Below, in pieces: positions 1 through 64,000 of a DNA stretch of 64,000 nucleotides (position 1 is its first letter; the number at the start of each line of letters is the position of its first letter). Both the position numbers and the translations under genes were made by a program. A model generated the notes under the pieces. The model had not been told where the DNA came from. It was given only the letters and a program-made list of their open reading frames with translations, and did no database searches. Location: assembly GCA_037042185.1 (NCBI GenBank), contig JAXQJY010000032.1:3038001-3102000 (forward strand), written 5' to 3'. The stretch comes from Sordariomycetes sp. S80-01Y. Lineage: Eukaryota; Ascomycota; Sordariomycetes.

Positions 1-1724
1 GCAGGATGGGGGGCAGGGGGTGGCAGGAGATTTAAGGAGGTCGTCGTCACAGTGGGGGGCTGTTGGGCTGTTCAGCCGTGAGGCCTTGGAAGACACCGAT
101 CGCTTGTCATCGTACTCTAGAAACCCTAGTGATCCCTTGTATAGGAACATACGAAAGTGCGATGGATTCGTATTACTAGTATTAGGTGCGTACTTTGGAA
201 CAAATCTCAGATGCTGACGGCTGGGCCCCATCTGCCCCTTTTCGGGCCTCTCGCCGGCTGGTTCGTCGCCAAACAGGAGAATATAGTAAAGACCGACACG
301 CCGACGGGTGGGCGGCCAGCCCTGCGCTGTGTAATATCGACGGCGGCCTCGCGACTTTGTATGCTGGAATGGAGGCGCAGGCCGACTCTACGTAAGGCAT
401 GACGAGTCCTTCGAGGGCTTGCATGTCGTTTGTGGTCATGGCCGGCACAGTTGATGGCCGCTGGTGCAATGCTCGTTTCTGCCCGTCCGCTCGCAACCAC
501 ACCTGCCCAGCCACACCCGCACAGTTACTGCCTCCACTGGGAGTTTGGCACTGCGGAGGGATCGCACCAGGCTCGACTGAGATTCAGACGCCGCAGTCGC
601 CAGAATCTCAGCGGCCTGGCTGGTCAAAATCTCAGGACATCCGCTTGTCCTCGGGTACGGGGCCAACGTCGAGGTGGGTGACCCCCCAGTGCTCAGGAGG
701 CAGCCAGTGGGCTTGTCGTACGTGAACACCTGCTGCTGGCAACCTGTGTCACATTGGCACAGGCCCATCTAATTAGATGGCCGTCAAGATTCATCGCCAA
801 GCCTCCCCCAAAGCCCCTCCTGAATCTACCCGCCCAGGTACAAATCTTAAGGTTCAGCCAGCGCAATGGCGCCGAGAAAGCATGGTGTGGCTGACCGTTG
901 GAGCGTAGCATCAAGTCTAGCAATTAGCTGAGGTGAAGCTCGCAGACGCAATGCTGTCATACCGAAATCTTAGACATGTTCCGACAACCTTCTACAGAGT
1001 AACCGCATTCCTCACTCAGAGTCAGGAGTCCCCTGTGGTGTCGGGTCTCAACCAGAGACGATTAAAAAAGGCCGTCAGTGACGCCAAGGAGACGGCTGAG
1101 TGGATTTCTGTCTTTCTTCCATGCAACATGGCGCTGTAAACTGGGGCCGCTAGTCTACTTTGGGTAATCCAGCCTGTGTCAGGATGAGTGCCTGGTGGCC
1201 TCCGTTGCGCCGTCCTGAAATCCTGGACTCTGGTCTCCAGGTGGGTGCTATCCAGAAACCAAGCAATTGCCCAGCGAACAGCAGCCGTTGAAACCTGGGA
1301 AGCTCATCTTCTGCCCGGGGCGATGGCCTCCACTTGACCACCTCAATTGGGTCCCCCCCAAGGCTGTGCGAATTGCGCCGCTCCTCGCATCTTCACTAAC
1401 ACCCGTCCCATCTTTCGTCCCCTTTCCCGTCTCCTGCTCCTTCCAGGTTACAGTCGTCCTCTCCCTCACCTTCCTCTTCTCCTCCCGCGCCCACCCCTCG
1501 TCCTGGACGTCTTCACCTCGACATCTCGACAGCCCTCGACGTTGCTTATTACAGCTAGTCTCTCCTTAAGGTTTCGGTTGCCGTGCGTGTCCACGCGTCT
1601 TCGTCCTCCCCGTTACGTCGAGTTGCCCCCCCCCTCGTCGCAACGAAGAAGCATCCGCCGCCTTGTCGCCGAAAACAACTGTCAAAAAACATACCTTCGA
1701 GGGCGTACCCTAGAATCTGCGACA
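1..1724. other. Intergenic and 5' leader region
   Basis: I see no convincing gene here. Short open frames occur on both strands, but none has a recognisable domain or a plausible exon structure. The right part is the presumed promoter and leader of the glycosyltransferase gene. The left end may hold the flank of a gene outside the window. Confidence 0.5.
1376..1560 (+). promoter_or_regulatory. Pyrimidine-rich leader of the glycosyltransferase gene
   Basis: A run dominated by C and T on the plus strand (many CTCC, TTCC and CCTC blocks) lies 165-350 bp before the chosen ATG at 1725. CT-rich tracts near transcription starts are common in filamentous fungal promoters. The role is inferred from position and composition only. 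Confidence 0.4.
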
Positions 1725-3925
1725 ATGAGTCTCTTCGCGTGGTGCTCAAGGCGGGTCGGTGGGCTGAGTATGTTGGCGGTTATCTTCCTCTCCTACTGGG
1801 TCATTACATCGGAATCGACAATAGAGCGCCATGGCTACAAGTTCGAGCATCCCGAGACCCTGACGGCTTCGTACTCGTCGACCTCAACAACCGGCGCCGG
1901 CCTTTGGACCTACATCTTCGTCTATTATACAATACTCGTTCACATCGCTATCGCCATCTTCCCTCTGCGCGCCTGCTGGGCAGTCTGGGATCTGACCCAG
2001 ACTCTCTCCCGCTCAACTCGCAACTCCCTCAGCAACATCAAGAAGCACTCTACCCACCGCCGTAGCTCCTACACCTCGGTGTCGAGCTCTGAGACTCTCA
2101 TTTCCGGCCACCATGACGCTCCTTCGACCGCGACGAGCAGCGAGGCAGGCGATATAGAGATTGAAATGTATACCGATGGGGGCGAATTCGCTAAGCAAGA
2201 GCCCATCATCCATGCTATCGTCATTCCCAACTACAAGGAGGAGCTAGACACTCTAAGGGAGACTTTGGAGGTGTTGGCCTCGCACCCGCAGGCTCACGTA
2301 TCCTACGATGTAAGTTTTGCGCTCTCACATGATGCTTGCAGTGCGTGGCTTCGCGCTGCGAACTGTTGCGCCCCCCGCGACTTTAGGCGTGGTTGTTCAA
2401 GATTCTGAAGACGCCTTTGGGTGGCCAAGCTCATTACTCAGGTCTAAGAAGCTAACGATGGCTATCAGGTCTACCTCGGTATGGAGCAGCGCGAACAAGG
2501 AGGCGAAGCGAAGGCCCTTGGTCTCATCCAAGAATTTGCCAAAAAGTTTCGTTCGATCGATTACACCTGCCATCCTGGTGATATTCCTGGCGAGGCTGCT
2601 GGCAAGGGAAGCAACATGGGCTGGGCTGCCCGCAAGCTGAGCGCCAAGTATCCTACTGAGATTCGTAAGAACGTCATCATTACTGGCATCGATGGTATGT
2701 TGTCCAGTCGTGTGAATGCGCGCAATTCGATATCTTGGGGATCTAAATATGCTAACTCACCTCTGCAGCTGACAGTCATCTTGCCTCGACATACTTCGCT
2801 CTGCTCAGCGATATGCACATGTCTCACCCTGAGACCGCCGCCACTACCCTTTACGCCGCTCCAATTATCTTCGACCGCAATGCCCACAGCGTCCCATCTA
2901 TCGTCCGTGTCGCTGACATCATGTGGAGCGCTGGTGGCATGTCTGGGCTCTACCGCGGATCTGCGATTGCCCCTCCCACTTCGGTCTACTCTCTGTCTCT
3001 CGAGCTTGTTGACCGTGTTGGTGGTTGGGATTGCGATGCCGAGGCCATTGGAGAGGATCTCCACATGTATGTCAAGTGCTTCTTCGCGCTGAACGGTAAC
3101 CTTACCTGTCGCACCATTTTGAGCCCTGTTAGCCAGAGCAACGTGGCCGGTGGTGGTAAAGGTGGAGTTCGCGGTCTCATCATCGACATTCAGGCTCGCT
3201 ACAAGCAGGCCCTCCGCCACATGTGGGGTTCTCTCGACAGTGGCTTCGCCATCCGCAAAGCTGCAGAGATGTGGCAAGACAGGAAGCAAACTACGAGGGT
3301 GTTTAGGCCTCTCCACAAGCAACACGGCGACACCTCAGATATGTACTTCCCCGAGAACCAAATTGGCGTGGAGGAGAACCCCGAAGTTCCGCGAGAGAGC
3401 GGTGTTTTCGCCGACGTTACGCAAGAGGACATGAAGGAGCCGCATCTCGAGAACATCTTCTACATGGGCCACCGTCTCTTCGAGGCTCACATCATGCCCG
3501 TCCACATGACCGTTCTCGTTCTCGCCTCAACCATCTTCATGTGGGTGACGGAGGGCAGAGAAGACACTGCGAACCTCCGATGGATCATAAGCTGGACTGG
3601 CCTTCTCCGCGCACTGGGTTTCTTCGCAGCTGCCTGTTACATCATCCTGTACGAACGCTACCACCGCCTCTGTGTCGCTACGCGCGAGAAAGAGATGAAG
3701 GAAGCTGGGCTTTACGAGGGCATGTGCTTCTCTCACCGCTCTCTGAGGGCGAACTGGAGAGACTACATCATGCTTCCGCTCGTTGCCCCTCTGTACGGAT
3801 CGATCCCTTGCTTGCAAGCCGAAATCTCGCATTTCTGGACGATAGATTTGGTTTACACGGTCAGCAAGAAGGTCACGCGGCAACGTGCACGATCCATTCA
3901 CGATGTGGCTGCCGCCATGGCATAA
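1725..3925 (+). CDS. Membrane-bound family 2 glycosyltransferase
   Basis: Three exons (1725-2309, 2469-2694, 2769-3925) give 655 aa. The junctions restore continuous family sequence: YD|VYLGMEQ at the first and the DADSHL motif across the second. Two hydrophobic segments (about residues 12-30 and 60-88) precede a GT2 core. The core opens with HAIVIPNYKEELDTL (about 163), carries the metal-binding D-x-D in IDADSHL (about 270), then AIGEDLHMYVK (about 364) with the presumed catalytic acid, and a QALRHMW motif (about 416) corresponding to the Q/RxxRW signature. Three more membrane segments follow (HMTVLVLASTIFMWV, LGFFAAACYIILY and one near the C-terminus). Proteins of this layout transfer sugar from a nucleotide sugar at a membrane, often to a polysaccharide. 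The substrate cannot be read from sequence. Fungal GT2 proteins needed for hyphal growth on surfaces are related by class, but orthology is not shown. The ATG was chosen because it opens the hydrophobic N-terminus after the CT-rich leader. Confidence 0.85.
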
Positions 3926-4852
3926 CTCGCCTAATGACACCGATTGTCTGAAGACCTTTACGACGACCTCCGGACTTGTTCGATTATCTGTGCATTTGCG
4001 CAAGCAGGCTTTATCATTATTTTAAAAAGAGGCGTTTAAAGGTCTGCGAAAGATCACGAGACGCGTGTATATAGATGGGGTGACCATTTGGTCTTGTTCA
4101 TATGCTTGGCATGGCATTGGCATCATAATATTTTACGACGGGTTTTTGGCGTGTCAAAGACCGGAGTTTTTGGGGACACATCAGCATTGAGTGTCGAACG
4201 GCTGGTCTTATCACACTCGCTTACAGGATCGACATGAACACGGAACAACAAAAGCAAAGCAAGGGGTCGCAGGGTTTACGAGGATGCCGCACCGAGGGGG
4301 TCTGGGGCCACGAAGAGCAAGCGAGCGCGCATCAGTTGGTTTTGATCGCTGCAGGCGGCTTTAATGGAGTGGAAGACGGTTGCCGACGTTAATAGCCAGC
4401 TTGGGCAGATTTCGCGAGGCTGGCGGCACACCTAATGTTAGCTCCATAATATTAATATGATTGAATGCCTAGGCAGTCCCGCCTCGGCTGCCCGATGGGC
4501 TCAAAGAAATCCGTGCCTTACCCTATCGAGTGTATAGTGACCTAAATATGATAGTGCACCGACATGACACAAATCTAGCCTGAGCTCGACCTCAACAAAC
4601 CAATGTGTCGCAAGCTAAACCAGCGTCGCTGTCCACCGAAGTGCACGTAGGCCCGACTCCGAGTTGCCATCCGCTCGACACCCGAAGGCGTCCGGATGTA
4701 AGTTAGCAACAACCAATCGGCGACATTGTTCACTCTTGGCCATGCAATTGGCCTCATCCTGCTACTAACTTGATATAAAAGGTCTATCTTTTGGGCTTTA
4801 AAACAAAGTCGAGCTTTCGTGTTGCACATGTTCAGCCAAATCATCAACTAAG
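3926..4852. other. Intergenic region between the glycosyltransferase and DJ-1 genes
   Basis: This holds the 3' flank of the glycosyltransferase gene and the promoter of the DJ-1-like gene. It is more AT-rich than the coding DNA on either side. No supported gene or RNA was seen. Confidence 0.5.
4774..4780 (+). promoter_or_regulatory. TATA-like element before the DJ-1-like gene
   Basis: TATAAAA lies 73 bp upstream of the ATG at 4853, a plausible distance for a short-leader fungal gene. The assignment rests on motif and position only. Confidence 0.35.
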
Positions 4853-5608
4853 ATGCCTGCCACAATCCGCATCGGGGTGTTCATCCCCAACGGCGCCCAA
4901 ACCCTCGACGTCGCATGCATCGACGTCCTAGGCACGATGTCCCGCGATTACTTTCGCCAGATGTCCAACATGCTGCCTAAGCATCTGGTCGACCTGGCCC
5001 CCGATGTATCCTTTTCCTACATCACTTCCCCCAAGGCTGGCGAGCTAGTCCCTTTGACCTCCGGCATGACGATCAAGGCCACAAACTTCTACACGGACGA
5101 AGAGGTTCAGTCGGGGAAGTTAGATATCGTCATGGTTCCAGGGCCGCATCCTGAGGAGAGTTTTGAGGAGGGGGCCCTGGGCTGGTTGCGAGATCAAAGC
5201 AATACGCCTGGAGTAGATGTCTTGTGTGTTTGTACGGGACTGTTCCTCTGTGCCTCGGCCGGCATCGTGGACGGGAAGCACGCAAGCGGACCTCGCGGCC
5301 TACAAGACCACCTCACATCAAAGTTCCCCAAAATCAAGCTTGTCGGTGACAACCAGCGGTGGGCGAGGGACGGAAACTTCTGGTCAAGCGGCGGAATAAC
5401 GAACGGGAATGACTTGATGGCCGCTTATGCGAAGACGAGTGGCCGTTGGCCGGTGCCCGTGGCAGAGATGGGTGCCGTGTTGGCTGACGTTGGTGACCGA
5501 GGACAATTTTACAGCCAGGGAAAGGGTATGTTTACTTTGGGTGTTGTCTGGACCATCGTTAAGGCTTGGTTTGTGAGCTCGGGCTCCCGGAGGACGAAAC
5601 AGGTGTAA
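4853..5608 (+). CDS. DJ-1/PfpI family protein
   Basis: A single exon encodes 251 aa. The N-terminus (IRIGVFIPNGAQTLDVACID) is the first strand and loop of the DJ-1/PfpI fold. The nucleophile elbow is LCVCTGLFLCASAGIVDGK, with Cys127 in the CTG position as the likely reactive residue. A conserved WSSGGITNGNDLMAAY segment follows, where family members have a TSAGVTAGIDL-like loop. Members of this superfamily include isonitrile hydratases, glyoxalase III enzymes and redox-sensing proteins, and the sequence does not decide between them. No signal peptide or membrane segment is seen, so a soluble location is inferred. The length fits the fungal PfpI-like group. The ATG follows a TATA-like element at a normal distance. 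Confidence 0.88.
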   Translation: MPATIRIGVFIPNGAQTLDVACIDVLGTMSRDYFRQMSNMLPKHLVDLAPDVSFSYITSPKAGELVPLTSGMTIKATNFYTDEEVQSGKLDIVMVPGPHPEESFEEGALGWLRDQSNTPGVDVLCVCTGLFLCASAGIVDGKHASGPRGLQDHLTSKFPKIKLVGDNQRWARDGNFWSSGGITNGNDLMAAYAKTSGRWPVPVAEMGAVLADVGDRGQFYSQGKGMFTLGVVWTIVKAWFVSSGSRRTKQV

Positions 5609-6107
5609 GCTGCCAGACCAGGCATATGTGTAAGACAACAGTTTTTCCCAGCTCAAGCACACGGAATATGTGTGCGCTATAACTCTTTCCGCTGCTTCAG
5701 TCTGTCTCTCTGGACCGGTATCATTACATAATTTATGTCAGACTTGCTCAGCCAAGTCAATTGTCGCTTGTTCAAATAGTTCGTATCAAGAAACAAGAAT
5801 TGAAGCTATCTCCAACATTGAAACCGGTAGAAAGTGGGTTAGCGGAGGTGGTTGCTGCAAAACCGTCTGCCAAGGCTCTAGTGGGGATTTATCATGGCTT
5901 CCTATTCGTCCTAGATGTTTGCAGTGGGGCGGTGAGGCTTTGGCCAAAAAATTTCGAGAACTCGGCCTGCCTCAAGGCGAACTTTTGGAGATCAACTTTC
6001 TTTTTCCTTCACGAGAAACCTTTCAATCTTCGTCTTTCCATCTCGCGTATTCCACCCCAATTCCTTTCACTACACTTGTCAGACATCTCAATAATCAAAC
6101 ATCCACA
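5609..6107. other. Intergenic region between the DJ-1-like and FKBP genes
   Basis: This is the presumed 3' end of the DJ-1-like transcript plus the promoter and leader of the FKBP gene. CT-rich stretches occur at about 5990-6060. No gene was seen. Confidence 0.5.
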
Positions 6108-7661
6108 ATGTCTGGATTCCCTGGTCCCGTCTACGGGCTCGAGGTCCCGCCCGGCGAGGTCTTGATCCCGGCTTCGATGGACTTCCCTGCCTCTGTGAGT
6201 TCAACAACGCCCGCGATAACGCCAATGCGCACGGAGGCAATTGCGCATACTTTCGGGATTATCCAAGGCTAACATCAATGCTACTAGTTCCGCATCACCA
6301 TGGCCGCTGTCGACCCAACCGAGGAGGCTGAGGCCGACGCTGAGGGCAAGCTGCCTGCCATTCCCCGCTCTACCCTCCGTCTCGTCAAGTCCGCCTACCC
6401 CGGCCTCGACGCCGACGAGGACGATGAGCTCGACGAGGACAGCCTCCGCGCTATGCTCGGCGCCGCCGACAGTGATGAGGATGACAGCGACGACGAGCCC
6501 AACGGTGGCCCCAGCGACCCCGCCAAGGCCAAGAAGCAGAAGCAGAGCGCTGCCATCAAGAAGCTCCTCGAGGAGGCTATGAGCGACGACGACGACGAAG
6601 AGATGGAGGATGCAAAGCCCAATGGCGTCAAGTCTAGCAAGGCCAAGGGCAAGGCCCCTGCCTCTGACGACGATGAGGAAGACTCTGACGACGAGAGCGA
6701 CGACGATAACCTCGAGAACTTCGTCATCTGCACACTTGACACAGAGAAGGTACGAACTGATCACTCGCGTTGAAGCAACATGTTTGCTAATCCTCATTAG
6801 AACTACCAACAGCCCCTCGACATCACCGTCAACCACGGTGAGAAGGTTTTCTTCGTCGTCACCGGTACTCACACTGTCTACCTGACTGGCAACTATGTGA
6901 TGGACGATGTCGATGATGAGGACAGCGAGGAGGATGACGAGTACGACTTGTCCCCTGACGAGCTTGACTACGACTTGGGTGGCGACAGCGATGAGGAGAG
7001 CGACGAGCTCGACGACGTTGAGAATCCCCGTGTCACCGAGGTCGACTCCGAGGAGGAGGCCCCGAAGCTGGTCGAGACCAAGAAGGGCAAGAACAAGCGT
7101 GCTGCTGAGGAGGCCGCTTCGCTCGACGACATGATTGCGGAAGCTGGCGGCGACGAAAAGCTCTCCAAGAAGCAGCTGAAGAAGCTCAAGAACAACAAGG
7201 GCGAGGCTGTCGCTGCTGAGGAGGCCAAGAAGGAAGGCAAGTCCGACAAGAAGGTTCAGTTCGCCAAGAACCTCGAGCAGGGTCCCACCGGATCCACCGA
7301 GAAGGCCAAGGCTGGCAAGGGAACTGTTGGTGTCAAGAATGTCGGAGGTGTCACCATCGACGACCGCACCATCGGTAACGGCCGCACTGTCAAGAACGGC
7401 GACACTGTCGGTGTTCGCTACATCGGCAAGCTGCAGAACGGCAAGCAGTTCGATGCCAACAAGAAGGGCAAGCCTTTCTCCTTCAAGGTCGGCAAGAACG
7501 AGGTCATCAAGGGCTGGGACATCGGTGTCGTCGGTATGGCTATCGGCGGTGAGCGTCGCTTGACCATCCCTGCCAACCTTGCGTACGGCAAGAGCGGCGT
7601 TCCTGGCATCCCTCCCAACTCCCAGCTGACCTTTGACGTCAAGCTGCTCGAGATTAAGTGA
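6108..7661 (+). CDS. fpr4: Nucleolar FKBP-type peptidyl-prolyl isomerase (Fpr3/Fpr4 type)
   Basis: Three exons (6108-6194, 6288-6749, 6801-7661) encode 469 aa. The N-terminal MSGFPGPVYGLEVPPG joined to SFRITMAAVDP is the nucleoplasmin-like start of fungal nuclear FKBPs. The middle has long Asp/Glu/Ser tracts and Lys-rich patches (SKKQLKKLKNNKGE). The last 100 residues or so form the FKBP domain: RTVKNGDTVGVRYIGKL, FKVGKNEVIKGWDIG, GGERRLTIP, LAYGKSG and FDVKLLEIK, with the drug-pocket Trp in KGWD. In yeast, Fpr3 and Fpr4 isomerise prolines in the nucleolus and on histone tails, and Fpr4 acts as a histone chaperone. That role is inferred by family. Splicing the first short exon is needed because the GT-rich part after PAS is not conserved and a clear TAG acceptor precedes FRIT. 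Confidence 0.92.
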
Positions 7662-8381
7662 GCTAGGAAGTAGTAGTAGGTGAATTGCGGGTGAAGGCAC
7701 CTGTGTACACTATTACTCCCCCTCCTCGCTTTGCAGGGGCCTTGAGCTCTAACCTGAAGCGCTCATACTGGGGCCTCTTTCTACTCTTGGCGTTTTCCGA
7801 CTTCTCTCCGACATGGATGCGATGAAAGAGTCTTAGACCTGCGATGATACCCTGTGCTTGCAATGCCGCAAACTGGTTAGGCAGGAAGGATAGGACGAGG
7901 ACACATTGCATGGGACCTGCAGAATATCAAGGTGGCGTCGGACGAAAAGTTGTGGCATGATTTCCGTGTTTGTATGATGAAATTGAGGCTGGTCATATCT
8001 GGGTTGATTTGAGCTGATGACACTCTCAATAAAGATCTTGTCTTATGCTACTGCTGAATACCTTTACCTTGTCTTGTGCTAGTACCACTATAGTGGCTAC
8101 TAATATGCGCACTCGACCTGTGCTTTCCTCATCTCGCTCTCAACGAGCGCAAAAGCCCCTGTCCTTGAAGTGGGAAGGAACTTGCGAAGTTGGCTGCCTC
8201 TCCTCGCATCCTCAATGCACTGATGCGTTTCTTCTCTCTCCCAAACACCATCGTTTGATCAATATCCCAGATACTGACCGCCAGTCTTTCTTTATCAACA
8301 TCCCCATACTCAGGTTCTTTATTGTCTTGATTGAGCACCGGAATTCGATCATCCTTCCGAGTTGTTAATCTTGCCATCACG
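7662..8381. other. Intergenic region between the FKBP and kinase loci
   Basis: This is the 3' flank of the FKBP gene and the upstream region of the kinase-like locus. Open frames here are short and resemble no family I recognise. Nothing else was identified. Confidence 0.5.
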
Positions 8382-11092
8382 ATGCGACCGGCCCTCGTTA
8401 ACGAACGCAGCAACCTTGTGCTTGGCCCCATCGCTGGCAACCCTACAGCCAACCTGCCCAATGCACTGGCGCCATGCAACTCAAATCCATCAGACCAACA
8501 GGAGAATTTCGTCATTCCCCAAGATGTCGCCCGTTTCCATCGTGCTAGTTCGCGGGTGTGGTCCGACATTCGTGGAGCTCTTAAAGCCATAGGGAAGAGC
8601 CAGGATCGTTAGTAGTCGCTCTGCTCTTTTGCCTTTTCTCACTTGCTAACAATTATAACGTTCAAGAATCCGAGGCTTCTACAACTTTACACATGGGCGC
8701 CTTGCCGGCTGAGACCCGATCTCTGACCAGCCCAGCCCCAATCCACAGTGGACTTAGCGGTCATGTAGAACAGAAACCGCCTCGACATCGCAAAGAGAGG
8801 GGCCCCTCACCAAAAGACTGGGTAAAGAGACTGAAGAGCATGGGTCTCGGTCCTAACAGCAGCACTGTCATTCTCCATGGCCGCTCTGGCCTTCGCCGAA
8901 GCTCTATCCACACCCCAGCCAACTTCCGTTCTGCACCTTCGAGCGAGGCTAGCAGCTCGCCCAAGTCGGAACAGAGCTTTGTTGAGGACGAGTCGACTGG
9001 CAGGACTTCATTGAACTCAAGGTCCCACTCGATTGTAATGACTCCTTGCCGTCGAGGGAGGAACAGCCGGAAGCATCCTTGGGCTACATCCAGTCCAGAC
9101 TTTAGTTTGGGAACGATCGAGGAGTCTGGAATGGACCAATTTCTCCCAACCGTTGAAACCGTCGAGAAGGCCGCCGCTGCGAAGGTGTATCTCGAGACGC
9201 AATTGAACGAAAGGCTTCACCGTCAGAACGCCCGCAACATTAGGCGCAAATACTTGGAGACTCAGCTTTTCTACAGCCCTCACCTCACCGATGAGCAAAA
9301 GAACATTGTCCGAAGCTCTTGTTAGAGCCAGGAGACATGCCACTTGCGAGAGACACGCGTGCTACAAGTGAAGAGTCAGACTGCCGGAAGTGGCTGTGAG
9401 TCAAGTCCCTGCGTGAATGACTACGAACCCCTGAAGATCATCGGCAAAGGCAGCTTTGGTGTTGTCAGACTGGTACAAGAGAGATGTAAAGACAGCCCCA
9501 ACCGCCAAAAACAGGTATTTGCTATGAAGGTCATACGCAAATCAGACATGCTTCGTAGCAGCCAAGAAGGACATCTTCGCGCCGAGAGGGACTTTCTAGT
9601 CGCCTCTGAAGGCGCAGCATGGTGAGCTTCTCCGCCAGATCGCTCCATTCGCTTCGTTCTAACGATACAAAAGGGTTGTGGCACTCGTCTGTAGCTTTCA
9701 GGATGCAGCCAACTTGTATCTTGTCATGGAGTACATGCCCGGTGGCGACTTTCTGGGCTTGCTCATTCGCGAGAACGTGCTGCATGAGGCAGTTGCTCGC
9801 TTTTATGTCGCCGAAATGATATTGGCTGTTGAAGAAGCCCATCGTCTTATGTTCATCCACCGAGACGTCAAGCCGGACAACTTCCTCATTTCCGCCTCTG
9901 GTCATTTAAAAATATCTGACTTTGGCCTTGCCTTCGATGGACATTGGTCGCATGACGTATCCTACTACAACTACCATCGCTATTCCCTCCTCGCCAAGTT
10001 GGGTATAGATGTCGATGGAGACAATGTCGATCAGGAAGATGGTCTCGATATTCACAAGCAGGTTGAGCGCGCACGCAACCTCAGATCGGGCTTCGAGCGG
10101 CATGAGAGGCAGGGCGGCACCCAAGAAAACGACCTGGAGGAGCTTGTCGGTTGGAGGAATCGGTGCGGCAACCATTCATCTGCCCACTCTGTAGTCGGCA
10201 CAAGTCAGTACATGGCACCCGAAGTCATTGAAGGGAGGAAGTACGACGGGAGATGCGACTGGTAGAGCATTGGCATCATCCTGTACGAGTGCCTCTACGG
10301 CCACACGCCCTTCCTGTCTGATAAAGGCCGCAAGGAAACAAAGAACAACATCTTGGTCTGTAACCTACCTGGTGCTCCATTTCCCTCGCTGACATAGCCC
10401 AGGATCACAAAAAACTATTCTTCTTCCCTCTGCGTCCTTTTGTTAGCGATAAGTGCCAGGACCTAATGTACCGGCTGATACGTGAAAAGGAAAGTCGGCT
10501 ATGCTCCCGCCGCTATCAGATGAAGGACCGTGATCAGCTTGACGCGGGCCGTCGGACTGACTTCTTTGGCCGCCATGTCTTTGCAGATGATGGTGAGGAC
10601 ATCAAAAACCACCGATGGTTCAAGAACGTTCCTTGGGATCGGCTCCACACGTTAATTCCCCCTTTCGTACCGCACGTTCACGGGCCAGAAGACACCCGGT
10701 ACTTTGACGAGTCTGGTTCGATTGATGATATGACCGCGTCACAAGAGGACACGGGCGGCCCCCTGCCCGAAGATGTTCGTGATGTCCTGAAAGACTTTGA
10801 GCCCGCTTTTCAAGACCTTGCCATGCAGCTTGTTGCCGAACCCTACGACACAATCAAGCTCAAGAGCCTGGACCGCCGCATCGAGACTGCTTCGATTGTA
10901 GGATCCACAGAGAAGGAAGTGTTGAAGCACTTCGTAAGAATGTACGGCCACAAAGAGCGCAAGCGACCTCGAGACAAGATACTGCGAGATCCTAAGACCA
11001 AGGACATCGCTCTGTCCATCAGGAAGAAGACTGCCTTTATGGGATACACATGGAGGAGAATGCGCCCGGAAGGTTACGGGGGCCTGATTTAG
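8382..11092 (+). pseudogene. NDR-like AGC protein kinase gene with two in-frame stops
   Basis: Four exons (8382-8607, 8667-9621, 9674-10355, 10403-11092) keep one frame for 851 codons. The introns are 47-59 bp with GCTAAC/CTAAC-type branch sites in two of them. The layout matches the NDR/LATS group: a helical region (RKYLETQLFYSPHLTDEQ), the glycine loop GKGSFGVVRLV, the lysine in VFAMKVIRKSDML, HRDVKPDNFLI, DFGLAFDG, a long insert before the activation segment, VVGTSQYMAPEVIEG, and a C-terminal tail ending KTAFMGYTWRRMRPEGYGG. Two TAG codons interrupt the frame: 9323-9325, before the kinase domain, and 10263-10265, where family members have the second Trp of CDWWS. Around the first, a neighbouring frame reads the more family-like LVRARRHAT, suggesting a pair of compensating indels. 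All other catalytic motifs are intact. This is either a recent pseudogene or a gene with sequence errors. Cot-1/Orb6-type NDR kinases control polarity, but this looks like a divergent paralogue. Confidence 0.75.
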
Positions 11093-11208
11093 GCCTCATG
11101 GCCTGCTGCGAAAAGATACACGAGTGCCAGTAGTCATTAAGCATTAGAATTAACATGTATAGACTTAGTAAAATGTTCCATGCGTGACGTTTCCATAGAT
11201 CCCATCCA

Positions 11209-12771
11209 TTACCTCGTGGAGGACCAGCTGTCTTTATCATCTGCCTCCTCTTCAGCAAAAGCCACGAGATCGCCCGATGCAGCGGCTTTGGCGTTGCGAA
11301 TCTCCCACTCAAACTCACGGAGAGCTCGCAACTCGGACCCAAAGAAGAGCAGCGAGAGGAGGCCATCAACAGTGCCAGCGACCAGGACCAGGCTCGAAAC
11401 GAGCATAAGGATGAAGGCAACAAAATTCTGCGGGCTGAACCATACAGCAACGAGACAGCCAATCCAGACGGCGAGCGCCCCGAAGAAGTGCACTCCTCTC
11501 CAGTATTTCTGCCTCTTTTCTCGATCCGTGTACCGACGTATCAGGGACAGTATGTCATCGTACACGGACATCGAAAGTGTGTCGTATTGGCCGTGCTGGT
11601 AGCGCAGCTGAGCATCGTAGTCCGCATCTGGGCGTATGGAGGGGGCTTTGGATGACGTTGGGCTGTCCGGCGGCGCCAGGTATGCTCCTGTGTGCAGTGC
11701 TGTCGTTGTCGATGTCATTGGGCGGCTGAGGGTTGCTGTCTCCTTATCTCTGGACGCTGAGGCGTGGTACGTCAGGGTGGCTTGCACGGCGAAGTGGTCC
11801 GACAGGGAAACATGGATGTCAGGCACGCGGTCCGTCATTGTGACCTCGGCGTCTTTGACGACCCATCCCTCGCCAGCGCTCGCCCCTGTGTTTCCAGTCG
11901 AGACGAAGATGTAATCCAGCCTCTGTCCTCTCGGGTCAGGCGTCTCGGGATCAACGTGACACACGTCGCCGCCCTTCAACTTGTTGCGCTGATTCTTGTT
12001 CCACCGCCATGTGTTGTAGACGTTGTTGCTGGTCGCGCCATTCTCCTCCAAGTTGAACTTGGCGGTCGGTGTGCGTCGCTGCCTGGCCCTCTCAGCGGGA
12101 TGATGGCTCGGCCCCAGCGAACTGTCCGGGTGCAGCACGCGCCAGACATCCCGCACAGGCGCGTAGCTCGTCATGAGCCGGTGTGCCAGCGAGAGGGGCA
12201 GCATGTTGAAGTCGCCGGCCGCAATCACCAGTCTGCCCTTCTCACAGGCGCCCCTGACCAGCTTGGCCATCTCCCACGCCTGCGCCGTCCTGTGGCAGAC
12301 GTAGGAGTCCTTGGGCCCCTTCTCGTAGGGGGCGTGGGTGTGCGTGTTAAAGACCTCGACCAGGTCCCCCTCGTCGTCCCCGATCTGGAGCGTGGCGCAG
12401 GCGATGCCCTTTCCCACGTACCAGTCACCCCTCCAGAAGGCCGTAGGCCTACCGTTCAGGGGGTACGGCACCGTCGAGCTCTGGACGATGGGGTACTTGG
12501 AGAGGATGGCGAGGCCGGAGCCGAAGGCGCCCGAGTGGTAGTACTTCCCAAAGGGCAGGGCCTGGCGGGTCAGGCGGCGTAGGAGCTTGTAGTCCTCCTG
12601 GACGAAGAGCTCCTGCAGGCAGACGACGGAGGGGGAGAGGGCGGCGAGGGTGTGGGCTATCGACGTCATGCGCTGGGTGCGTAGGGCCGAGATGTGGAGG
12701 AGGCCCCAGCAGTTCAGGGTGAGTACGGTGAGGTCCTCGGGGAGGTGGCCGTCGCCCTGGAGGGAGGCCAT
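11209..12771 (-). CDS. isc1: Inositol phosphosphingolipid phospholipase C / neutral sphingomyelinase (Isc1 type)
   Basis: One exon encodes 520 aa on the minus strand. It belongs to the endonuclease/exonuclease/phosphatase fold. Visible active-site elements are Asn20 in LNCWGL, Glu54 in CLQELF, NTHTHAPY (142-149), Asp187 and Asn189 in AAGDFNM, RLDYIF (284-289), and Asp325/His326 in SDHF. Two hydrophobic segments near the C-terminus (about 427-445 and 450-477) match the membrane-anchoring pair of yeast Isc1. Such enzymes hydrolyse inositol phosphosphingolipids to ceramide in ER and mitochondrial membranes. The open frame continues 39 codons upstream without an ATG, so Met1 (MASLQGDG) is the best start. 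The gene converges on the kinase locus, with only 116 bp between stops. Confidence 0.9.
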   Translation of the reverse strand: MASLQGDGHLPEDLTVLTLNCWGLLHISALRTQRMTSIAHTLAALSPSVVCLQELFVQEDYKLLRRLTRQALPFGKYYHSGAFGSGLAILSKYPIVQSSTVPYPLNGRPTAFWRGDWYVGKGIACATLQIGDDEGDLVEVFNTHTHAPYEKGPKDSYVCHRTAQAWEMAKLVRGACEKGRLVIAAGDFNMLPLSLAHRLMTSYAPVRDVWRVLHPDSSLGPSHHPAERARQRRTPTAKFNLEENGATSNNVYNTWRWNKNQRNKLKGGDVCHVDPETPDPRGQRLDYIFVSTGNTGASAGEGWVVKDAEVTMTDRVPDIHVSLSDHFAVQATLTYHASASRDKETATLSRPMTSTTTALHTGAYLAPPDSPTSSKAPSIRPDADYDAQLRYQHGQYDTLSMSVYDDILSLIRRYTDREKRQKYWRGVHFFGALAVWIGCLVAVWFSPQNFVAFILMLVSSLVLVAGTVDGLLSLLFFGSELRALREFEWEIRNAKAAASGDLVAFAEEEADDKDSWSSTR

Positions 12772-13325
12772 GGCGGGTAGTGATGTGGTGATATGTGGTG
12801 AAGGGTTCTCCTCTGAAGGGTGATTAATCGATGATTGTTGCTCGCTAAAAGCTGCACCTTGGCTATTTACGATCGATGGAAAGAACAAGCGCTGAAAATT
12901 AGAAGGGACAGAGACGCAATTGCACGCGTCGTTGCGTGAAGGAGATGGTTATTGTGGTTGATGAGATTCAAATGAGGTGCATCAGACTGAGCGTCTGCCG
13001 GCAGTTGAGACACCGTCGTCATTGGTCCGATTTGGTGTGGCCTCGATCCCGCGGGTGTAAAGGGGCTGGTCCACCTACCCTGCAACGCTGCACATGTTCG
13101 ACGCCCTTGTTTTGTTCGATGTCAATGCAATTTTTGGGAACAAGACTGCAGTCTATTGGCTATTTCAGTAGATACTGTCACGGTCAGGAAGTGTTAATGA
13201 GGTTGTGGAGCGACAGCTATCAGACAGCGCTGGTGCTATAGTGGTTGACGAATAAGCCGTGTAACCTGTCTTAGCTCAACCTGTTTTAGCTCAACCTGCT
13301 CAGGGTCTCCAAAACGCCTGATTTC
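12772..13325. other. Intergenic region between the Isc1 and MFS transporter genes
   Basis: This is the promoter of the Isc1 gene (minus strand) and the 3' flank of the transporter gene. It includes a small direct repeat at 13271-13298. No gene was seen. Confidence 0.5.
13271..13298. repeat. Short direct repeat, 13 bp with a 15 bp period
   Basis: TTAGCTCAACCTG occurs twice, at 13271-13283 and 13286-13298, just past the 3' end of the MFS gene. It is probably a local replication slip. No function is suggested by its context. Confidence 0.7.
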
Positions 13326-15045
13326 TTACGGCTCATCCTTCGCCGTCTGTAACTCGACCGCATCCTGAACAGCTTTACCCTCAATTTGGGTCTTCGTCTC
13401 GTGTCCCTTGAAATTCCTCGCAGGCAAATTCTCCATAAATATCTCGTCCAGCTCCTCGTACGTCCGTCCAGCCGTCTCGGGCAGACAAAACCAGAGGAAC
13501 ACGAGGCTGAGGACAGCCAGCCCCCCAAAGATGAAGGCCACCTTGGCCCCCAAGTTTGCCTTGTCCGGGTTGAACAGGAAGGGCAGCACAAAACTCCACA
13601 TCATCTGCAGCGCGTTCTGGCAGGCAAGTCCAATGGCGATGGTCTTGACGCGCAGGCGGGAGGTGGACACTTCGCAGAGGACGGTGTAAGCCGTTGCGCC
13701 GATGGTGACGTTGTACCACCAGCAGTAGAGGAGGATCATGGCCACGGTGGCCTTGGTGGCTTCCGCTGAGCCGACAGTCGCCGTGCCGCCCATGACCCAT
13801 AGGATGACGGTGAGGACGAGGAGGCCGTAGAAGGTCAGGTTGCGGCGACCCATGCGGTCGACCAGATACCAACTCATGACGTTGCCTAGCAATGAAAGAC
13901 CTTGCTGAACTATTTGAAGCTTGAAGCTCATCGAGGTGCTGAAGCCAGCAAGTTGGAGGTAGTAAGTTGTGTAGGAAGCAACGAAGGCGATGCCGCACAG
14001 CGCCTGGATGCAGAGCGGTCCTATCGAGATGATGGTCCGACGGAGGTTGGACTTGCGGAAACACTCGAGGTACGTTGCTCCTTCGGTCTCTTTCTGGACC
14101 TGCTCAAGAGTCGAGACAATGGCCGCGAGTCGCTTCTGGCCGTCTTCGCCCTTGCTGCCGAGACGGTTCAGAGCTTTGAGCGCCTTTTCGTGACGGCCTT
14201 TCGATGCAAGCCACCAAGGGGACCTAGACGTGTCAGAAGGGCTTTAAATTTACCAGAACTCTGGACGGGACATACTCTGGCATGAAGGGGACGAAGAGGG
14301 TCGCGATGGCCGCAAAGCCATACTGAGCGCAGAAGACAGCGCGGTAAGCCCACCGGCTCTCCATAGTGCCCGTCTCATTGATGATGACGGCCACGGTGAG
14401 AGGGCCGAGCGTGTAAGCCAAGGCGGAGAGACAAGTCAGCACGCCACGCAGAGCCAGGGGCGCGACCTCGCCAATGTATGACACGGTGACCGAGGCCAGA
14501 GCCCCGACGGCAAAGCCGTTGACGAACTTGCCCGCGAAGAAGACCTCGTTGGTGGTGGATATGAACTCGAGAGTGATGGCGACGTAGGTGATGACGAGGC
14601 AGATCATGATGACGGCTCGACGGCCGAGCCAGTCGGCCACAGCACCGCAGCCGAGGGCGCCAACGATGCCGCTGTCCCATTGCATTAGTACTTGCTGCCT
14701 CAGCATAGGAGGGGAAAAAATGGCGCCTTACGAAGCCACAGGCGCGCCTTGGAAAGCGCTCTGCCAGTCGGCGTGCAGCACCCAGCCCCCGTCGTAGGCG
14801 TACCCAAAGTCCTTGCGGAATTCGGGCACGCCGATGATGTTGCCCGCGGCCTGGTTCTCGAAGCTGACGAGCAGCACGCACCACACGGCGTAGAGGGACC
14901 AAAGCGTCGCCAGCGGGTACTCGCGGACGGACCGCAGCTTGCCCAACTCGTGCTCCTCCTGGTTGGCGAGGCGGGCGAGGTTGTCGTGGGAGATGTCGGC
15001 GAGGTGCTCGGCGTGGAGCCCGTCCTCCTTGTGCAGGGAAGACAT
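13326..15045 (-). CDS. MFS sugar transporter
   Basis: Three exons on the minus strand (15045-14732, 14671-14276, 14223-13326) encode 535 aa. The first intron has a perfect TACTAAT branch site, and the second restores the family motif PESPWWLASKGR. Further hallmarks of the sugar porter family are DWLGRRAV after TM2, VDRMGRRN after TM7, and the C-terminal PETAGRTYEELDEIF. Sequence after TM1 (FENQAAGNIIGVPEFRKDFG) resembles fungal maltose/hexose permease-like proteins. The protein should sit in the plasma membrane and import a sugar with protons, but the substrate is not evident. A CACGTG overlapping a GTGGGG (CreA-type) site lies about 245 bp upstream, which would fit carbon catabolite control. 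That is inference from motifs. Neighbours give no pathway, although the next gene (Sde182-like) may also act on carbohydrates or nucleosides. Confidence 0.88.
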
Positions 15046-15705
15046 GGTTGGGAAGGCTGCTAGTGCGTGAAGAAAGTGAAGAGAGCTGCCTGTATCCCTC
15101 CTGATGGCCGCACCAGCCGCCTTTGTTGTCTTTATAGTCTGTCGGGAGGGCCCTGCCACGAGTCGTCGGACCGCTTTCTCCAGACCCCAAACTTCTGCAG
15201 GGCTCCCCCGAGTTTCCCCAAGCACCGACACGCACGGAACTAAGACAAATGGGGACGCTCTCTGGCACCTACGGTGGCTCTACCTGCCACGTGGGGGCTG
15301 CCCGTTAAGCTGGAACGGCCTCGGCGTTGGGCGTCGGCAGACGTAGTGCTAATAATTGCCTAATTGGGGTGGTATGCATGGACTTGCCGCAACGGCCCAG
15401 AATCGAGTCATACGATCAAATACCGCATTTTGGTGAGTGACCCTAAGCCCCGAACTTGGGGTTCGAGATGCTATGTCTATGTTGCCCGAGATGACCTCCG
15501 AGGTCGAAGATGATTTGGGTTGGCTGGTGGTTTCTGCGCAATGTGCTTGACTCGGGCAGAGCAGTAGCCCACGTTGCTTCAGGACCCTGCAAAGAGGTGC
15601 AACAATTTGATTACACATCTCACGTTGACTTGTGTCCGCTTTAGACTTGTGTTGCGAGGCCAAAGTTGATTTCCTAGTCTGGGACGTCTTGAATTAAGTC
15701 TCCCT
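15046..15705. other. Intergenic region between the MFS and Sde182-like genes
   Basis: This is the promoter of the MFS gene (minus strand) and the 3' flank of the Sde182-like gene. No supported gene was seen. A short hairpin-like sequence near 15450 is noted under rejected items. Confidence 0.5.
15288..15296 (+). promoter_or_regulatory. CACGTG / GTGGGG element upstream of the MFS gene
   Basis: CACGTG (15288-15293) overlaps GTGGGG (15291-15296), which fits the CreA consensus SYGGRG. It lies about 245 bp before the transporter start, a common position for carbon-repression sites. A single site is weak evidence. Confidence 0.3.
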
Positions 15706-17261
15706 TCATTCTCCTTGCTGGACGTGAGCCATCACGTCCCCAATAGCCTCAGCACCTCCGCCTCCCCCCTTCAGATCCTTATTCGTAGCCTGAATCACAA
15801 CCCTCCTGTATGTCGTCAGACTCGGCGTTCCATCATCGGTGACCTCGAGGATGAGATGGAGTAGCTGGCCCCTCTCCACCGGCGCGCGGCTCAACAGCTC
15901 GACACAGCACTTCTCAGGCCCCGGCAGCGTGACTTCCATGACCCTCCCGTCCGCGTCTTTCCTCTCGATGCCCATCTCTTCGACCTCGAGGTGCACCAGC
16001 CACTGCTGGGCGCTGGGCTCGCGATAATGCCACCATTTGAAGGTCAGCCCGTCGCCGTCGGGGTCGTAGGTGCCGGATGCGTCCAACGTGAGTGACGAGC
16101 CTGCCTCTGCTTCGAGATACAGCGGCTGCGGGCCTGGCTGCCCGTTGATGAGCACAACGGGATGATGGTTGACCGACTCGAACACCGGCGACAGCGTCCA
16201 CTGCATCCGAGCTGCGAAGTCGTTCTGGTACGCGTCCCTCCATCGCCAGATCGTTGCATGGTTGGACTTGTAGGTCCTCCCATCCTTGCCTTCGACGATA
16301 TCACAGACATCAGCAAAGTGGCGGCTCTTCAAGCCAGCGGAGCTCGCATCGACGAGCTGGTACCTCCCGCCCCACGACCCGTACCCAGGCTGCTCAGGGA
16401 CTCCCAATCCGTTCTGGATCAGATACAAAAATGTCGGTGTGTCGCCTTCCGGGATGAAGAGGTAGTCTGGATACGTCGAGCCCAGCGGCCCAACCTGTAT
16501 GTTCTTCTTGAACCATTCCTTCGTCAGGGTGCTGAAGTCGGGACCGCCCTGATCGAAGCCGTAGTACTTATCTCCCGAGATGCCAGTCCAGGTTGCCATG
16601 CCGTAAGCATTCCACGCGTGCACCGAGGCGATGTAGAAGACATCAGGGAACGTGTTGCGGATCCAAGCTCCCGTGTCGTCTTGGTCGGAGATGGCGTACA
16701 CCCTCAGCTTCGACCGCAGCGCCGCAGCCTCCTCATCAGATCTGTTGGTTCTGATATGCAGGAGGACCTGCGCGAGGACATTCGTACCGCCCCAGACGAG
16801 GATCCAGAGGGGATCAGGGGAGTCTGCGGTCACGCTTGCGAGCAGGAGCTGGGCGCCCTCACTGAGGGGCTTGTCGCTGCCGACGCCTTCAAACCCGTAG
16901 ACCTTTGTCCTATCCGTCAGCCCAGGGACCTCGAGACATTTCCCAGTGCATGGCTTACCGGAAGTCCTGGCTTGATGATAGATCTGAAATAATCCGCGGT
17001 CGGGTACCGACAGCTGGGATGCACATGCTTGTTAAGATTGTCAACCGCGCCAGCGTAGCCATCGACTATCTTGTGCATATCTTGAGGGCAGACCTTTGTC
17101 CTCATCCATGTTGACGTCGTAGCAACTAAGCCCTCTGTGTGGAACTGGTTCGAGTACAGCAAGTACCGAACAAGCGACTCAGCGTCGTCAGGCTCATTGG
17201 AGATGTCAGACAGGATGAAGACCCGGGGCTTTGTAGGGAACGTATGTGTCTTGTCCGCCAT
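15706..17261 (-). CDS. Sde182/DUF1593 nucleoside-hydrolase-like protein
   Basis: Two exons (17261-16959, 16902-15706) encode 499 aa; the 56 bp intron joins GLP to VYGFEGVGSDKPLSEG in phase 0. The N-terminus (PRVFILSDISNEPDDAESLV) contains the Asp-rich start characteristic of the Sde182 nucleoside-hydrolase-like domain (DUF1593). ILVWGGTNVLAQVLLHI, ISDQDDTGAWIRNTFP and GKDGRTYKSNHATIWRWRD follow. The C-terminal third (about 390-490) looks like the beta-sandwich seen in this family, with LDASGTYDPDGDGLTFKWW. Bacterial members were described as cellulose-binding, but activity is largely unproven. The fold suggests hydrolysis of an N-glycosidic or related bond. No signal peptide is apparent (MADKTHTFPTK), so the product is probably intracellular or exported by another route. 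Confidence 0.85.
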
Positions 17262-17823
17262 TTTGATAAGGAGACTATCGCGCCGGACGAGAATAAGGGA
17301 AATTTGAGAAGCTCCGGTCCCTACTATTGTAATTTAAGTCTCAAATGTCCAACCTCGGATTGTCGTGGAGTAGCGCCTGTACTGGTGGCTTGGTGCGTCC
17401 CATTGCCGTTTTAGGCATGTTGAACCACCATGTCCGGAGTCTCCAGAACATAGGCATGCACACGGTTGAAAGGACACTTGCGATGCTGCGAAATTCGCTA
17501 ATACGGATTCGAGCCTACATAGTCTCCAATAGTGGATAGGGGAACAAGAGATACCCACGATTTTGAATTCACTCAAGTGTACCATACCGTAACTTGCGCC
17601 GTATACTCCATACAGTGTCGAGCCTTTCACCCCTACCTTATTGCTGTGGTGAAAGGGCGTGACCTTAAGAGCCCAGAGACGAAGAACAAATACCTAGTTC
17701 GGCCCCTGCCATTCATTACCTGTCCCCAATGTATCTTGACCTCCGGAACTCGATATCCTCTACACCCTATGCTTTTCGGATTCTGTGATGGACTGGTCAG
17801 ACATTGTGGTTGGATCTGTGGGG
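17262..17823. other. Intergenic region between the Sde182-like and KH genes
   Basis: This is the promoter of the Sde182-like gene plus the 3' flank of the KH-domain gene, both on the minus strand. No gene was seen. Confidence 0.5.
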
Positions 17824-19296
17824 TTACTGGGTCTTCTCACCAAGTCGGGAGTACAGCATGTACAAAGCCATGCGGTTATGCTCCTCTGTGCCCGTGATCG
17901 TGACGAGACGTTCGTTGCTGTTGTCCTGGGGCTCGTTGATCTTGATGACGCTACCGCTCATCTGGCGTATCTCGTTGATCTTCTGACCGCCCTTGCCGAT
18001 GATGGCGCCCACCATGTCGTTGGGGATATAGATTTGCTGCGTGATCGGGCCGCCAGGCATGCCTTGCTGCATTGGCTGGCCCTGAGGCTGGCCGTGCATC
18101 GGAGGCTGAGGGTGGCCGCCGCCCATGTGCGGTTGGGCGTGGGGCGCGGCTCCGTAGGCAGGCTGCTGACCGCCGTATTGGGGAGCCATGGCCGGGGTGC
18201 CGTGAGCAGCATGCTGGGGGTATTGCGGGGGGTAGGGCTGGGGCGGCATCTGCTGGTGCCCCTGGCGACGGTCATGACCTCGGTAGTAGTTATCAGGGCG
18301 GCCATACTGGCCGCCAGCGGGCTGAGGGCTGTAGGGAACAACCTGCATGCCGCCAGGAATTGAGCCAGCTGGCTGTCCGCTTCGCGTGGCGTAAGCAGAG
18401 GCAGCGGGGCCACCGAACCGGTCATTGAGCTGCTCCAGGAGGGTACTACCCACGTAATAGGTGGCGATGTGGACGGCGTCAGCGACACCCATCACTACCA
18501 ACGACCGCTCGCTCGACATGGGCAAGCAAGAGTCCGAGGCGTTGAGACGAGCACCGGACGCCTCCTGAATCTCTCGAATTCTAGCACCTCCCTTCCCAAT
18601 GATAGAACCAATGAGGATGTGGGGAATAAGAAGACGCAGAGGGTAGGTCTTGGAGGAAGCAGTCGACGCCTCCTCTAAAGGCTCGTTGTTCAGTGTACGA
18701 ATGATCAAGCCGAATGCCTGCTAACGGTTAGCTACCTCTCAACAAGGGGAGAGACCGTGAATACTAACCTTTGCGACAGCGTCCACTATGCCGCTGACGG
18801 TCAAGATGCGCTCGACAGCGCCTTTCTGGTAGTCGCTGACGGTGCACTTAGCGTTGGAGAGTTTGCGGATGTTGGAAACGTTCTCGCCACCCTTGCCGAT
18901 GACAGTAGCAGCTTCCGGACTGGATATAACAGCTCGAATGTGAATCCATGAAGTCTCGTCGTGCGCCGAGGCAGAGTTCAGCGCGCTGTCCGTTGTGGCC
19001 GCTACTGTGGCGGCAGCAGCCTTAGGGTCGGCAACATCAGGCAGAGCCTCGTCCTCGTCGACCTCTGCGTGTGTTCCATTGGTGCCTTCCTCTCCGTTCT
19101 CGTTTCCATTGTCCTCAGGGGCACCGACGGTGGCGGTCTCGTCGGTAGTGGGTGCCTCGGACTCCTCTTCATTGTTGATGACCTTGTCGAGGGCGGGTCG
19201 CTTGGCATCGGGTTGATCGCCTCCGCGCGAAGGGGAGGAAGCCTCTTCGAGGGGGCGCTTGGCCGAGTTGGTGGTTTGTGGTGGCGAGGCAGACAT
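17824..19296 (-). CDS. Three-KH-domain RNA-binding protein (PCBP/hnRNP K type)
   Basis: Two exons (19296-18769, 18717-17824) encode 473 aa. The N-terminal 110 residues are disordered and acidic, with basic patches that could act as nuclear signals (SAKRPLEEA, DAKRPALDK). KH1 (about 117-176) has VIGKGGENVSNI, KH2 (about 203-270) has IIGKGGARIREI and KH3 (about 403-473) has IIGKGGQKINEI. Each is the GxxG loop that grips single-stranded C-rich or U-rich RNA. The linker between KH2 and KH3 is rich in Gln, Pro, Gly and His. The architecture matches fungal Pbp2/Hek2 and fission yeast Rnc1 relatives, which regulate mRNA stability and translation. The intron is GT-AG with a tandem acceptor (TTAGCAG) that could add one glutamine. 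Confidence 0.9.
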
Positions 19297-20141
19297 GCTG
19301 TTGAGCGTTGCGCGGCTTGAGGTTGATGGTTCGAAGGTCGATGGACGTTTTATTATTTGCTATGGCAGGTCTATCTACACGCAGGGGTTTTCAAAGGAAA
19401 ACGGGCTGGTGTAGTGACGGGCCGGGTGAGGTCGGATTTCGTGCTCTGAGGTGTCGTGAGGGCGGTGGGATCGGGCAGAGGATATGAAGCTGGAGGATGT
19501 CCTGTCTAGGGCGTCGCGATACCAAAGCCCAGATGATCTTCCGGGCAATGAAGGTGGAGAGGAGCGGAGGAACTTGACTTGAAGTTGGGTTGTTGAAGTG
19601 AGGAGTGGTGCAGCGATCGGACGGAGGATCTCAAATGCAGAAAAGAGAGGCAATCGCTCAGATCAAACCTTGTGACCGGATGCTCCAAAGGGCTGCTGCA
19701 GCCAACTAGACGGTGTTTGTCTCGACTCGGGTTAGGGATCGGTTCGCAGTCGAAACGTGTGAGCGCAACCAGATGCCGGATTGGCGATCGACGGTCCGAT
19801 GCAGAAGACAACGAATACGGCGACTGAAATTGGAATGGAGGAGATAGATTGATGCGCGACGCGCGGTGACGAACTGTGACGATGAGGCGGCGACTGAGGG
19901 CGCGACGCGAGATGAAGGATCGAGGTTGAGAAGTTGCGCAGGGGAGCTGAAACTCCACGATCTCCCCAGAGCTTGCCTAGGTCACGTGACTCCAAGCTCA
20001 TCGGCAATCGCCATTGGCGACTTCGCAGGTTCGCATGGACCTTGAGGTTGGCAACAACATCAGCAAGCGCAACTCTGAAATCTCAGTGGCAAATTGGCAT
20101 TTGCTACTCACGTCGAAGCTTTGAAACAGAAATTGAGGGGG
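19297..20141. other. Divergent promoter region of the KH and CENP-K-like genes
   Basis: This 845 bp interval lies between head-to-head genes. Open frames on the minus strand here have no recognisable domain. It contains ACGCG cores at about 19859 and 19905, a palindrome at 19981 and an ATTGG (reverse CCAAT) at 20013. The long leader of the KH gene probably occupies much of it. Confidence 0.5.
19981..19990. promoter_or_regulatory. Palindromic GTCACGTGAC element
   Basis: A perfect 10 bp palindrome with a CACGTG E-box core sits 152 bp before the CENP-K-like ATG, in the shared promoter. This extended form is typical of sites for bHLH factors such as Cbf1/Cpf1. Binding is inferred from the motif alone. 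Confidence 0.45.
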
Positions 20142-21157
20142 ATGGACGGCTCATCGCGCGGGCCGGCGGAACAAGCCTACACGGCGAATCTCGACTACAC
20201 GCTCAGGGAGCTTCAAAACAAAGTCCGGGAACATGAACGGGAGCTCGAGCGCGTAAGGAACACGAGATTTCAGCCTCAATGAAAATTGCACTGACTAGCC
20301 TGTAGCTGCGGTCTAAGGGCGATGGAGTCTCTCACAACCCAGCGGCTCAAGCCAAGATCGTCCAAGCCGCCTTCAAGGAGGTCACTGAATCGGAGCCCTA
20401 CTTGCCGCCAACAAGCTCGATTCTGCCGGCTCTGCTAGCTCTACGAAGGACGCACCAGACAATTGTCGAGTCAAAAGCTTTTCTGGCTTCTCAGGATGAC
20501 GTCGCGGATCGGGAGAAACGCCAGCTAGAGTCCGACCAGGCTAACCTACGCGATCAAAACCTCCTCACGGAGGCGCTCAACGCACGCATAGCTTCCCTAC
20601 GTGGAGAGCTGGACTCGGACGCCGAGATGCGACCAGAGGATGCAGCTCAGCAACGGGAAGATGAGCTACGGGCGAAGAAGAAGGGCTACGATAAAGACGC
20701 AAGACGGCTGTTCAGGGCGCTCAACGATTTCATTGACCAGCATCTTGCCGTCATGCTGGCGGCGGAGGAGCTGGGCGGACCCGTCGTCGGCGACCTAGTG
20801 GACGCCGACGGGGAGGACATCTCGGCGGGGTTCAACGCGCAGGGCAAACTGAAGAAGACCAAAGACGGCGCAGACAAGGACAGGAAGCAGCGTCGCATCG
20901 ACGAGATGCTGGGCAACGGCGCTGCGTCCCGTGACGAGACTGAGGTTCAGGCGGCGGGCAGGGAGATGAAGGAGTTGATCCAGGCACTGGTCGAGCAGCT
21001 GCAGGACGCACGAGGAGACAACGCGGCGTCATACGTGACGCTGTCGAGAGAGTCTGCCGCGGCAAGGTTTCTAGTGAGGTCGAAGGTGGCTCAGTTCCAC
21101 CTCAAGGATGCGTCGAAGCTTCGTCTGATCGACTTTGGAAGGGAGTTGGAGGCATGA
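20142..21157 (+). CDS. Coiled-coil protein, candidate CENP-K/Sim4 kinetochore subunit
   Basis: Two exons (20142-20252, 20306-21157) give 320 aa. The first exon starts MDGSSRGPAEQ and is joined at LERLRSKGDG. The protein is mostly helical: a coiled coil at residues 12-40 (LDYTLRELQNKVREHERELE), a conserved-looking EPYLPPTSSILPALLALRRT near 70, a second long coiled coil (about 100-150), and a charged C-terminal half ending in LRLIDFGRELEA. This length and order, especially the SILPALLALRR segment before the coiled coil, resemble fungal CENP-K/Sim4 proteins of the constitutive centromere-associated network. The match is from memory of the family's general look and is not certain. Another helical kinetochore or septin-associated protein is possible. 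The start could be another in-frame codon if an upstream intron exists. Confidence 0.55.
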
Positions 21158-21464
21158 CTAGAAACACAGCGAATTTCAGAAAGCCACGGTAAATGCACCA
21201 GAGCAGCTATTGTTATTGCTGGCTCTGTCGATCTTCTTGATACCAGATATAGCATTCCAAGGGGGAAACATCCCTCACTCTGGAAGCAAGCACTTTAGCT
21301 GCGGTGTCTCATTGGTCAATGCCAGGCGCGTCTCCCCCCGCGTCGCGTCACCGCCCTTACAGCTGCCCCTCCAAAAGCAGCAGCACCACCTTAAGAGCCA
21401 TCCTCCAAACCCAGACGACAGTTCAAAAACCAACTTTCCTAATCCAAGAACCTCCACTATCGAC
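21158..21464. promoter_or_regulatory. Promoter and leader of the dUTPase gene
   Basis: This 307 bp gap contains ATTGG (reverse CCAAT) at 21311-21315. A GC-rich block at 21325-21350 reads TGACGCGACGCG on the minus strand and so carries MluI-box-like ACGCGA cores. Such sites suit an S-phase gene, but function is not shown. Confidence 0.4.
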
Positions 21465-22053
21465 ATGTCCCCTGCCCCCGAAGAGCACAGCAGCACAGTC
21501 CAGTCCCCCCCAGCCAAGCGCATCAAGACCGACACGGCACCAGACAACATGGGCTCCCAGCAAGAACCCAAGCTCCTCGTCAAGAAGCTCTCCGACAAGG
21601 GCCGCATCCCCACCAGGGGCAGCGCTCACGCCGCAGGCTACGATCTTTACGCCGCCAAGGACACGACTGTGCCTGGCCGGGGCAAGGTGTTGGTTGACAC
21701 GGACATCAGCATCGCGTGCCCTGCTGGAACATGTAAGTCTAGCTCCCCTCCCGCCCCTGTCTGCCGCGGCGCTCGAAAACTAATGGCATGCGTGACCAGA
21801 TGGCCGTGTAGCCCCCCGATCAGGTCTCGCCTCGAAGAACTTCATCGACACCGGTGCCGGTGTCATCGACGCCGACTACCGGGGCCAGGTCAAGGTACTC
21901 CTCTTCAACCATGCCGAGACAGATTACGAGGTCAAAGAAGGCGACCGCATCGCGCAGCTGGTGCTCGAGAGGATCTACACTCCCGAAGTTGCTGAAGTCG
22001 AGGAGCTGGAGGAGAGCGTGCGCGGCGCGGGTGGCTTCGGCAGCACTGGCTAG
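21465..22053 (+). CDS. dut1: Trimeric dUTP pyrophosphatase (dUTPase)
   Basis: Two exons (21465-21732, 21800-22053) encode 173 aa. All five dUTPase motifs are present: AGYDLYAA (57-64), PRSGLA (95-100), the uracil hairpin [14 protein letters not shown] (105-118), [11 protein letters not shown] (138-148), and the C-terminal phosphate-binding [10 protein letters not shown] (164-173). The enzyme hydrolyses dUTP to dUMP and pyrophosphate, which keeps uracil out of DNA and feeds dTMP synthesis. The first 35 residues are an extension with a basic PPAKRIKTD patch that could direct the protein to the nucleus, and a second methionine at residue 29 could start a shorter form. The intron splits the Tyr codon of [11 protein letters not shown] in phase 1. 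Confidence 0.95.
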
Positions 22054-22209
22054 GACAGACCTTCTCGTGAGCAAATGGTGCAGATGGACGGACATAGGGT
22101 ATATGCCACAGGCCGTTAGAACGGAAGGAAAAGTATCTAGCATGTGGCGAGGCCAAGAATGGAGTCATTTCCAAGTCTATAGTCTATAGAGTTTCCAGAC
22201 TTCTCCGCT

Positions 22210-23465
22210 CTACATCTCCTTTGCGTGGAAGCGCGCAGCTGGGCTTTTCAAACAGTCCAGATTCCTCACCAGCCGCAGCTCCGCACCTTTGCTCTTCACA
22301 AGCTGCAGCTTCTTTTCGTCCCGCTTCTCCTCTTCGCTCATCCCCGTCTTCATCTCCTCCACCACCTTTGCCATACCCTGGCTCGTCCGCTCGAGCATCT
22401 CGTGCATGCTGGCCAGCACCTTCTCGGCCGCCTTCGCCAGCGGCAGGTCCAACGTCTTGACCTCGTCGCCCGACAGCCAGCTCTCCGTATCACTGAGCCC
22501 GGGCACGGCGCTGACGGCTTCGCGCATGCGAATGACCATGAGGGCTCCGAACATGTCGCCCGTGCCGCTGAAGTAGCAGTCTATGGCGGGGAAGACGATC
22601 TTGAAGAGGCGCGCCTTGCCGGCCGAAGTCATGGACGAGCCGACAACGGACAGGTGCGAGTCCGGGTGGTCCGGGGAGGATAGAGTAACGGATGTGATGA
22701 CGATATGCGGGATCCCATACTTTGAATGGAGGGTTTGAATCGCCTGGGTGAGCGTCTCCATGTCGGTAATCTTGACGTCCGACAAGAGCCTTTTCAAGTC
22801 AGCGGCAAATTCTCCAAGAGCCTGAAAAGGGCTGCTTACTCGGCTTCGAATTGGTTCGGTAGAATCAGATCTGCGTACGGGACCAGGGCCTTGTATGCCG
22901 GCACAACATCCTCGGCAACGTATATCCTGCCATTGTCGCCCATGACGGGATCGAGGACCCAAAAGAATTTCCCAGGCTTGGTCTTGCGCTTCTCCTTGAG
23001 ATCCTTGGCTATCGTGCCTACGGCACCGACGGCTTCCGCGCCTGGTATGTAGCCGGACAGCATCATGTCGAAGTCGTCGAGGTATGACTGTTTCAGGCCA
23101 TCGTACAGATCTGAGATTTCCTGGGCTGTGACTTTGGTGCCTTTCCATTGCTTGTAGCCGGTATGGTTGCCTGCCGGGGTCAGCAACCGTTCGTGACGGG
23201 TGGTGAAGGGGATTAATACTGAACTGGACGGTGTTGAGCGCGGCAACATCACATCCTAATGATTGCAGAACGAACACAGCAATCTTGTTTCCGACATATC
23301 TTCCTCATGTCAGATTCGGCCACATATTAAGCTCATTGAGAAAAGCGCTCACCCCGAGACCACCTGCGCGAAATCAGCACAAGTTCCTTCACAAGGGGCT
23401 GGCGAAACACTCACATGGCTTGCAACTGCCAACACCCGTGTGTCAGGAACTGGCAGATCCGACAT
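22210..23465 (-). CDS. bud16: Pyridoxal kinase
   Basis: Five exons on the minus strand (23465-23415, 23363-23353, 23299-23220, 23170-22840, 22789-22210) encode 350 aa. They join cleanly: SH|VVSG|YVGNKIAVFVLQSLG, then QFS|NHTGYKQWKG, then NQFEAE|LLSDVKITD. The second exon is only 11 nt. Family motifs are VLAVASHVVSGYVGNKIA, NHTGYKQWKG, DPVMGDNGRIYV, ILPNQFEAE and the catalytic GTGDMFGALM (usually GTGDLF). The enzyme phosphorylates pyridoxal, pyridoxine and pyridoxamine to supply vitamin B6 cofactor in the cytosol. Yeast calls the gene BUD16. The gene converges on dUTPase, with 156 bp between stops. Confidence in the product is high. The micro-exon is required to restore the conserved N-terminus. 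Confidence 0.93.
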
Positions 23466-24083
23466 GGTGCTAATGGCAAAATCTGAGGGATCCCACGGCC
23501 GTAACGGAGAGCGCAAGACGAAAACCGCAGGTCCGAGCAATTATATATGAGTCGATGTTGAGAACAGATAACAGAGGGGAATCCGTCGGTCTATGGCGGT
23601 CTACAAGATTGAATGTGCGTGTTGTACAAATAAGGAGAGATTGAGAACGATCGAGAGCTGCAGCATGATGTAGGTGCGGTGGTTCCTGAAGGGTCTTGCG
23701 TCGTTGAGTCAACCCAAGTGTGCCCCGCCGATTGCCCCGCCGTCCCCGAGGGGCCGATCTAGGAGTGGCCCAGAACTGTTACGTTTGCGCTCACTGGCTT
23801 CGTCGATAAAGTTCAATCTCGTCCAAGTGGAGGAGCGTGTGAGGAAGTCTAGTCCATTTGCGGCCTCAACATGTGCTAGCACGCGTGCCTATCCGGGCCC
23901 TTCTGTTACCCAGAGCTTCGCGGCGGCGCCGCAACTGTCATCTCTCCGTCTGTGTCATTATGTTCAGATTCATGGCTTATCCATCCCTTTCATACCAAGA
24001 CAGCGCAATCAGCCACTTGTTATCGCCATCCAACAAACGCCAGACCAGTTTAAAATATGTCAAAACACACCCAGTGCCATCTT
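23466..24083. other. Intergenic region between the pyridoxal kinase and PCNA genes
   Basis: This is the promoter of the pyridoxal kinase gene and the 3' flank of the PCNA gene, both on the minus strand. No supported gene was seen. Confidence 0.5.
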
Positions 24084-25021
24084 TTACTCTTCATCACCAA
24101 TCTGCAAAGGTCAGCGATCCGTTGTCTCGTGAAAGGTGCTAGTTTGAAACGGACCTTGGGCGCCAGGTAGAAACGCAAGTATGAGCCTCCACCCAGCTGG
24201 TACTCCACGAGCAGCGGCACCTCGTTGGACAAGCACACCTTGACCTGCTCAGCCATGCCAGCCGCTTTGCAGAAGTTGACCAGGTACTTTAGAGAGAAGG
24301 TCAGGCTGACAGGCTCGGAAAGGTCAATGTCAACGTTCAGGGCAGGCTTCTCCATGTTGGTGTGGCTGCGGAGCGTGACGGAGCCGTTGCCGATGTCACC
24401 AGCTGCGGAGAACTTCACGCCGTCCTTGGAAGCATCGATGCTGACTGAAACGGGTCAGCGTTGCCGTTTCAACAGTTGAAAAGTCATAAGAAGGACCTAC
24501 CAGCCTCCGACATAGCGGAAAGATCAGTGCAGATACGCCTGAACTCGGGACTCGGCATCGATACCGTAGCAGCATACTCTGTCTCCGGGATGCCCAAGTG
24601 CTCCTGATCAATGTCCATAAGCTTGAGATCATACTCGCTGATGCGGTCCAGCTCAGAGTTCTCGAATAGCATGTTCAGCACATCGGGCGTGTCCTCGGCC
24701 TTGAGGGTGAGCTTGTCCTCGTTCTGGGCGGCGCGCAGAACCTTGGTGAGCGAAGTCAGGTTGACGCCGAGCGCCAGGTTGCGGTCGCAGCGGTATTGCT
24801 CCCAGGACTCCGACTTGAGCATCATGGAGACGAGGGCGACGTGCGAGTTATCCATGGCTTGGAGAGCGATGCCGGAGTCGTTGCAGTCGAAGTTGCAGTC
24901 CTGGACGAGGTCCTTGATGGCGTCCACCATCTAGGGCTGTCAGCAATGTTTCGTGCTCTGGATAGAAAGTCGTGCTTACCCTCTTGAAGAGCTGAGCCTG
25001 ATCGAGACGTGCCTCCAACAT
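24084..25021 (-). CDS. pol30: Proliferating cell nuclear antigen (PCNA), DNA sliding clamp
   Basis: Four exons (25021-24980, 24930-24501, 24444-24155, 24101-24084) encode 259 aa, the normal size. Exon 1 gives [14 protein letters not shown], exon 2 opens [20 protein letters not shown], and the last exon is only 18 nt, coding IGDEE and the stop after LAPK. The interdomain connecting loop ([16 protein letters not shown]) and the DNA-facing basic segments are intact. PCNA trimers ring DNA and hold polymerases, Fen1, ligase and many PIP-box proteins. Continuous reading past LAPK runs into the third intron and gives an unrelated tail, so the final small exon is needed. ACGCGT lies 280 bp upstream. 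Confidence 0.96.
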
Positions 25022-25808
25022 ATTCTGTTCATCTCGTTAGTCAAAATGGCTATCGCTACGACGCGGCTGCCCCGCCTGAGTCCCGCACGAACCGCTGATT
25101 TCTTTGGGTTATCTTGGGGAAAGATGAAGGTCGCTACGAGGAGGGAGGAAGAAACGAAATATCGTGAGTCGTCGTGTCGTCGCGGGTGGCTTTCGTTGGA
25201 GAGGAAAGGTGATGAAGAATTGTGAAGCAGCTGCGGGTGGGTGAAGAGAAGCACTTTACGCGAGGGGGAGCTTTCCAGGTGGGCGCCCTGCCGAGTCGAG
25301 ACGCGTCGCGACGCCAACTGAACGCGGGGCACTGGACCTCGCGTGTCTGCTAGCGCTGGGCAGCAGACTTCGCGCTACCGCTAACAGTATGACCTGCCCT
25401 TTAACAGTGACCCTCAGTGGAATTGAATTCACTGGCTCGGACAGGATGAAGTCTCTGATTCATAGAAATGGCGTTTCTGGAACGATTATGTCTACTAGTA
25501 TTAACTCATGCATGGTATGTACAGCCGATGCCGCCGCCCTTGATGCGCCGTATGACCCCCGAATTCAAGCAAACTACCTTAGCAATAACGATGAACGCAG
25601 CAATGAGCAATTTGACCTTGGGGCTGTTATCCGCTTGTCGCCACTTTTTCTGTAGCCCTCATCCATCAACCCAGTATGTAAAGTATGACAATGTCCGTGG
25701 AAAAGGAAAGATCGTGATATCGTGTGCAGTGTGCTGTGCGGCGCAGCCGCTTGTGTGTAAAACCGCGAAAAGCAAGCGAAGGGACGGCCAGGCCATGACA
25801 GTGACAGG
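25022..25808. other. PCNA promoter and 3' flank of the vezatin/Inp2-like gene
   Basis: No gene was seen. The part nearest PCNA is GC-rich with ACGCG cores, and the distal part near 25400-25650 is AT-richer. Open frames there have no domain. Confidence 0.5.
25258..25306. promoter_or_regulatory. MluI cell-cycle box cluster upstream of PCNA
   Basis: A perfect palindromic ACGCGT lies at 25301-25306, and an ACGCGA at 25258-25263, about 240-285 bp before the PCNA start. In yeasts, MBF (Mbp1/Swi6, or Res/Cdc10) binds ACGCGT to switch on replication genes at G1/S, and PCNA genes are classical targets. The motif is seen; its use here is inferred. Confidence 0.55.
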
Positions 25809-27722
25809 CTACATCGACATGACTCGGCCACCTGCCGGGGGGGCGCTTGTGCGCGTCCGGGGGCGTAGGTTGATGACTGTCTCCAGCTCTTTCATCATGC
25901 CCCTCGTGGCATCCATTTGGGTACGCGCCTGGGCCTTTTGTTCCCTGTCTTCTCTCATCTTGACTATTCTCTCCTCTCGTGTGAGTGTGCTTCGTTGGCG
26001 CGGAATGGCTATCGCTTCGAAGACCTCGCGTTCTGGCTCGACGCTGCCGTCTGATCGAGGTGACTCGCCGGTCAAGGCTTTCAGCGCAGCAGCAGCGTTC
26101 CCCTCTTCGTCCACGGTGGTCAACCCGCTAAGGGATGAAGTGGGAGAGATCAAAGTGCTCATCGACGAAAGCCTCTTCTCGTTCCTGTCAATGCCTTGCG
26201 CAAGCGCGGCTTTGCCTTCTTCCCAAGCTGACATGAGCTCTTTGAGGTCAGTGCCGATGGAGTCGTACTGATTCAACAGGTTCGGCGCCAACTCAGACAG
26301 GTCTTCGGAATTGTTCAACGCGCGATCCGACTCTTCCCTCAGAAGCTGGAGCTTCGCTTGTAGCCCCCGGATTCCGGTCCCAAGCGAGTTCAGCTTGTGC
26401 AGCTGGGATCGCCACCTCTCCCGACCCGGCGTGAGCGGGCTCTTCGGCGCGTTGGGTGGAGGGAATAGCTCTTGCTCGCTCAGAATGTTCTGTAGCCTGG
26501 CAAACCCCGCTTTGGTGGAAGTGTTGAGGTTCCTCAAGGCCTCGACCGCTGTCGTCCATCGCATCAAGTCTTGGCTTTCTCCGCTAGCATCGAGCGCCAA
26601 AAGCGAACACAAGAATACCTTGCGGATTGTGTGGAACCGACTGGCGACAATCTTGAGCGTCCGCAGCGACTCGCCATCCTCAAACTCATCCTTGTCGAAC
26701 CCGCGGTTGGCGTCGGAAATGTCGAAGTCGCTGATCTCGTAAATGTCGAGGTACTTCTCCAAATCCGTCTGCTCTGCGAAACCGCGCACCACCGTTGATA
26801 CTTGGATGTACGAATCCAGAATGTCGGAGAACGTCGTGCGAAGAGACTTTCGTAAACGGGCGCATTTCCGATTTTGTGCCTTGTCTTCTATGCGTGAGAC
26901 AGGAGGTAGTGGTGCGGAGCTGCTTCCAGTAAGCACCAGTTTATGTTCTATCCGATGGGCGCAAACTCACATTCTATACCCCCTTGAAACCAGCTCAACC
27001 TCCTGGATAAGCGACAGGGCTGCGCCACTCACGCTGTCAAAGTCCTGGGATGCAGAGACAAAGGATGCCACCTCCAAAAGCGACTGATCCCTCCTGTACC
27101 GCAACCACTGCCTCTTCATATAGACCTGGCCCAATACAACGCCCGCCGCTATCAAGACGGCCAGAAAGACGAGCCGCTTCCGCGTAACGTACGTCGGCGC
27201 GCTGCCGAGCACCCAGCTCAAAACAACGGCGAGAGCCAAAGCCGCCAGCACTGAGGCCAGCATTCCTTCGGTCGAGTACGTGGGGCCAACGTACCCAGCT
27301 CCAGCCGTAGCCTCATCCGCATTCACAGGTGGTTGATGAGGGCCCAATATCGAATGCCCACTCAGCAATTGCGAGGCGACGATCGTATATCGAAACTTCT
27401 CCAAGAACTTCGCATTGTCCGCTCGATCGATGCTGGCCGCTACCGCAGCAGACGCACTTCGTCGTATCGACTGTAGAGACCCGGACGGATGTGTAATCTT
27501 GAGTTTCGGCAGGTTCGTCGGCTTTTGGTCACGATAGCGCGATCGAACGGCGGGTCTGCCAGTCGGGGCGAAGGGGCTTGGACTGGGCGGAGGTGAGGCT
27601 TCCGAGGAGCTTGGTGGCGCACGATCTGAGCTGTTGGCCCATTCGATGTCGGAGGACGCGCCGCCTGCGTCTTCGCGTAGATAGTCGCCCAGTGGCGTGT
27701 CCTCGTACACTACCGTGTCCAT
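25809..27722 (-). CDS. Vezatin/Inp2-type peroxisomal membrane protein (myosin receptor family)
   Basis: Two exons (27722-26971, 26922-25809) encode 621 aa; the 48 bp intron joins YRI to SSAPLPPVSR. The first 130 residues are disordered and Ser/Pro-rich. A pair of hydrophobic segments (GMLASVLAALALAVVLSWVLG and LVFLAVLIAAGVVLGQVYM, about residues 153-205) is followed by helical, charged sequence to the C-terminus. FRYTIVASQLLSGHSILGPH before the membrane pair and the following WLRYRRDQSLLEVASFVSASQ match the fungal vezatin/Inp2 family described as a myosin-binding protein of peroxisomes. Inp2 in yeast links peroxisomes to the class V myosin Myo2 for transport along actin. The assignment rests on overall layout and these segments. 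Confidence 0.68.
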
Positions 27723-28387
27723 CGTTCGGATCCGGGATTCTTCGCGTGCGCTTCGGTCCTTTGGGAGGGTGCTGGGACGGGCAGAAGCCCCTTTCGAGGG
27801 CCGCGCGGTTCAAGGTCGTCGTGGTCCGGAGGGTCGACTTAACGACTCGACAGCATATTCGTTGTTCCGATGCCTACAAAAGAAATAGATGAATGAACGT
27901 GTTGCGAGTTGGAGTCGGCGACCGTCGGCTATCGTTGTTGTTTTGATGAAGAAGCCGAAACCCCAGAGGCGAGGTCTGATGTCGCTAAGTGCCACGCGAC
28001 TCAATCGCCCGCAACCGGTTTAGTGCGGCGTTGGATGAAGGTTCATGCACACAATCGCGGCAGGGCAGGGGTCAGCCACTTTTGGATGAATACGTTCGGC
28101 GAGTCAGATAGCAGGACACCGTAATCCTGAAACATATCCCCGGTTACCAAGGTAGGCATTGTGATATATCGGGGACTACTATTCATTGTGCAATTTGCAT
28201 CGTTGGGACATTTTAGAGCAGGGACCCGTCGAGCCACTCCGCTCACGGCCACTCACCAAAGTGCTGTGGAAAAGGGGCTCAAACAAAAACAAAGACACTT
28301 CATTCAGTGCCTTGCATACATTTCACGTTGATCATTGTATGTATATGGACCCGTTCGTGGGGTGTGCAGGGTCTCGGGAAGTTGTGC
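27723..28387. other. Intergenic region between the Inp2-like and CorA-like genes
   Basis: This is the promoter of the Inp2-like gene and the 3' flank of the CorA-like gene, both on the minus strand. No gene was seen. Confidence 0.5.
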
Positions 28388-31300
28388 TCAACCAGCCAGT
28401 CCATCTCCCGTAATCCGTCTTCTGACTCTTGGTGGTGCACCGCGACTCTTATGTTTCGCCCAGAGACGCTCCCGGGCATCCCTCATCCACTCGGGCTCGC
28501 CGACACTCCCACGCTGCCTCTGCGGGCGCAGCAGTGCACCGCTGTCAACACGTATAACCCCTTTCTTCTTATGTCCACCAGTTGTGAGGAAAGTATCGCC
28601 CTCTGGTGGCGGCTCGCCAGACCACGCAAAGCTGCCGCCCATGCCCCTACCGACGTGTCTTCGGTTCGCTCTGGAATTGGTCAAGACCCAATCTTGAATC
28701 ACCTCGCCCCTGTAGGCGTAGATCAACGCTAGGATCACTACAGCCAGCGTGACTGGCAAGCCAGTTGCCCAGAAGATCCTTTGCGACCATTCCGTGTCCC
28801 GAATGTCTGTCGTGTTCATTCCCATAAAGCTGGTAACGAATGACAATGGAAGGAATAAAAGTGTCACAAAAGTGAAGACCCGGATGGCTTTGCCGTGATC
28901 TTCTTCGAGGATCTCGATGGTTTTTCGGACCTGCTCTTTCAAAACGCCAGACTTATCTTTGAGGACCCTGATGCTCTTCTCCTTAGCATCGAGATTCTTC
29001 TGCTGTTTGCGGCCATACGCCCGCTCAATCTTGTACTGGCCAACTCGCGTAGCATTAGTTGCGCGGGTTGACCCTGGGGATAAGAGCTTCAGATAGTTGG
29101 AGAGCAGAGACCTCTGCGCCTTCAGCATGGCCTGTAGCGCGTCCAGCTCTTCCTCCAAGCCATGTATGTCGAGGAAGACGCGCTTTTTCGGTCGACGATT
29201 AGCTTGAAAGCGCAGTGAAGAAGTGTAGCGTTGATATAAGTCGACAAAGTCACCTTTTCTCGACGCATAAGGTGTCGGCGTGTTCAAGATAGACCGATTC
29301 TGCAGGTCGGTCATTAAGCTGAGGACCACGAATTCCGCGCCGACAGCTTCCACGCTCAAGCTGTCAATCTGCCTTGATGTACCCCTCAGGAGAATTATGT
29401 CCTTCTTGGCCTCCATGAGGTGGTCCAGCACCTGGCGGTGCGCCAAGTCACCACGCCAAATCAGCTCGTCGATCTTCTCGCCAATTGCCCATCCCTGGGA
29501 TTTGTAGGTTTCTTTCGCGTTGTTGAGCGAGAGTCTGTGTGCCAATATCATGTACATGGCCATGATTTGCTCGAAGGCCAAGACAACGTTGGACGGCAAC
29601 TGAGCGTGTGATGTTGTGCTGCTTCCGTAAATGTTCGCCACCAAGTTGTGCAGCTCTCTGGAGTACCCGTTAATCAGGAGAAGCTGGCTCACAAAGTCTT
29701 CGACATGAGCTACGTTGCCATACCCGATGACAGATGGTGGTGTCGGCCCTTTGAGCCGCCGTAGCCAAACAAAACAGGGGTCGTCGTATGGTTGTCGAAT
29801 TTTGCCCGAGCACTCGAAATGTTCCTTGTGCAGATGAGTGACGGCATCTGCCACCGAACCATAAGGCCGCCCGCTCTGACATTGCGAACAGCTTAACCAC
29901 GATTTCTTCAGATTAGCAGCCTCGTGTGCTCTCCCAATGACAGTGGAGGGAACATCAAAGTCACGGATGATACATTCATTGGGTCCGCGACCTCTCTGTT
30001 GGTTTGTTGTCTGCCAAATGACATGCTGCGACCGTAGTTAGCTCGGGCATCAACCGAAAGAAGAAACTTGAAGCACGTACTCGCATTATCTCGTCAACGG
30101 TCCCCCAAAAACGTTGACACACGCTGTTGATGACAGGGCTTCCCTCTGCTGGCATGAAAGTGCTGAGCAAGTCTTTGGAAACGTCAAAGAGCCTTTTCAG
30201 AACAGTCTCGTCGTAACTTACAGCCCCCATTGACTGATTCTGCGCTCCATCTCCCTTAGATTGGCTGCTGGAACTCTTCCTTCCAGGCCGCGAGCTATCA
30301 GATGGACCTGGTCTCACGCTCTTCGGTTCAGACTGTGGGCTTTTAGGTATTTCTTCCCCTGTAAGTTTTTCCGACGTGCTACCAGCTTGCTGAGGATCAA
30401 CCCCCCCCGTTTCGCTGGGTGGGGGTCCTTTGTTTGTTGCATTTTCCGCGCTGCTAAGACTTTTCTCAGCCTGGTGTTTGTCAGGTTCGGGATGGCCAGA
30501 GTCGTCCCCCCCAGCACCAGCATCCTCCATCGCTGAGTCGCTATCCTTGAGAGGCAAACTCAGGAACTCGTGCCTTTCAAGCAGATCTTTCAGAGTGCAC
30601 ATGAAAGTACGTGAGTATAGCTGGTAGAAGTTGCCGCCCTGCAGAGACTCATCCATACTGCCAAGGATCTTCAAGACAGACTTGTCAACGTCTTCAGGTG
30701 TCCGTTCTTGATCAGAAGTTTTGATCCGCCACCTCAAAAAGGGATCGAAGCTATGTTCGTGGACCTGAGCATTTTTAAGTGACTCCTGGTCCGGCAATGC
30801 AGGCCATACCACGCGCACCACAGAGATACCGGGTTCGCGCCAGGGCAACTGCTTCTGATCAATCACATATTCGTCAACCCAGTCAACCATCTCGCCCGGC
30901 TGGGGCTTCGGTTCTCTGCGATAGAACGTCCTGCGACCTGCGACGAAGGGCCCGTCGACTTCTTCGTCTTCAACGGCCTCTGGGCCGCGGGCAACTTCAA
31001 TGCGGCAGACGTTCACCTCTGCAGTTGGCGCCCAGCGGCGGATAACGAACCTGCGGAATTTTCGTGCGCTATCGCGCGATGCTAGTCGAATCAATTCTGT
31101 CTGTGTGGGCCGGTCGCTGTCTTTCTCAGTGTGGAAAGATTTGCATTTGAGAGTGTCATCATGTTCATAGACCTGCGGGATCATTAGACTGAGCTTCAGG
31201 CAGCATCGAGCAACGGGGGCGGATTACATGATGCTCAGTAGCCCTTGGCCGGCGACTACTGACAGAATCTCCTCTTAACTCTTTGGAATGTGCGCTTCTG

Positions 31301-34300
31301 GCGGTTGACCTTTCTCGGGCTGATTTATGCAATTTGTCCTCGACATCGTACACTTCAGGGACGTGTTTTCGTGGACGTGGCGGTTCATTAAGAATGACTC
31401 CTGGGGCCAGAGTTTCGCTGTCGGATAGGTCATTGACACTGCCGGATAACGAGGGAGTAAGTGCCGGGGAGGAACTAATCGTCGGAGAAGGACTGAGTGG
31501 AGAGAAAGGATTCCCGTAGGCACCATAATGACTCCGTGACCTCGCCCTAGCGTGGCGCACTGCTCCGTCGTACGGGCGATAGTCGTCGTAATCGTCGTAA
31601 TTGTGGTAATTGTGGTAATCATCATACCTTGAATCAGAGCCTCGTGGCGTTCGATGGCTGTAGTAGTCCTCAGACCGGCTTCTAAATTCCTCTGGAAAAG
31701 GGGGAAAGTGCCGGTGATAGGGAGGCGAATGGTCACGAAGCCGCTTTCTGGAGAACTTTTCTCGCCCTCTGTGGTTCCCGTGCGACGATCTGCCAGTATC
31801 TAGACTCTCAGTGGGCGAGGAGAGGCTCCTCCTCTGGGACATGCCTCGACGAGCTGGGACTGAGCGTTCCCTTTCAACCTCGGCCGGAATCTCACCTCTC
31901 ACATCCGGAGGAGGAGGGGAGAGGGAGATATCTTCCAAGAGAAAGCCGTGGCCCGTCAGCGACTCCACGGTGGGGAATTTGAAGTGTCCCAGACCATGAG
32001 CCCAGTGCATGACGGAAGTTCGGTCTAATGGGCGGCCATCCTTGTCACTCTTGCTTGACTGCCTTGGATGTCCAGATGGCCCGGGGGTGTTCTCTTCGTC
32101 TGCGGACTGCGGCCTGATGACTTCCTCTACTTCTGGTCGAGAAGGAAGGTCCAGACCAGCCTCCAAGTGGATGTTTCCATCCCCATTAGCATCTTTGTTC
32201 GGCGGTTGGGACCGTTCGAGCTCACACCCAACCGTGCCGAGCTTGGATTCGTGGTTAGTCGGTTCTTCTAGATCCAAGGCTCGTCGAATGAGGCGCAAAC
32301 GCCGTACGACTCTTTGCTGAGTGTCCAGCTCCTGTTCTGTAGAAGCCGTGGTCAACGGGGAGTCCGGGTAGTAATCGGACATATGGTCTGTATGCCGCTT
32401 CTGAACGGTCTCAAGACGTTCTACAGCCACGTTAAAGTCCCGATCGAGCTCCTCAACGTCTACTTGATTTGCGGCCGATTTCAAAAGGCCTTGAACGGCG
32501 AGTTCCTTCCCAGGAAGCCTGTTCCACTGGATTTCTGCTATCAGACCAAAATCGTGTCGTCTTCTAGCGTAAGTGACTCCTTCGTGAAGGGCATCCAAAG
32601 CAGCTCCGGCTTCGTATAGCGCCTTTTCGGTGGTGGACAGGGGAGAGCTGGCGGCCGGAGCGATACTATCGAAGTTCTCCATGAGGGTAGGCCCTGGCTT
32701 GGAAATTCGGCTTGGTGTTTCTCCAAACAGGGACTGACTGCGTGGTTGTAAAGAGTTGGCGACGATTTCTCTCCAAGGCTCGTTGATGTCTAGGGTCACA
32801 TGGCTAAACTCTAAGGACGTGGGCTGACCCGTTGGGTTCAAAGCTCTGGATTCCAGCTCGTGACTGTTAGGATGCAGAATCAGCTGCATGTTGCGCAGAT
32901 CGTGTTCCCTACTCTCTTTGGCCTCGGGAACTTCGCTTTTCTCCCCTTCTTCGGAGCTTGATGAACCGTCGTCAAACCTGCTAGAAGTTCCAATTTTGGG
33001 GGTGGGCGCCGACGAGGACCGCTCTTCCGTAATGTCGGAAAGGTGAGACTTGTTGTTTTCAAACCCCTGTTCGCCCTTCTCTTTACTGTCCATGCCGAGC
33101 ACAATGGGACTGTCCGAAGATTGGGAAGTGGACCTAGAGGAATAGCCATTATCGTCTGCATCCGAGTTATTCGGGCTGCTACTTCTAGCCCGTCTTTCTA
33201 GCTTTTCTTGTCGTCGCGACCGCCTGTGAGGATGCCGAGGCTTCCCGGTGTAGGGAACGAGCAGTCCGGCTCTGTCGCTGACCGATGGCCGGCTGCGTTC
33301 TCGATGCCAGGATCTCTCGTGTGAAGCAGCCGCCTGTGGACCGTGACCATACGCTCGAGAACTTCGAGCGTACGTTGGGGTTGAGACTAGCCTTCGAGAA
33401 TCGGATTGAGCGCCGTAAGAGCTGCGATGGTGCGATGCGCTTCTGTGACTCCCGAGTTCGTGTTCGCTTCTACTCCTCTGAGGGCCGTATAGATGTTCGT
33501 TTGCGCCTCGTCGACCCCGGTAGACGCTTGAACGAGTTGACCGGTGTGAACGCGCTTCGCAGTGCCTCGTTGCTCCCGTTCCCGCTATCATTTCTTCTTT
33601 GCGGTCTGATCCCTCGCTACCGGGGTGTATCAGGATTTTTTCCTTGACGGCGAAAGAGCGCATCTTGCTATCACGGGACCCGAGAATCTCAATCCAGCGA
33701 CTCGGAGTGAGGATCTCGGCTTCCTCGTCGAGCAGCTCCCATTGAAGGGCGTCCGCATCCTGTCCAGCAACACGAGCAACTGCGTAGATGAGAAAGTCGA
33801 CATAGTTGCAGTCGCGTTCGACCACCATCCGGTATTCTCGATTGTCGCGATCGGTTAAACGAACAACAAGAGGCTCTTTGTTAGTCGAGTTCCGCGAATC
33901 TATAACGACACTGTCGCCCCTTAACTGCTCTGTTGACTGCTCGGACATCGTGATGAGAATTTTAGATCCAATGGTCAGTGACCAGAGCTGGTTCACGTGC
34001 AGCATGTCCTTCTTCGATTTGGAGACGTTGAGCTTCTGCACGACCTGGCTGCTCTCACGCTCGCCCCCGACATCGTACCCGTAAAGCGACTGAAGCAGGC
34101 TTCGAGGTCGGTATTCGAATTTTGAAGCCTGTCGACTTGAGGAGGGTTGCAAGGTTAGAAACGGGGAGGACAGAAACACAACCGGCTCCGTCTCTTGACC
34201 GTCTGCTGTCGTACCATCCGTTTCAGTTCTTCTGCCCAGGTACCGTAAAATAGACCCTGGCTCTAGGTAGGCGCCGCATTCCGACACTCCTGCGAACTTG

Positions 34301-36556
34301 TCTTTAACACGTTCAATGGCCTCAACTGCGATGCGGCGAAGATCGCCATCAACGTATGCGCAATTGATGACGATGTTCTAGAACGCTATTTAGTGGCATA
34401 CATGGGGAGGACAAAGTCTCTTACCTCCAAAGTTTTGAACTTCAGCGCAGGTTGCTGTACGTGCCTACGAAGTGTCAATTTTCGTGCCGAACATTGGGCC
34501 GTGCAACGTACAACCATCGCATTTGCGCGCTCTGAATGTGTTCAGGCTCGAGGGGGCCATCCCAGCACATGAGCGTAGTCTTTCCGTTTCCGGTCTCATC
34601 CTCGGAATACTCTGCAGCATGAATGACCCTGAGCTCGGTAGAGGATACTCCATCGGAGAGAACAGTCTTGTCGCCCTTCCAGGCTTTCCCTTCCGAGGTC
34701 AAAGCGGCATCGTCGCCGTCACCGTCTGTAATGTGTATTGCTCGAACACCCTTGTCTAAAGGAAGACTCACGGACAGTCCGGCTATCTCAACAGCTCTGT
34801 ACGTTCGACCAGACCCACAGTACAGCTCGTCTTGCTCATAAGCCTCTGGGCTGCCCTCACTTAGGGTGTCCGAGTCGGCGTCGTTACCTAGGCGGTTGCT
34901 GATAATGATGGGCGTCGAGCCGTCCTGAGTACGCACCTCGGTCATGTTGCCATCATCGTGGCGGTGGATGTCACTCATTTGCCGAGGAAGCTCTTCGTAG
35001 CGGTCACTGTTGATCACGACCGGTGGCGGTGGTGCGTGAAAAGTCGGCCCACGTCCAAATCGCGGGCGGTCGCGCTGAAGCTTGTTAAGGTCTTCTTCGG
35101 CAGCACGGGTTCGGTCTTGGAGCTCACTCAACCTTTGCCAAGCAGCTTCTAGCTGGTGGCTCCCACCGGCAAGGTCGTTCTCGGTATGAGCATCGTCGAA
35201 AAGAGCTCGCCTACGCGCTTGTGCTTGACTAATCCCGGTTTTCAGGTCCCTTAGTTCGCGTTCCAGCTCCTGGCAAGCACCTTTTGCGGCCTCCGCTGAG
35301 CGAAGTTCTTGCAATACCCTGTCGGTCTCCAGCTGGATCGTCCGACGCCTGTCAGTGAGATGCTGTAGAGACTTTGCATGGCTGTCTGCCGGACCGTCTT
35401 CTTGCTTCTCAGTCTGGCTATTCGCTTCCTCCAACACTTTCGCCTCTTGTAGAAGAACATCTGCTTCGTCGAGCTTGAGATTTTGCCGACGCGATGAGAG
35501 TATGGAGAGGGGCTCCGACTTCGCACTTTGCGCTCTCAGCTGGTCTTCACAAATGTTTCTTCTGACCTCAAGTGCCGTTTGTTCTTCGTAGATTTCCATG
35601 GCCCGCTTAACCTTCTTTTGGTGACGCATTTCCTCCATGTCAGCTTCCCGCATCTCCCGATCTGCTTCACGGACCAATCTCCTGAGATGTGCCAACTGCG
35701 TTTGAAGCATCCGCTCCCTTTCATTGAACCACTGTAGATTTCCGTTGCGAAAAGGGGGCGGCGGCGACGAACTATAAACCCCATCAGCGTCGAGTTGCTG
35801 TCTTGGTATGTATCCTCCTGGCCAGGGGGGGGATGCAAGTCTACTCCTTGCAAAATGACCTTCGTGATCGTCAAAGTAGGATCCAGAGGGTGCAAAGGGC
35901 GCTTCTGCCTGTCTCCCATCATATGCTTTGCTGATTTGAATGACCTCGTCGATACGTTCTTGATCCAGCGCTTTCAAGACAACGATTGTTGTGCCCTATT
36001 CGTCATTAGTGATTATGCCTAGAGCTAGCGAAGAGTTTTAACATGCCTCCTTGTAGAAGGGGTATCCAAGATCAATGAGGGCTCTCTTAGAGACCAGGAA
36101 AGATGGAAATCGAGTTTTGCCTTTCCTCGGGTACCGAGTCTCGTTCAGAACAGAAGTACGATTCGTTGCCCGTCCATGAGACTCGCCCCAAGGGCCGTCA
36201 CGGTGACCGTGGCCGCCCCAGTGACTGTACGGCTCGCGGACGTAGTACTTGCTGCTCTCGTCACTCCCGTCGTCGGGCGAGAATGTCCATTCAGAAGTAG
36301 CTCCATGAGTTGGCGAAGGAGGCGGCGGCCTTTCCCTTCCATAACGTGTACTCTCGACATAATGGCCAGGGCTGTCTAGTCTGGCAGGTGCAGTGGCTGG
36401 GCCTGACTGTGTTCGCCTATCATCTGGGAGAACAATTACAGGCGAAGGGCTTCTTCTTCGTTCATAGGGCCGCGAGTCCTCGCCTTTCTCATCGTCGAAT
36501 CGTACCCTACGAGAGGAAACGCGAGCCTCGGCTTCGTCCTCGTGGTAGCGCGACAT
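28388..36556 (-). CDS. Very large CorA-like (MIT superfamily) membrane protein
   Basis: Six exons (36556-36047, 35995-34512, 34464-34425, 34377-31228, 31172-30081, 30025-28388) keep phase and give 2637 aa. Parts in order: a charged disordered head (RVRFDDEKGED); LIDLGYPFYKEGTTIVVLKA (about 160-180); long coiled coils (about 235-450); MRWLHVQ across exons 2-4; a conserved block (VRLTDRDNREYRMVVERDCN); a Ser/Arg-rich region about 800 residues long; a second globular block (ELIRLASRDSARKFRRFVI); a C2H2-like motif (about 2135-2160); and a C-terminal CorA domain. There TM1 ends in SFMGMNTTDIRD with the GMN ion-selectivity motif (about 2494), followed by one more TM. CorA proteins carry Mg2+ or Zn2+ as pentamers. 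The huge cytosolic part suggests added regulatory or scaffold duties. The first intron uses a GC donor. A two-gene reading is possible, but all junctions join in phase and none of the downstream frames offers its own convincing start. Confidence 0.78.
35996..36046 (-). other. GC-AG intron in the CorA-like gene
   Basis: The donor reads GAG|GCATGT and the acceptor AATAG|GGC, with CACTAATGA as branch site. The phase-0 join gives YPFYKEGTTIVVLKAL, which fits related fungal proteins. A GT donor three bases later would break the frame of the next exon. Confidence 0.65.
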
Positions 36557-37499
36557 GATAACGGCCGCTCAAGGTCAAAGCCCCAATGTGCTCGGTACGC
36601 CAGCAACTGAAAGAGCATAGAGCAATTTCTGGCTCCTGTAGGGGTTTGGACAGTCCTTAAAGTTGGGGAGCTGGTTGTCAGCCGCAAGCGCCATCTGCAC
36701 ATCAGCTCGCGATGGTACCATCCCTGCAAGAGACCGGGGTACAGCGGGCCAGTCGTGCGCGCACCTTATCGAACGAACGCCAATTCCATACCTGTTCGAG
36801 TAGCACAGGCTCTGTAACACAGTGAATGATGGTGGTATGGTAACGTAGTATACGGATGGATGAGATGGGCTTGCTGCAGTGCTGGTTAATTTGAGTGCAG
36901 CCTAAGCGGCACCAGAGGGCACCCGCATGGTCTGTATTGCCGAACCTGGGGGATCGAGAGTCCGCGTGAACTTGTGTTTGCCAACGTGGAAACATCTTCA
37001 AGGCCTGGGTGAAGGTTTACGATTAACAGTAACTGGGGGACAATGGAAAGGTTGTGTTGAAAAGCGTAGGCGGTACTGTGATGCACTTGCAAGCAGCATC
37101 CACCGTAGACTGGTTGGCTGCGGCCACAGAACTGAGCAAGCTGGTGACACCTTGATCTGGACAGAAGCTAGCGTGGTTCCGGCCCCATTGCTCATGCGAA
37201 TGTTGTGAGCACCAAGATGAGGCTCGCCGTATATGATCGAGCTCTGCGGTACCTTTCTTGTGATTCTACGTGTCGCCATCTTTAGGCGGCGGGGCAACCC
37301 GCCTAGAAACAGCCAGTGCTACGCTTAGTCATCGTCGAAGCTGTCTGCACAACCGCCAGAGCTTTCCAATGGGAGACGAGGGTTCGTTAGAGGTGCACTC
37401 AACATCGACGACAATCCATACGAACGAAGCACCCTCGACAAGCAATGCCCGACCGATAGCGACTAATGCGCCGCGCCACGCGATTTCCTAGATCGCGCA
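36557..37499. other. Divergent promoter region between the CorA-like and 792-aa genes
   Basis: About 940 bp lies between the head-to-head genes, so both promoters must lie here. Open frames on both strands are short and unlike known proteins. No RNA gene was seen. Confidence 0.5.
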
Positions 37500-39878
37500 A
37501 TGGCTTCCACAGCACCCTGGCGCCGCGCTCGGCGACGACCAGCGATAGCTGAACACGATGTTGGCAACTGGATTACTGGTCTAGTTCGCCAACGAGCCAT
37601 TGGGCAACCTCAACGGCGCAGCCTCATCAGTCATCGATCCCCGATCTCCCAAAATGTTTTATCCGGGTCGCGACGACGCCCAGCGAGCAGACGGCAGATG
37701 ACCGAGGCCATGGTGTCATCGCACTACCAACCCCAGTGGTGGTTCAATTCTTGGGGCGACTTGACTGAATGGAAGTGGCAGCCACCGTCCACTACCCAGG
37801 AGCGTCGCGAAAAGGAGAAGCACTCGAAGATATCCCGGATCGACACGCTAATTCAATGGCTCGAGGCGTCTGACCTTGACAAACCTTTTCTCGACCCACC
37901 GACCGATACGATAAGGGCTGGCGAGAGTACTGAGGCCAACGAGCCTATCATGAGGACGATGGGCCTCAAGGGAAGAGTTGATGAAACGCAGAACCCCGGT
38001 GCTTCATTTCTCGTCTCACCAGCCGAAGAGACAACGTCCAGCGCCATAGAAGGGGCTGAACCGTACACGCCATTCGCTCAGACGTCAGAAATTCCTCAGC
38101 CTCAAACCCACGAAGTGGAACAACTCAACAAAAGACTTTTCGAACCGCCCGCCAATGTGATGGGAAAAGAACGCACTCAGAGTTGGGAGGCTGCTGATAT
38201 TACTCCCGAAGACGTCGAAGCAGCTTTTGTGCCAAGTGTAGAGGCTACCAAGACGGAGAATATGGAGGCACACGCCAGCGTTACCAAATCGGAAGAATTC
38301 CAGGTATATCAACACCTGACGTCAAGCATGGAGACCGTCTGCCATCACATAGAGGTTTTTACGGATTCAAGCCGTGTGGCAGAGCTATCAACGCTCAACG
38401 CGGTGATAAAGAAGCAACGTGAAAAGCTGGCGAAGAGCATTTCGTCTGCGCAGTTCTCGGAGTCTGAGCTGGCTGCAGTCCTTTCTTCCCTGGAGAGGTG
38501 CGAGAAGGGAGTCAATGTCGCCCAAGACGAGCGATGGCTCAGGGAGACGCTAGAGAACCAATTTTACAAGGTTGAGAGGACAATTGTCGCAGCAGTGTGC
38601 TCCCTGTGTCCACCAGATGGTCAGGACAGCAAGGATATCGACCTCAATGGCGAGCTCGGACAGCTTTACTCGAGGTCAATGGGTGTGCTTTTGGAAAAGC
38701 TTACTTCGAAGATTGGAAAGTACAGAAGCCGCATGTTCAGGAGTCTCATGGAGAATCTGCGAACACATGACGTAGCTCTCGGGAACGAGCGTCATTGCCA
38801 CCTCATTCAACGCATCGTGCAAAAGCTCGTCTTCGACCGCGCAGGCGTGCCCGTGCACGAGGATCAGTTTGCCAAGATGCAATCCACGTGGACCCGTCGC
38901 CTGACTCCCGTCGCGGACTCTCTGCGGAGTCTCCCGGAGACAGTTCGTGAGGGCGTCGCTACACACATGGCGCACATTGTCCGCGATAAAAGCAATCATC
39001 GCATCAAGGCTTTTGCGTGGCTTGTCATGTCAGCACGCGGTGAGCTATACAGCGAGAGGGGCCACGCTCAACTAGTCAGGGACTTCAGATGTGCCCAGAG
39101 TTCTAAAGGCCGTCAAGGCGGGCGTTTAACGCATGCTGAAGCCATCAGCTTGGTCATGGAAACATTAATACGACACCACCTACTTGATGAGGTCGAACGC
39201 AGGGCGATTGAGGGACGCTTTAAGCAATTCAAGTATCCGCCGTTCCTCTGGATTCCTGTGCTGGAATGGGTCGGTACCAAATCGGCCAAGCGCGACGGCA
39301 TCGTCAAGGTGATACTGGCCTATCTTGCTAGTTGGAAAGAGGACCAACGCTTAATACGGGCCGTCGCGGAAATCCAGCTCAGTCCCAAACATGTCTCAGC
39401 GGCGAGTATTGCACGCGAGATCGCCCAAACCATGCTGCAAACCCCCGCAGGCCGTCTGCGGCAGTTCTACATGGGAGAAGTAGGACGCCTCGCCAGGAAA
39501 CACAAGGGCTCGACAGACTCGCCAGATCCGAAGTTGAGACGATTGCCTGGCCTTGTCAACGACATAGCCCCATACTTCGCCGAGGACAAGCAATTGACTG
39601 GGCGTCAGGCACAAAGGGGCCTCGAATGGTGTTTGAGGAAATTGAAAGATCATCCCTCACGCGGTAGAGAAGAGGTCCTGGAATCATTCACCAAGATTCT
39701 CGCGAGCAAGCTAGAGGCAGGTGAGAAGATTGGGTACCATCGACAGCAGTTTCTGATCAGGAAGATCCAAGAGATTCAGGGAGCCGATGAGGCAAGCATG
39801 GTCGAAACGCAGCTCAATGAATGGAACCGACATATAGAAAGGCACAGAAGCCTAGGGCTAACGAAGGCGGCGGCATAA
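37500..39878 (+). CDS. Unrecognised 792-aa protein, possibly mitochondrial
   Basis: This single intronless exon encodes 792 aa that I do not recognise. The first 65 residues are rich in Arg, Ala and Ser with almost no acidic residues at the very start (MASTAPWRRARRRPAIAE, later RRRPASRRQ), which resembles a mitochondrial presequence. Residues 70-280 are polar and probably disordered. From about 285 the protein is predicted by eye to be all-helical with conserved-looking aromatic segments such as YPPFLWIPVLEWVG and RLRQFYMGEVGRLARKHKG. No catalytic motif, zinc ligand set or membrane segment is seen. Helical-repeat RNA-binding proteins of fungal mitochondria can look like this, but I see no pentatricopeptide periodicity clear enough to claim. 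An alternative start is Met67 (MTEAMVSSHYQ). Confidence 0.7.
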   Translation: MASTAPWRRARRRPAIAEHDVGNWITGLVRQRAIGQPQRRSLISHRSPISQNVLSGSRRRPASRRQMTEAMVSSHYQPQWWFNSWGDLTEWKWQPPSTTQERREKEKHSKISRIDTLIQWLEASDLDKPFLDPPTDTIRAGESTEANEPIMRTMGLKGRVDETQNPGASFLVSPAEETTSSAIEGAEPYTPFAQTSEIPQPQTHEVEQLNKRLFEPPANVMGKERTQSWEAADITPEDVEAAFVPSVEATKTENMEAHASVTKSEEFQVYQHLTSSMETVCHHIEVFTDSSRVAELSTLNAVIKKQREKLAKSISSAQFSESELAAVLSSLERCEKGVNVAQDERWLRETLENQFYKVERTIVAAVCSLCPPDGQDSKDIDLNGELGQLYSRSMGVLLEKLTSKIGKYRSRMFRSLMENLRTHDVALGNERHCHLIQRIVQKLVFDRAGVPVHEDQFAKMQSTWTRRLTPVADSLRSLPETVREGVATHMAHIVRDKSNHRIKAFAWLVMSARGELYSERGHAQLVRDFRCAQSSKGRQGGRLTHAEAISLVMETLIRHHLLDEVERRAIEGRFKQFKYPPFLWIPVLEWVGTKSAKRDGIVKVILAYLASWKEDQRLIRAVAEIQLSPKHVSAASIAREIAQTMLQTPAGRLRQFYMGEVGRLARKHKGSTDSPDPKLRRLPGLVNDIAPYFAEDKQLTGRQAQRGLEWCLRKLKDHPSRGREEVLESFTKILASKLEAGEKIGYHRQQFLIRKIQEIQGADEASMVETQLNEWNRHIERHRSLGLTKAAA

Positions 39879-40236
39879 TCGTCCTGCTTTTGGGCTCGGC
39901 CAAAGAAATAGATACCCCATTTTTTCATCCATCTGCAGCATCGCGCATTCCAAAGGCAGTGACAGGTAGAATGCAATGCTCGCACAGAATGCTAGCCACA
40001 GAACGCATTTATACAACAGCACACATCCTGATTGGTCAATTCCCGCACGCCTAGACAGACCCCTACTCACTCGCATACAACCGTTGGAGTCGAGCCTCTT
40101 ACGTCCGTAAAGCCAGCCACAACCACGTGCACCAGGACCAGGAACCAACCAGTCCGACGTGTCAAACCCGTGTCTGAGCGCAAGCAGACAGAGCCCCGGC
40201 ATTTGAAACCCAATAAGAGCAGCCACCGCGGCCAGC
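39879..40236. other. Intergenic region before the Zn2Cys6 regulator gene
   Basis: This 358 bp is the 3' flank of the 792-aa gene and the promoter of the regulator. Nothing else was seen. Confidence 0.5.
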
Positions 40237-43106
40237 ATGAACAGCAGAGACCACCCCGCGGGGTCGGGAGGGCACCTCTCCCCAGCCCCGGGGAACTACC
40301 AGACGCCTTCGGCAGCATCTTCGGCCAATAATACGCCGCCGCCGCAGAAGCCCATCCGGAGGCGCATGCGCATGATCACCAGCTGCCTCGAGTGTCGCCG
40401 CCGCAAGCTCAAGTGCGACAAGAGCCAGCCATGCGGTCACTGTCTCAAGAATGGTCGGGAGTGTCTATACCTCAGCCCACGGCTCGATGAAGCAAGCCAG
40501 CTGCGGCTAACGCAGTTCAAGGATAAGGTCGGCTCGCTCGAAAGACAACTTGAACGCAACGCAGTTGCCTCGAGCAAGCCCAAAGAAGGGGGTAGCACGG
40601 GTCGGAGTGGCCCTCTCCTGGCTGACGAGGTCGCTGACGAGGATGAGGATGGTTCAACGCTGGAAATGACCGAGATGGTAAATACTGACGTTGCCTATGA
40701 CGACGACGCTGATGGTGGTGCTGATGATCTTGTGGACCTTGGGGTCATGGTTGGTAAGATGCGTATTACTGAACGGATAGGAGGGATGGCGAGACCTAGG
40801 ATTTCAGAAGAGGTAAGTGGCAAGTGACAGGTCTTCTGTACTTGTTGATATGGCACATATGCCATTTCAGCCCTGCCAATTCCCTTTGCTGGCTGCATAT
40901 GTCCCTAGCCGAGACCCTCACCGAACCCATCCACACACGCCACTTCACGTTGACCTCTTCTGTAAGCAGATTCACATCAGTTAACGGCATATCAGGTACA
41001 AGTCGGGATCGCAGGCCAGCCAGCCCAGCCGCCTCTGGGCCAGCAAGGTCCTGGCCTACAGGGCCAACCGCCTCAAGCCCCTCCCAGCATGCCGCCACAA
41101 GCAGGTCCAGGTTCGAACACTGACTTCTGGCCTGGGATGCCTACAGAGTCATGGCCGGAGTTCCTTCGACCTGGGGCGGGCTACATCCCACCCTCGAGTG
41201 GGTTGATGATGGGCCAACCCTCCACCAACCCCTCGCTGGCCTTGGAACATCTCCTACCAACACGCGCTGCTGCCGACCGTCTCATTCAACAGTACTTTGA
41301 AGCCGTCTATCCAGTTGCTCCTTGCGTCCACTTCCCGACCTTCCAAAATGATTACAGCGACTTTTGGTACCATTGCTACGAGAACATCGAGCCGCGGCCG
41401 TCGCTGCAGGCACTTATCTTTGCGGCAATGTTCAGCGGCGCCGTATCGATGGACGACGCAACTGCCCTCAGAGAATTTGGACGCTCCCAAAAAAGCCTTT
41501 ACGAGACGCTGAAGCTCGGAGTGGAGATGGCGCTGAGCAAGGCCAACTTTCTGCGCACAACCCGCGTTCAGACGTTGCAGGCTTTCGCGATGTACATGGT
41601 CAGAACCCCCTCGACGCTACTATATCAACGATTATAGATACCAGTTACTGACCTTCAGTTGCAGATCCCTCTGTGCCGGGACGAGATTTCTCGCGCCCAC
41701 TCAGTCCTTATCGGCGCAGCAGTCCGCATGGCCGAGTGTATGGGTCTTCACCGCGACGGCCAGACCTACGGCCTCAACCCGCTGGACACCCACGTCCGTC
41801 GCCTTGTCTGGCATCAGCTCTGCTTCCTCGACATCCGCACCTGCGAAGCTCAGGGCCCTCGCCCGACCATCCGTCGGGACGACTACGATACCAAGCTGCC
41901 CTTGAACTGCGATGACCAGTCGTTCATCCTCAACGAGGGCGACGCAGAACCTCAAGCTCAGCAATCCTGGACGAGCATGACGTTGCCGCTGATCCGATTT
42001 GAAGTCAACGAAATGATGCGCATCGTCTGGATGGATCGTCGGAAGCTCGAGACCCGCCGTGTCACGCTCACGGCCGTCCTCTCCAAGATCGAAACCTTCC
42101 GCAAGAGCATGATCAGCAAGTACGACGCCCTCCTCGACGATAACGTCCCCATCCAGCGCTATGCCCGTCTCGTGATGAATCTCCTCCTCTACCGCCTCCA
42201 CGCCATGGTGCTCCCCATGTTCCACGCGCAGTCCAGCCCAGGCGCCCAGCTCCCGCCGCGCCTCAACCGCGTCCTGGTCACCGCGGGCATCATGATTGTC
42301 GAGATCGGCATACAGCTCGAGACCGATCCTCTGTACCGGGTTTGGGCGTGGTATAAGGGTGCCTATCATCAGTATCAGATTGCGCTGTTGCTCGCCGCGG
42401 AGCTGTACGGCAACCCCACGAACCCGGATGTTGATCGCGTCTGGGGGTGCCTGGATTATGTGTTCGATACGGATCGTTCGAAGCCGAGGGAGGCTAAAGC
42501 TCTTCAGATTCTGGGCGAGGTCGCGTCTAAGACAGCTGCGTACGCTCGACTGCGCAAGTCACGCGCCCCGGTTCAGACATCGCAGGTCAAACTCGGCTGG
42601 CAAGGTCGGCAGCGCACAACAGACACGCAACAGCAACAAACCGCAGTGCCACAGACCTCCATGGCCCCGCAGCAACAGCAGTCGTATACTTCAGCTCCTC
42701 AAGCCCCGCAACCCCAGATGAGCATGCAGATGCCGACCCGACCCTCGGTGGCCGCCGCTCAACCCCAGCCTGGAGCCGTCTACGCGGGAATCTCCGACGG
42801 GCAAACACTTTGGAGTCCGCCAATGAGGCCTCACGGCCTTGAAGGGAGCGATAGCAGTTCTTCGACGGGGAGTGTGCCCGGTGGCGTTGTAGACAGGGCA
42901 CCGCATCCGCTCTCGAGACCGCCTGGAAACAACAGTATCGAGGTGGACTGGGTACGTTTGAGACCTTCACGACTTTGTCGATTTGCTAACGCGGGCCATA
43001 GGACGTCATAAATACCCTCTTTACCAACGATCCTCTGACTGGCGACTTCACGATCTCGGGATTTGCCGATCCGACGTTGGGGATGAACTGGCAATACTGG
43101 GGTTAG
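40237..43106 (+). CDS. Zn2Cys6 fungal transcription factor
   Basis: Four exons (40237-40812, 40996-41598, 41665-42951, 43002-43106) encode 856 aa. The binuclear zinc cluster is Cys50-X2-Cys53-X6-Cys60-X5-Cys66-X2-Cys69-X6-Cys76, starting in ITSCLECRRRKLKCDKSQPC, followed by a short coiled coil (QFKDKVGSLERQLER). The middle region (about 245-560) is the fungal-specific transcription factor domain: YFEAVYPVAPCVHFPTFQ, MAECMGLHRDGQTYGLNPLD and RRLVWHQLCFLDIRTCEAQG. The tail is Gln/Pro/Ser-rich and ends GFADPTLGMNWQYWG. Such proteins bind CGG-type half-sites in the nucleus. The target genes are unknown. The first intron (183 bp) is the longest I placed and could hide a small exon. The gene does not sit in an obvious metabolic cluster. 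Confidence 0.88.
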
Positions 43107-43517
43107 CGTGACGCAGATGAGCGTCAGCTAGCTGTTTATACGCATTGATTTGGGTTTTTTGTCTGTTCGGGATCTAGAATCAAGACCATGGAGGAGGTGC
43201 ACTAGACAACATCCGAGGGAACATGAAGCGGGAGTTAAGATAGACCAAATATGTCATTAGAGCAGTCATCATAATAAAACATCTACATAGTCATGCAAAC
43301 AATATACCAAACGAACAAATATGAAACACACACAATGCCAAAGTACCGGCCGTGATGTAGAGGGAAAAAAGACACGAGAAAAGAAATAATCCCGACCCTG
43401 GATATCATGCCGTTCCGCTCAATGCCAGCCTCGGATCCCCCAATCCATAGGCCATTCCCATTTATCCTTTCTAACCATTTCCCCTGTACTCCGTTTCCCA
43501 AAGATCACACGTGGTGC
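43107..43517. other. Intergenic region between convergent regulator and leashin genes
   Basis: Both transcripts end in this 411 bp, which is AT-rich around 43240-43390. No gene was seen. Confidence 0.5.
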
Positions 43518-46500
43518 TTATCCGCCCATGTGCTCAGTCACGACACTGAGATGACTCCGCCCACCAAGCGACGCTCCCCCAGCGTCGCTCGACGGCGCAA
43601 AGCTGCGTCGGCCCTTGTCGCCCGCAACAATCACCTGAGCCGGACACACCACGATCTCTTCATCCCCTACACCAGCATCATCACCCTTCTTGACGACCAG
43701 AGGGAAGAGGACGACACGGACTACTGCGCCCTCGGCCTCTAGGTCTTCGTTGGTGGATGCGTTCTTCCCGGACCGCTCGTTCATCATCGACGCGTTGAAT
43801 TGAACGGTAGCCGCGAGTTCTCCTTCTGAGTCATACTCTGGCTGCAGAGGCGGGAGCATCATGTACTCGGCCTTCTGAGTGCGCATCTCGATGGACAGGT
43901 CGACAGCTTCGCGGAGGACACGGCGTAGCTGCGACTGGATCTGGTTCTCGAGATTGCCCGGCGGCGGGAGAATCTTGCAGAGCGTCTGGAAGATGGCTTG
44001 GACCACAGCCTCGGTGTCTTGGTCCTTCTGTTGCCTAAAGTTGTCTCGCCTGGCGAGAAGCGTCAAGGTGACGGCGCGCCATTGTCGGACAGCTTGTGGC
44101 GGGCCGACCTCTGTGAGCATCTTCTCGAGCGACTTGAGTTTTTGCCGCTGCTCTCGGTCCATGCCAAAGAGGTAGCGGGTAAAGACAAATTCCCAGATCA
44201 TATTCATAGTCATGGACATGAAAATGTCGCGGCGCTTCACACGATCGGAAAGATATCTGTCGACATCTGAGCCGTCGAGGACGGCATTGTCGAGGCGGTC
44301 GATTGTTTTCTCGTCATTGATCTCGCTGGTCAAGCGACACGCGCGCATGTCACTGAACTTGGAGAAGCGCAGCACCCACTGTTGAACGTGGGAACAAAGC
44401 TGCTGACAACGGTTGTCGAAGTGATCCTCGTCGCGTAGGTCGAGGAAGTCAGCATCGACGCCTGCTTTAGATGCGAGTATTTGCCGCTGCATCTCGCGCA
44501 CTTGTTCCTTTGCATCTTCAAGTTGCGCGCGCAGGTCTGCGATCTCGGCATCCTTGTCTTGCAACGATTGCTCGAAGGTGTTGTACGCCCCGCGAGCTTC
44601 GTCGAGTTCGCGGGCGACGTCTGCATGCCGCACCTCGAGATCGGCGTAGCGACCGTTATCTTTCTGTGCAAGTTCGGCATTGGCGCTGGTTAGGCCTTCG
44701 TTGACTTCGGTCAGGCGCGAGACCTCGTTTTGCAGGAAGTGGAGTGATTGCTTGAGGGCTTCAATTTCCGAATCGCGTTCGGACAGGACGACAGTGGCGC
44801 GCTGGCTGAGATTCTGCTCGGCGTGGGTTCGGGCGTCGGTCAAGAGACGGTTTTCTGCCATGAGCTGCTCGACGCGGGATTCGAGCTCGAGGACCTGCAT
44901 GCTCTGGCGACGACGCATGCTGTGGGGCCTGGTGGGAGAGCGCGGCGAGCCCATGCGGCCCTCGCCGAAGCCATCGTAAACATCGGCCATGTCCTTTGAG
45001 CGGACACGCCCTTCGTTGGCGACGGGTTGCGATGGCTGAGAGCCGGAGCCGGAGCCAGAGCCTGAGGCTGAGCCTGAGGCCGAGGCGGAGTCAGTGGGCG
45101 GGATTTGCGGGTGGCTGGGTTGTTGCCGGAGGGATCGCAAGTCGCCGCTCACGCGCTTGTCGACCCGACGAAGTGGTGGTGTGGGGGTCGATCTGATACC
45201 TGAGCCTTGGCCGTGGATGCCTGGGGATTCAGGCCGGAACTTGAGCGGCTCAGGCGTTCTCTTCCGCGTGAGGCTGGTGTTGGACAGGGATCTCCGCAGT
45301 TGTGGCTGAGAATCTTGTCGCCTGGGCTGTCCAACATTGTGGCTGTTGTCGGACACGCTTCGCTGTGATGAAGCCGTTGCTTTTCCTGCTACTGCTGCTG
45401 CTGCTGCTCCTCCAGCCGCCACGGGCAGCGAGGAAGGTTTCTTGGACTCGGATCGCAGGTCTCCGTAGTCTCGCGACTTCATAGATCTTAGCGATGGTGA
45501 TGGCTGCAACTCTCTCTCGGTCCTGGACTTGCTACTCCTGAGACTCGGCGTCGTTGCATCGCGCAGGTTTCGGGACGTTGTGCTTCTGAGAGGTGAATTG
45601 TCGTAGTCGTCCGCTGTCATTCTGGATTTGCTGCTCTTCTTCTCGGGCTCAGGTGTCAACTCAGGCGCAGTTGGCTCCTGTAACTTGGGCGTGCCATAGG
45701 AAGATCGCGATAGCTTCTTGGAGCTCCTAGGTGTCTCGGCAGAGTGTCTAGGAGATTCTGCCCAGTCATCAGCGTGATACCCGCTGTCGCGCGGCTGTTC
45801 TTGAGTCGGCTGATTAGCCGCGAGGAGGCCACGACTGCGACTGTGGAATGATGATCGAGGTGATTCCACGTAGCCACTGTCGCGGTTCATGTCCGGTGTT
45901 TGAGGGGCCAACCCGCGGTTGATCGTAGGCTCGTCCTCCGCTTCTGGGTCTTCTCTGATGCCGGGAAGCGATCGTGCAGGGGACAGCCTGGTTCCTCCGA
46001 AATCCGACCCAAGAGGACCGCTTAACGCGGTAGCTTGGCTGTCCTCTCTAAGTAGGCCACCTACCGGCTCTTCTACGTCGGAGTCACGACGTAGTAGGCC
46101 CATTCGTCTTGATCTTGATGTTGACTGTTCGCCACGACCGAGGATCGGGCTGTCGTCATTATCGTAGTCATAGTCGTCGAGAGGTACACCTCTTTGGGCT
46201 GTTTCTTTCCACCCCTCATCGGACCCCGAGAAGCTCTCGCTCTGTGGCGTGATAGCAGGCTCCTTGGTCTTGTCCACAGGCTGTACTTTATCTCTGGCTC
46301 CTGTATTGTCGACTGTTGGTGTAAGCAAGGACCTCGAGGCATCCTCCGGCTCCAGCGCAGGGTCGCCTGGTTGAGCCCAGGTTTCATCTGCCTTGACCGT
46401 TGTCGGCTCTGTATCCAAGCTCCTTGTCGGCGTGGGGTCAGCCTCTGTCCCAAACGCCTCAACATCTCGTGGCTCGACTCCTGATGGCCTCTCATCCTCC

Positions 46501-49500
46501 ACCTCAGGCTCGGCTTCACCACCTCCCCAGAAATCATCATTCTCCTTCTCTATCAGCTTTCCTTTGGTCTTCTCCCCCTCACCCCAGAAGTCACTTTCTG
46601 CGTTGTCGCCCTGCTCCTCTTGCAGATTCCTCTTGTCGGCACTCTCCCACAAGGATGGATCATCGAAGATGTCGTCCTCTTGCGGCTGCCTTTTGTCAAT
46701 CGACTTCTTGTTTTTCTTCCCCTTCTTTCCTTTCTTCGCAGGGGATGCCTTCTCGGCCATCGCGGCCGCTCCCGCGGCGACAGCCCCGGCGGCAACAACT
46801 GATGCGATTCCGGAAGACTCATCCTTGCGTTGGGACACCAATTCCTTAGGAGTAGTTGGAGTCTCTGCGGCCTCTGCAGATGGATCATCCATTGTCGAGT
46901 CCTTTGCTTCTTGAGGGAATGACCAGCTTTGCTGATCAAACCCGGAGCTGCGCGGTTGAGGAGACTCCTCAACTAGTGCCGCTACAGATGCAGGAGCTGG
47001 TTCGTCGGGTTTGACATCCTCCATTGGCACATCTTGCTCCAGCACTTGTGGTTCCTCGATAGTTGCCTTGGACTTCGTCTTCTTGTTTTTCTTTTTGGAC
47101 TTGGTCGTTGCAAAGCCTTCGAGCCAGTCGTCGGAGCCTAATTCCCGCGGTGTTTGGCTTGTCGATGGTTGTGTCTCCTCAATGATCTCTTGAGAAGAAG
47201 TATCAATTTCGGGGGATCCAGATGGTATCTCTTGGGCGGAGTCACCTTCCGTGGCATCCTTAATAGGCATAGTCGAAGATTCTTCATAAGCGGCTTTGGT
47301 TGTCTCTTCAGGAATCGGCTCGTTCAACGCAGTCAATGTCTGCTCAGCTTGCGATTCACTGGCATCGGCTGCCGTGGCAGGGTGATCTTCTGCCGGTTGC
47401 ACACTGTCGAGCCCCTTGTCACCGGCCGTAAGCTCGTCAACGGACTCATCCGGGGCGACCCCTTGCTCTTGAACAGCGCTCGAGAACTTGCTAGCGGCTG
47501 ACTCGTCGGGAACAAGCTCCTTGGTCGACGACTCCCCCTCGTCAGCCTGAGACATGGCAAGTTGTGACGTTTTGGACTTTTTCGCCTTCTTGCCCTTCTT
47601 GGTCGGCAGCGCCCATTCATCTTCCTCTGCCGCTGTGGGCTCTGCTGGTTGAGTCGTGCTTTCGTTATCCCAGGATCCGGGTGTTGAGGCCTCAACTATT
47701 TCCTTGGACTCCTCGGGGACTTGGGCAGCGCTGGAGTCGAAACCAGCTTGCTTCTTTTTCTTGTCCTTCTTTGACTTCTTGGTTGACAACGAGAAGCCGA
47801 AGTCATCCTCGGCAGGTTGAGTATCATGACCGGTAGCTGATGCGGGCTTCTCCTCCGAAGTCTCAGTCCAAGTCTCAGTTGAATGGGGATGCTCATCGTC
47901 GACAGTAAGCGATTTCTTGGCCGCTTCTGTCTCACTCAGCGGTCCATCCTCAGCGGTCGGGAGCGGTTCAGCCTCCGGTCCAGCCTCCTTGGACTGGGCA
48001 ATCGTTTCTCCCGGCGTGTCGTTGTCTGCAGCCAGTGCTGCCGCCAACGCAGCAGCCTTCTCGGCTTTCTTCTTCTCTTTCTTCGACAGCTTCTTGGAAG
48101 GCGCCCAATCGTCGAGCTCTTGCACAGTTGCCGGCTGGTCGAATGATGTCTGCTCAGGAGCTGGTGAAGCCTTTTCGGCGTCAGGAGGCGATTCGGTGGT
48201 CTCTTTGAAATCCAGAGGCTCATGAGTCGCCTCAGCTATCTTTTCGCTTAGAGGCTCAGGTGCAGACTTGTCATGTGTCTCGATCTGAGCCTCGTCTTGC
48301 TCGGCAGGCTCTGCTCTTGTCGTCCGTGAATCAGACGGGCCCTCTGGAGTATCGTTCGAGGTCGATTCGCCAGGTAGCTCGGTCTCAGCAAAAGGATCAG
48401 GCAGACCCTGAGCCAAGGCCTGTTTCTTCAGTTTCTTCTTCTCTTTCTTCGAGAGACCCGCCAACGAAAATCCTTCGTCTTCTTTGTGGGTTGGCTCTTG
48501 CTGAACGGGGGCTTCGGGCTCTTGGCGAGCCTCAATCTCCTGGTGCTCTTCCGGCTTGATGTTCTGCTGCGCTGGTGTGGTCCCCTGAGACTTTGCAGCC
48601 TCAGGCTCATCCCAAGCGCTAAAGTCAAGGGCCTTGCCCTTCTTCTTCTTTTTCTTGTCCTTCTTTGAAAGGGCAGGCCCCCAGCTGTCGTCCTCTGCCT
48701 GAGCTTCTTTGTCCATTGATTGTTCATTGGCCGTCTCAACCTCCTTGACTGAGAGGCCCTCCTCCTTAGGGCTGATGCCTTCGGGAGTGTGCTGCGTGTC
48801 GGCCACAGCGGGCTGCTCCTCGGCTTCGTTCGGTGTTTCGACGACCGCGAGTTGGTCGACTGGGGTGGCAGACTCCTCTGAAGCTAGTCCCTCAGCCATT
48901 GCTGGATCGTTCGTTGCCACACTTTGCTCGGCTTGCGGCCCCTCAAGTTGGGGTTTCATGTTGACAGCAGCGGTTTCGGGCTCTGGTAAGACACCGGACT
49001 CCTGGCTAGACTTGATGGTCGCCTCAGAGGTGGGTTCCCAGTCCATGTCCATGGACCTGGCCTCCTCTTTCTGTTGCTCCTTCTGGGAAACGCCAACGTC
49101 CCATCTGTTGTCGTCACCGATGGGCTCATTGGGAGTTTCACTGAGCGGTTCTGTGAGGGAGAGGCCCTTAGCAACCGAATCATCAATAGGAGCCTCAGTC
49201 GCTGGTTGATCGAGTGTTGGAATTGGTTCGACCGCAGGCTCTTGTTGTGACTCTTGTCTCGCCTCGGTTGCGGCCGCAGGAGCCTCTTGGGCCGCTCCTG
49301 CTTCGGCTCGCTCTTCGGCACGCCTCTTGAGCTCTTCATACCGCTTACGATCAGCTGACTTCTTGAGGCGCCCTGTTTTGGCCTTTCTAGTCTCCAAGTC
49401 GGCAAGTTCCTGTTCTTCTGCCAGAACCTCGACATCTTCAGCCGTGGCAATTGATTTATCAGCTGAAGGCCCATCTTGGTCCTCATCGGAGTTAGCGGGC

Positions 49501-52500
49501 GCGGAGGTTTCTGTTCCTCCTCTTGGCTCAACCGAAGGTACTTCTTGGCTTTCGGGCTCGGTCATAGAGTCAGGTGTGGGCTCTGCAAGAGGAGTATCCT
49601 CAGCAGCCTGTGCCTGAAGTCGCTTCTCCGCGCGGTCCTGAAGTTCCTCATATCGCTTACGATCAGACTTCTTGAGCTTCCCAGCCTTAGCTTTCTTGGC
49701 CTCCAGATCGAAGATCTCTTGTTCTTCGGCAGCAACCTCAGTAGTCCTCGCCGTCTCTTCAGTATCTGGGGATTCTGCCAGTGACTGGGAAGCAACTTCG
49801 GGCTGGGACCCAGAAGGTGGTTCCTCGACAGAAACCTCAGGCGCAGGTTCAGAAGCAATCGAGCTTGACTCAAACGTGGACTGTTTTTCCCGCCCAAGGG
49901 TACGCTCGGAAAACGAGAGATTTGCCGCGTCGCGCTGTTGGGCACGGTCTTTGAGCTCTTCGTACCGCTTACGGTCAGACTTCTTGAGCTTTCCGGTCCT
50001 AGCTTTCTTGGCCTCTAGATCGGCAATTTCTTCTTCTTCAGCGGCGATCTCAGCCTGTGCGGGTGACTGTGAAGCAGCATCGGGCTGAGCTTCGGAAGGC
50101 AGTTCCTCGACAGGAGCCTCAGCTGCAGGCTCGTCGGCTGTTGGACTTGACTCAGCCGTGGGCTCTTCTTGCCGCTCGATGTTGTGTTCAGATTTCGAGA
50201 TCTTCGCCGCGGTGCGCTGCTGGGCACGATCTTGGAGTTCTTCGTACCGCTTGCGGTCAGACTTCTTGAGCTTTCCGGTCCTAGCTTTCTTGGCCTCCAG
50301 ATCGGCAATTTCTTCTTCTTCGGCAGCGATCTCGGCAGCCTCGGCAGTCTCACTCGGTGACTGCGAAGCCGCCTCGGCTTGGGTCTCGAAAGTTGGTTCC
50401 TCGACAGCAGCCTCAGTCGTAAGTTCTTCGACTACTGGACTTGGTTCAACCGTGGACTCTTCTTGCGGCAAGATGTTAGGTTCAGACATCGAGGCCTTCG
50501 CGGCGTCACGCTGTTGCGCACGGTCTTTGAGTTCTTCGTACCGCTTGCGGTCAGCCGATTTCTTGAGGCGTCCTCGCTTGGCTTTCTCAGCCTCAAGATC
50601 AGCGAGCTCTTGCTCTTCAGCTGCGATTTCGGCAGCCTCATGGTCAACAGGCGGCTCGACAGGTACCTCGGGGATGACCTCACGAGCAGCCTCCGTGGTG
50701 GGATCAGCAAGCTCTTCTAGGCTGGCCTGATCGGCGACCTTGGCCTCAGCTTCTTCACGGTCGTCGCTTGGATCAAGACTTCTTCCTGCAGGCACTTCTG
50801 TCTCTGTGGCAAGAGACGTTTCGAGCGACTCGGGCTGTTGGGAAGAATCATCAACCTTCTCTTGCTGCTGCTGCTGCTGTTGCTGCTTCTGTTTCTTTTT
50901 CTTATCCTTCTTGGATAGTCCCAAGCCCCATTCGTCATCAGCGGCTGGCTCGACGGGTGCCTCGGCCGAAGTGTCAGGTGCAGCAGGGCTGATGCTGCCT
51001 CCAGAGATCTCCGCAGACTGATCTTCCAGAGGAACATGAGCGGCTTCGGCCATAGTAGTCTGTGCTACGGCAGGTGCCTCTTCAGGCTCGGCAGCGGCGC
51101 CAGGCTGGTCAACATTGTGTGAATCTTCGGGAAATTGGGGTTCTTGAGCTGGTCCAGATGTGGGCTCCAAGTCCATCGCTGCGAGGTTGGCCTGCTCTTT
51201 TTTTTTCTTCTTTTTATCCTTCTTAGAAAGACCCAAGCCCCAGTCATCATCCGGAGCCGCTGCTGTTGTTTCTGATATAGCTTCGGGCACAACAACATCC
51301 ACAGGCTTCGGTGACTCTTCAGATTGCTCGGGAACATTGACAACCTCGCTCTCAGCAACAGCCTCCTCCTCGGGTCGGGACTGTTCAGTAGGTAGCTTGC
51401 GATCCTCTTTGGGTTCGGCCTCAGGCTCCGCGGTTTGCTCCGCGGTTTGCTCCCAAGCTGCCGCAAGCGCCCGCTCCTTCTCCTTCTGCTTCTTGCGTTT
51501 CTTCTTCTCTTTGTTGGAAAGGCCAGCGTACTCATCCTCTTCCTCAACATCAGGCTTAACAGCATTCTCTGAAGACATCGTTGCTTCGCGGTTTGTCTCA
51601 GACTCGGGAGGGGCTTCGGAGGTTGCATCAGGCTGGAGTTGTGCCGGCTCTTCGGGAGACACCATCTCCTGAGGCGTCAGCTCAGCGGGCTCAGGCTCAG
51701 TGGGCTCATGCTCAGTAGGTGCGGGCTCAGTAGGCTCGTTAGGCTCAGTAGGTTCGTCCCACGCCGCCATGGCTTCTTGAGCTTTAGCCTTCTTGCGCTT
51801 CTTCTTTTCCTTCTTGGACAAGCCTGCAAATTCATCTTCATCCTCTGGGGCGGCTTCGGGAATTTCTTTGGCGCTTTCAGGGACATTTTCAGCAGGCTCG
51901 GCCTCTTTCAGTGCTTCAGGCTCTTGGGACTCCTGGGGCGCCTCTCGAGGTTCGGTGGTTTGTTCCTCTGGTTCCGTTCCCTGGGGCGATGTAAGTTCGG
52001 GTGCCTTCTCGGTGGCAGCTGCTTCAAGGCCAAGCCCGGGGCTTGAGGGCCTGTCGAAGGATTGACTAGCTTCAGGAGATTGAGACTCAGCCGGCTGCTC
52101 CCAGGCCAAAGCTTCGGCCTTGGCTTTGGCCTTCTTCCTCTTTTTCTTCTCCTTGCTAGACAGGCCAGCAAACTCATTTTCCTCCTCAGGATCAGGCGTC
52201 ACATTATCGGCTGCGGGTGGCTCAGCAGGAACCTCGCTCTTCTCTGCTTGTGGTGTGTCGGCAGATTGTGGCTCAGCAATTGCTGTTTCGTCTTCGATGT
52301 CAGCAGTGTCTCGCTCACCAGTACGCTGGGGCGGCTCCGACAAGTCAGGCGTAGCAGCCTCGTCCGCGGCCGCCATAGCCTGGGCTGCAGCCTTAGCTTT
52401 CTTCCTCTTTTTCTTCTCTTTGCTGGAAAGACCAGCGTACTCGTCCTCTTCTTCTTTCTCAGGACTAGGAGTGTATGTTGAGGTTTCGATTGCTGCTTGA

Positions 52501-55500
52501 GCTTCTGGCTCTTGAAGTGGCAGAGCGATAGTTTCGGGCTCAACAGAAGTCTCAAGTTGCGTCTCTGGGACTTTTAGCTCGTCGGCAGCGGTAGTCTGAG
52601 ACGGCTCTGAGGACTCAGGTTGGGTTGGCTCATCTGATTCCATAGCCAGGGCCAGGGCCTTCTTCTTCTTTTTCTTCTCTTTCTTGGACAATCCACTGCT
52701 CCAGTCGTCATCGTCAGCAGCAGGAGCAGTCTCTACAGCATCGAAAGGAGTGTCCGCGGTCCTCATGGCATCGGCATCGGCACCGGCACCGGCAGCCTCG
52801 GCAGCTGGTTCTTCGCGCTCGGCGGTTGACAGTTCAGCTTCCGTACGGGCCTCCGATACTGCAGGAGTCTCAGGCTCCAAATCCGCTGCAGGTATAGTGG
52901 TCGGCTCTGCTTCCGGGGCAGCTGCCTTCTCCTTTTCGAACTGCTTCTTGCGCTTCTTGATTTGACTCTTAGTAAGTCCAACAGCCCAGCTCATGTCGTC
53001 CTCAGCAGGCGGCGACGAAGACTGAATCTCAGCCTCCTTTCCTTGGCCTTGTCTGTCGAGTTCAGCCTCAACCTCTGGCGCTTCCTCTGGCACAGCTAAT
53101 GCTTGCGGCTCGTCCCCAGAACGAGGACTGTGTGAGGACTCCTCTGGCAGTGGCGCAGGGGTCTCGGCCACATCAACAGCAGGTTCCTCAGCCGTGGGCT
53201 CAGGAGTGACCTCCTCTGCAGCTGGGGCATCAGAAACCTCAAGCTTGGAGGGTTCAGATTCTTCGTTGACAGGCGATTTAGCGGCAGACTGTTCTTCGGT
53301 CACGGCGGAAGCTTCACGCTCTGCTCTCTCTTTTTCCATCTGCTTCTTCCGCTTCTTGATCTGACTCTTGGAGAGCCCCTCAGTCCAACTCATATCGTCC
53401 TCTGGAGATTGACCCGATGGTTCCGTAGCGGACTCTTGCTGGGCTGGCTCGACCTCGGTAGACTTTTCAAGCTCAGTTCCCGACTCTAGAGTTTGCTTTG
53501 GCTCAGCTGAGCCAACGGCCTCTTCCCATGAGCTTAGGGGCTGTGAAGGCTCCTCGGAAGACATGTCTCTAGAGACCACTGGGACGGGCTCTTCGACTGC
53601 AGGATCAGCAGCTGCGGGTTCCTGGTTTGGGTTTTCGAGGCCAACTGCCTCAGTAGCAGGCTCCAGTTGCTCCTCAGAGGCCGGCTCGGATGGCTGGGTC
53701 CCAGCTGCAGCAACAGCCTCACGCTCAGCCATCTCCTTTTCCATCTGCTTCTTCCGCTTCTTGATCTGGCTTTTAGAGAGGCCGACAGCCCAGCTCATGT
53801 CATCCTCGTCGGCCGCCGGGGTGGTCTCAGGCGCTGTATCATCTTTCAGGACATCTTGAGCAGTAGCTTGAGGCTCAGGGGCTGAATCCTCCTTGACAAT
53901 AGTTTCTTCGCTCTGAGAAATCACATTCTCAGTGGTCGAGGATTCGGCATCAGGCTGAACCTCAGCACCGGGCTCCGGAATTTGGTCAGCATTCTTCACG
54001 GCAGGCTCTGGCTCGCTCAGTGCAGCGGCGGCAGCTGCTTGCTGGGCCTTCTTCTTCCTTTTCTTGTCCTTCTTGGACAATGGCGCGCCCCAGGAGTCTT
54101 CTGCGTCAGTTGAGGGGGTCTGGTTGGCTTCCTCGTCTGCAGGCACCGGTGAAGTCCCAGTCTGCTTTGAGGAGTCTTGAGCCTGCTCACTTCCTTGCTG
54201 GAGTTCGGACTCAACCTGTGTCTCCTCCGCCGGCTCACTACGGGTAGCGAGCTCTCCCTCAGATTGGTCTGCGGAGGGGGCATCGGTGTCCACAGGTTTC
54301 TGCGCACTCTCATCGCCAGGTGCAGGAGTTTCTCCGAGGTCAAAGGTGACGGATTTGCGTTTCTTCTTCTTGTCCTTCTTGGAAGGACCGGACGACCAGT
54401 CATTGTAATCAATTGCAGCTTCTTCTTCTTCTTGTTGTACAGGTGTGTCATCATCCGCCTGGGTATCGGTTGATGGGCCAGCTTCCTCAACTGTGGGATC
54501 CTCAGGAGTGTCAAAGGCTAGGCTCTTGGCTTGCTTCTTCTGTTTCTTCTCCTGCTTTGAAAGACCAATATCCGAGTCCTGTGCATCCAGCCGTGGCTCC
54601 ATCCATCCATCACCCGTCGCGGCGTGTTCATCAAGGGCACGGTCGTCCTGGGACTGAGCTTGCGGCGAGGCATCGGCGGTCCTCTCGGCGGTGGTAGTGG
54701 TGGGTTCCTGTGGCTCAGACTCCGAATCTTTAGCTTTCTTTTTCTTTTTCTCCTTTTTGGACTTCTTGGAACTGAACCCACCCCACTCGTCGTCAGGAAT
54801 CGCCTCGCCGGATACGGACTCCGCGGGTGTGACGAAGCCAGACGTGTTGTCCGGGCTGTCGTCGGTGGTGCCAGCGACGGACTCGGCATCTCTGGTCTCC
54901 TCCTTGGCCTCCGGTTCGGCAGACTTGTCGTCATCGGCAGCGGCGGCCTCCAAAGCGGCTTGCTGTTTCTTTTTCTTCTTGTCCTTCTTCGACAGCTTAG
55001 GAGCGAACAGGAAATCCGTGTCGTCCGCGGCGGCACGCTCCTCTTCGGGTTTGGAATCCTCGGGGATTTCGGACTCGGCCTCTTGCCATATCTCAGTGGC
55101 CTCGGTGCTGGCGGACGGAGGGCGCGGTGTGCTCATACCCTCTTGTAGGTTTGATTCTAGAGGATCCTCGTCCTGGCCAGTTCGTCCTTGAGAATCCTCG
55201 GGGGAAGCCGAAGGTTCATCGGAGGCGGCGGCTTTCTTCTTCTTCTTGTCCTTCTTTGACTTCTTGGTGGGTGTAGCCCAGTCATCTTCAGTTGCTTTCT
55301 CCTCCTTCGTTGGATCTGAGGGAACATCCCGGCTAGACGAAGCAGCAGTGTCAGCCTCGTTGGTAGGTTCGTGGACAGTGTCCAAGGCTCTCTCCATGCT
55401 AAGCTTCTCCTGCTTCTTCTTATTCTTCTTCGCCTTCTTGCCGGTGACCAGAGTACTCCATTCATCTTCAGAAGGCTCGTCCTTCTCTTCGGCGGCGGTC

Positions 55501-58500
55501 TGTGGTTTGTCCCAGCCGAGATCGTCGGTGACCTCTTCCTTCTCAGTTGGTTTAGAGAAGAAGTCATCGTCCATGTCCCAGCCATCGTCGGCAGGCCGGG
55601 GGGTCTCGGCTTCTTGCTCATAATGATCCCACTCGTCCGGCTGGTCCTCGTAACGACGCCAGCCATAGCTTGCGGGGACCTCTTCGTCCTCTGCGATGGG
55701 CTCCAGATAAGAAGCGTCTGCAACTTGCTGAGAAGGCTGACCTTCGTAGGTCCAGTTGTCAGGCTCTGTTTCTGCCTGTGGCTCTTTGGACTGCTCTGGC
55801 TGAGGGTCATGAGGGATGGACTCTTCTGTCTTGGGCTCTTCAGGTTCTTCCCAAGCCATCGCCTGTTGCTGCTGTTTCTTCTTTTTCTTGTCCTTCTTCT
55901 TCGATGAAGGCGCGTCCCAAGCAGATTCGGCAGGCACAGAAGCATCATTATCGCCAGCAAAAGATTCGGTAGCTTGGGTAGAAGGGTCTTGGGTAGTCGA
56001 AGCAGACGGATCATTCTGCGAGAAGAGATTCTCGGAAACCTCAGACTGGAGGCCGCGGTGCTCATCACCTTTGCCAGAGGTCTCTCCGATCCGAGGTACT
56101 TGCTCCTTTTCCTGCAATGTTTGATCCCAGGCAGAAGCATCATCGCCAGTGGCAGCGATAGCGGTTAGAGGCTCTTCGTGAGTGTCGGCAGGCTTTGTCT
56201 CCTCAGGAGTGTCGAGCTGGAGCTGCAAAGCCTTCTTCTTGTCCTTCTTCTTCTTTTTCTTCGACACCGGGGCTAATTCGTCTTCAGCCTGAATGGGGAC
56301 ATCCGCAGAAGTGGAAGGCTCAGTCTCGAGGGGAGCTGCGGGCTCGGTGGGTTTGTCCTCAACTGTAGCATCCTCGACTAGTGCTTGGCTTTCCTCCGCT
56401 GCAGGGGCAGAAGCTTTGGCAGCAGAATCGGGTGTGTCCTCTTCGGCGTCTTTGATCCAAGAGTCGTCGGCTTGCATGGCCTTCTTTTTCTGCTTCTTCT
56501 TCTCCTTCTTTGACAAGGGCGGAGCAGACCAAGAGTCTTCGGCACTTGGCTCGGCAGCTGAAGTTGCAGATGGCTCAGGCTGCTCGGGAACGGCGCTGTC
56601 GGCAGCTGCTTCAGCTTGCTCATCAGCTGGGGCCGACTTGTCTTCAACGGAGGCCGACTCGAGCAGCGTCGCTTCAGGTTCAGGGGCAGAAGGCTCAGTA
56701 GGAGTAGCCTCCTCGTCAACCGGCAAAGGTGCCTTTCCCTTCTTCTTCTTTTTCTTGCCCTTCTTGCCGGTAGCCTCCCAAGCATCCGGCTCTTCGGCCA
56801 TAGATTCGGGTGCGGGTTCTGCCAATTGCTCAGGCTCGGGGACTGTGTCCTCAGCGATGATGGTGTCTAGCTCAGGGGCAGACTTGTCGGTAGTCTCGAT
56901 CTCAGCGTTGACCTCTCCAGTATCGGTACCGGCATTGGCATCGGCTGACTTCAAATCGGGTTCGGCTTCCCGGACATCTGCAGGCTTCTCCAAAGAGGCA
57001 GGCTCAGGGTCCAGAGCGGCCTCAGCAGCCTTGCCCTTCTTTTTCTTCTTCTTGCTCTTCTTACCGGCAGGCTCAAAGGTATCAAGCTCGGCGGCCACCT
57101 CAGGTTCGACGGCAGCATCAACCGGCACATCTTGAGGTTCCTCCGTCTCTTGAGACGGCTCGGCGGTCGATTCGACAGGCGCAGCACTCTCAAGGGGTAC
57201 GGATTCGCTAGACTCAACAGGCTTGGTGTCTTCGACAGCCTCAGAGGTTGTCTCCGTCGTTAGACCAAGTGCCTTGGATTCAGAGAACTCTTGGTCATCC
57301 TTCCCAGTAGCCAGAACCGCAGCCACACCACCAACAGCGATAGCAGCCGCCCCTGCAGCAACAGGGAGCTCAGCTTCTTGAGCAGATGCTTGCAGTTCTT
57401 TTTCCTTCTCCATTTGCTTCTTGCGCTTCTTCTTCTGGCTCTTGCTGAGGCCAGCGGCCCAGCTCTCATCGTCTTCAGCAGGCTCCTCAGATGCTTTCTC
57501 TGTCACAGGAGCTTCGGCGCTCTCGACCTCGGGCCCAACGTGCTGCTCGATCGGCGCTTCCTTGCTCGCTGCAGGAACTTCAGTCTCGGGCTCCTGGGAA
57601 GGGCCGGAGACGTCCACGGCCAATGCCTGCTTCTTCTTCGCCGCCTTCTTGGCCTTCTTCTTGGCTTTGCCGGACAGCATGCCGATGTCCTCCTCTGGCT
57701 CCTCGGGTGCAGGAGTAGCGTCGGCCGAGGACTGTTCAGCAGGCGTCTCGGGTGCAGTGACGGCCTCCGAAGGTGTATCAACGGATAGGTCTCGGCTGCG
57801 AGAGGGCGAGAGCGCCCCATCTTCACGAGCGTCAGAGAATTGATCGTCTCCAGATGCTAAAGCCTCGTCTGTGTAAGCAAGACTGCCGTTATTGCCAGGT
57901 TTCGATGGTGTCTCCGCGATCTGGTGGAGATTCTGTGCCAAGGCGTCGTTATCAACAGTCTTGTTCGATTTTGTAGACGAGGGAGCGGATTGAAGCAAGT
58001 AAGAGCTTCGATCCTTCGACATAGGCTCTATCGGGTCGGGCTCCGAAGCCTGTTTCTTGGTGTCCGTGCCAGAAACATCAGGGAACTCGGGCTTGACCTC
58101 TGCCTTGGGCGTCGTTTCTTGCGAGCCCGCACGTTCGTCACTAGGCTGGAATGCTGGCAATGAAGTGTCAAGGCGAAGGGTGGGCTCGTCGTAGCCGGTC
58201 TGGTCGTATCCGTCTCGTGCGTACTCGTCGGCGGACTCCCACGCTTCAGAACCAGGGCCGGGGGAGCTCCTGGATGAAGCCTCGCTGGGAGGTAAGGCAG
58301 GCAGGTCAGCAGAGTCCAGAGGGTCTTCTTCAGGGCCCTGGCGGTTATGCTCAAGTAGATACAACGGCTTGTACTCGCGACTGTCATCCCAGGACGTCGG
58401 GCGTGACTTTCGCGCCGAGCCTGGTGATTCGGGCATCCCAGGCTGCGGGGAGGCAGCAGGGGATGACTTGTAAAACGCCGGCGAAGATGGTCCAGATCTA

Positions 58501-61500
58501 TTGCCCAGTCGTAATTGGAAAGGAATAGCAGTATTGCTCGGAGACTTCACAGGAGTCTCCTGAGCACTTTTCCGCCGGGAGTGAAGCGACCTGTTCTGTT
58601 GATCAGGAGGCGTATCAGGTCTGCTTTCAGGCAGACTTGGCAGTTCCTCCTCAGGAGACTTGACCGGGGATCCAGGCTCACTGGGGGGAAGAGGAAGCAA
58701 ATCGCCATATTGGGGGTCTATGGCAGGTTTGATGGCCCTGGCAACGATACCAGGGTCAAAATCGTCCTGAACACCGCGGCTCCAGTCCGCGATCTCTTCA
58801 GAGGGGTCCTTCTTTTCCGAGAGGGTTTCGGTGGCATTGTGGCGAGAGAGGGCATCCGCAGCAGCGATTCCAACACCCGCCAAGCCGACACCCGCGCCGA
58901 GAGTGCCGGCATTATCTAAAAAAGACTCCTTGCTCTTGTTGTCGTCCTTCTTAAAGATGCTGGAAAAAAGGCCGCCGCTGGATCGCTTCTTCTGAAGGTC
59001 CTTGTCCTTGCTGCGACCGCCGCCGGGGGCTGATACAACGGACTTGGCGTCGTCGTCGTCTTCATAGCGGTATGACCGCCTTGAGGATCGTTTGTCGTCG
59101 CGAGGTTCACTAACCACGGAGCTCACATCACGGTCCTCAAATGGGTCCCGCCCTCGATCCGGTGGATGATCGCCATACTCGTCGAAATCGTCTCCTGTGC
59201 CGCTCCTGCGTTTGGACTTTTTGCTGCTCTTGCGGCTGACCTCGGAACCAGCCTCTGAGGGTGCAGCAGAGCGGGATGGAGAGTCATAGGCACCGGAGTC
59301 ACGCTTGGATCTTCTCCTAGACTTCTTGTCATCCTCCTCCTCGGGTTCGACTATTTTCGACAAGTCGTTCACCGACCGAGATGGCGAATCATAGATTAAC
59401 GAGTCGCGCTTTGACTTCTTCTTGGATGCCTTCTTCGCATCTTCCCAATCGTCGTCAGGTTGAGAACGGCTTGAGAGGGCAAGGTCGTCCACGGATTTCG
59501 ACATCGAATCATACGTTTTCGAGTCACTCTTGGACTTCCTCTTTGATTTCTTGTCGTCGTCGTCCCACTCATAGTCGGGGTTGACGCCCCTTGAAGATGT
59601 CAAATCAGCATAGGCCTCGATGGGTACCGAAACGCTTGTAGCCCCGTCGTCGTAGTCACGACTCTTGTGGCTCTTCCGCTTGCTCGAAGACTCTTCCCAA
59701 GCATCCTGGTAGGTATCAGGCTCGGACTCTTTGATCGGCTCCGGCTCGGTGTACATCTCGTCACCTTCAGAAGCCAAACCGCGAGCGCGAGCTTCCTTGT
59801 CGCGTTTACGCTGCTCTTTCTTGCTAAGCTTGACAGGAGGTTCTTCCTCTGTACGGAGCGGCTCGGTTGCCTCGGCGGGGGGGTCCAAGGCAGCCTCGGC
59901 TTCCTGCTGTTTCTTCAGCTTCTCTTGCCTCTTTCTCTCCTTCTTGCTCAGTTTGGTAGGCACTTCGGCGAACTCATCAGCGGGGTCGATGGCCTTATCC
60001 TGGGGAGTTTCAACCTCGCCGAGGACAAAGCCAGGTTCAGAAGGACCGGGCTGGGGTTCGCGTGAGGGAAGATCCGAAACGGTCTCCGAAAAAGGCTTCT
60101 GGTAGACTCCGTTGCTGTTCAGCTCGTTGGAGCCAGGAGGGGAGTCGCGGCGACGGTAAGTGGGATCATCAATGACCATATTGGCATCGAACCCCGTCTT
60201 CTCGAGTCCGGCAGCCAGGGTGGCAGCGAACTCGATGTCATCCTCAAAACCTCCGGGCATTTGTCGTGGGCTGGGGCTAGCAGGCTTAGGACCGGGCACA
60301 GGAGGAGCATCTTCCACATGATAAGCAGCCATGTCCCGAGATCCACCACTGGCATCCATCTCCTTGGGAGATTCTGTGATGGTAGGTTCATTGTGTGGTT
60401 CGCGACCATTGGCAGCAATTGCAGTTGCGATAGCACCCCATTGGCTTGACTTGTCGAGAATCGGGCGTGACTTGTTGTTGCCGAGCTCGCGGTCATTGTG
60501 GGGCTCAGGGGTTACGACTTCGAAGGTGTCAGTTCGGTTCTCACCCCAGCTGACGGACTTCGGAGTCTGGACCTCGCCGTCGGGTCCAACTACAACCACC
60601 GCACCGACATCAGACTTCGAGGTCTCCTCTTCGTAGTCCTGAGTTCGGCGGCGACGAGATGAGCTGACGCCAACCTCAGACTTCGACGAACGCTCGTCGC
60701 GATCCTTTGTCCGCCTCTTACTCGAGCCAACGTCAGATTTTGAGGTTTCGTCACGGGTCTTCTCCCGGCTCTTGCCGCTGCGATCTTTGGAGCGACGGTC
60801 CTTCTCGGTAGCGTCCTTGTTGTCTCGGTCTGTCGTTGGCTTCTCCTCCTGTATCTCATTCGCCGGCGTCGGTTTCCGACTCGATGCCGGGGTGGGATAG
60901 ATAAGATTCAAGTAGGGCCGCTCCCGTTCAGCATCCTTGATGGGCTCGTTGAAATTACCAGCATATCTGGCCGCCTCACTTGGCGTCCATCGGTTGTCGA
61001 TCTCGAAATCTGCGTGTTTGTCCCACTCATTGTGCTCATGCTTCTTGTACTCAGGCGGGGTCACAATCCTAGGGATATCACGAACGTTGTCGTCCTGATC
61101 ATATTTGTCAACAACGGAGCGGTCAGGGGAATGGTCGCGGGAGGATCGAACTTTGTCAGAGGCAATCTTCCGTGCCGTCTCGGCCTCGCGATAGTACCTG
61201 TCAGCTTCGTCTTGGACGGAATCCCTGACGCGGACTTCGGAGCCATTGTCTGAATAAGCGTCACGCTTGCGGTCTTTGGACCGGACGCCTTCGGCAATGA
61301 TGGCCCCGGCCATGACAGCAGCACCAACAGGAGCAACAGCATGTTCCGCTTTCTGGGTGATGTAGTCCGAGGCATTGTGGCGCTCCTCCGGGTTCTGCCT
61401 CTTTCGGTTTCCTTCCACCATTTGCTCGATTTCGAAGGAATCCTTGCGACTGAGTCGACCCTGAGAGAGTTCGTCGTCAGTGCTGTCCCAGACCGGCTCG

Positions 61501-63713
61501 CGGTCGACAGTGAATACATTAGGGGTCAGTGGCCTGGGGGCTTCAGCCGGCGGCGCTTGAGCGAAGTCTTCGACCTGGTACTTGAAGGGGTCAACAGCTG
61601 CTTCGTGAAGGGGAAGATCCGGGTTCATCGCCTGAGTGGAACCTGCCTTTTCCGGTCCAGGGAGTTGGCGCGGCTCCTGGGGTTGGTCGTATTTGGCCGG
61701 CAAGTTGTACTTGCTGCTGTCCCGTCTTGAGACACGCGACAGCTCGCTACGTCCATCATCCGGTTCATCCTTTCCGCGACGCTTGTAGGAGCTGACCTGG
61801 GATTTCTTGTCATCGCGGTCGTCTGTTTTGGAGGATCGTTTACGGTCTTTATCGCGATCCTTGTCGTCAGAGTACTTGGACGAGTATGAGTCGCGCTTCG
61901 ATTTGCGCTTTTCATCCTTATCCTTCTCGCGCTCCTTGTCGTCGTACTTATCATACTTGGAGGAGTAAGAGTCTCGCTTTGATTTGCGCTTCTCGTCCTT
62001 CTCCCTGTCGCGATCCTTCTCACGCTCCTTTTCGCGCTTGTCGCTGCGCTCAGATCGCTTTTCAAGATCACGCTTCTCATCGTCACGATAGTCGCGATCG
62101 TCCTTGCGGTCCTTTGTGAGCGCAGCTCCGGCGAGACCAGCGGCGACGCCTGCGGCAGCGATTCCGCCCCAGTTTGTTGAGTCTTCTGACTTGCGCGAAG
62201 GCTTGTCCACTTTTCGCGTGGGATCCTCAAGCTTCTCAGCGTCGTAGACCTTGGGCGAAACGGTTTGCCTTGGTGTGGGCTGCTGCAGGGGCACCGGTCC
62301 TGGCCGCGCACGTTGAGGAAGATCCACAGCATCGAATCGGCGCGGGTCAGATGTCGCCATGGGGTAGACATTGCGCATTGGGCCCATGGGCTCAGTCGCA
62401 GAGCGGGTGAGGGGTCTAGGCTCGCGGTGGATCGGCTTGCCGTTCTCATCGAAGGGACGGGGTGTGACCATTCCATGCAACGAATTGACGGGTCCGAATA
62501 GACTGGGATCGACCGCAGACCGACCATCTCGGTTTCTTGAACCGGACGCCATGGCCGCACCAGCAGCAGCGCCTGCGGCGGCCGCAGCCGTTGGCCTGAT
62601 CGCAGCGGACACGACCGTACCAAATGCAAGATCAGAGTCTGCGCTGTCCTCCGAGTCATCATCGTCAGAAGCAGACTCCCAGTCAGAATCATCGGAGGAG
62701 GAATCAATCCTGGAGGCACCAAGGCCCCGGCTAGTGCCGTGTTTTGAATTCCTGTAGTCGCTGATCTTAGTCGCGGCAGATACCAAACCAGAAGGCTTAG
62801 AGATGCCGGCAGCGCGCAAGTCTTCGTCATTCCGTGCCTTGGCCAGATCGGACAGTTGGCGCCCTATGGCCATAATCTCATCATCCGTCTTCCTCCTTCT
62901 TGGGGTCGCCGGCTTCGAAGGAATTTGCCTGTCGGCGTTGTAATACTCCGCTGCGAGACCTGCGGCCGTAGCACCAGCGACCGCAGCTGTGGCAGTCGAG
63001 CCCCAACCGCTCGATTCCTGCTGCACCGGGGGTGGCGGGTGCGAATAACTCTGTGAGTGCCCATGACTTGGTCCATATTGGCTCGGGCCTGAGGGATAGG
63101 ATGGGGTCGGTCCTGCGTTGTGCGTTGTGGCGTATGTCGCGCCCGCGGCAGCTGCAGCGGCGGTAGCGGCAACAGGCGCGCTGTTCTGGTGATGATGTCG
63201 TTGACTGAAGTCGCGACTCGATTTTCTCCGGGGAATGTAACCCTGGCCGTAAGCCAAATCAGAATTCAGCGACGAGGAGGATGAGTTCCCAAAGTACAGG
63301 ACCCTTTTCTTCTTCTTGCCGCTCCTCCGCCTCCTCAGCCTCCTCCTCTCGCTCGGCGCTCGGAAGAAGGTCTGGAAAACACTCCCGTGCTTCAGCTCGC
63401 CAGAGTACCGTCTCGAAATATCCAAAAGACTGGAGCTGGTACTGCTCGAGCCTGAAGAGCTACTCCCAGGCCTCCCGCGATAATTAGTGTTGAAGTTTTG
63501 CTGAGGTGGGCGGTTCATGTCGATAGGCGCGCTGCGGTCCTCCATCGTTGGGCCCGGTTGCGCGTCGTAGTAGCTCGAATTCTCCCCGAGAACGGTGCGT
63601 GACGGGAAATCGGCCGTAGTTGCATTGGTTCGTTCCCGTGAGGCAGCTCTCCTCTCGCGTCTCCGTCTCCTGGAGCTTTCGGGGCTCCGGCGACGGGAGG
63701 ACGAGTCTGCCAT
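43518..63713 (-). CDS. lah: Leashin (LAH), Woronin-body tether; involucrin-repeat giant protein
   Basis: One uninterrupted exon of 20,196 bp encodes 6731 aa. The N-terminal 150 residues hold a conserved signature of fungal leashins: LLDISRRYSGELKHGSVF, APSERRRLRRRRSGKKKK and NSSSSSLNSDLAYGQGY. The next 1900 residues are charged, with repeated KRDSYSSKY and KSKRDS-YDSPSRS elements. From about residue 2008 to 5675 some 31 boxes of the type LSKKEKKKKKK, usually preceded by D-D-x-W, alternate with acidic Glu/Ala/Pro spacers. Five copies of a DLEAKKARTGKLKKSDRKRY module sit among them. A coiled coil (about 6270-6420) leads into a globular C-terminal domain of about 300 residues (CSHVQQWVLRFSKFSDMR to the end). 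In Neurospora and Aspergillus, leashin ties Woronin bodies (through WSC) to the cortex or septal pore. The frame is open for 65 codons upstream but has no ATG there, so MADSSSRRRSPESS is the start. Confidence 0.8.
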   Translation of the reverse strand: MADSSSRRRSPESSRRRRRERRAASRERTNATTADFPSRTVLGENSSYYDAQPGPTMEDRSAPIDMNRPPQQNFNTNYRGRPGSSSSGSSSTSSSLLDISRRYSGELKHGSVFQTFFRAPSERRRLRRRRSGKKKKRVLYFGNSSSSSLNSDLAYGQGYIPRRKSSRDFSQRHHHQNSAPVAATAAAAAAGATYATTHNAGPTPSYPSGPSQYGPSHGHSQSYSHPPPPVQQESSGWGSTATAAVAGATAAGLAAEYYNADRQIPSKPATPRRRKTDDEIMAIGRQLSDLAKARNDEDLRAAGISKPSGLVSAATKISDYRNSKHGTSRGLGASRIDSSSDDSDWESASDDDDSEDSADSDLAFGTVVSAAIRPTAAAAAGAAAGAAMASGSRNRDGRSAVDPSLFGPVNSLHGMVTPRPFDENGKPIHREPRPLTRSATEPMGPMRNVYPMATSDPRRFDAVDLPQRARPGPVPLQQPTPRQTVSPKVYDAEKLEDPTRKVDKPSRKSEDSTNWGGIAAAGVAAGLAGAALTKDRKDDRDYRDDEKRDLEKRSERSDKREKEREKDRDREKDEKRKSKRDSYSSKYDKYDDKEREKDKDEKRKSKRDSYSSKYSDDKDRDKDRKRSSKTDDRDDKKSQVSSYKRRGKDEPDDGRSELSRVSRRDSSKYNLPAKYDQPQEPRQLPGPEKAGSTQAMNPDLPLHEAAVDPFKYQVEDFAQAPPAEAPRPLTPNVFTVDREPVWDSTDDELSQGRLSRKDSFEIEQMVEGNRKRQNPEERHNASDYITQKAEHAVAPVGAAVMAGAIIAEGVRSKDRKRDAYSDNGSEVRVRDSVQDEADRYYREAETARKIASDKVRSSRDHSPDRSVVDKYDQDDNVRDIPRIVTPPEYKKHEHNEWDKHADFEIDNRWTPSEAARYAGNFNEPIKDAERERPYLNLIYPTPASSRKPTPANEIQEEKPTTDRDNKDATEKDRRSKDRSGKSREKTRDETSKSDVGSSKRRTKDRDERSSKSEVGVSSSRRRRTQDYEEETSKSDVGAVVVVGPDGEVQTPKSVSWGENRTDTFEVVTPEPHNDRELGNNKSRPILDKSSQWGAIATAIAANGREPHNEPTITESPKEMDASGGSRDMAAYHVEDAPPVPGPKPASPSPRQMPGGFEDDIEFAATLAAGLEKTGFDANMVIDDPTYRRRDSPPGSNELNSNGVYQKPFSETVSDLPSREPQPGPSEPGFVLGEVETPQDKAIDPADEFAEVPTKLSKKERKRQEKLKKQQEAEAALDPPAEATEPLRTEEEPPVKLSKKEQRKRDKEARARGLASEGDEMYTEPEPIKESEPDTYQDAWEESSSKRKSHKSRDYDDGATSVSVPIEAYADLTSSRGVNPDYEWDDDDKKSKRKSKSDSKTYDSMSKSVDDLALSSRSQPDDDWEDAKKASKKKSKRDSLIYDSPSRSVNDLSKIVEPEEEDDKKSRRRSKRDSGAYDSPSRSAAPSEAGSEVSRKSSKKSKRRSGTGDDFDEYGDHPPDRGRDPFEDRDVSSVVSEPRDDKRSSRRSYRYEDDDDAKSVVSAPGGGRSKDKDLQKKRSSGGLFSSIFKKDDNKSKESFLDNAGTLGAGVGLAGVGIAAADALSRHNATETLSEKKDPSEEIADWSRGVQDDFDPGIVARAIKPAIDPQYGDLLPLPPSEPGSPVKSPEEELPSLPESRPDTPPDQQNRSLHSRRKSAQETPVKSPSNTAIPFQLRLGNRSGPSSPAFYKSSPAASPQPGMPESPGSARKSRPTSWDDSREYKPLYLLEHNRQGPEEDPLDSADLPALPPSEASSRSSPGPGSEAWESADEYARDGYDQTGYDEPTLRLDTSLPAFQPSDERAGSQETTPKAEVKPEFPDVSGTDTKKQASEPDPIEPMSKDRSSYLLQSAPSSTKSNKTVDNDALAQNLHQIAETPSKPGNNGSLAYTDEALASGDDQFSDAREDGALSPSRSRDLSVDTPSEAVTAPETPAEQSSADATPAPEEPEEDIGMLSGKAKKKAKKAAKKKQALAVDVSGPSQEPETEVPAASKEAPIEQHVGPEVESAEAPVTEKASEEPAEDDESWAAGLSKSQKKKRKKQMEKEKELQASAQEAELPVAAGAAAIAVGGVAAVLATGKDDQEFSESKALGLTTETTSEAVEDTKPVESSESVPLESAAPVESTAEPSQETEEPQDVPVDAAVEPEVAAELDTFEPAGKKSKKKKKKGKAAEAALDPEPASLEKPADVREAEPDLKSADANAGTDTGEVNAEIETTDKSAPELDTIIAEDTVPEPEQLAEPAPESMAEEPDAWEATGKKGKKKKKKGKAPLPVDEEATPTEPSAPEPEATLLESASVEDKSAPADEQAEAAADSAVPEQPEPSATSAAEPSAEDSWSAPPLSKKEKKKQKKKAMQADDSWIKDAEEDTPDSAAKASAPAAEESQALVEDATVEDKPTEPAAPLETEPSTSADVPIQAEDELAPVSKKKKKKDKKKALQLQLDTPEETKPADTHEEPLTAIAATGDDASAWDQTLQEKEQVPRIGETSGKGDEHRGLQSEVSENLFSQNDPSASTTQDPSTQATESFAGDNDASVPAESAWDAPSSKKKDKKKKKQQQQAMAWEEPEEPKTEESIPHDPQPEQSKEPQAETEPDNWTYEGQPSQQVADASYLEPIAEDEEVPASYGWRRYEDQPDEWDHYEQEAETPRPADDGWDMDDDFFSKPTEKEEVTDDLGWDKPQTAAEEKDEPSEDEWSTLVTGKKAKKNKKKQEKLSMERALDTVHEPTNEADTAASSSRDVPSDPTKEEKATEDDWATPTKKSKKDKKKKKAAASDEPSASPEDSQGRTGQDEDPLESNLQEGMSTPRPPSASTEATEIWQEAESEIPEDSKPEEERAAADDTDFLFAPKLSKKDKKKKKQQAALEAAAADDDKSAEPEAKEETRDAESVAGTTDDSPDNTSGFVTPAESVSGEAIPDDEWGGFSSKKSKKEKKKKKAKDSESEPQEPTTTTAERTADASPQAQSQDDRALDEHAATGDGWMEPRLDAQDSDIGLSKQEKKQKKQAKSLAFDTPEDPTVEEAGPSTDTQADDDTPVQQEEEEAAIDYNDWSSGPSKKDKKKKRKSVTFDLGETPAPGDESAQKPVDTDAPSADQSEGELATRSEPAEETQVESELQQGSEQAQDSSKQTGTSPVPADEEANQTPSTDAEDSWGAPLSKKDKKRKKKAQQAAAAAALSEPEPAVKNADQIPEPGAEVQPDAESSTTENVISQSEETIVKEDSAPEPQATAQDVLKDDTAPETTPAADEDDMSWAVGLSKSQIKKRKKQMEKEMAEREAVAAAGTQPSEPASEEQLEPATEAVGLENPNQEPAAADPAVEEPVPVVSRDMSSEEPSQPLSSWEEAVGSAEPKQTLESGTELEKSTEVEPAQQESATEPSGQSPEDDMSWTEGLSKSQIKKRKKQMEKERAEREASAVTEEQSAAKSPVNEESEPSKLEVSDAPAAEEVTPEPTAEEPAVDVAETPAPLPEESSHSPRSGDEPQALAVPEEAPEVEAELDRQGQGKEAEIQSSSPPAEDDMSWAVGLTKSQIKKRKKQFEKEKAAAPEAEPTTIPAADLEPETPAVSEARTEAELSTAEREEPAAEAAGAGADADAMRTADTPFDAVETAPAADDDDWSSGLSKKEKKKKKKALALAMESDEPTQPESSEPSQTTAADELKVPETQLETSVEPETIALPLQEPEAQAAIETSTYTPSPEKEEEDEYAGLSSKEKKKRKKAKAAAQAMAAADEAATPDLSEPPQRTGERDTADIEDETAIAEPQSADTPQAEKSEVPAEPPAADNVTPDPEEENEFAGLSSKEKKKRKKAKAKAEALAWEQPAESQSPEASQSFDRPSSPGLGLEAAATEKAPELTSPQGTEPEEQTTEPREAPQESQEPEALKEAEPAENVPESAKEIPEAAPEDEDEFAGLSKKEKKKRKKAKAQEAMAAWDEPTEPNEPTEPAPTEHEPTEPEPAELTPQEMVSPEEPAQLQPDATSEAPPESETNREATMSSENAVKPDVEEEDEYAGLSNKEKKKRKKQKEKERALAAAWEQTAEQTAEPEAEPKEDRKLPTEQSRPEEEAVAESEVVNVPEQSEESPKPVDVVVPEAISETTAAAPDDDWGLGLSKKDKKKKKKEQANLAAMDLEPTSGPAQEPQFPEDSHNVDQPGAAAEPEEAPAVAQTTMAEAAHVPLEDQSAEISGGSISPAAPDTSAEAPVEPAADDEWGLGLSKKDKKKKQKQQQQQQQQEKVDDSSQQPESLETSLATETEVPAGRSLDPSDDREEAEAKVADQASLEELADPTTEAAREVIPEVPVEPPVDHEAAEIAAEEQELADLEAEKAKRGRLKKSADRKRYEELKDRAQQRDAAKASMSEPNILPQEESTVEPSPVVEELTTEAAVEEPTFETQAEAASQSPSETAEAAEIAAEEEEIADLEAKKARTGKLKKSDRKRYEELQDRAQQRTAAKISKSEHNIERQEEPTAESSPTADEPAAEAPVEELPSEAQPDAASQSPAQAEIAAEEEEIADLEAKKARTGKLKKSDRKRYEELKDRAQQRDAANLSFSERTLGREKQSTFESSSIASEPAPEVSVEEPPSGSQPEVASQSLAESPDTEETARTTEVAAEEQEIFDLEAKKAKAGKLKKSDRKRYEELQDRAEKRLQAQAAEDTPLAEPTPDSMTEPESQEVPSVEPRGGTETSAPANSDEDQDGPSADKSIATAEDVEVLAEEQELADLETRKAKTGRLKKSADRKRYEELKRRAEERAEAGAAQEAPAAATEARQESQQEPAVEPIPTLDQPATEAPIDDSVAKGLSLTEPLSETPNEPIGDDNRWDVGVSQKEQQKEEARSMDMDWEPTSEATIKSSQESGVLPEPETAAVNMKPQLEGPQAEQSVATNDPAMAEGLASEESATPVDQLAVVETPNEAEEQPAVADTQHTPEGISPKEEGLSVKEVETANEQSMDKEAQAEDDSWGPALSKKDKKKKKKGKALDFSAWDEPEAAKSQGTTPAQQNIKPEEHQEIEARQEPEAPVQQEPTHKEDEGFSLAGLSKKEKKKLKKQALAQGLPDPFAETELPGESTSNDTPEGPSDSRTTRAEPAEQDEAQIETHDKSAPEPLSEKIAEATHEPLDFKETTESPPDAEKASPAPEQTSFDQPATVQELDDWAPSKKLSKKEKKKAEKAAALAAALAADNDTPGETIAQSKEAGPEAEPLPTAEDGPLSETEAAKKSLTVDDEHPHSTETWTETSEEKPASATGHDTQPAEDDFGFSLSTKKSKKDKKKKQAGFDSSAAQVPEESKEIVEASTPGSWDNESTTQPAEPTAAEEDEWALPTKKGKKAKKSKTSQLAMSQADEGESSTKELVPDESAASKFSSAVQEQGVAPDESVDELTAGDKGLDSVQPAEDHPATAADASESQAEQTLTALNEPIPEETTKAAYEESSTMPIKDATEGDSAQEIPSGSPEIDTSSQEIIEETQPSTSQTPRELGSDDWLEGFATTKSKKKNKKTKSKATIEEPQVLEQDVPMEDVKPDEPAPASVAALVEESPQPRSSGFDQQSWSFPQEAKDSTMDDPSAEAAETPTTPKELVSQRKDESSGIASVVAAGAVAAGAAAMAEKASPAKKGKKGKKNKKSIDKRQPQEDDIFDDPSLWESADKRNLQEEQGDNAESDFWGEGEKTKGKLIEKENDDFWGGGEAEPEVEDERPSGVEPRDVEAFGTEADPTPTRSLDTEPTTVKADETWAQPGDPALEPEDASRSLLTPTVDNTGARDKVQPVDKTKEPAITPQSESFSGSDEGWKETAQRGVPLDDYDYDNDDSPILGRGEQSTSRSRRMGLLRRDSDVEEPVGGLLREDSQATALSGPLGSDFGGTRLSPARSLPGIREDPEAEDEPTINRGLAPQTPDMNRDSGYVESPRSSFHSRSRGLLAANQPTQEQPRDSGYHADDWAESPRHSAETPRSSKKLSRSSYGTPKLQEPTAPELTPEPEKKSSKSRMTADDYDNSPLRSTTSRNLRDATTPSLRSSKSRTERELQPSPSLRSMKSRDYGDLRSESKKPSSLPVAAGGAAAAAVAGKATASSQRSVSDNSHNVGQPRRQDSQPQLRRSLSNTSLTRKRTPEPLKFRPESPGIHGQGSGIRSTPTPPLRRVDKRVSGDLRSLRQQPSHPQIPPTDSASASGSASGSGSGSGSQPSQPVANEGRVRSKDMADVYDGFGEGRMGSPRSPTRPHSMRRRQSMQVLELESRVEQLMAENRLLTDARTHAEQNLSQRATVVLSERDSEIEALKQSLHFLQNEVSRLTEVNEGLTSANAELAQKDNGRYADLEVRHADVARELDEARGAYNTFEQSLQDKDAEIADLRAQLEDAKEQVREMQRQILASKAGVDADFLDLRDEDHFDNRCQQLCSHVQQWVLRFSKFSDMRACRLTSEINDEKTIDRLDNAVLDGSDVDRYLSDRVKRRDIFMSMTMNMIWEFVFTRYLFGMDREQRQKLKSLEKMLTEVGPPQAVRQWRAVTLTLLARRDNFRQQKDQDTEAVVQAIFQTLCKILPPPGNLENQIQSQLRRVLREAVDLSIEMRTQKAEYMMLPPLQPEYDSEGELAATVQFNASMMNERSGKNASTNEDLEAEGAVVRVVLFPLVVKKGDDAGVGDEEIVVCPAQVIVAGDKGRRSFAPSSDAGGASLGGRSHLSVVTEHMGG
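45034..45092 (-). repeat. Ser-Gly/Ser-Ala dipeptide run in leashin
   Basis: An imperfect 6 bp repeat (GAGCCG/GAGCCT type on the plus strand) encodes alternating Ser-Ala and Ser-Gly just before QPSQP. It is a low-complexity linker and is likely length-variable between strains. Confidence 0.7.
45386..45412 (-). repeat. Trinucleotide (CTG) run in leashin coding an alanine stretch
   Basis: Consecutive CTG triplets on the plus strand, read in the minus frame as GCA/GCC-type codons, give GGAAAAAVAG. It is a microsatellite-like run inside the coding sequence. Confidence 0.65.
49284..50638 (-). repeat. Five tandem DLEAKK/RKRYEEL modules inside leashin
   Basis: Five copies of a roughly 40-residue charged helix module (about 50472-50638, 50183-50340, 49897-50056, 49606-49742, 49284-49435) share AAEEEEIADLEAKK and LKKSDRKRYEEL cores. 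They are separated by variable acidic spacers. The second and third are nearly identical at the DNA level over about 90 bp, which suggests recent duplication or gene conversion. Confidence 0.8.
50862..50887 (-). repeat. Polyglutamine (CAG) run in leashin
   Basis: CTG/TTG triplets on the plus strand encode eight glutamines after KKKKQK, next to a lysine box. It is a coding microsatellite. Confidence 0.75.
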
Positions 63714-64000
63714 TCTGGATGGGTTTGGTGATGTTGTTTTGTTTGGGAGACGGAAGCTTGGCTCTTCAGCTCGGATGGGTAAGATCGAGGCCCCATTCGA
63801 TGTGGGGTCGCTGAACTGGCGGTGGCTGGTAAATCGAGAGCTTGGCCAATTAGAGGCGAGGGCGAGGCTGTTGCCACCAACGACGACGGCCCGTTGGGCG
63901 GGAGCCACCGAGACTTTGTGCTGTGACTGACAAAATCAAATGCTGCATTGTTTACCGGTTCCATACACCATACTCGGGAGAACTTCTTCAACAGCACGGT
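63714..64000 (-). promoter_or_regulatory. Upstream region of the leashin gene (partial)
   Basis: This is the presumed leader and promoter of leashin, cut by the window edge. The leashin frame remains open to 63908 but has no ATG. No specific site is claimed. Confidence 0.4.

Follow-up and report, generated by a model that had tools for sequence, protein, structure and literature searches.

The minus strand of the window (the whole stretch of 64,000 nucleotides analysed here) contains a lah-like ORF at 43518..63713, which encodes 6731 amino acids and a stop codon (733 kDa; net charge, -486). In our reading, to which we give a probability of roughly 85%, this ORF represents the leashin gene (Lah) of a filamentous ascomycete and is translated into one chain. 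The ORF would then be an ordinary member of the leashins in an unusually clean form. The newer point is the kinship of its C-terminal domain with two small proteins from the same genome.

In the six-frame reading, the stop-to-stop frame comprises 6805 codons (43518-63935, minus strand). The first ATG is located at 63713 in the context AGA-ATG-G and gives 6731 residues, and the frame ends with a TAA stop codon at 43518. Upstream, an in-frame stop codon is present just past 63935 and the intervening 74 codons do not contain Met. The runner-up stop-free stretch in the window has 1070 codons. The remaining five frames over 43518..63713 are interrupted by 97-451 stop codons each, and none of them stays open for more than 412 codons. 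Given the base composition of the ORF frame, 6731 codons would remain open by naive chance with a probability of ~10^-108. The preliminary description had placed a 20.2 kb frame of 6731 codons at 43518-63713, and the six-frame reading confirms that this frame is real at exactly these positions. A leashin-like-looking N-terminal block, a coiled coil and a different C-terminal domain, which had also been described, are all present in the ORF. When codon usage was tested with a leave-out procedure, the ORF frame ranked best in 436 of 445 test windows. The nine misses are found at residues 76-225 (five test windows), 5866-5925, 6091-6150, 6541-6600 and 6661-6720; five of them therefore fall inside the supposed Woronin-body-binding end. 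There was no miss within residues 226-5865, and the test windows revealed no long non-coding-looking stretch in the middle of the ORF. In a test with synonymous codons only, 291 of 332 test windows scored above zero but just 94 beat the best other frame. Thus, this second test is uninformative on coding continuity.

Because no leashin sequence turned up in the collections searched, the identity was assigned by anatomy against published coordinates, together with the presence of HEX-1 in the genome. On this basis, a leashin identity is very likely. From the N- to the C-terminus, the protein is composed of a basic N-terminus, an acidic linker of ~4000 residues, a coiled coil, a hydrophobic helix and a C-terminal domain. 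It is a very long acidic chain with a low-complexity centre. W, F, Y, I, L, V, C and M account for 14-17% of residues 1-6260, and by this composition the centre is apparently disordered. Predicted leashins outside N. crassa have 5,936 to 7,480 amino acids (PMC2690989). The length of the ORF product falls within this range, and its acidity and PELS-rich centre also fit the description in that paper. When the ORF was searched against Pfam as six pieces, which together cover it, no family exceeded its cut-off; the best match was EzrA (E 6.9e-5, below the family cut-off) in the coiled-coil piece.

The HEX-1 gene is located at about 2713.5 kb of contig C16 of the same genome (G000). Its best matches are Woronin body major proteins, its product ends in SRL, and 128 of 152 aligned residues (84%) are identical to those of N. 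crassa HEX-1. Judging from this gene, the species probably makes Woronin bodies. In the N-terminal part of the ORF product, a basic, serine-rich block is visible in the translation at residues 85-160 (63234..63461, minus strand), where the coding score is weak. To our eye, this block looks leashin-like. The preliminary description had called the ORF a complete leashin: the anatomy and the presence of HEX-1 support the leashin identity, and the resemblance of the N-terminal block is judged by eye. The larger N-terminal region, residues 1-344 (62682..63713, minus strand), has a computed net charge of +24. Its function is assigned by analogy with N. crassa LAH-1, in which the Woronin-body-binding region was mapped to residues 1-344 (PMC2690989). 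In N. crassa, binding to the Woronin body via WSC has been shown. However, PMC5345055 considers it unlikely that A. fumigatus WscA takes part directly in tethering. Therefore, binding through WSC may fail outside Neurospora. There are six Mpv17/PMP22 matches in the genome studied here, and our guess is that one of them (L011) is WSC.

The coiled coil was placed by eye at residues 6271-6418 (44460..44903, minus strand), on the basis of heptad periodicity and of coiled-coil Pfam matches below the cut-off. None of 2000 shuffles reached its heptad periodicity. The coiled coil stops ~80 residues before the hydrophobic helix. The helix, residues 6497-6515 (44169..44225, minus strand), is weakly hydrophobic (Kyte-Doolittle value, 0.90) and ends 216 residues from the C-terminus. 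For the last 1000 residues of A. fumigatus Lah, PMC5345055 places the coiled coil at 509-686; the predicted transmembrane segment spans 761-781, and 219 residues follow it. Thus, the order and the spacing are the same in the two proteins, the part after the hydrophobic helix being 216 residues long here and the part after the transmembrane prediction 219 residues long in A. fumigatus. This C-terminal spacing may help to locate divergent copies. The C-terminal domain itself, residues 6420-6731 (43521..44456, minus strand), occupies the position of LahC288, the domain that targets Lah to the septal rim. No Pfam family matched it above the cut-off, and the search of solved structures with the C-terminal 552 residues gave nothing below E 0.08. 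Scans of viral_contigs and genome_contigs with the domain, which reach close relatives only, gave no relative; a pattern search of these collections returned 17 matches, none of which is a relative. The AlphaFold models of the domain had mean pLDDT values of 38.2 (alone) and 42.8 (with two exon-level relatives), too low for interpretation or for a fold search. PMC5345055 speaks of an unknown partner to which the Lah C-terminus binds at the pore.

The acidic linker contains 30 type-1 repeats between residues 2014 and 5672 (46698..57674, minus strand). They were picked from 36 basic clusters in residues 1900-5700, and the other six clusters belong to type-2 repeats. A type-1 repeat is an acidic stretch, in most cases followed by an aromatic residue, and then LSKK-x-KKKKKK. 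W, F or Y is present within 14 residues before the lysine block in 27 of the 30 repeats, and it is W in 19. The mean charge is -3.8 ahead of the block and +7.1 within it. The spacing is 103 +/- 26 residues when one gap of 749 residues is left out, and this gap contains the five type-2 repeats (EIAAEEQEIADLEAKKAKTGKLKKSDRKRYEEL...; residues ~4336-4820, 49254..50708, minus strand). The type-2 repeats correspond in part to a tandem repeat at 49864-50554 (unit, 282 bp; 2.4 copies; 78% matches). Because this tandem repeat encodes type-2 repeats, the linker has expanded through internal duplication. In N. crassa, the linker contains 18 copies of R1 and 33 copies of R2/R3, in place of the 30 lysine-block and five type-2 repeats found here. 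A possible likeness to R1 lies in three L-(L/P)-x-LP-(P/E)-S motifs at residues 1672-1815 (58269..58700, minus strand), which resemble the N. crassa R1 core. None of 2000 shuffles reached three matches to this pattern, which was trimmed after looking at the sequence. Against the whole R1 consensus, the ungapped score was 35, a value that the best of 60 shuffles also reached, and the ORF contains no close match to the R2/R3 repeat PEEVELPASP.

In our reading, the linker may be a polyampholyte tether composed of spacers and basic stickers. A simple coil estimate gives ~94 nm for the disordered part; the distance from the Woronin body to the septum is 100-200 nm (PMC2690989). As in the PEVK region of titin, with which a parallel was drawn in PMC2690989, the linker is charged, Pro/Glu-rich and apparently disordered. 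In contrast to PEVK, the lysines here are in dense blocks, and no homology is claimed. Because PMC5745230 calls the titin parallel speculative and states that in titin the motifs in question do not contract, the reading of the linker as a spring is weakened. As a concrete hypothesis, the evenly spaced blocks of opposite charge could make the tether elastic or let it associate with itself. The chain also contains 11 hydrophobic segments, two of them in the C-terminal domain, whereas 300 shuffles gave a mean of 1.65 and a maximum of 6. The other nine are Gly/Ala-rich segments of ~19-32 residues amid low complexity (residues 178-6116; window positions 45366-63182, minus strand). One covers residues 2109-2140 (57294..57389, minus strand) and the others begin at residues 178, 237, 360, 512, 788, 1598, 5631 and 6094. 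To our eye, they are reminiscent of glycine-zipper helices.

If these parts work as their counterparts do, the basic N-terminus would bind the Woronin body, a contact made in N. crassa by way of WSC, a membrane protein. The acidic, apparently disordered linker of ~4000 residues with its evenly spaced basic blocks would then act as a soft and possibly elastic tether, and the coiled coil would pair the chains. The whole would be made from a single transcript and would be localised to the pore. By analogy with the known leashins, septal-pore tethering is thus expected in this species.

The neighbouring genes are as follows. A Zn2Cys6-type transcription factor gene with several exons (window 40237-43011, plus strand) lies directly past the 3' end of the leashin gene, and a RING-finger gene (L014:1893-2885, minus strand) is located upstream of its start. 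A Vezatin-family gene (window 25809-27722, minus strand; PF12632, "myosin-binding motif of peroxisomes") is present ~16 kb from the leashin gene and is the sole match to this family in the genome. That it is linked to the gene for an organelle tether may be fortuitous. A. nidulans VezA is reported to be needed for dynactin assembly (PMC11042379).

The preliminary description had also called the gene intronless. A stop-free frame does not prove the absence of introns, because seven new introns were found by RT-PCR in N. crassa lah and six of them are in-frame (PMC2690989). If introns of this kind were hidden in the ORF, the chain would be shorter and the gene would not be intronless. We searched the ORF for in-frame GT-AG introns with strict donor, branch and acceptor signals and obtained no candidate. 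This count alone says little, because 40 synonymous-codon shuffles gave a mean of just 0.75. Strong donor hexamers are scarce in the ORF (2, against 7.0 expected). With a relaxed pattern, seven candidates from five donors remained; all of them are T-poor (14-20% T) and translate as ordinary charged linker. As a control, the pattern was applied, with any intron length, to six actin-family loci of the same genome, out of ~ten gene places. It proposed 10 introns in four of the six loci, several of them at exon junctions, and one of the two loci without a proposed intron is a single-frame gene. However, apparent junctions on contig C12 and at 3769 kb of contig C16 were missed. In the remaining window, the pattern was no commoner than by chance (10 against 9.2, and 7 against 7.7), and the power of the test is therefore modest. 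Taken together, hidden introns are improbable, and the ORF is likely to be intronless: the word can be retained in the sense that no convincing in-frame intron was found, and not as a proven property.

The same locus of N. crassa bears on the number of products. The initial prediction for N. crassa lah was a single protein of 10,821 amino acids, and tagging then revealed two transcription units (PMC2690989). Therefore, an open frame alone is no proof of a single product. One continuous frame could yield two proteins, as in Neurospora, from an internal promoter within the coding sequence, the 5' product serving Woronin bodies and the 3' product the tip and the pore. In favour of this, internal Met codons are plentiful: the chain has 79 Met, and no stretch without Met exceeds 387 codons. 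In N. crassa, however, the end of LAH-1 depends on the splicing of intron 10 to an alternative frame with a stop codon just before the lah-2 promoter (PMC2690989). Here the ORF runs unbroken from the N- to the C-terminal part in a single frame. Because the central linker is without codon-usage misses, there is no sign of an internal non-coding gap as at the lah-2 promoter, nor of a long frame-shifting gap. Moreover, the split is described in the Neurospora/Sordaria clade, and with HEX-1 at 84% identity the species may well lie outside this clade. Other species have single predicted proteins, and one chain was inferred as the ancestral state (PMC2690989). A. fumigatus Lah (AFUA_2G08060, named "involucrin repeat protein" in PMC8227032) is likewise regarded in PMC5345055 as a single protein, whose N-terminus binds Woronin bodies and whose C-terminus is targeted to the pore. 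From the SNP positions given in PMC8227032, we calculated that codons 2316-4679 of this gene (~7.1 kb) are without extra bases, a long uninterrupted run as in our ORF; between its codons 779 and 2316, however, there are ~142 bases too many, whereas no convincing intron was found in our ORF. N. crassa LAH-1/LAH-2 (NCU02793) share with the ORF product the acidic linker and the position of the Woronin-body part (N-terminal) and the pore part (C-terminal) at opposite ends of the locus, and differ in having two transcription units and many introns (PMC2690989). Thus, two products are unlikely here. The ancestral one-chain arrangement that had been claimed is favoured by the continuity of the frame, although this stops short of proof. 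It is still less probable, and very improbable overall, that the protein is some other giant coiled-coil scaffold with the same C-terminal module. The placement by anatomy leaves some room for such a scaffold, as does the presence of a related C-terminal domain in two further proteins of the genome. Against it, length, charge, coiled coil and helix spacing agree with those of published leashins, and leashin homologues were reported in all Pezizomycotina genomes sequenced at the time of PMC2690989. When the genome was queried with residues 6420-6731, there was no second giant frame among the best candidates scored, and residues 1-344 found just themselves among theirs.

Related copies of the C-terminal domain are present in two or more small proteins encoded elsewhere in this genome. 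One relative is clear (genome-wide E 1.2e-8) and the second is weaker (E 0.0044). According to gene models that we spliced ourselves, the small relatives are L003 (contig C16, ~3514.2-3515.7 kb; 461 amino acids) and L004 (contig C6, ~249.6-251.2 kb; 493 amino acids). Like the lah-type ORF product, both have a coiled-coil-like stretch and a related C-terminal domain, with the hydrophobic helix and a QWR motif at matching places. In contrast, they are without the giant linker and the N-terminal Woronin-body part. No Pfam model matches the domain in L003 or L004. An alignment made from separately placed exon pieces of the relatives (A2) was misplaced and was left out. A further candidate on contig C10 (L036, E 0.039) was dropped; to our eye, its translation looks like a piece of a transcription factor from fungi. 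We tentatively propose, at somewhat less than even odds, that the septal-rim anchor belongs to a wider, unnamed domain family that also occurs in tether-free small proteins, and that a leashin is such a small cortical or septal protein to which a giant polyampholyte tether and a Woronin-body-binding head were joined. In members of the proposed family, a mainly helical domain would come after the coiled coil, and the hydrophobic helix, the QWR motif and the C-terminal end of this domain would be conserved.

Leashin keeps Woronin bodies at the septal pore. With both ends in one gene that has no evident intron, the expression of the complete tether would be easier to follow here than in N. crassa. 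If the proposed family is real, its small members would be unrecognised septal-pore or tip proteins. Furthermore, the helix of LahC that is called "transmembrane" would be a structural element common to the family, and its role in the membrane would need re-testing. The two small genes offer tractable proteins with which both pore targeting and the claimed transmembrane insertion may be tested.
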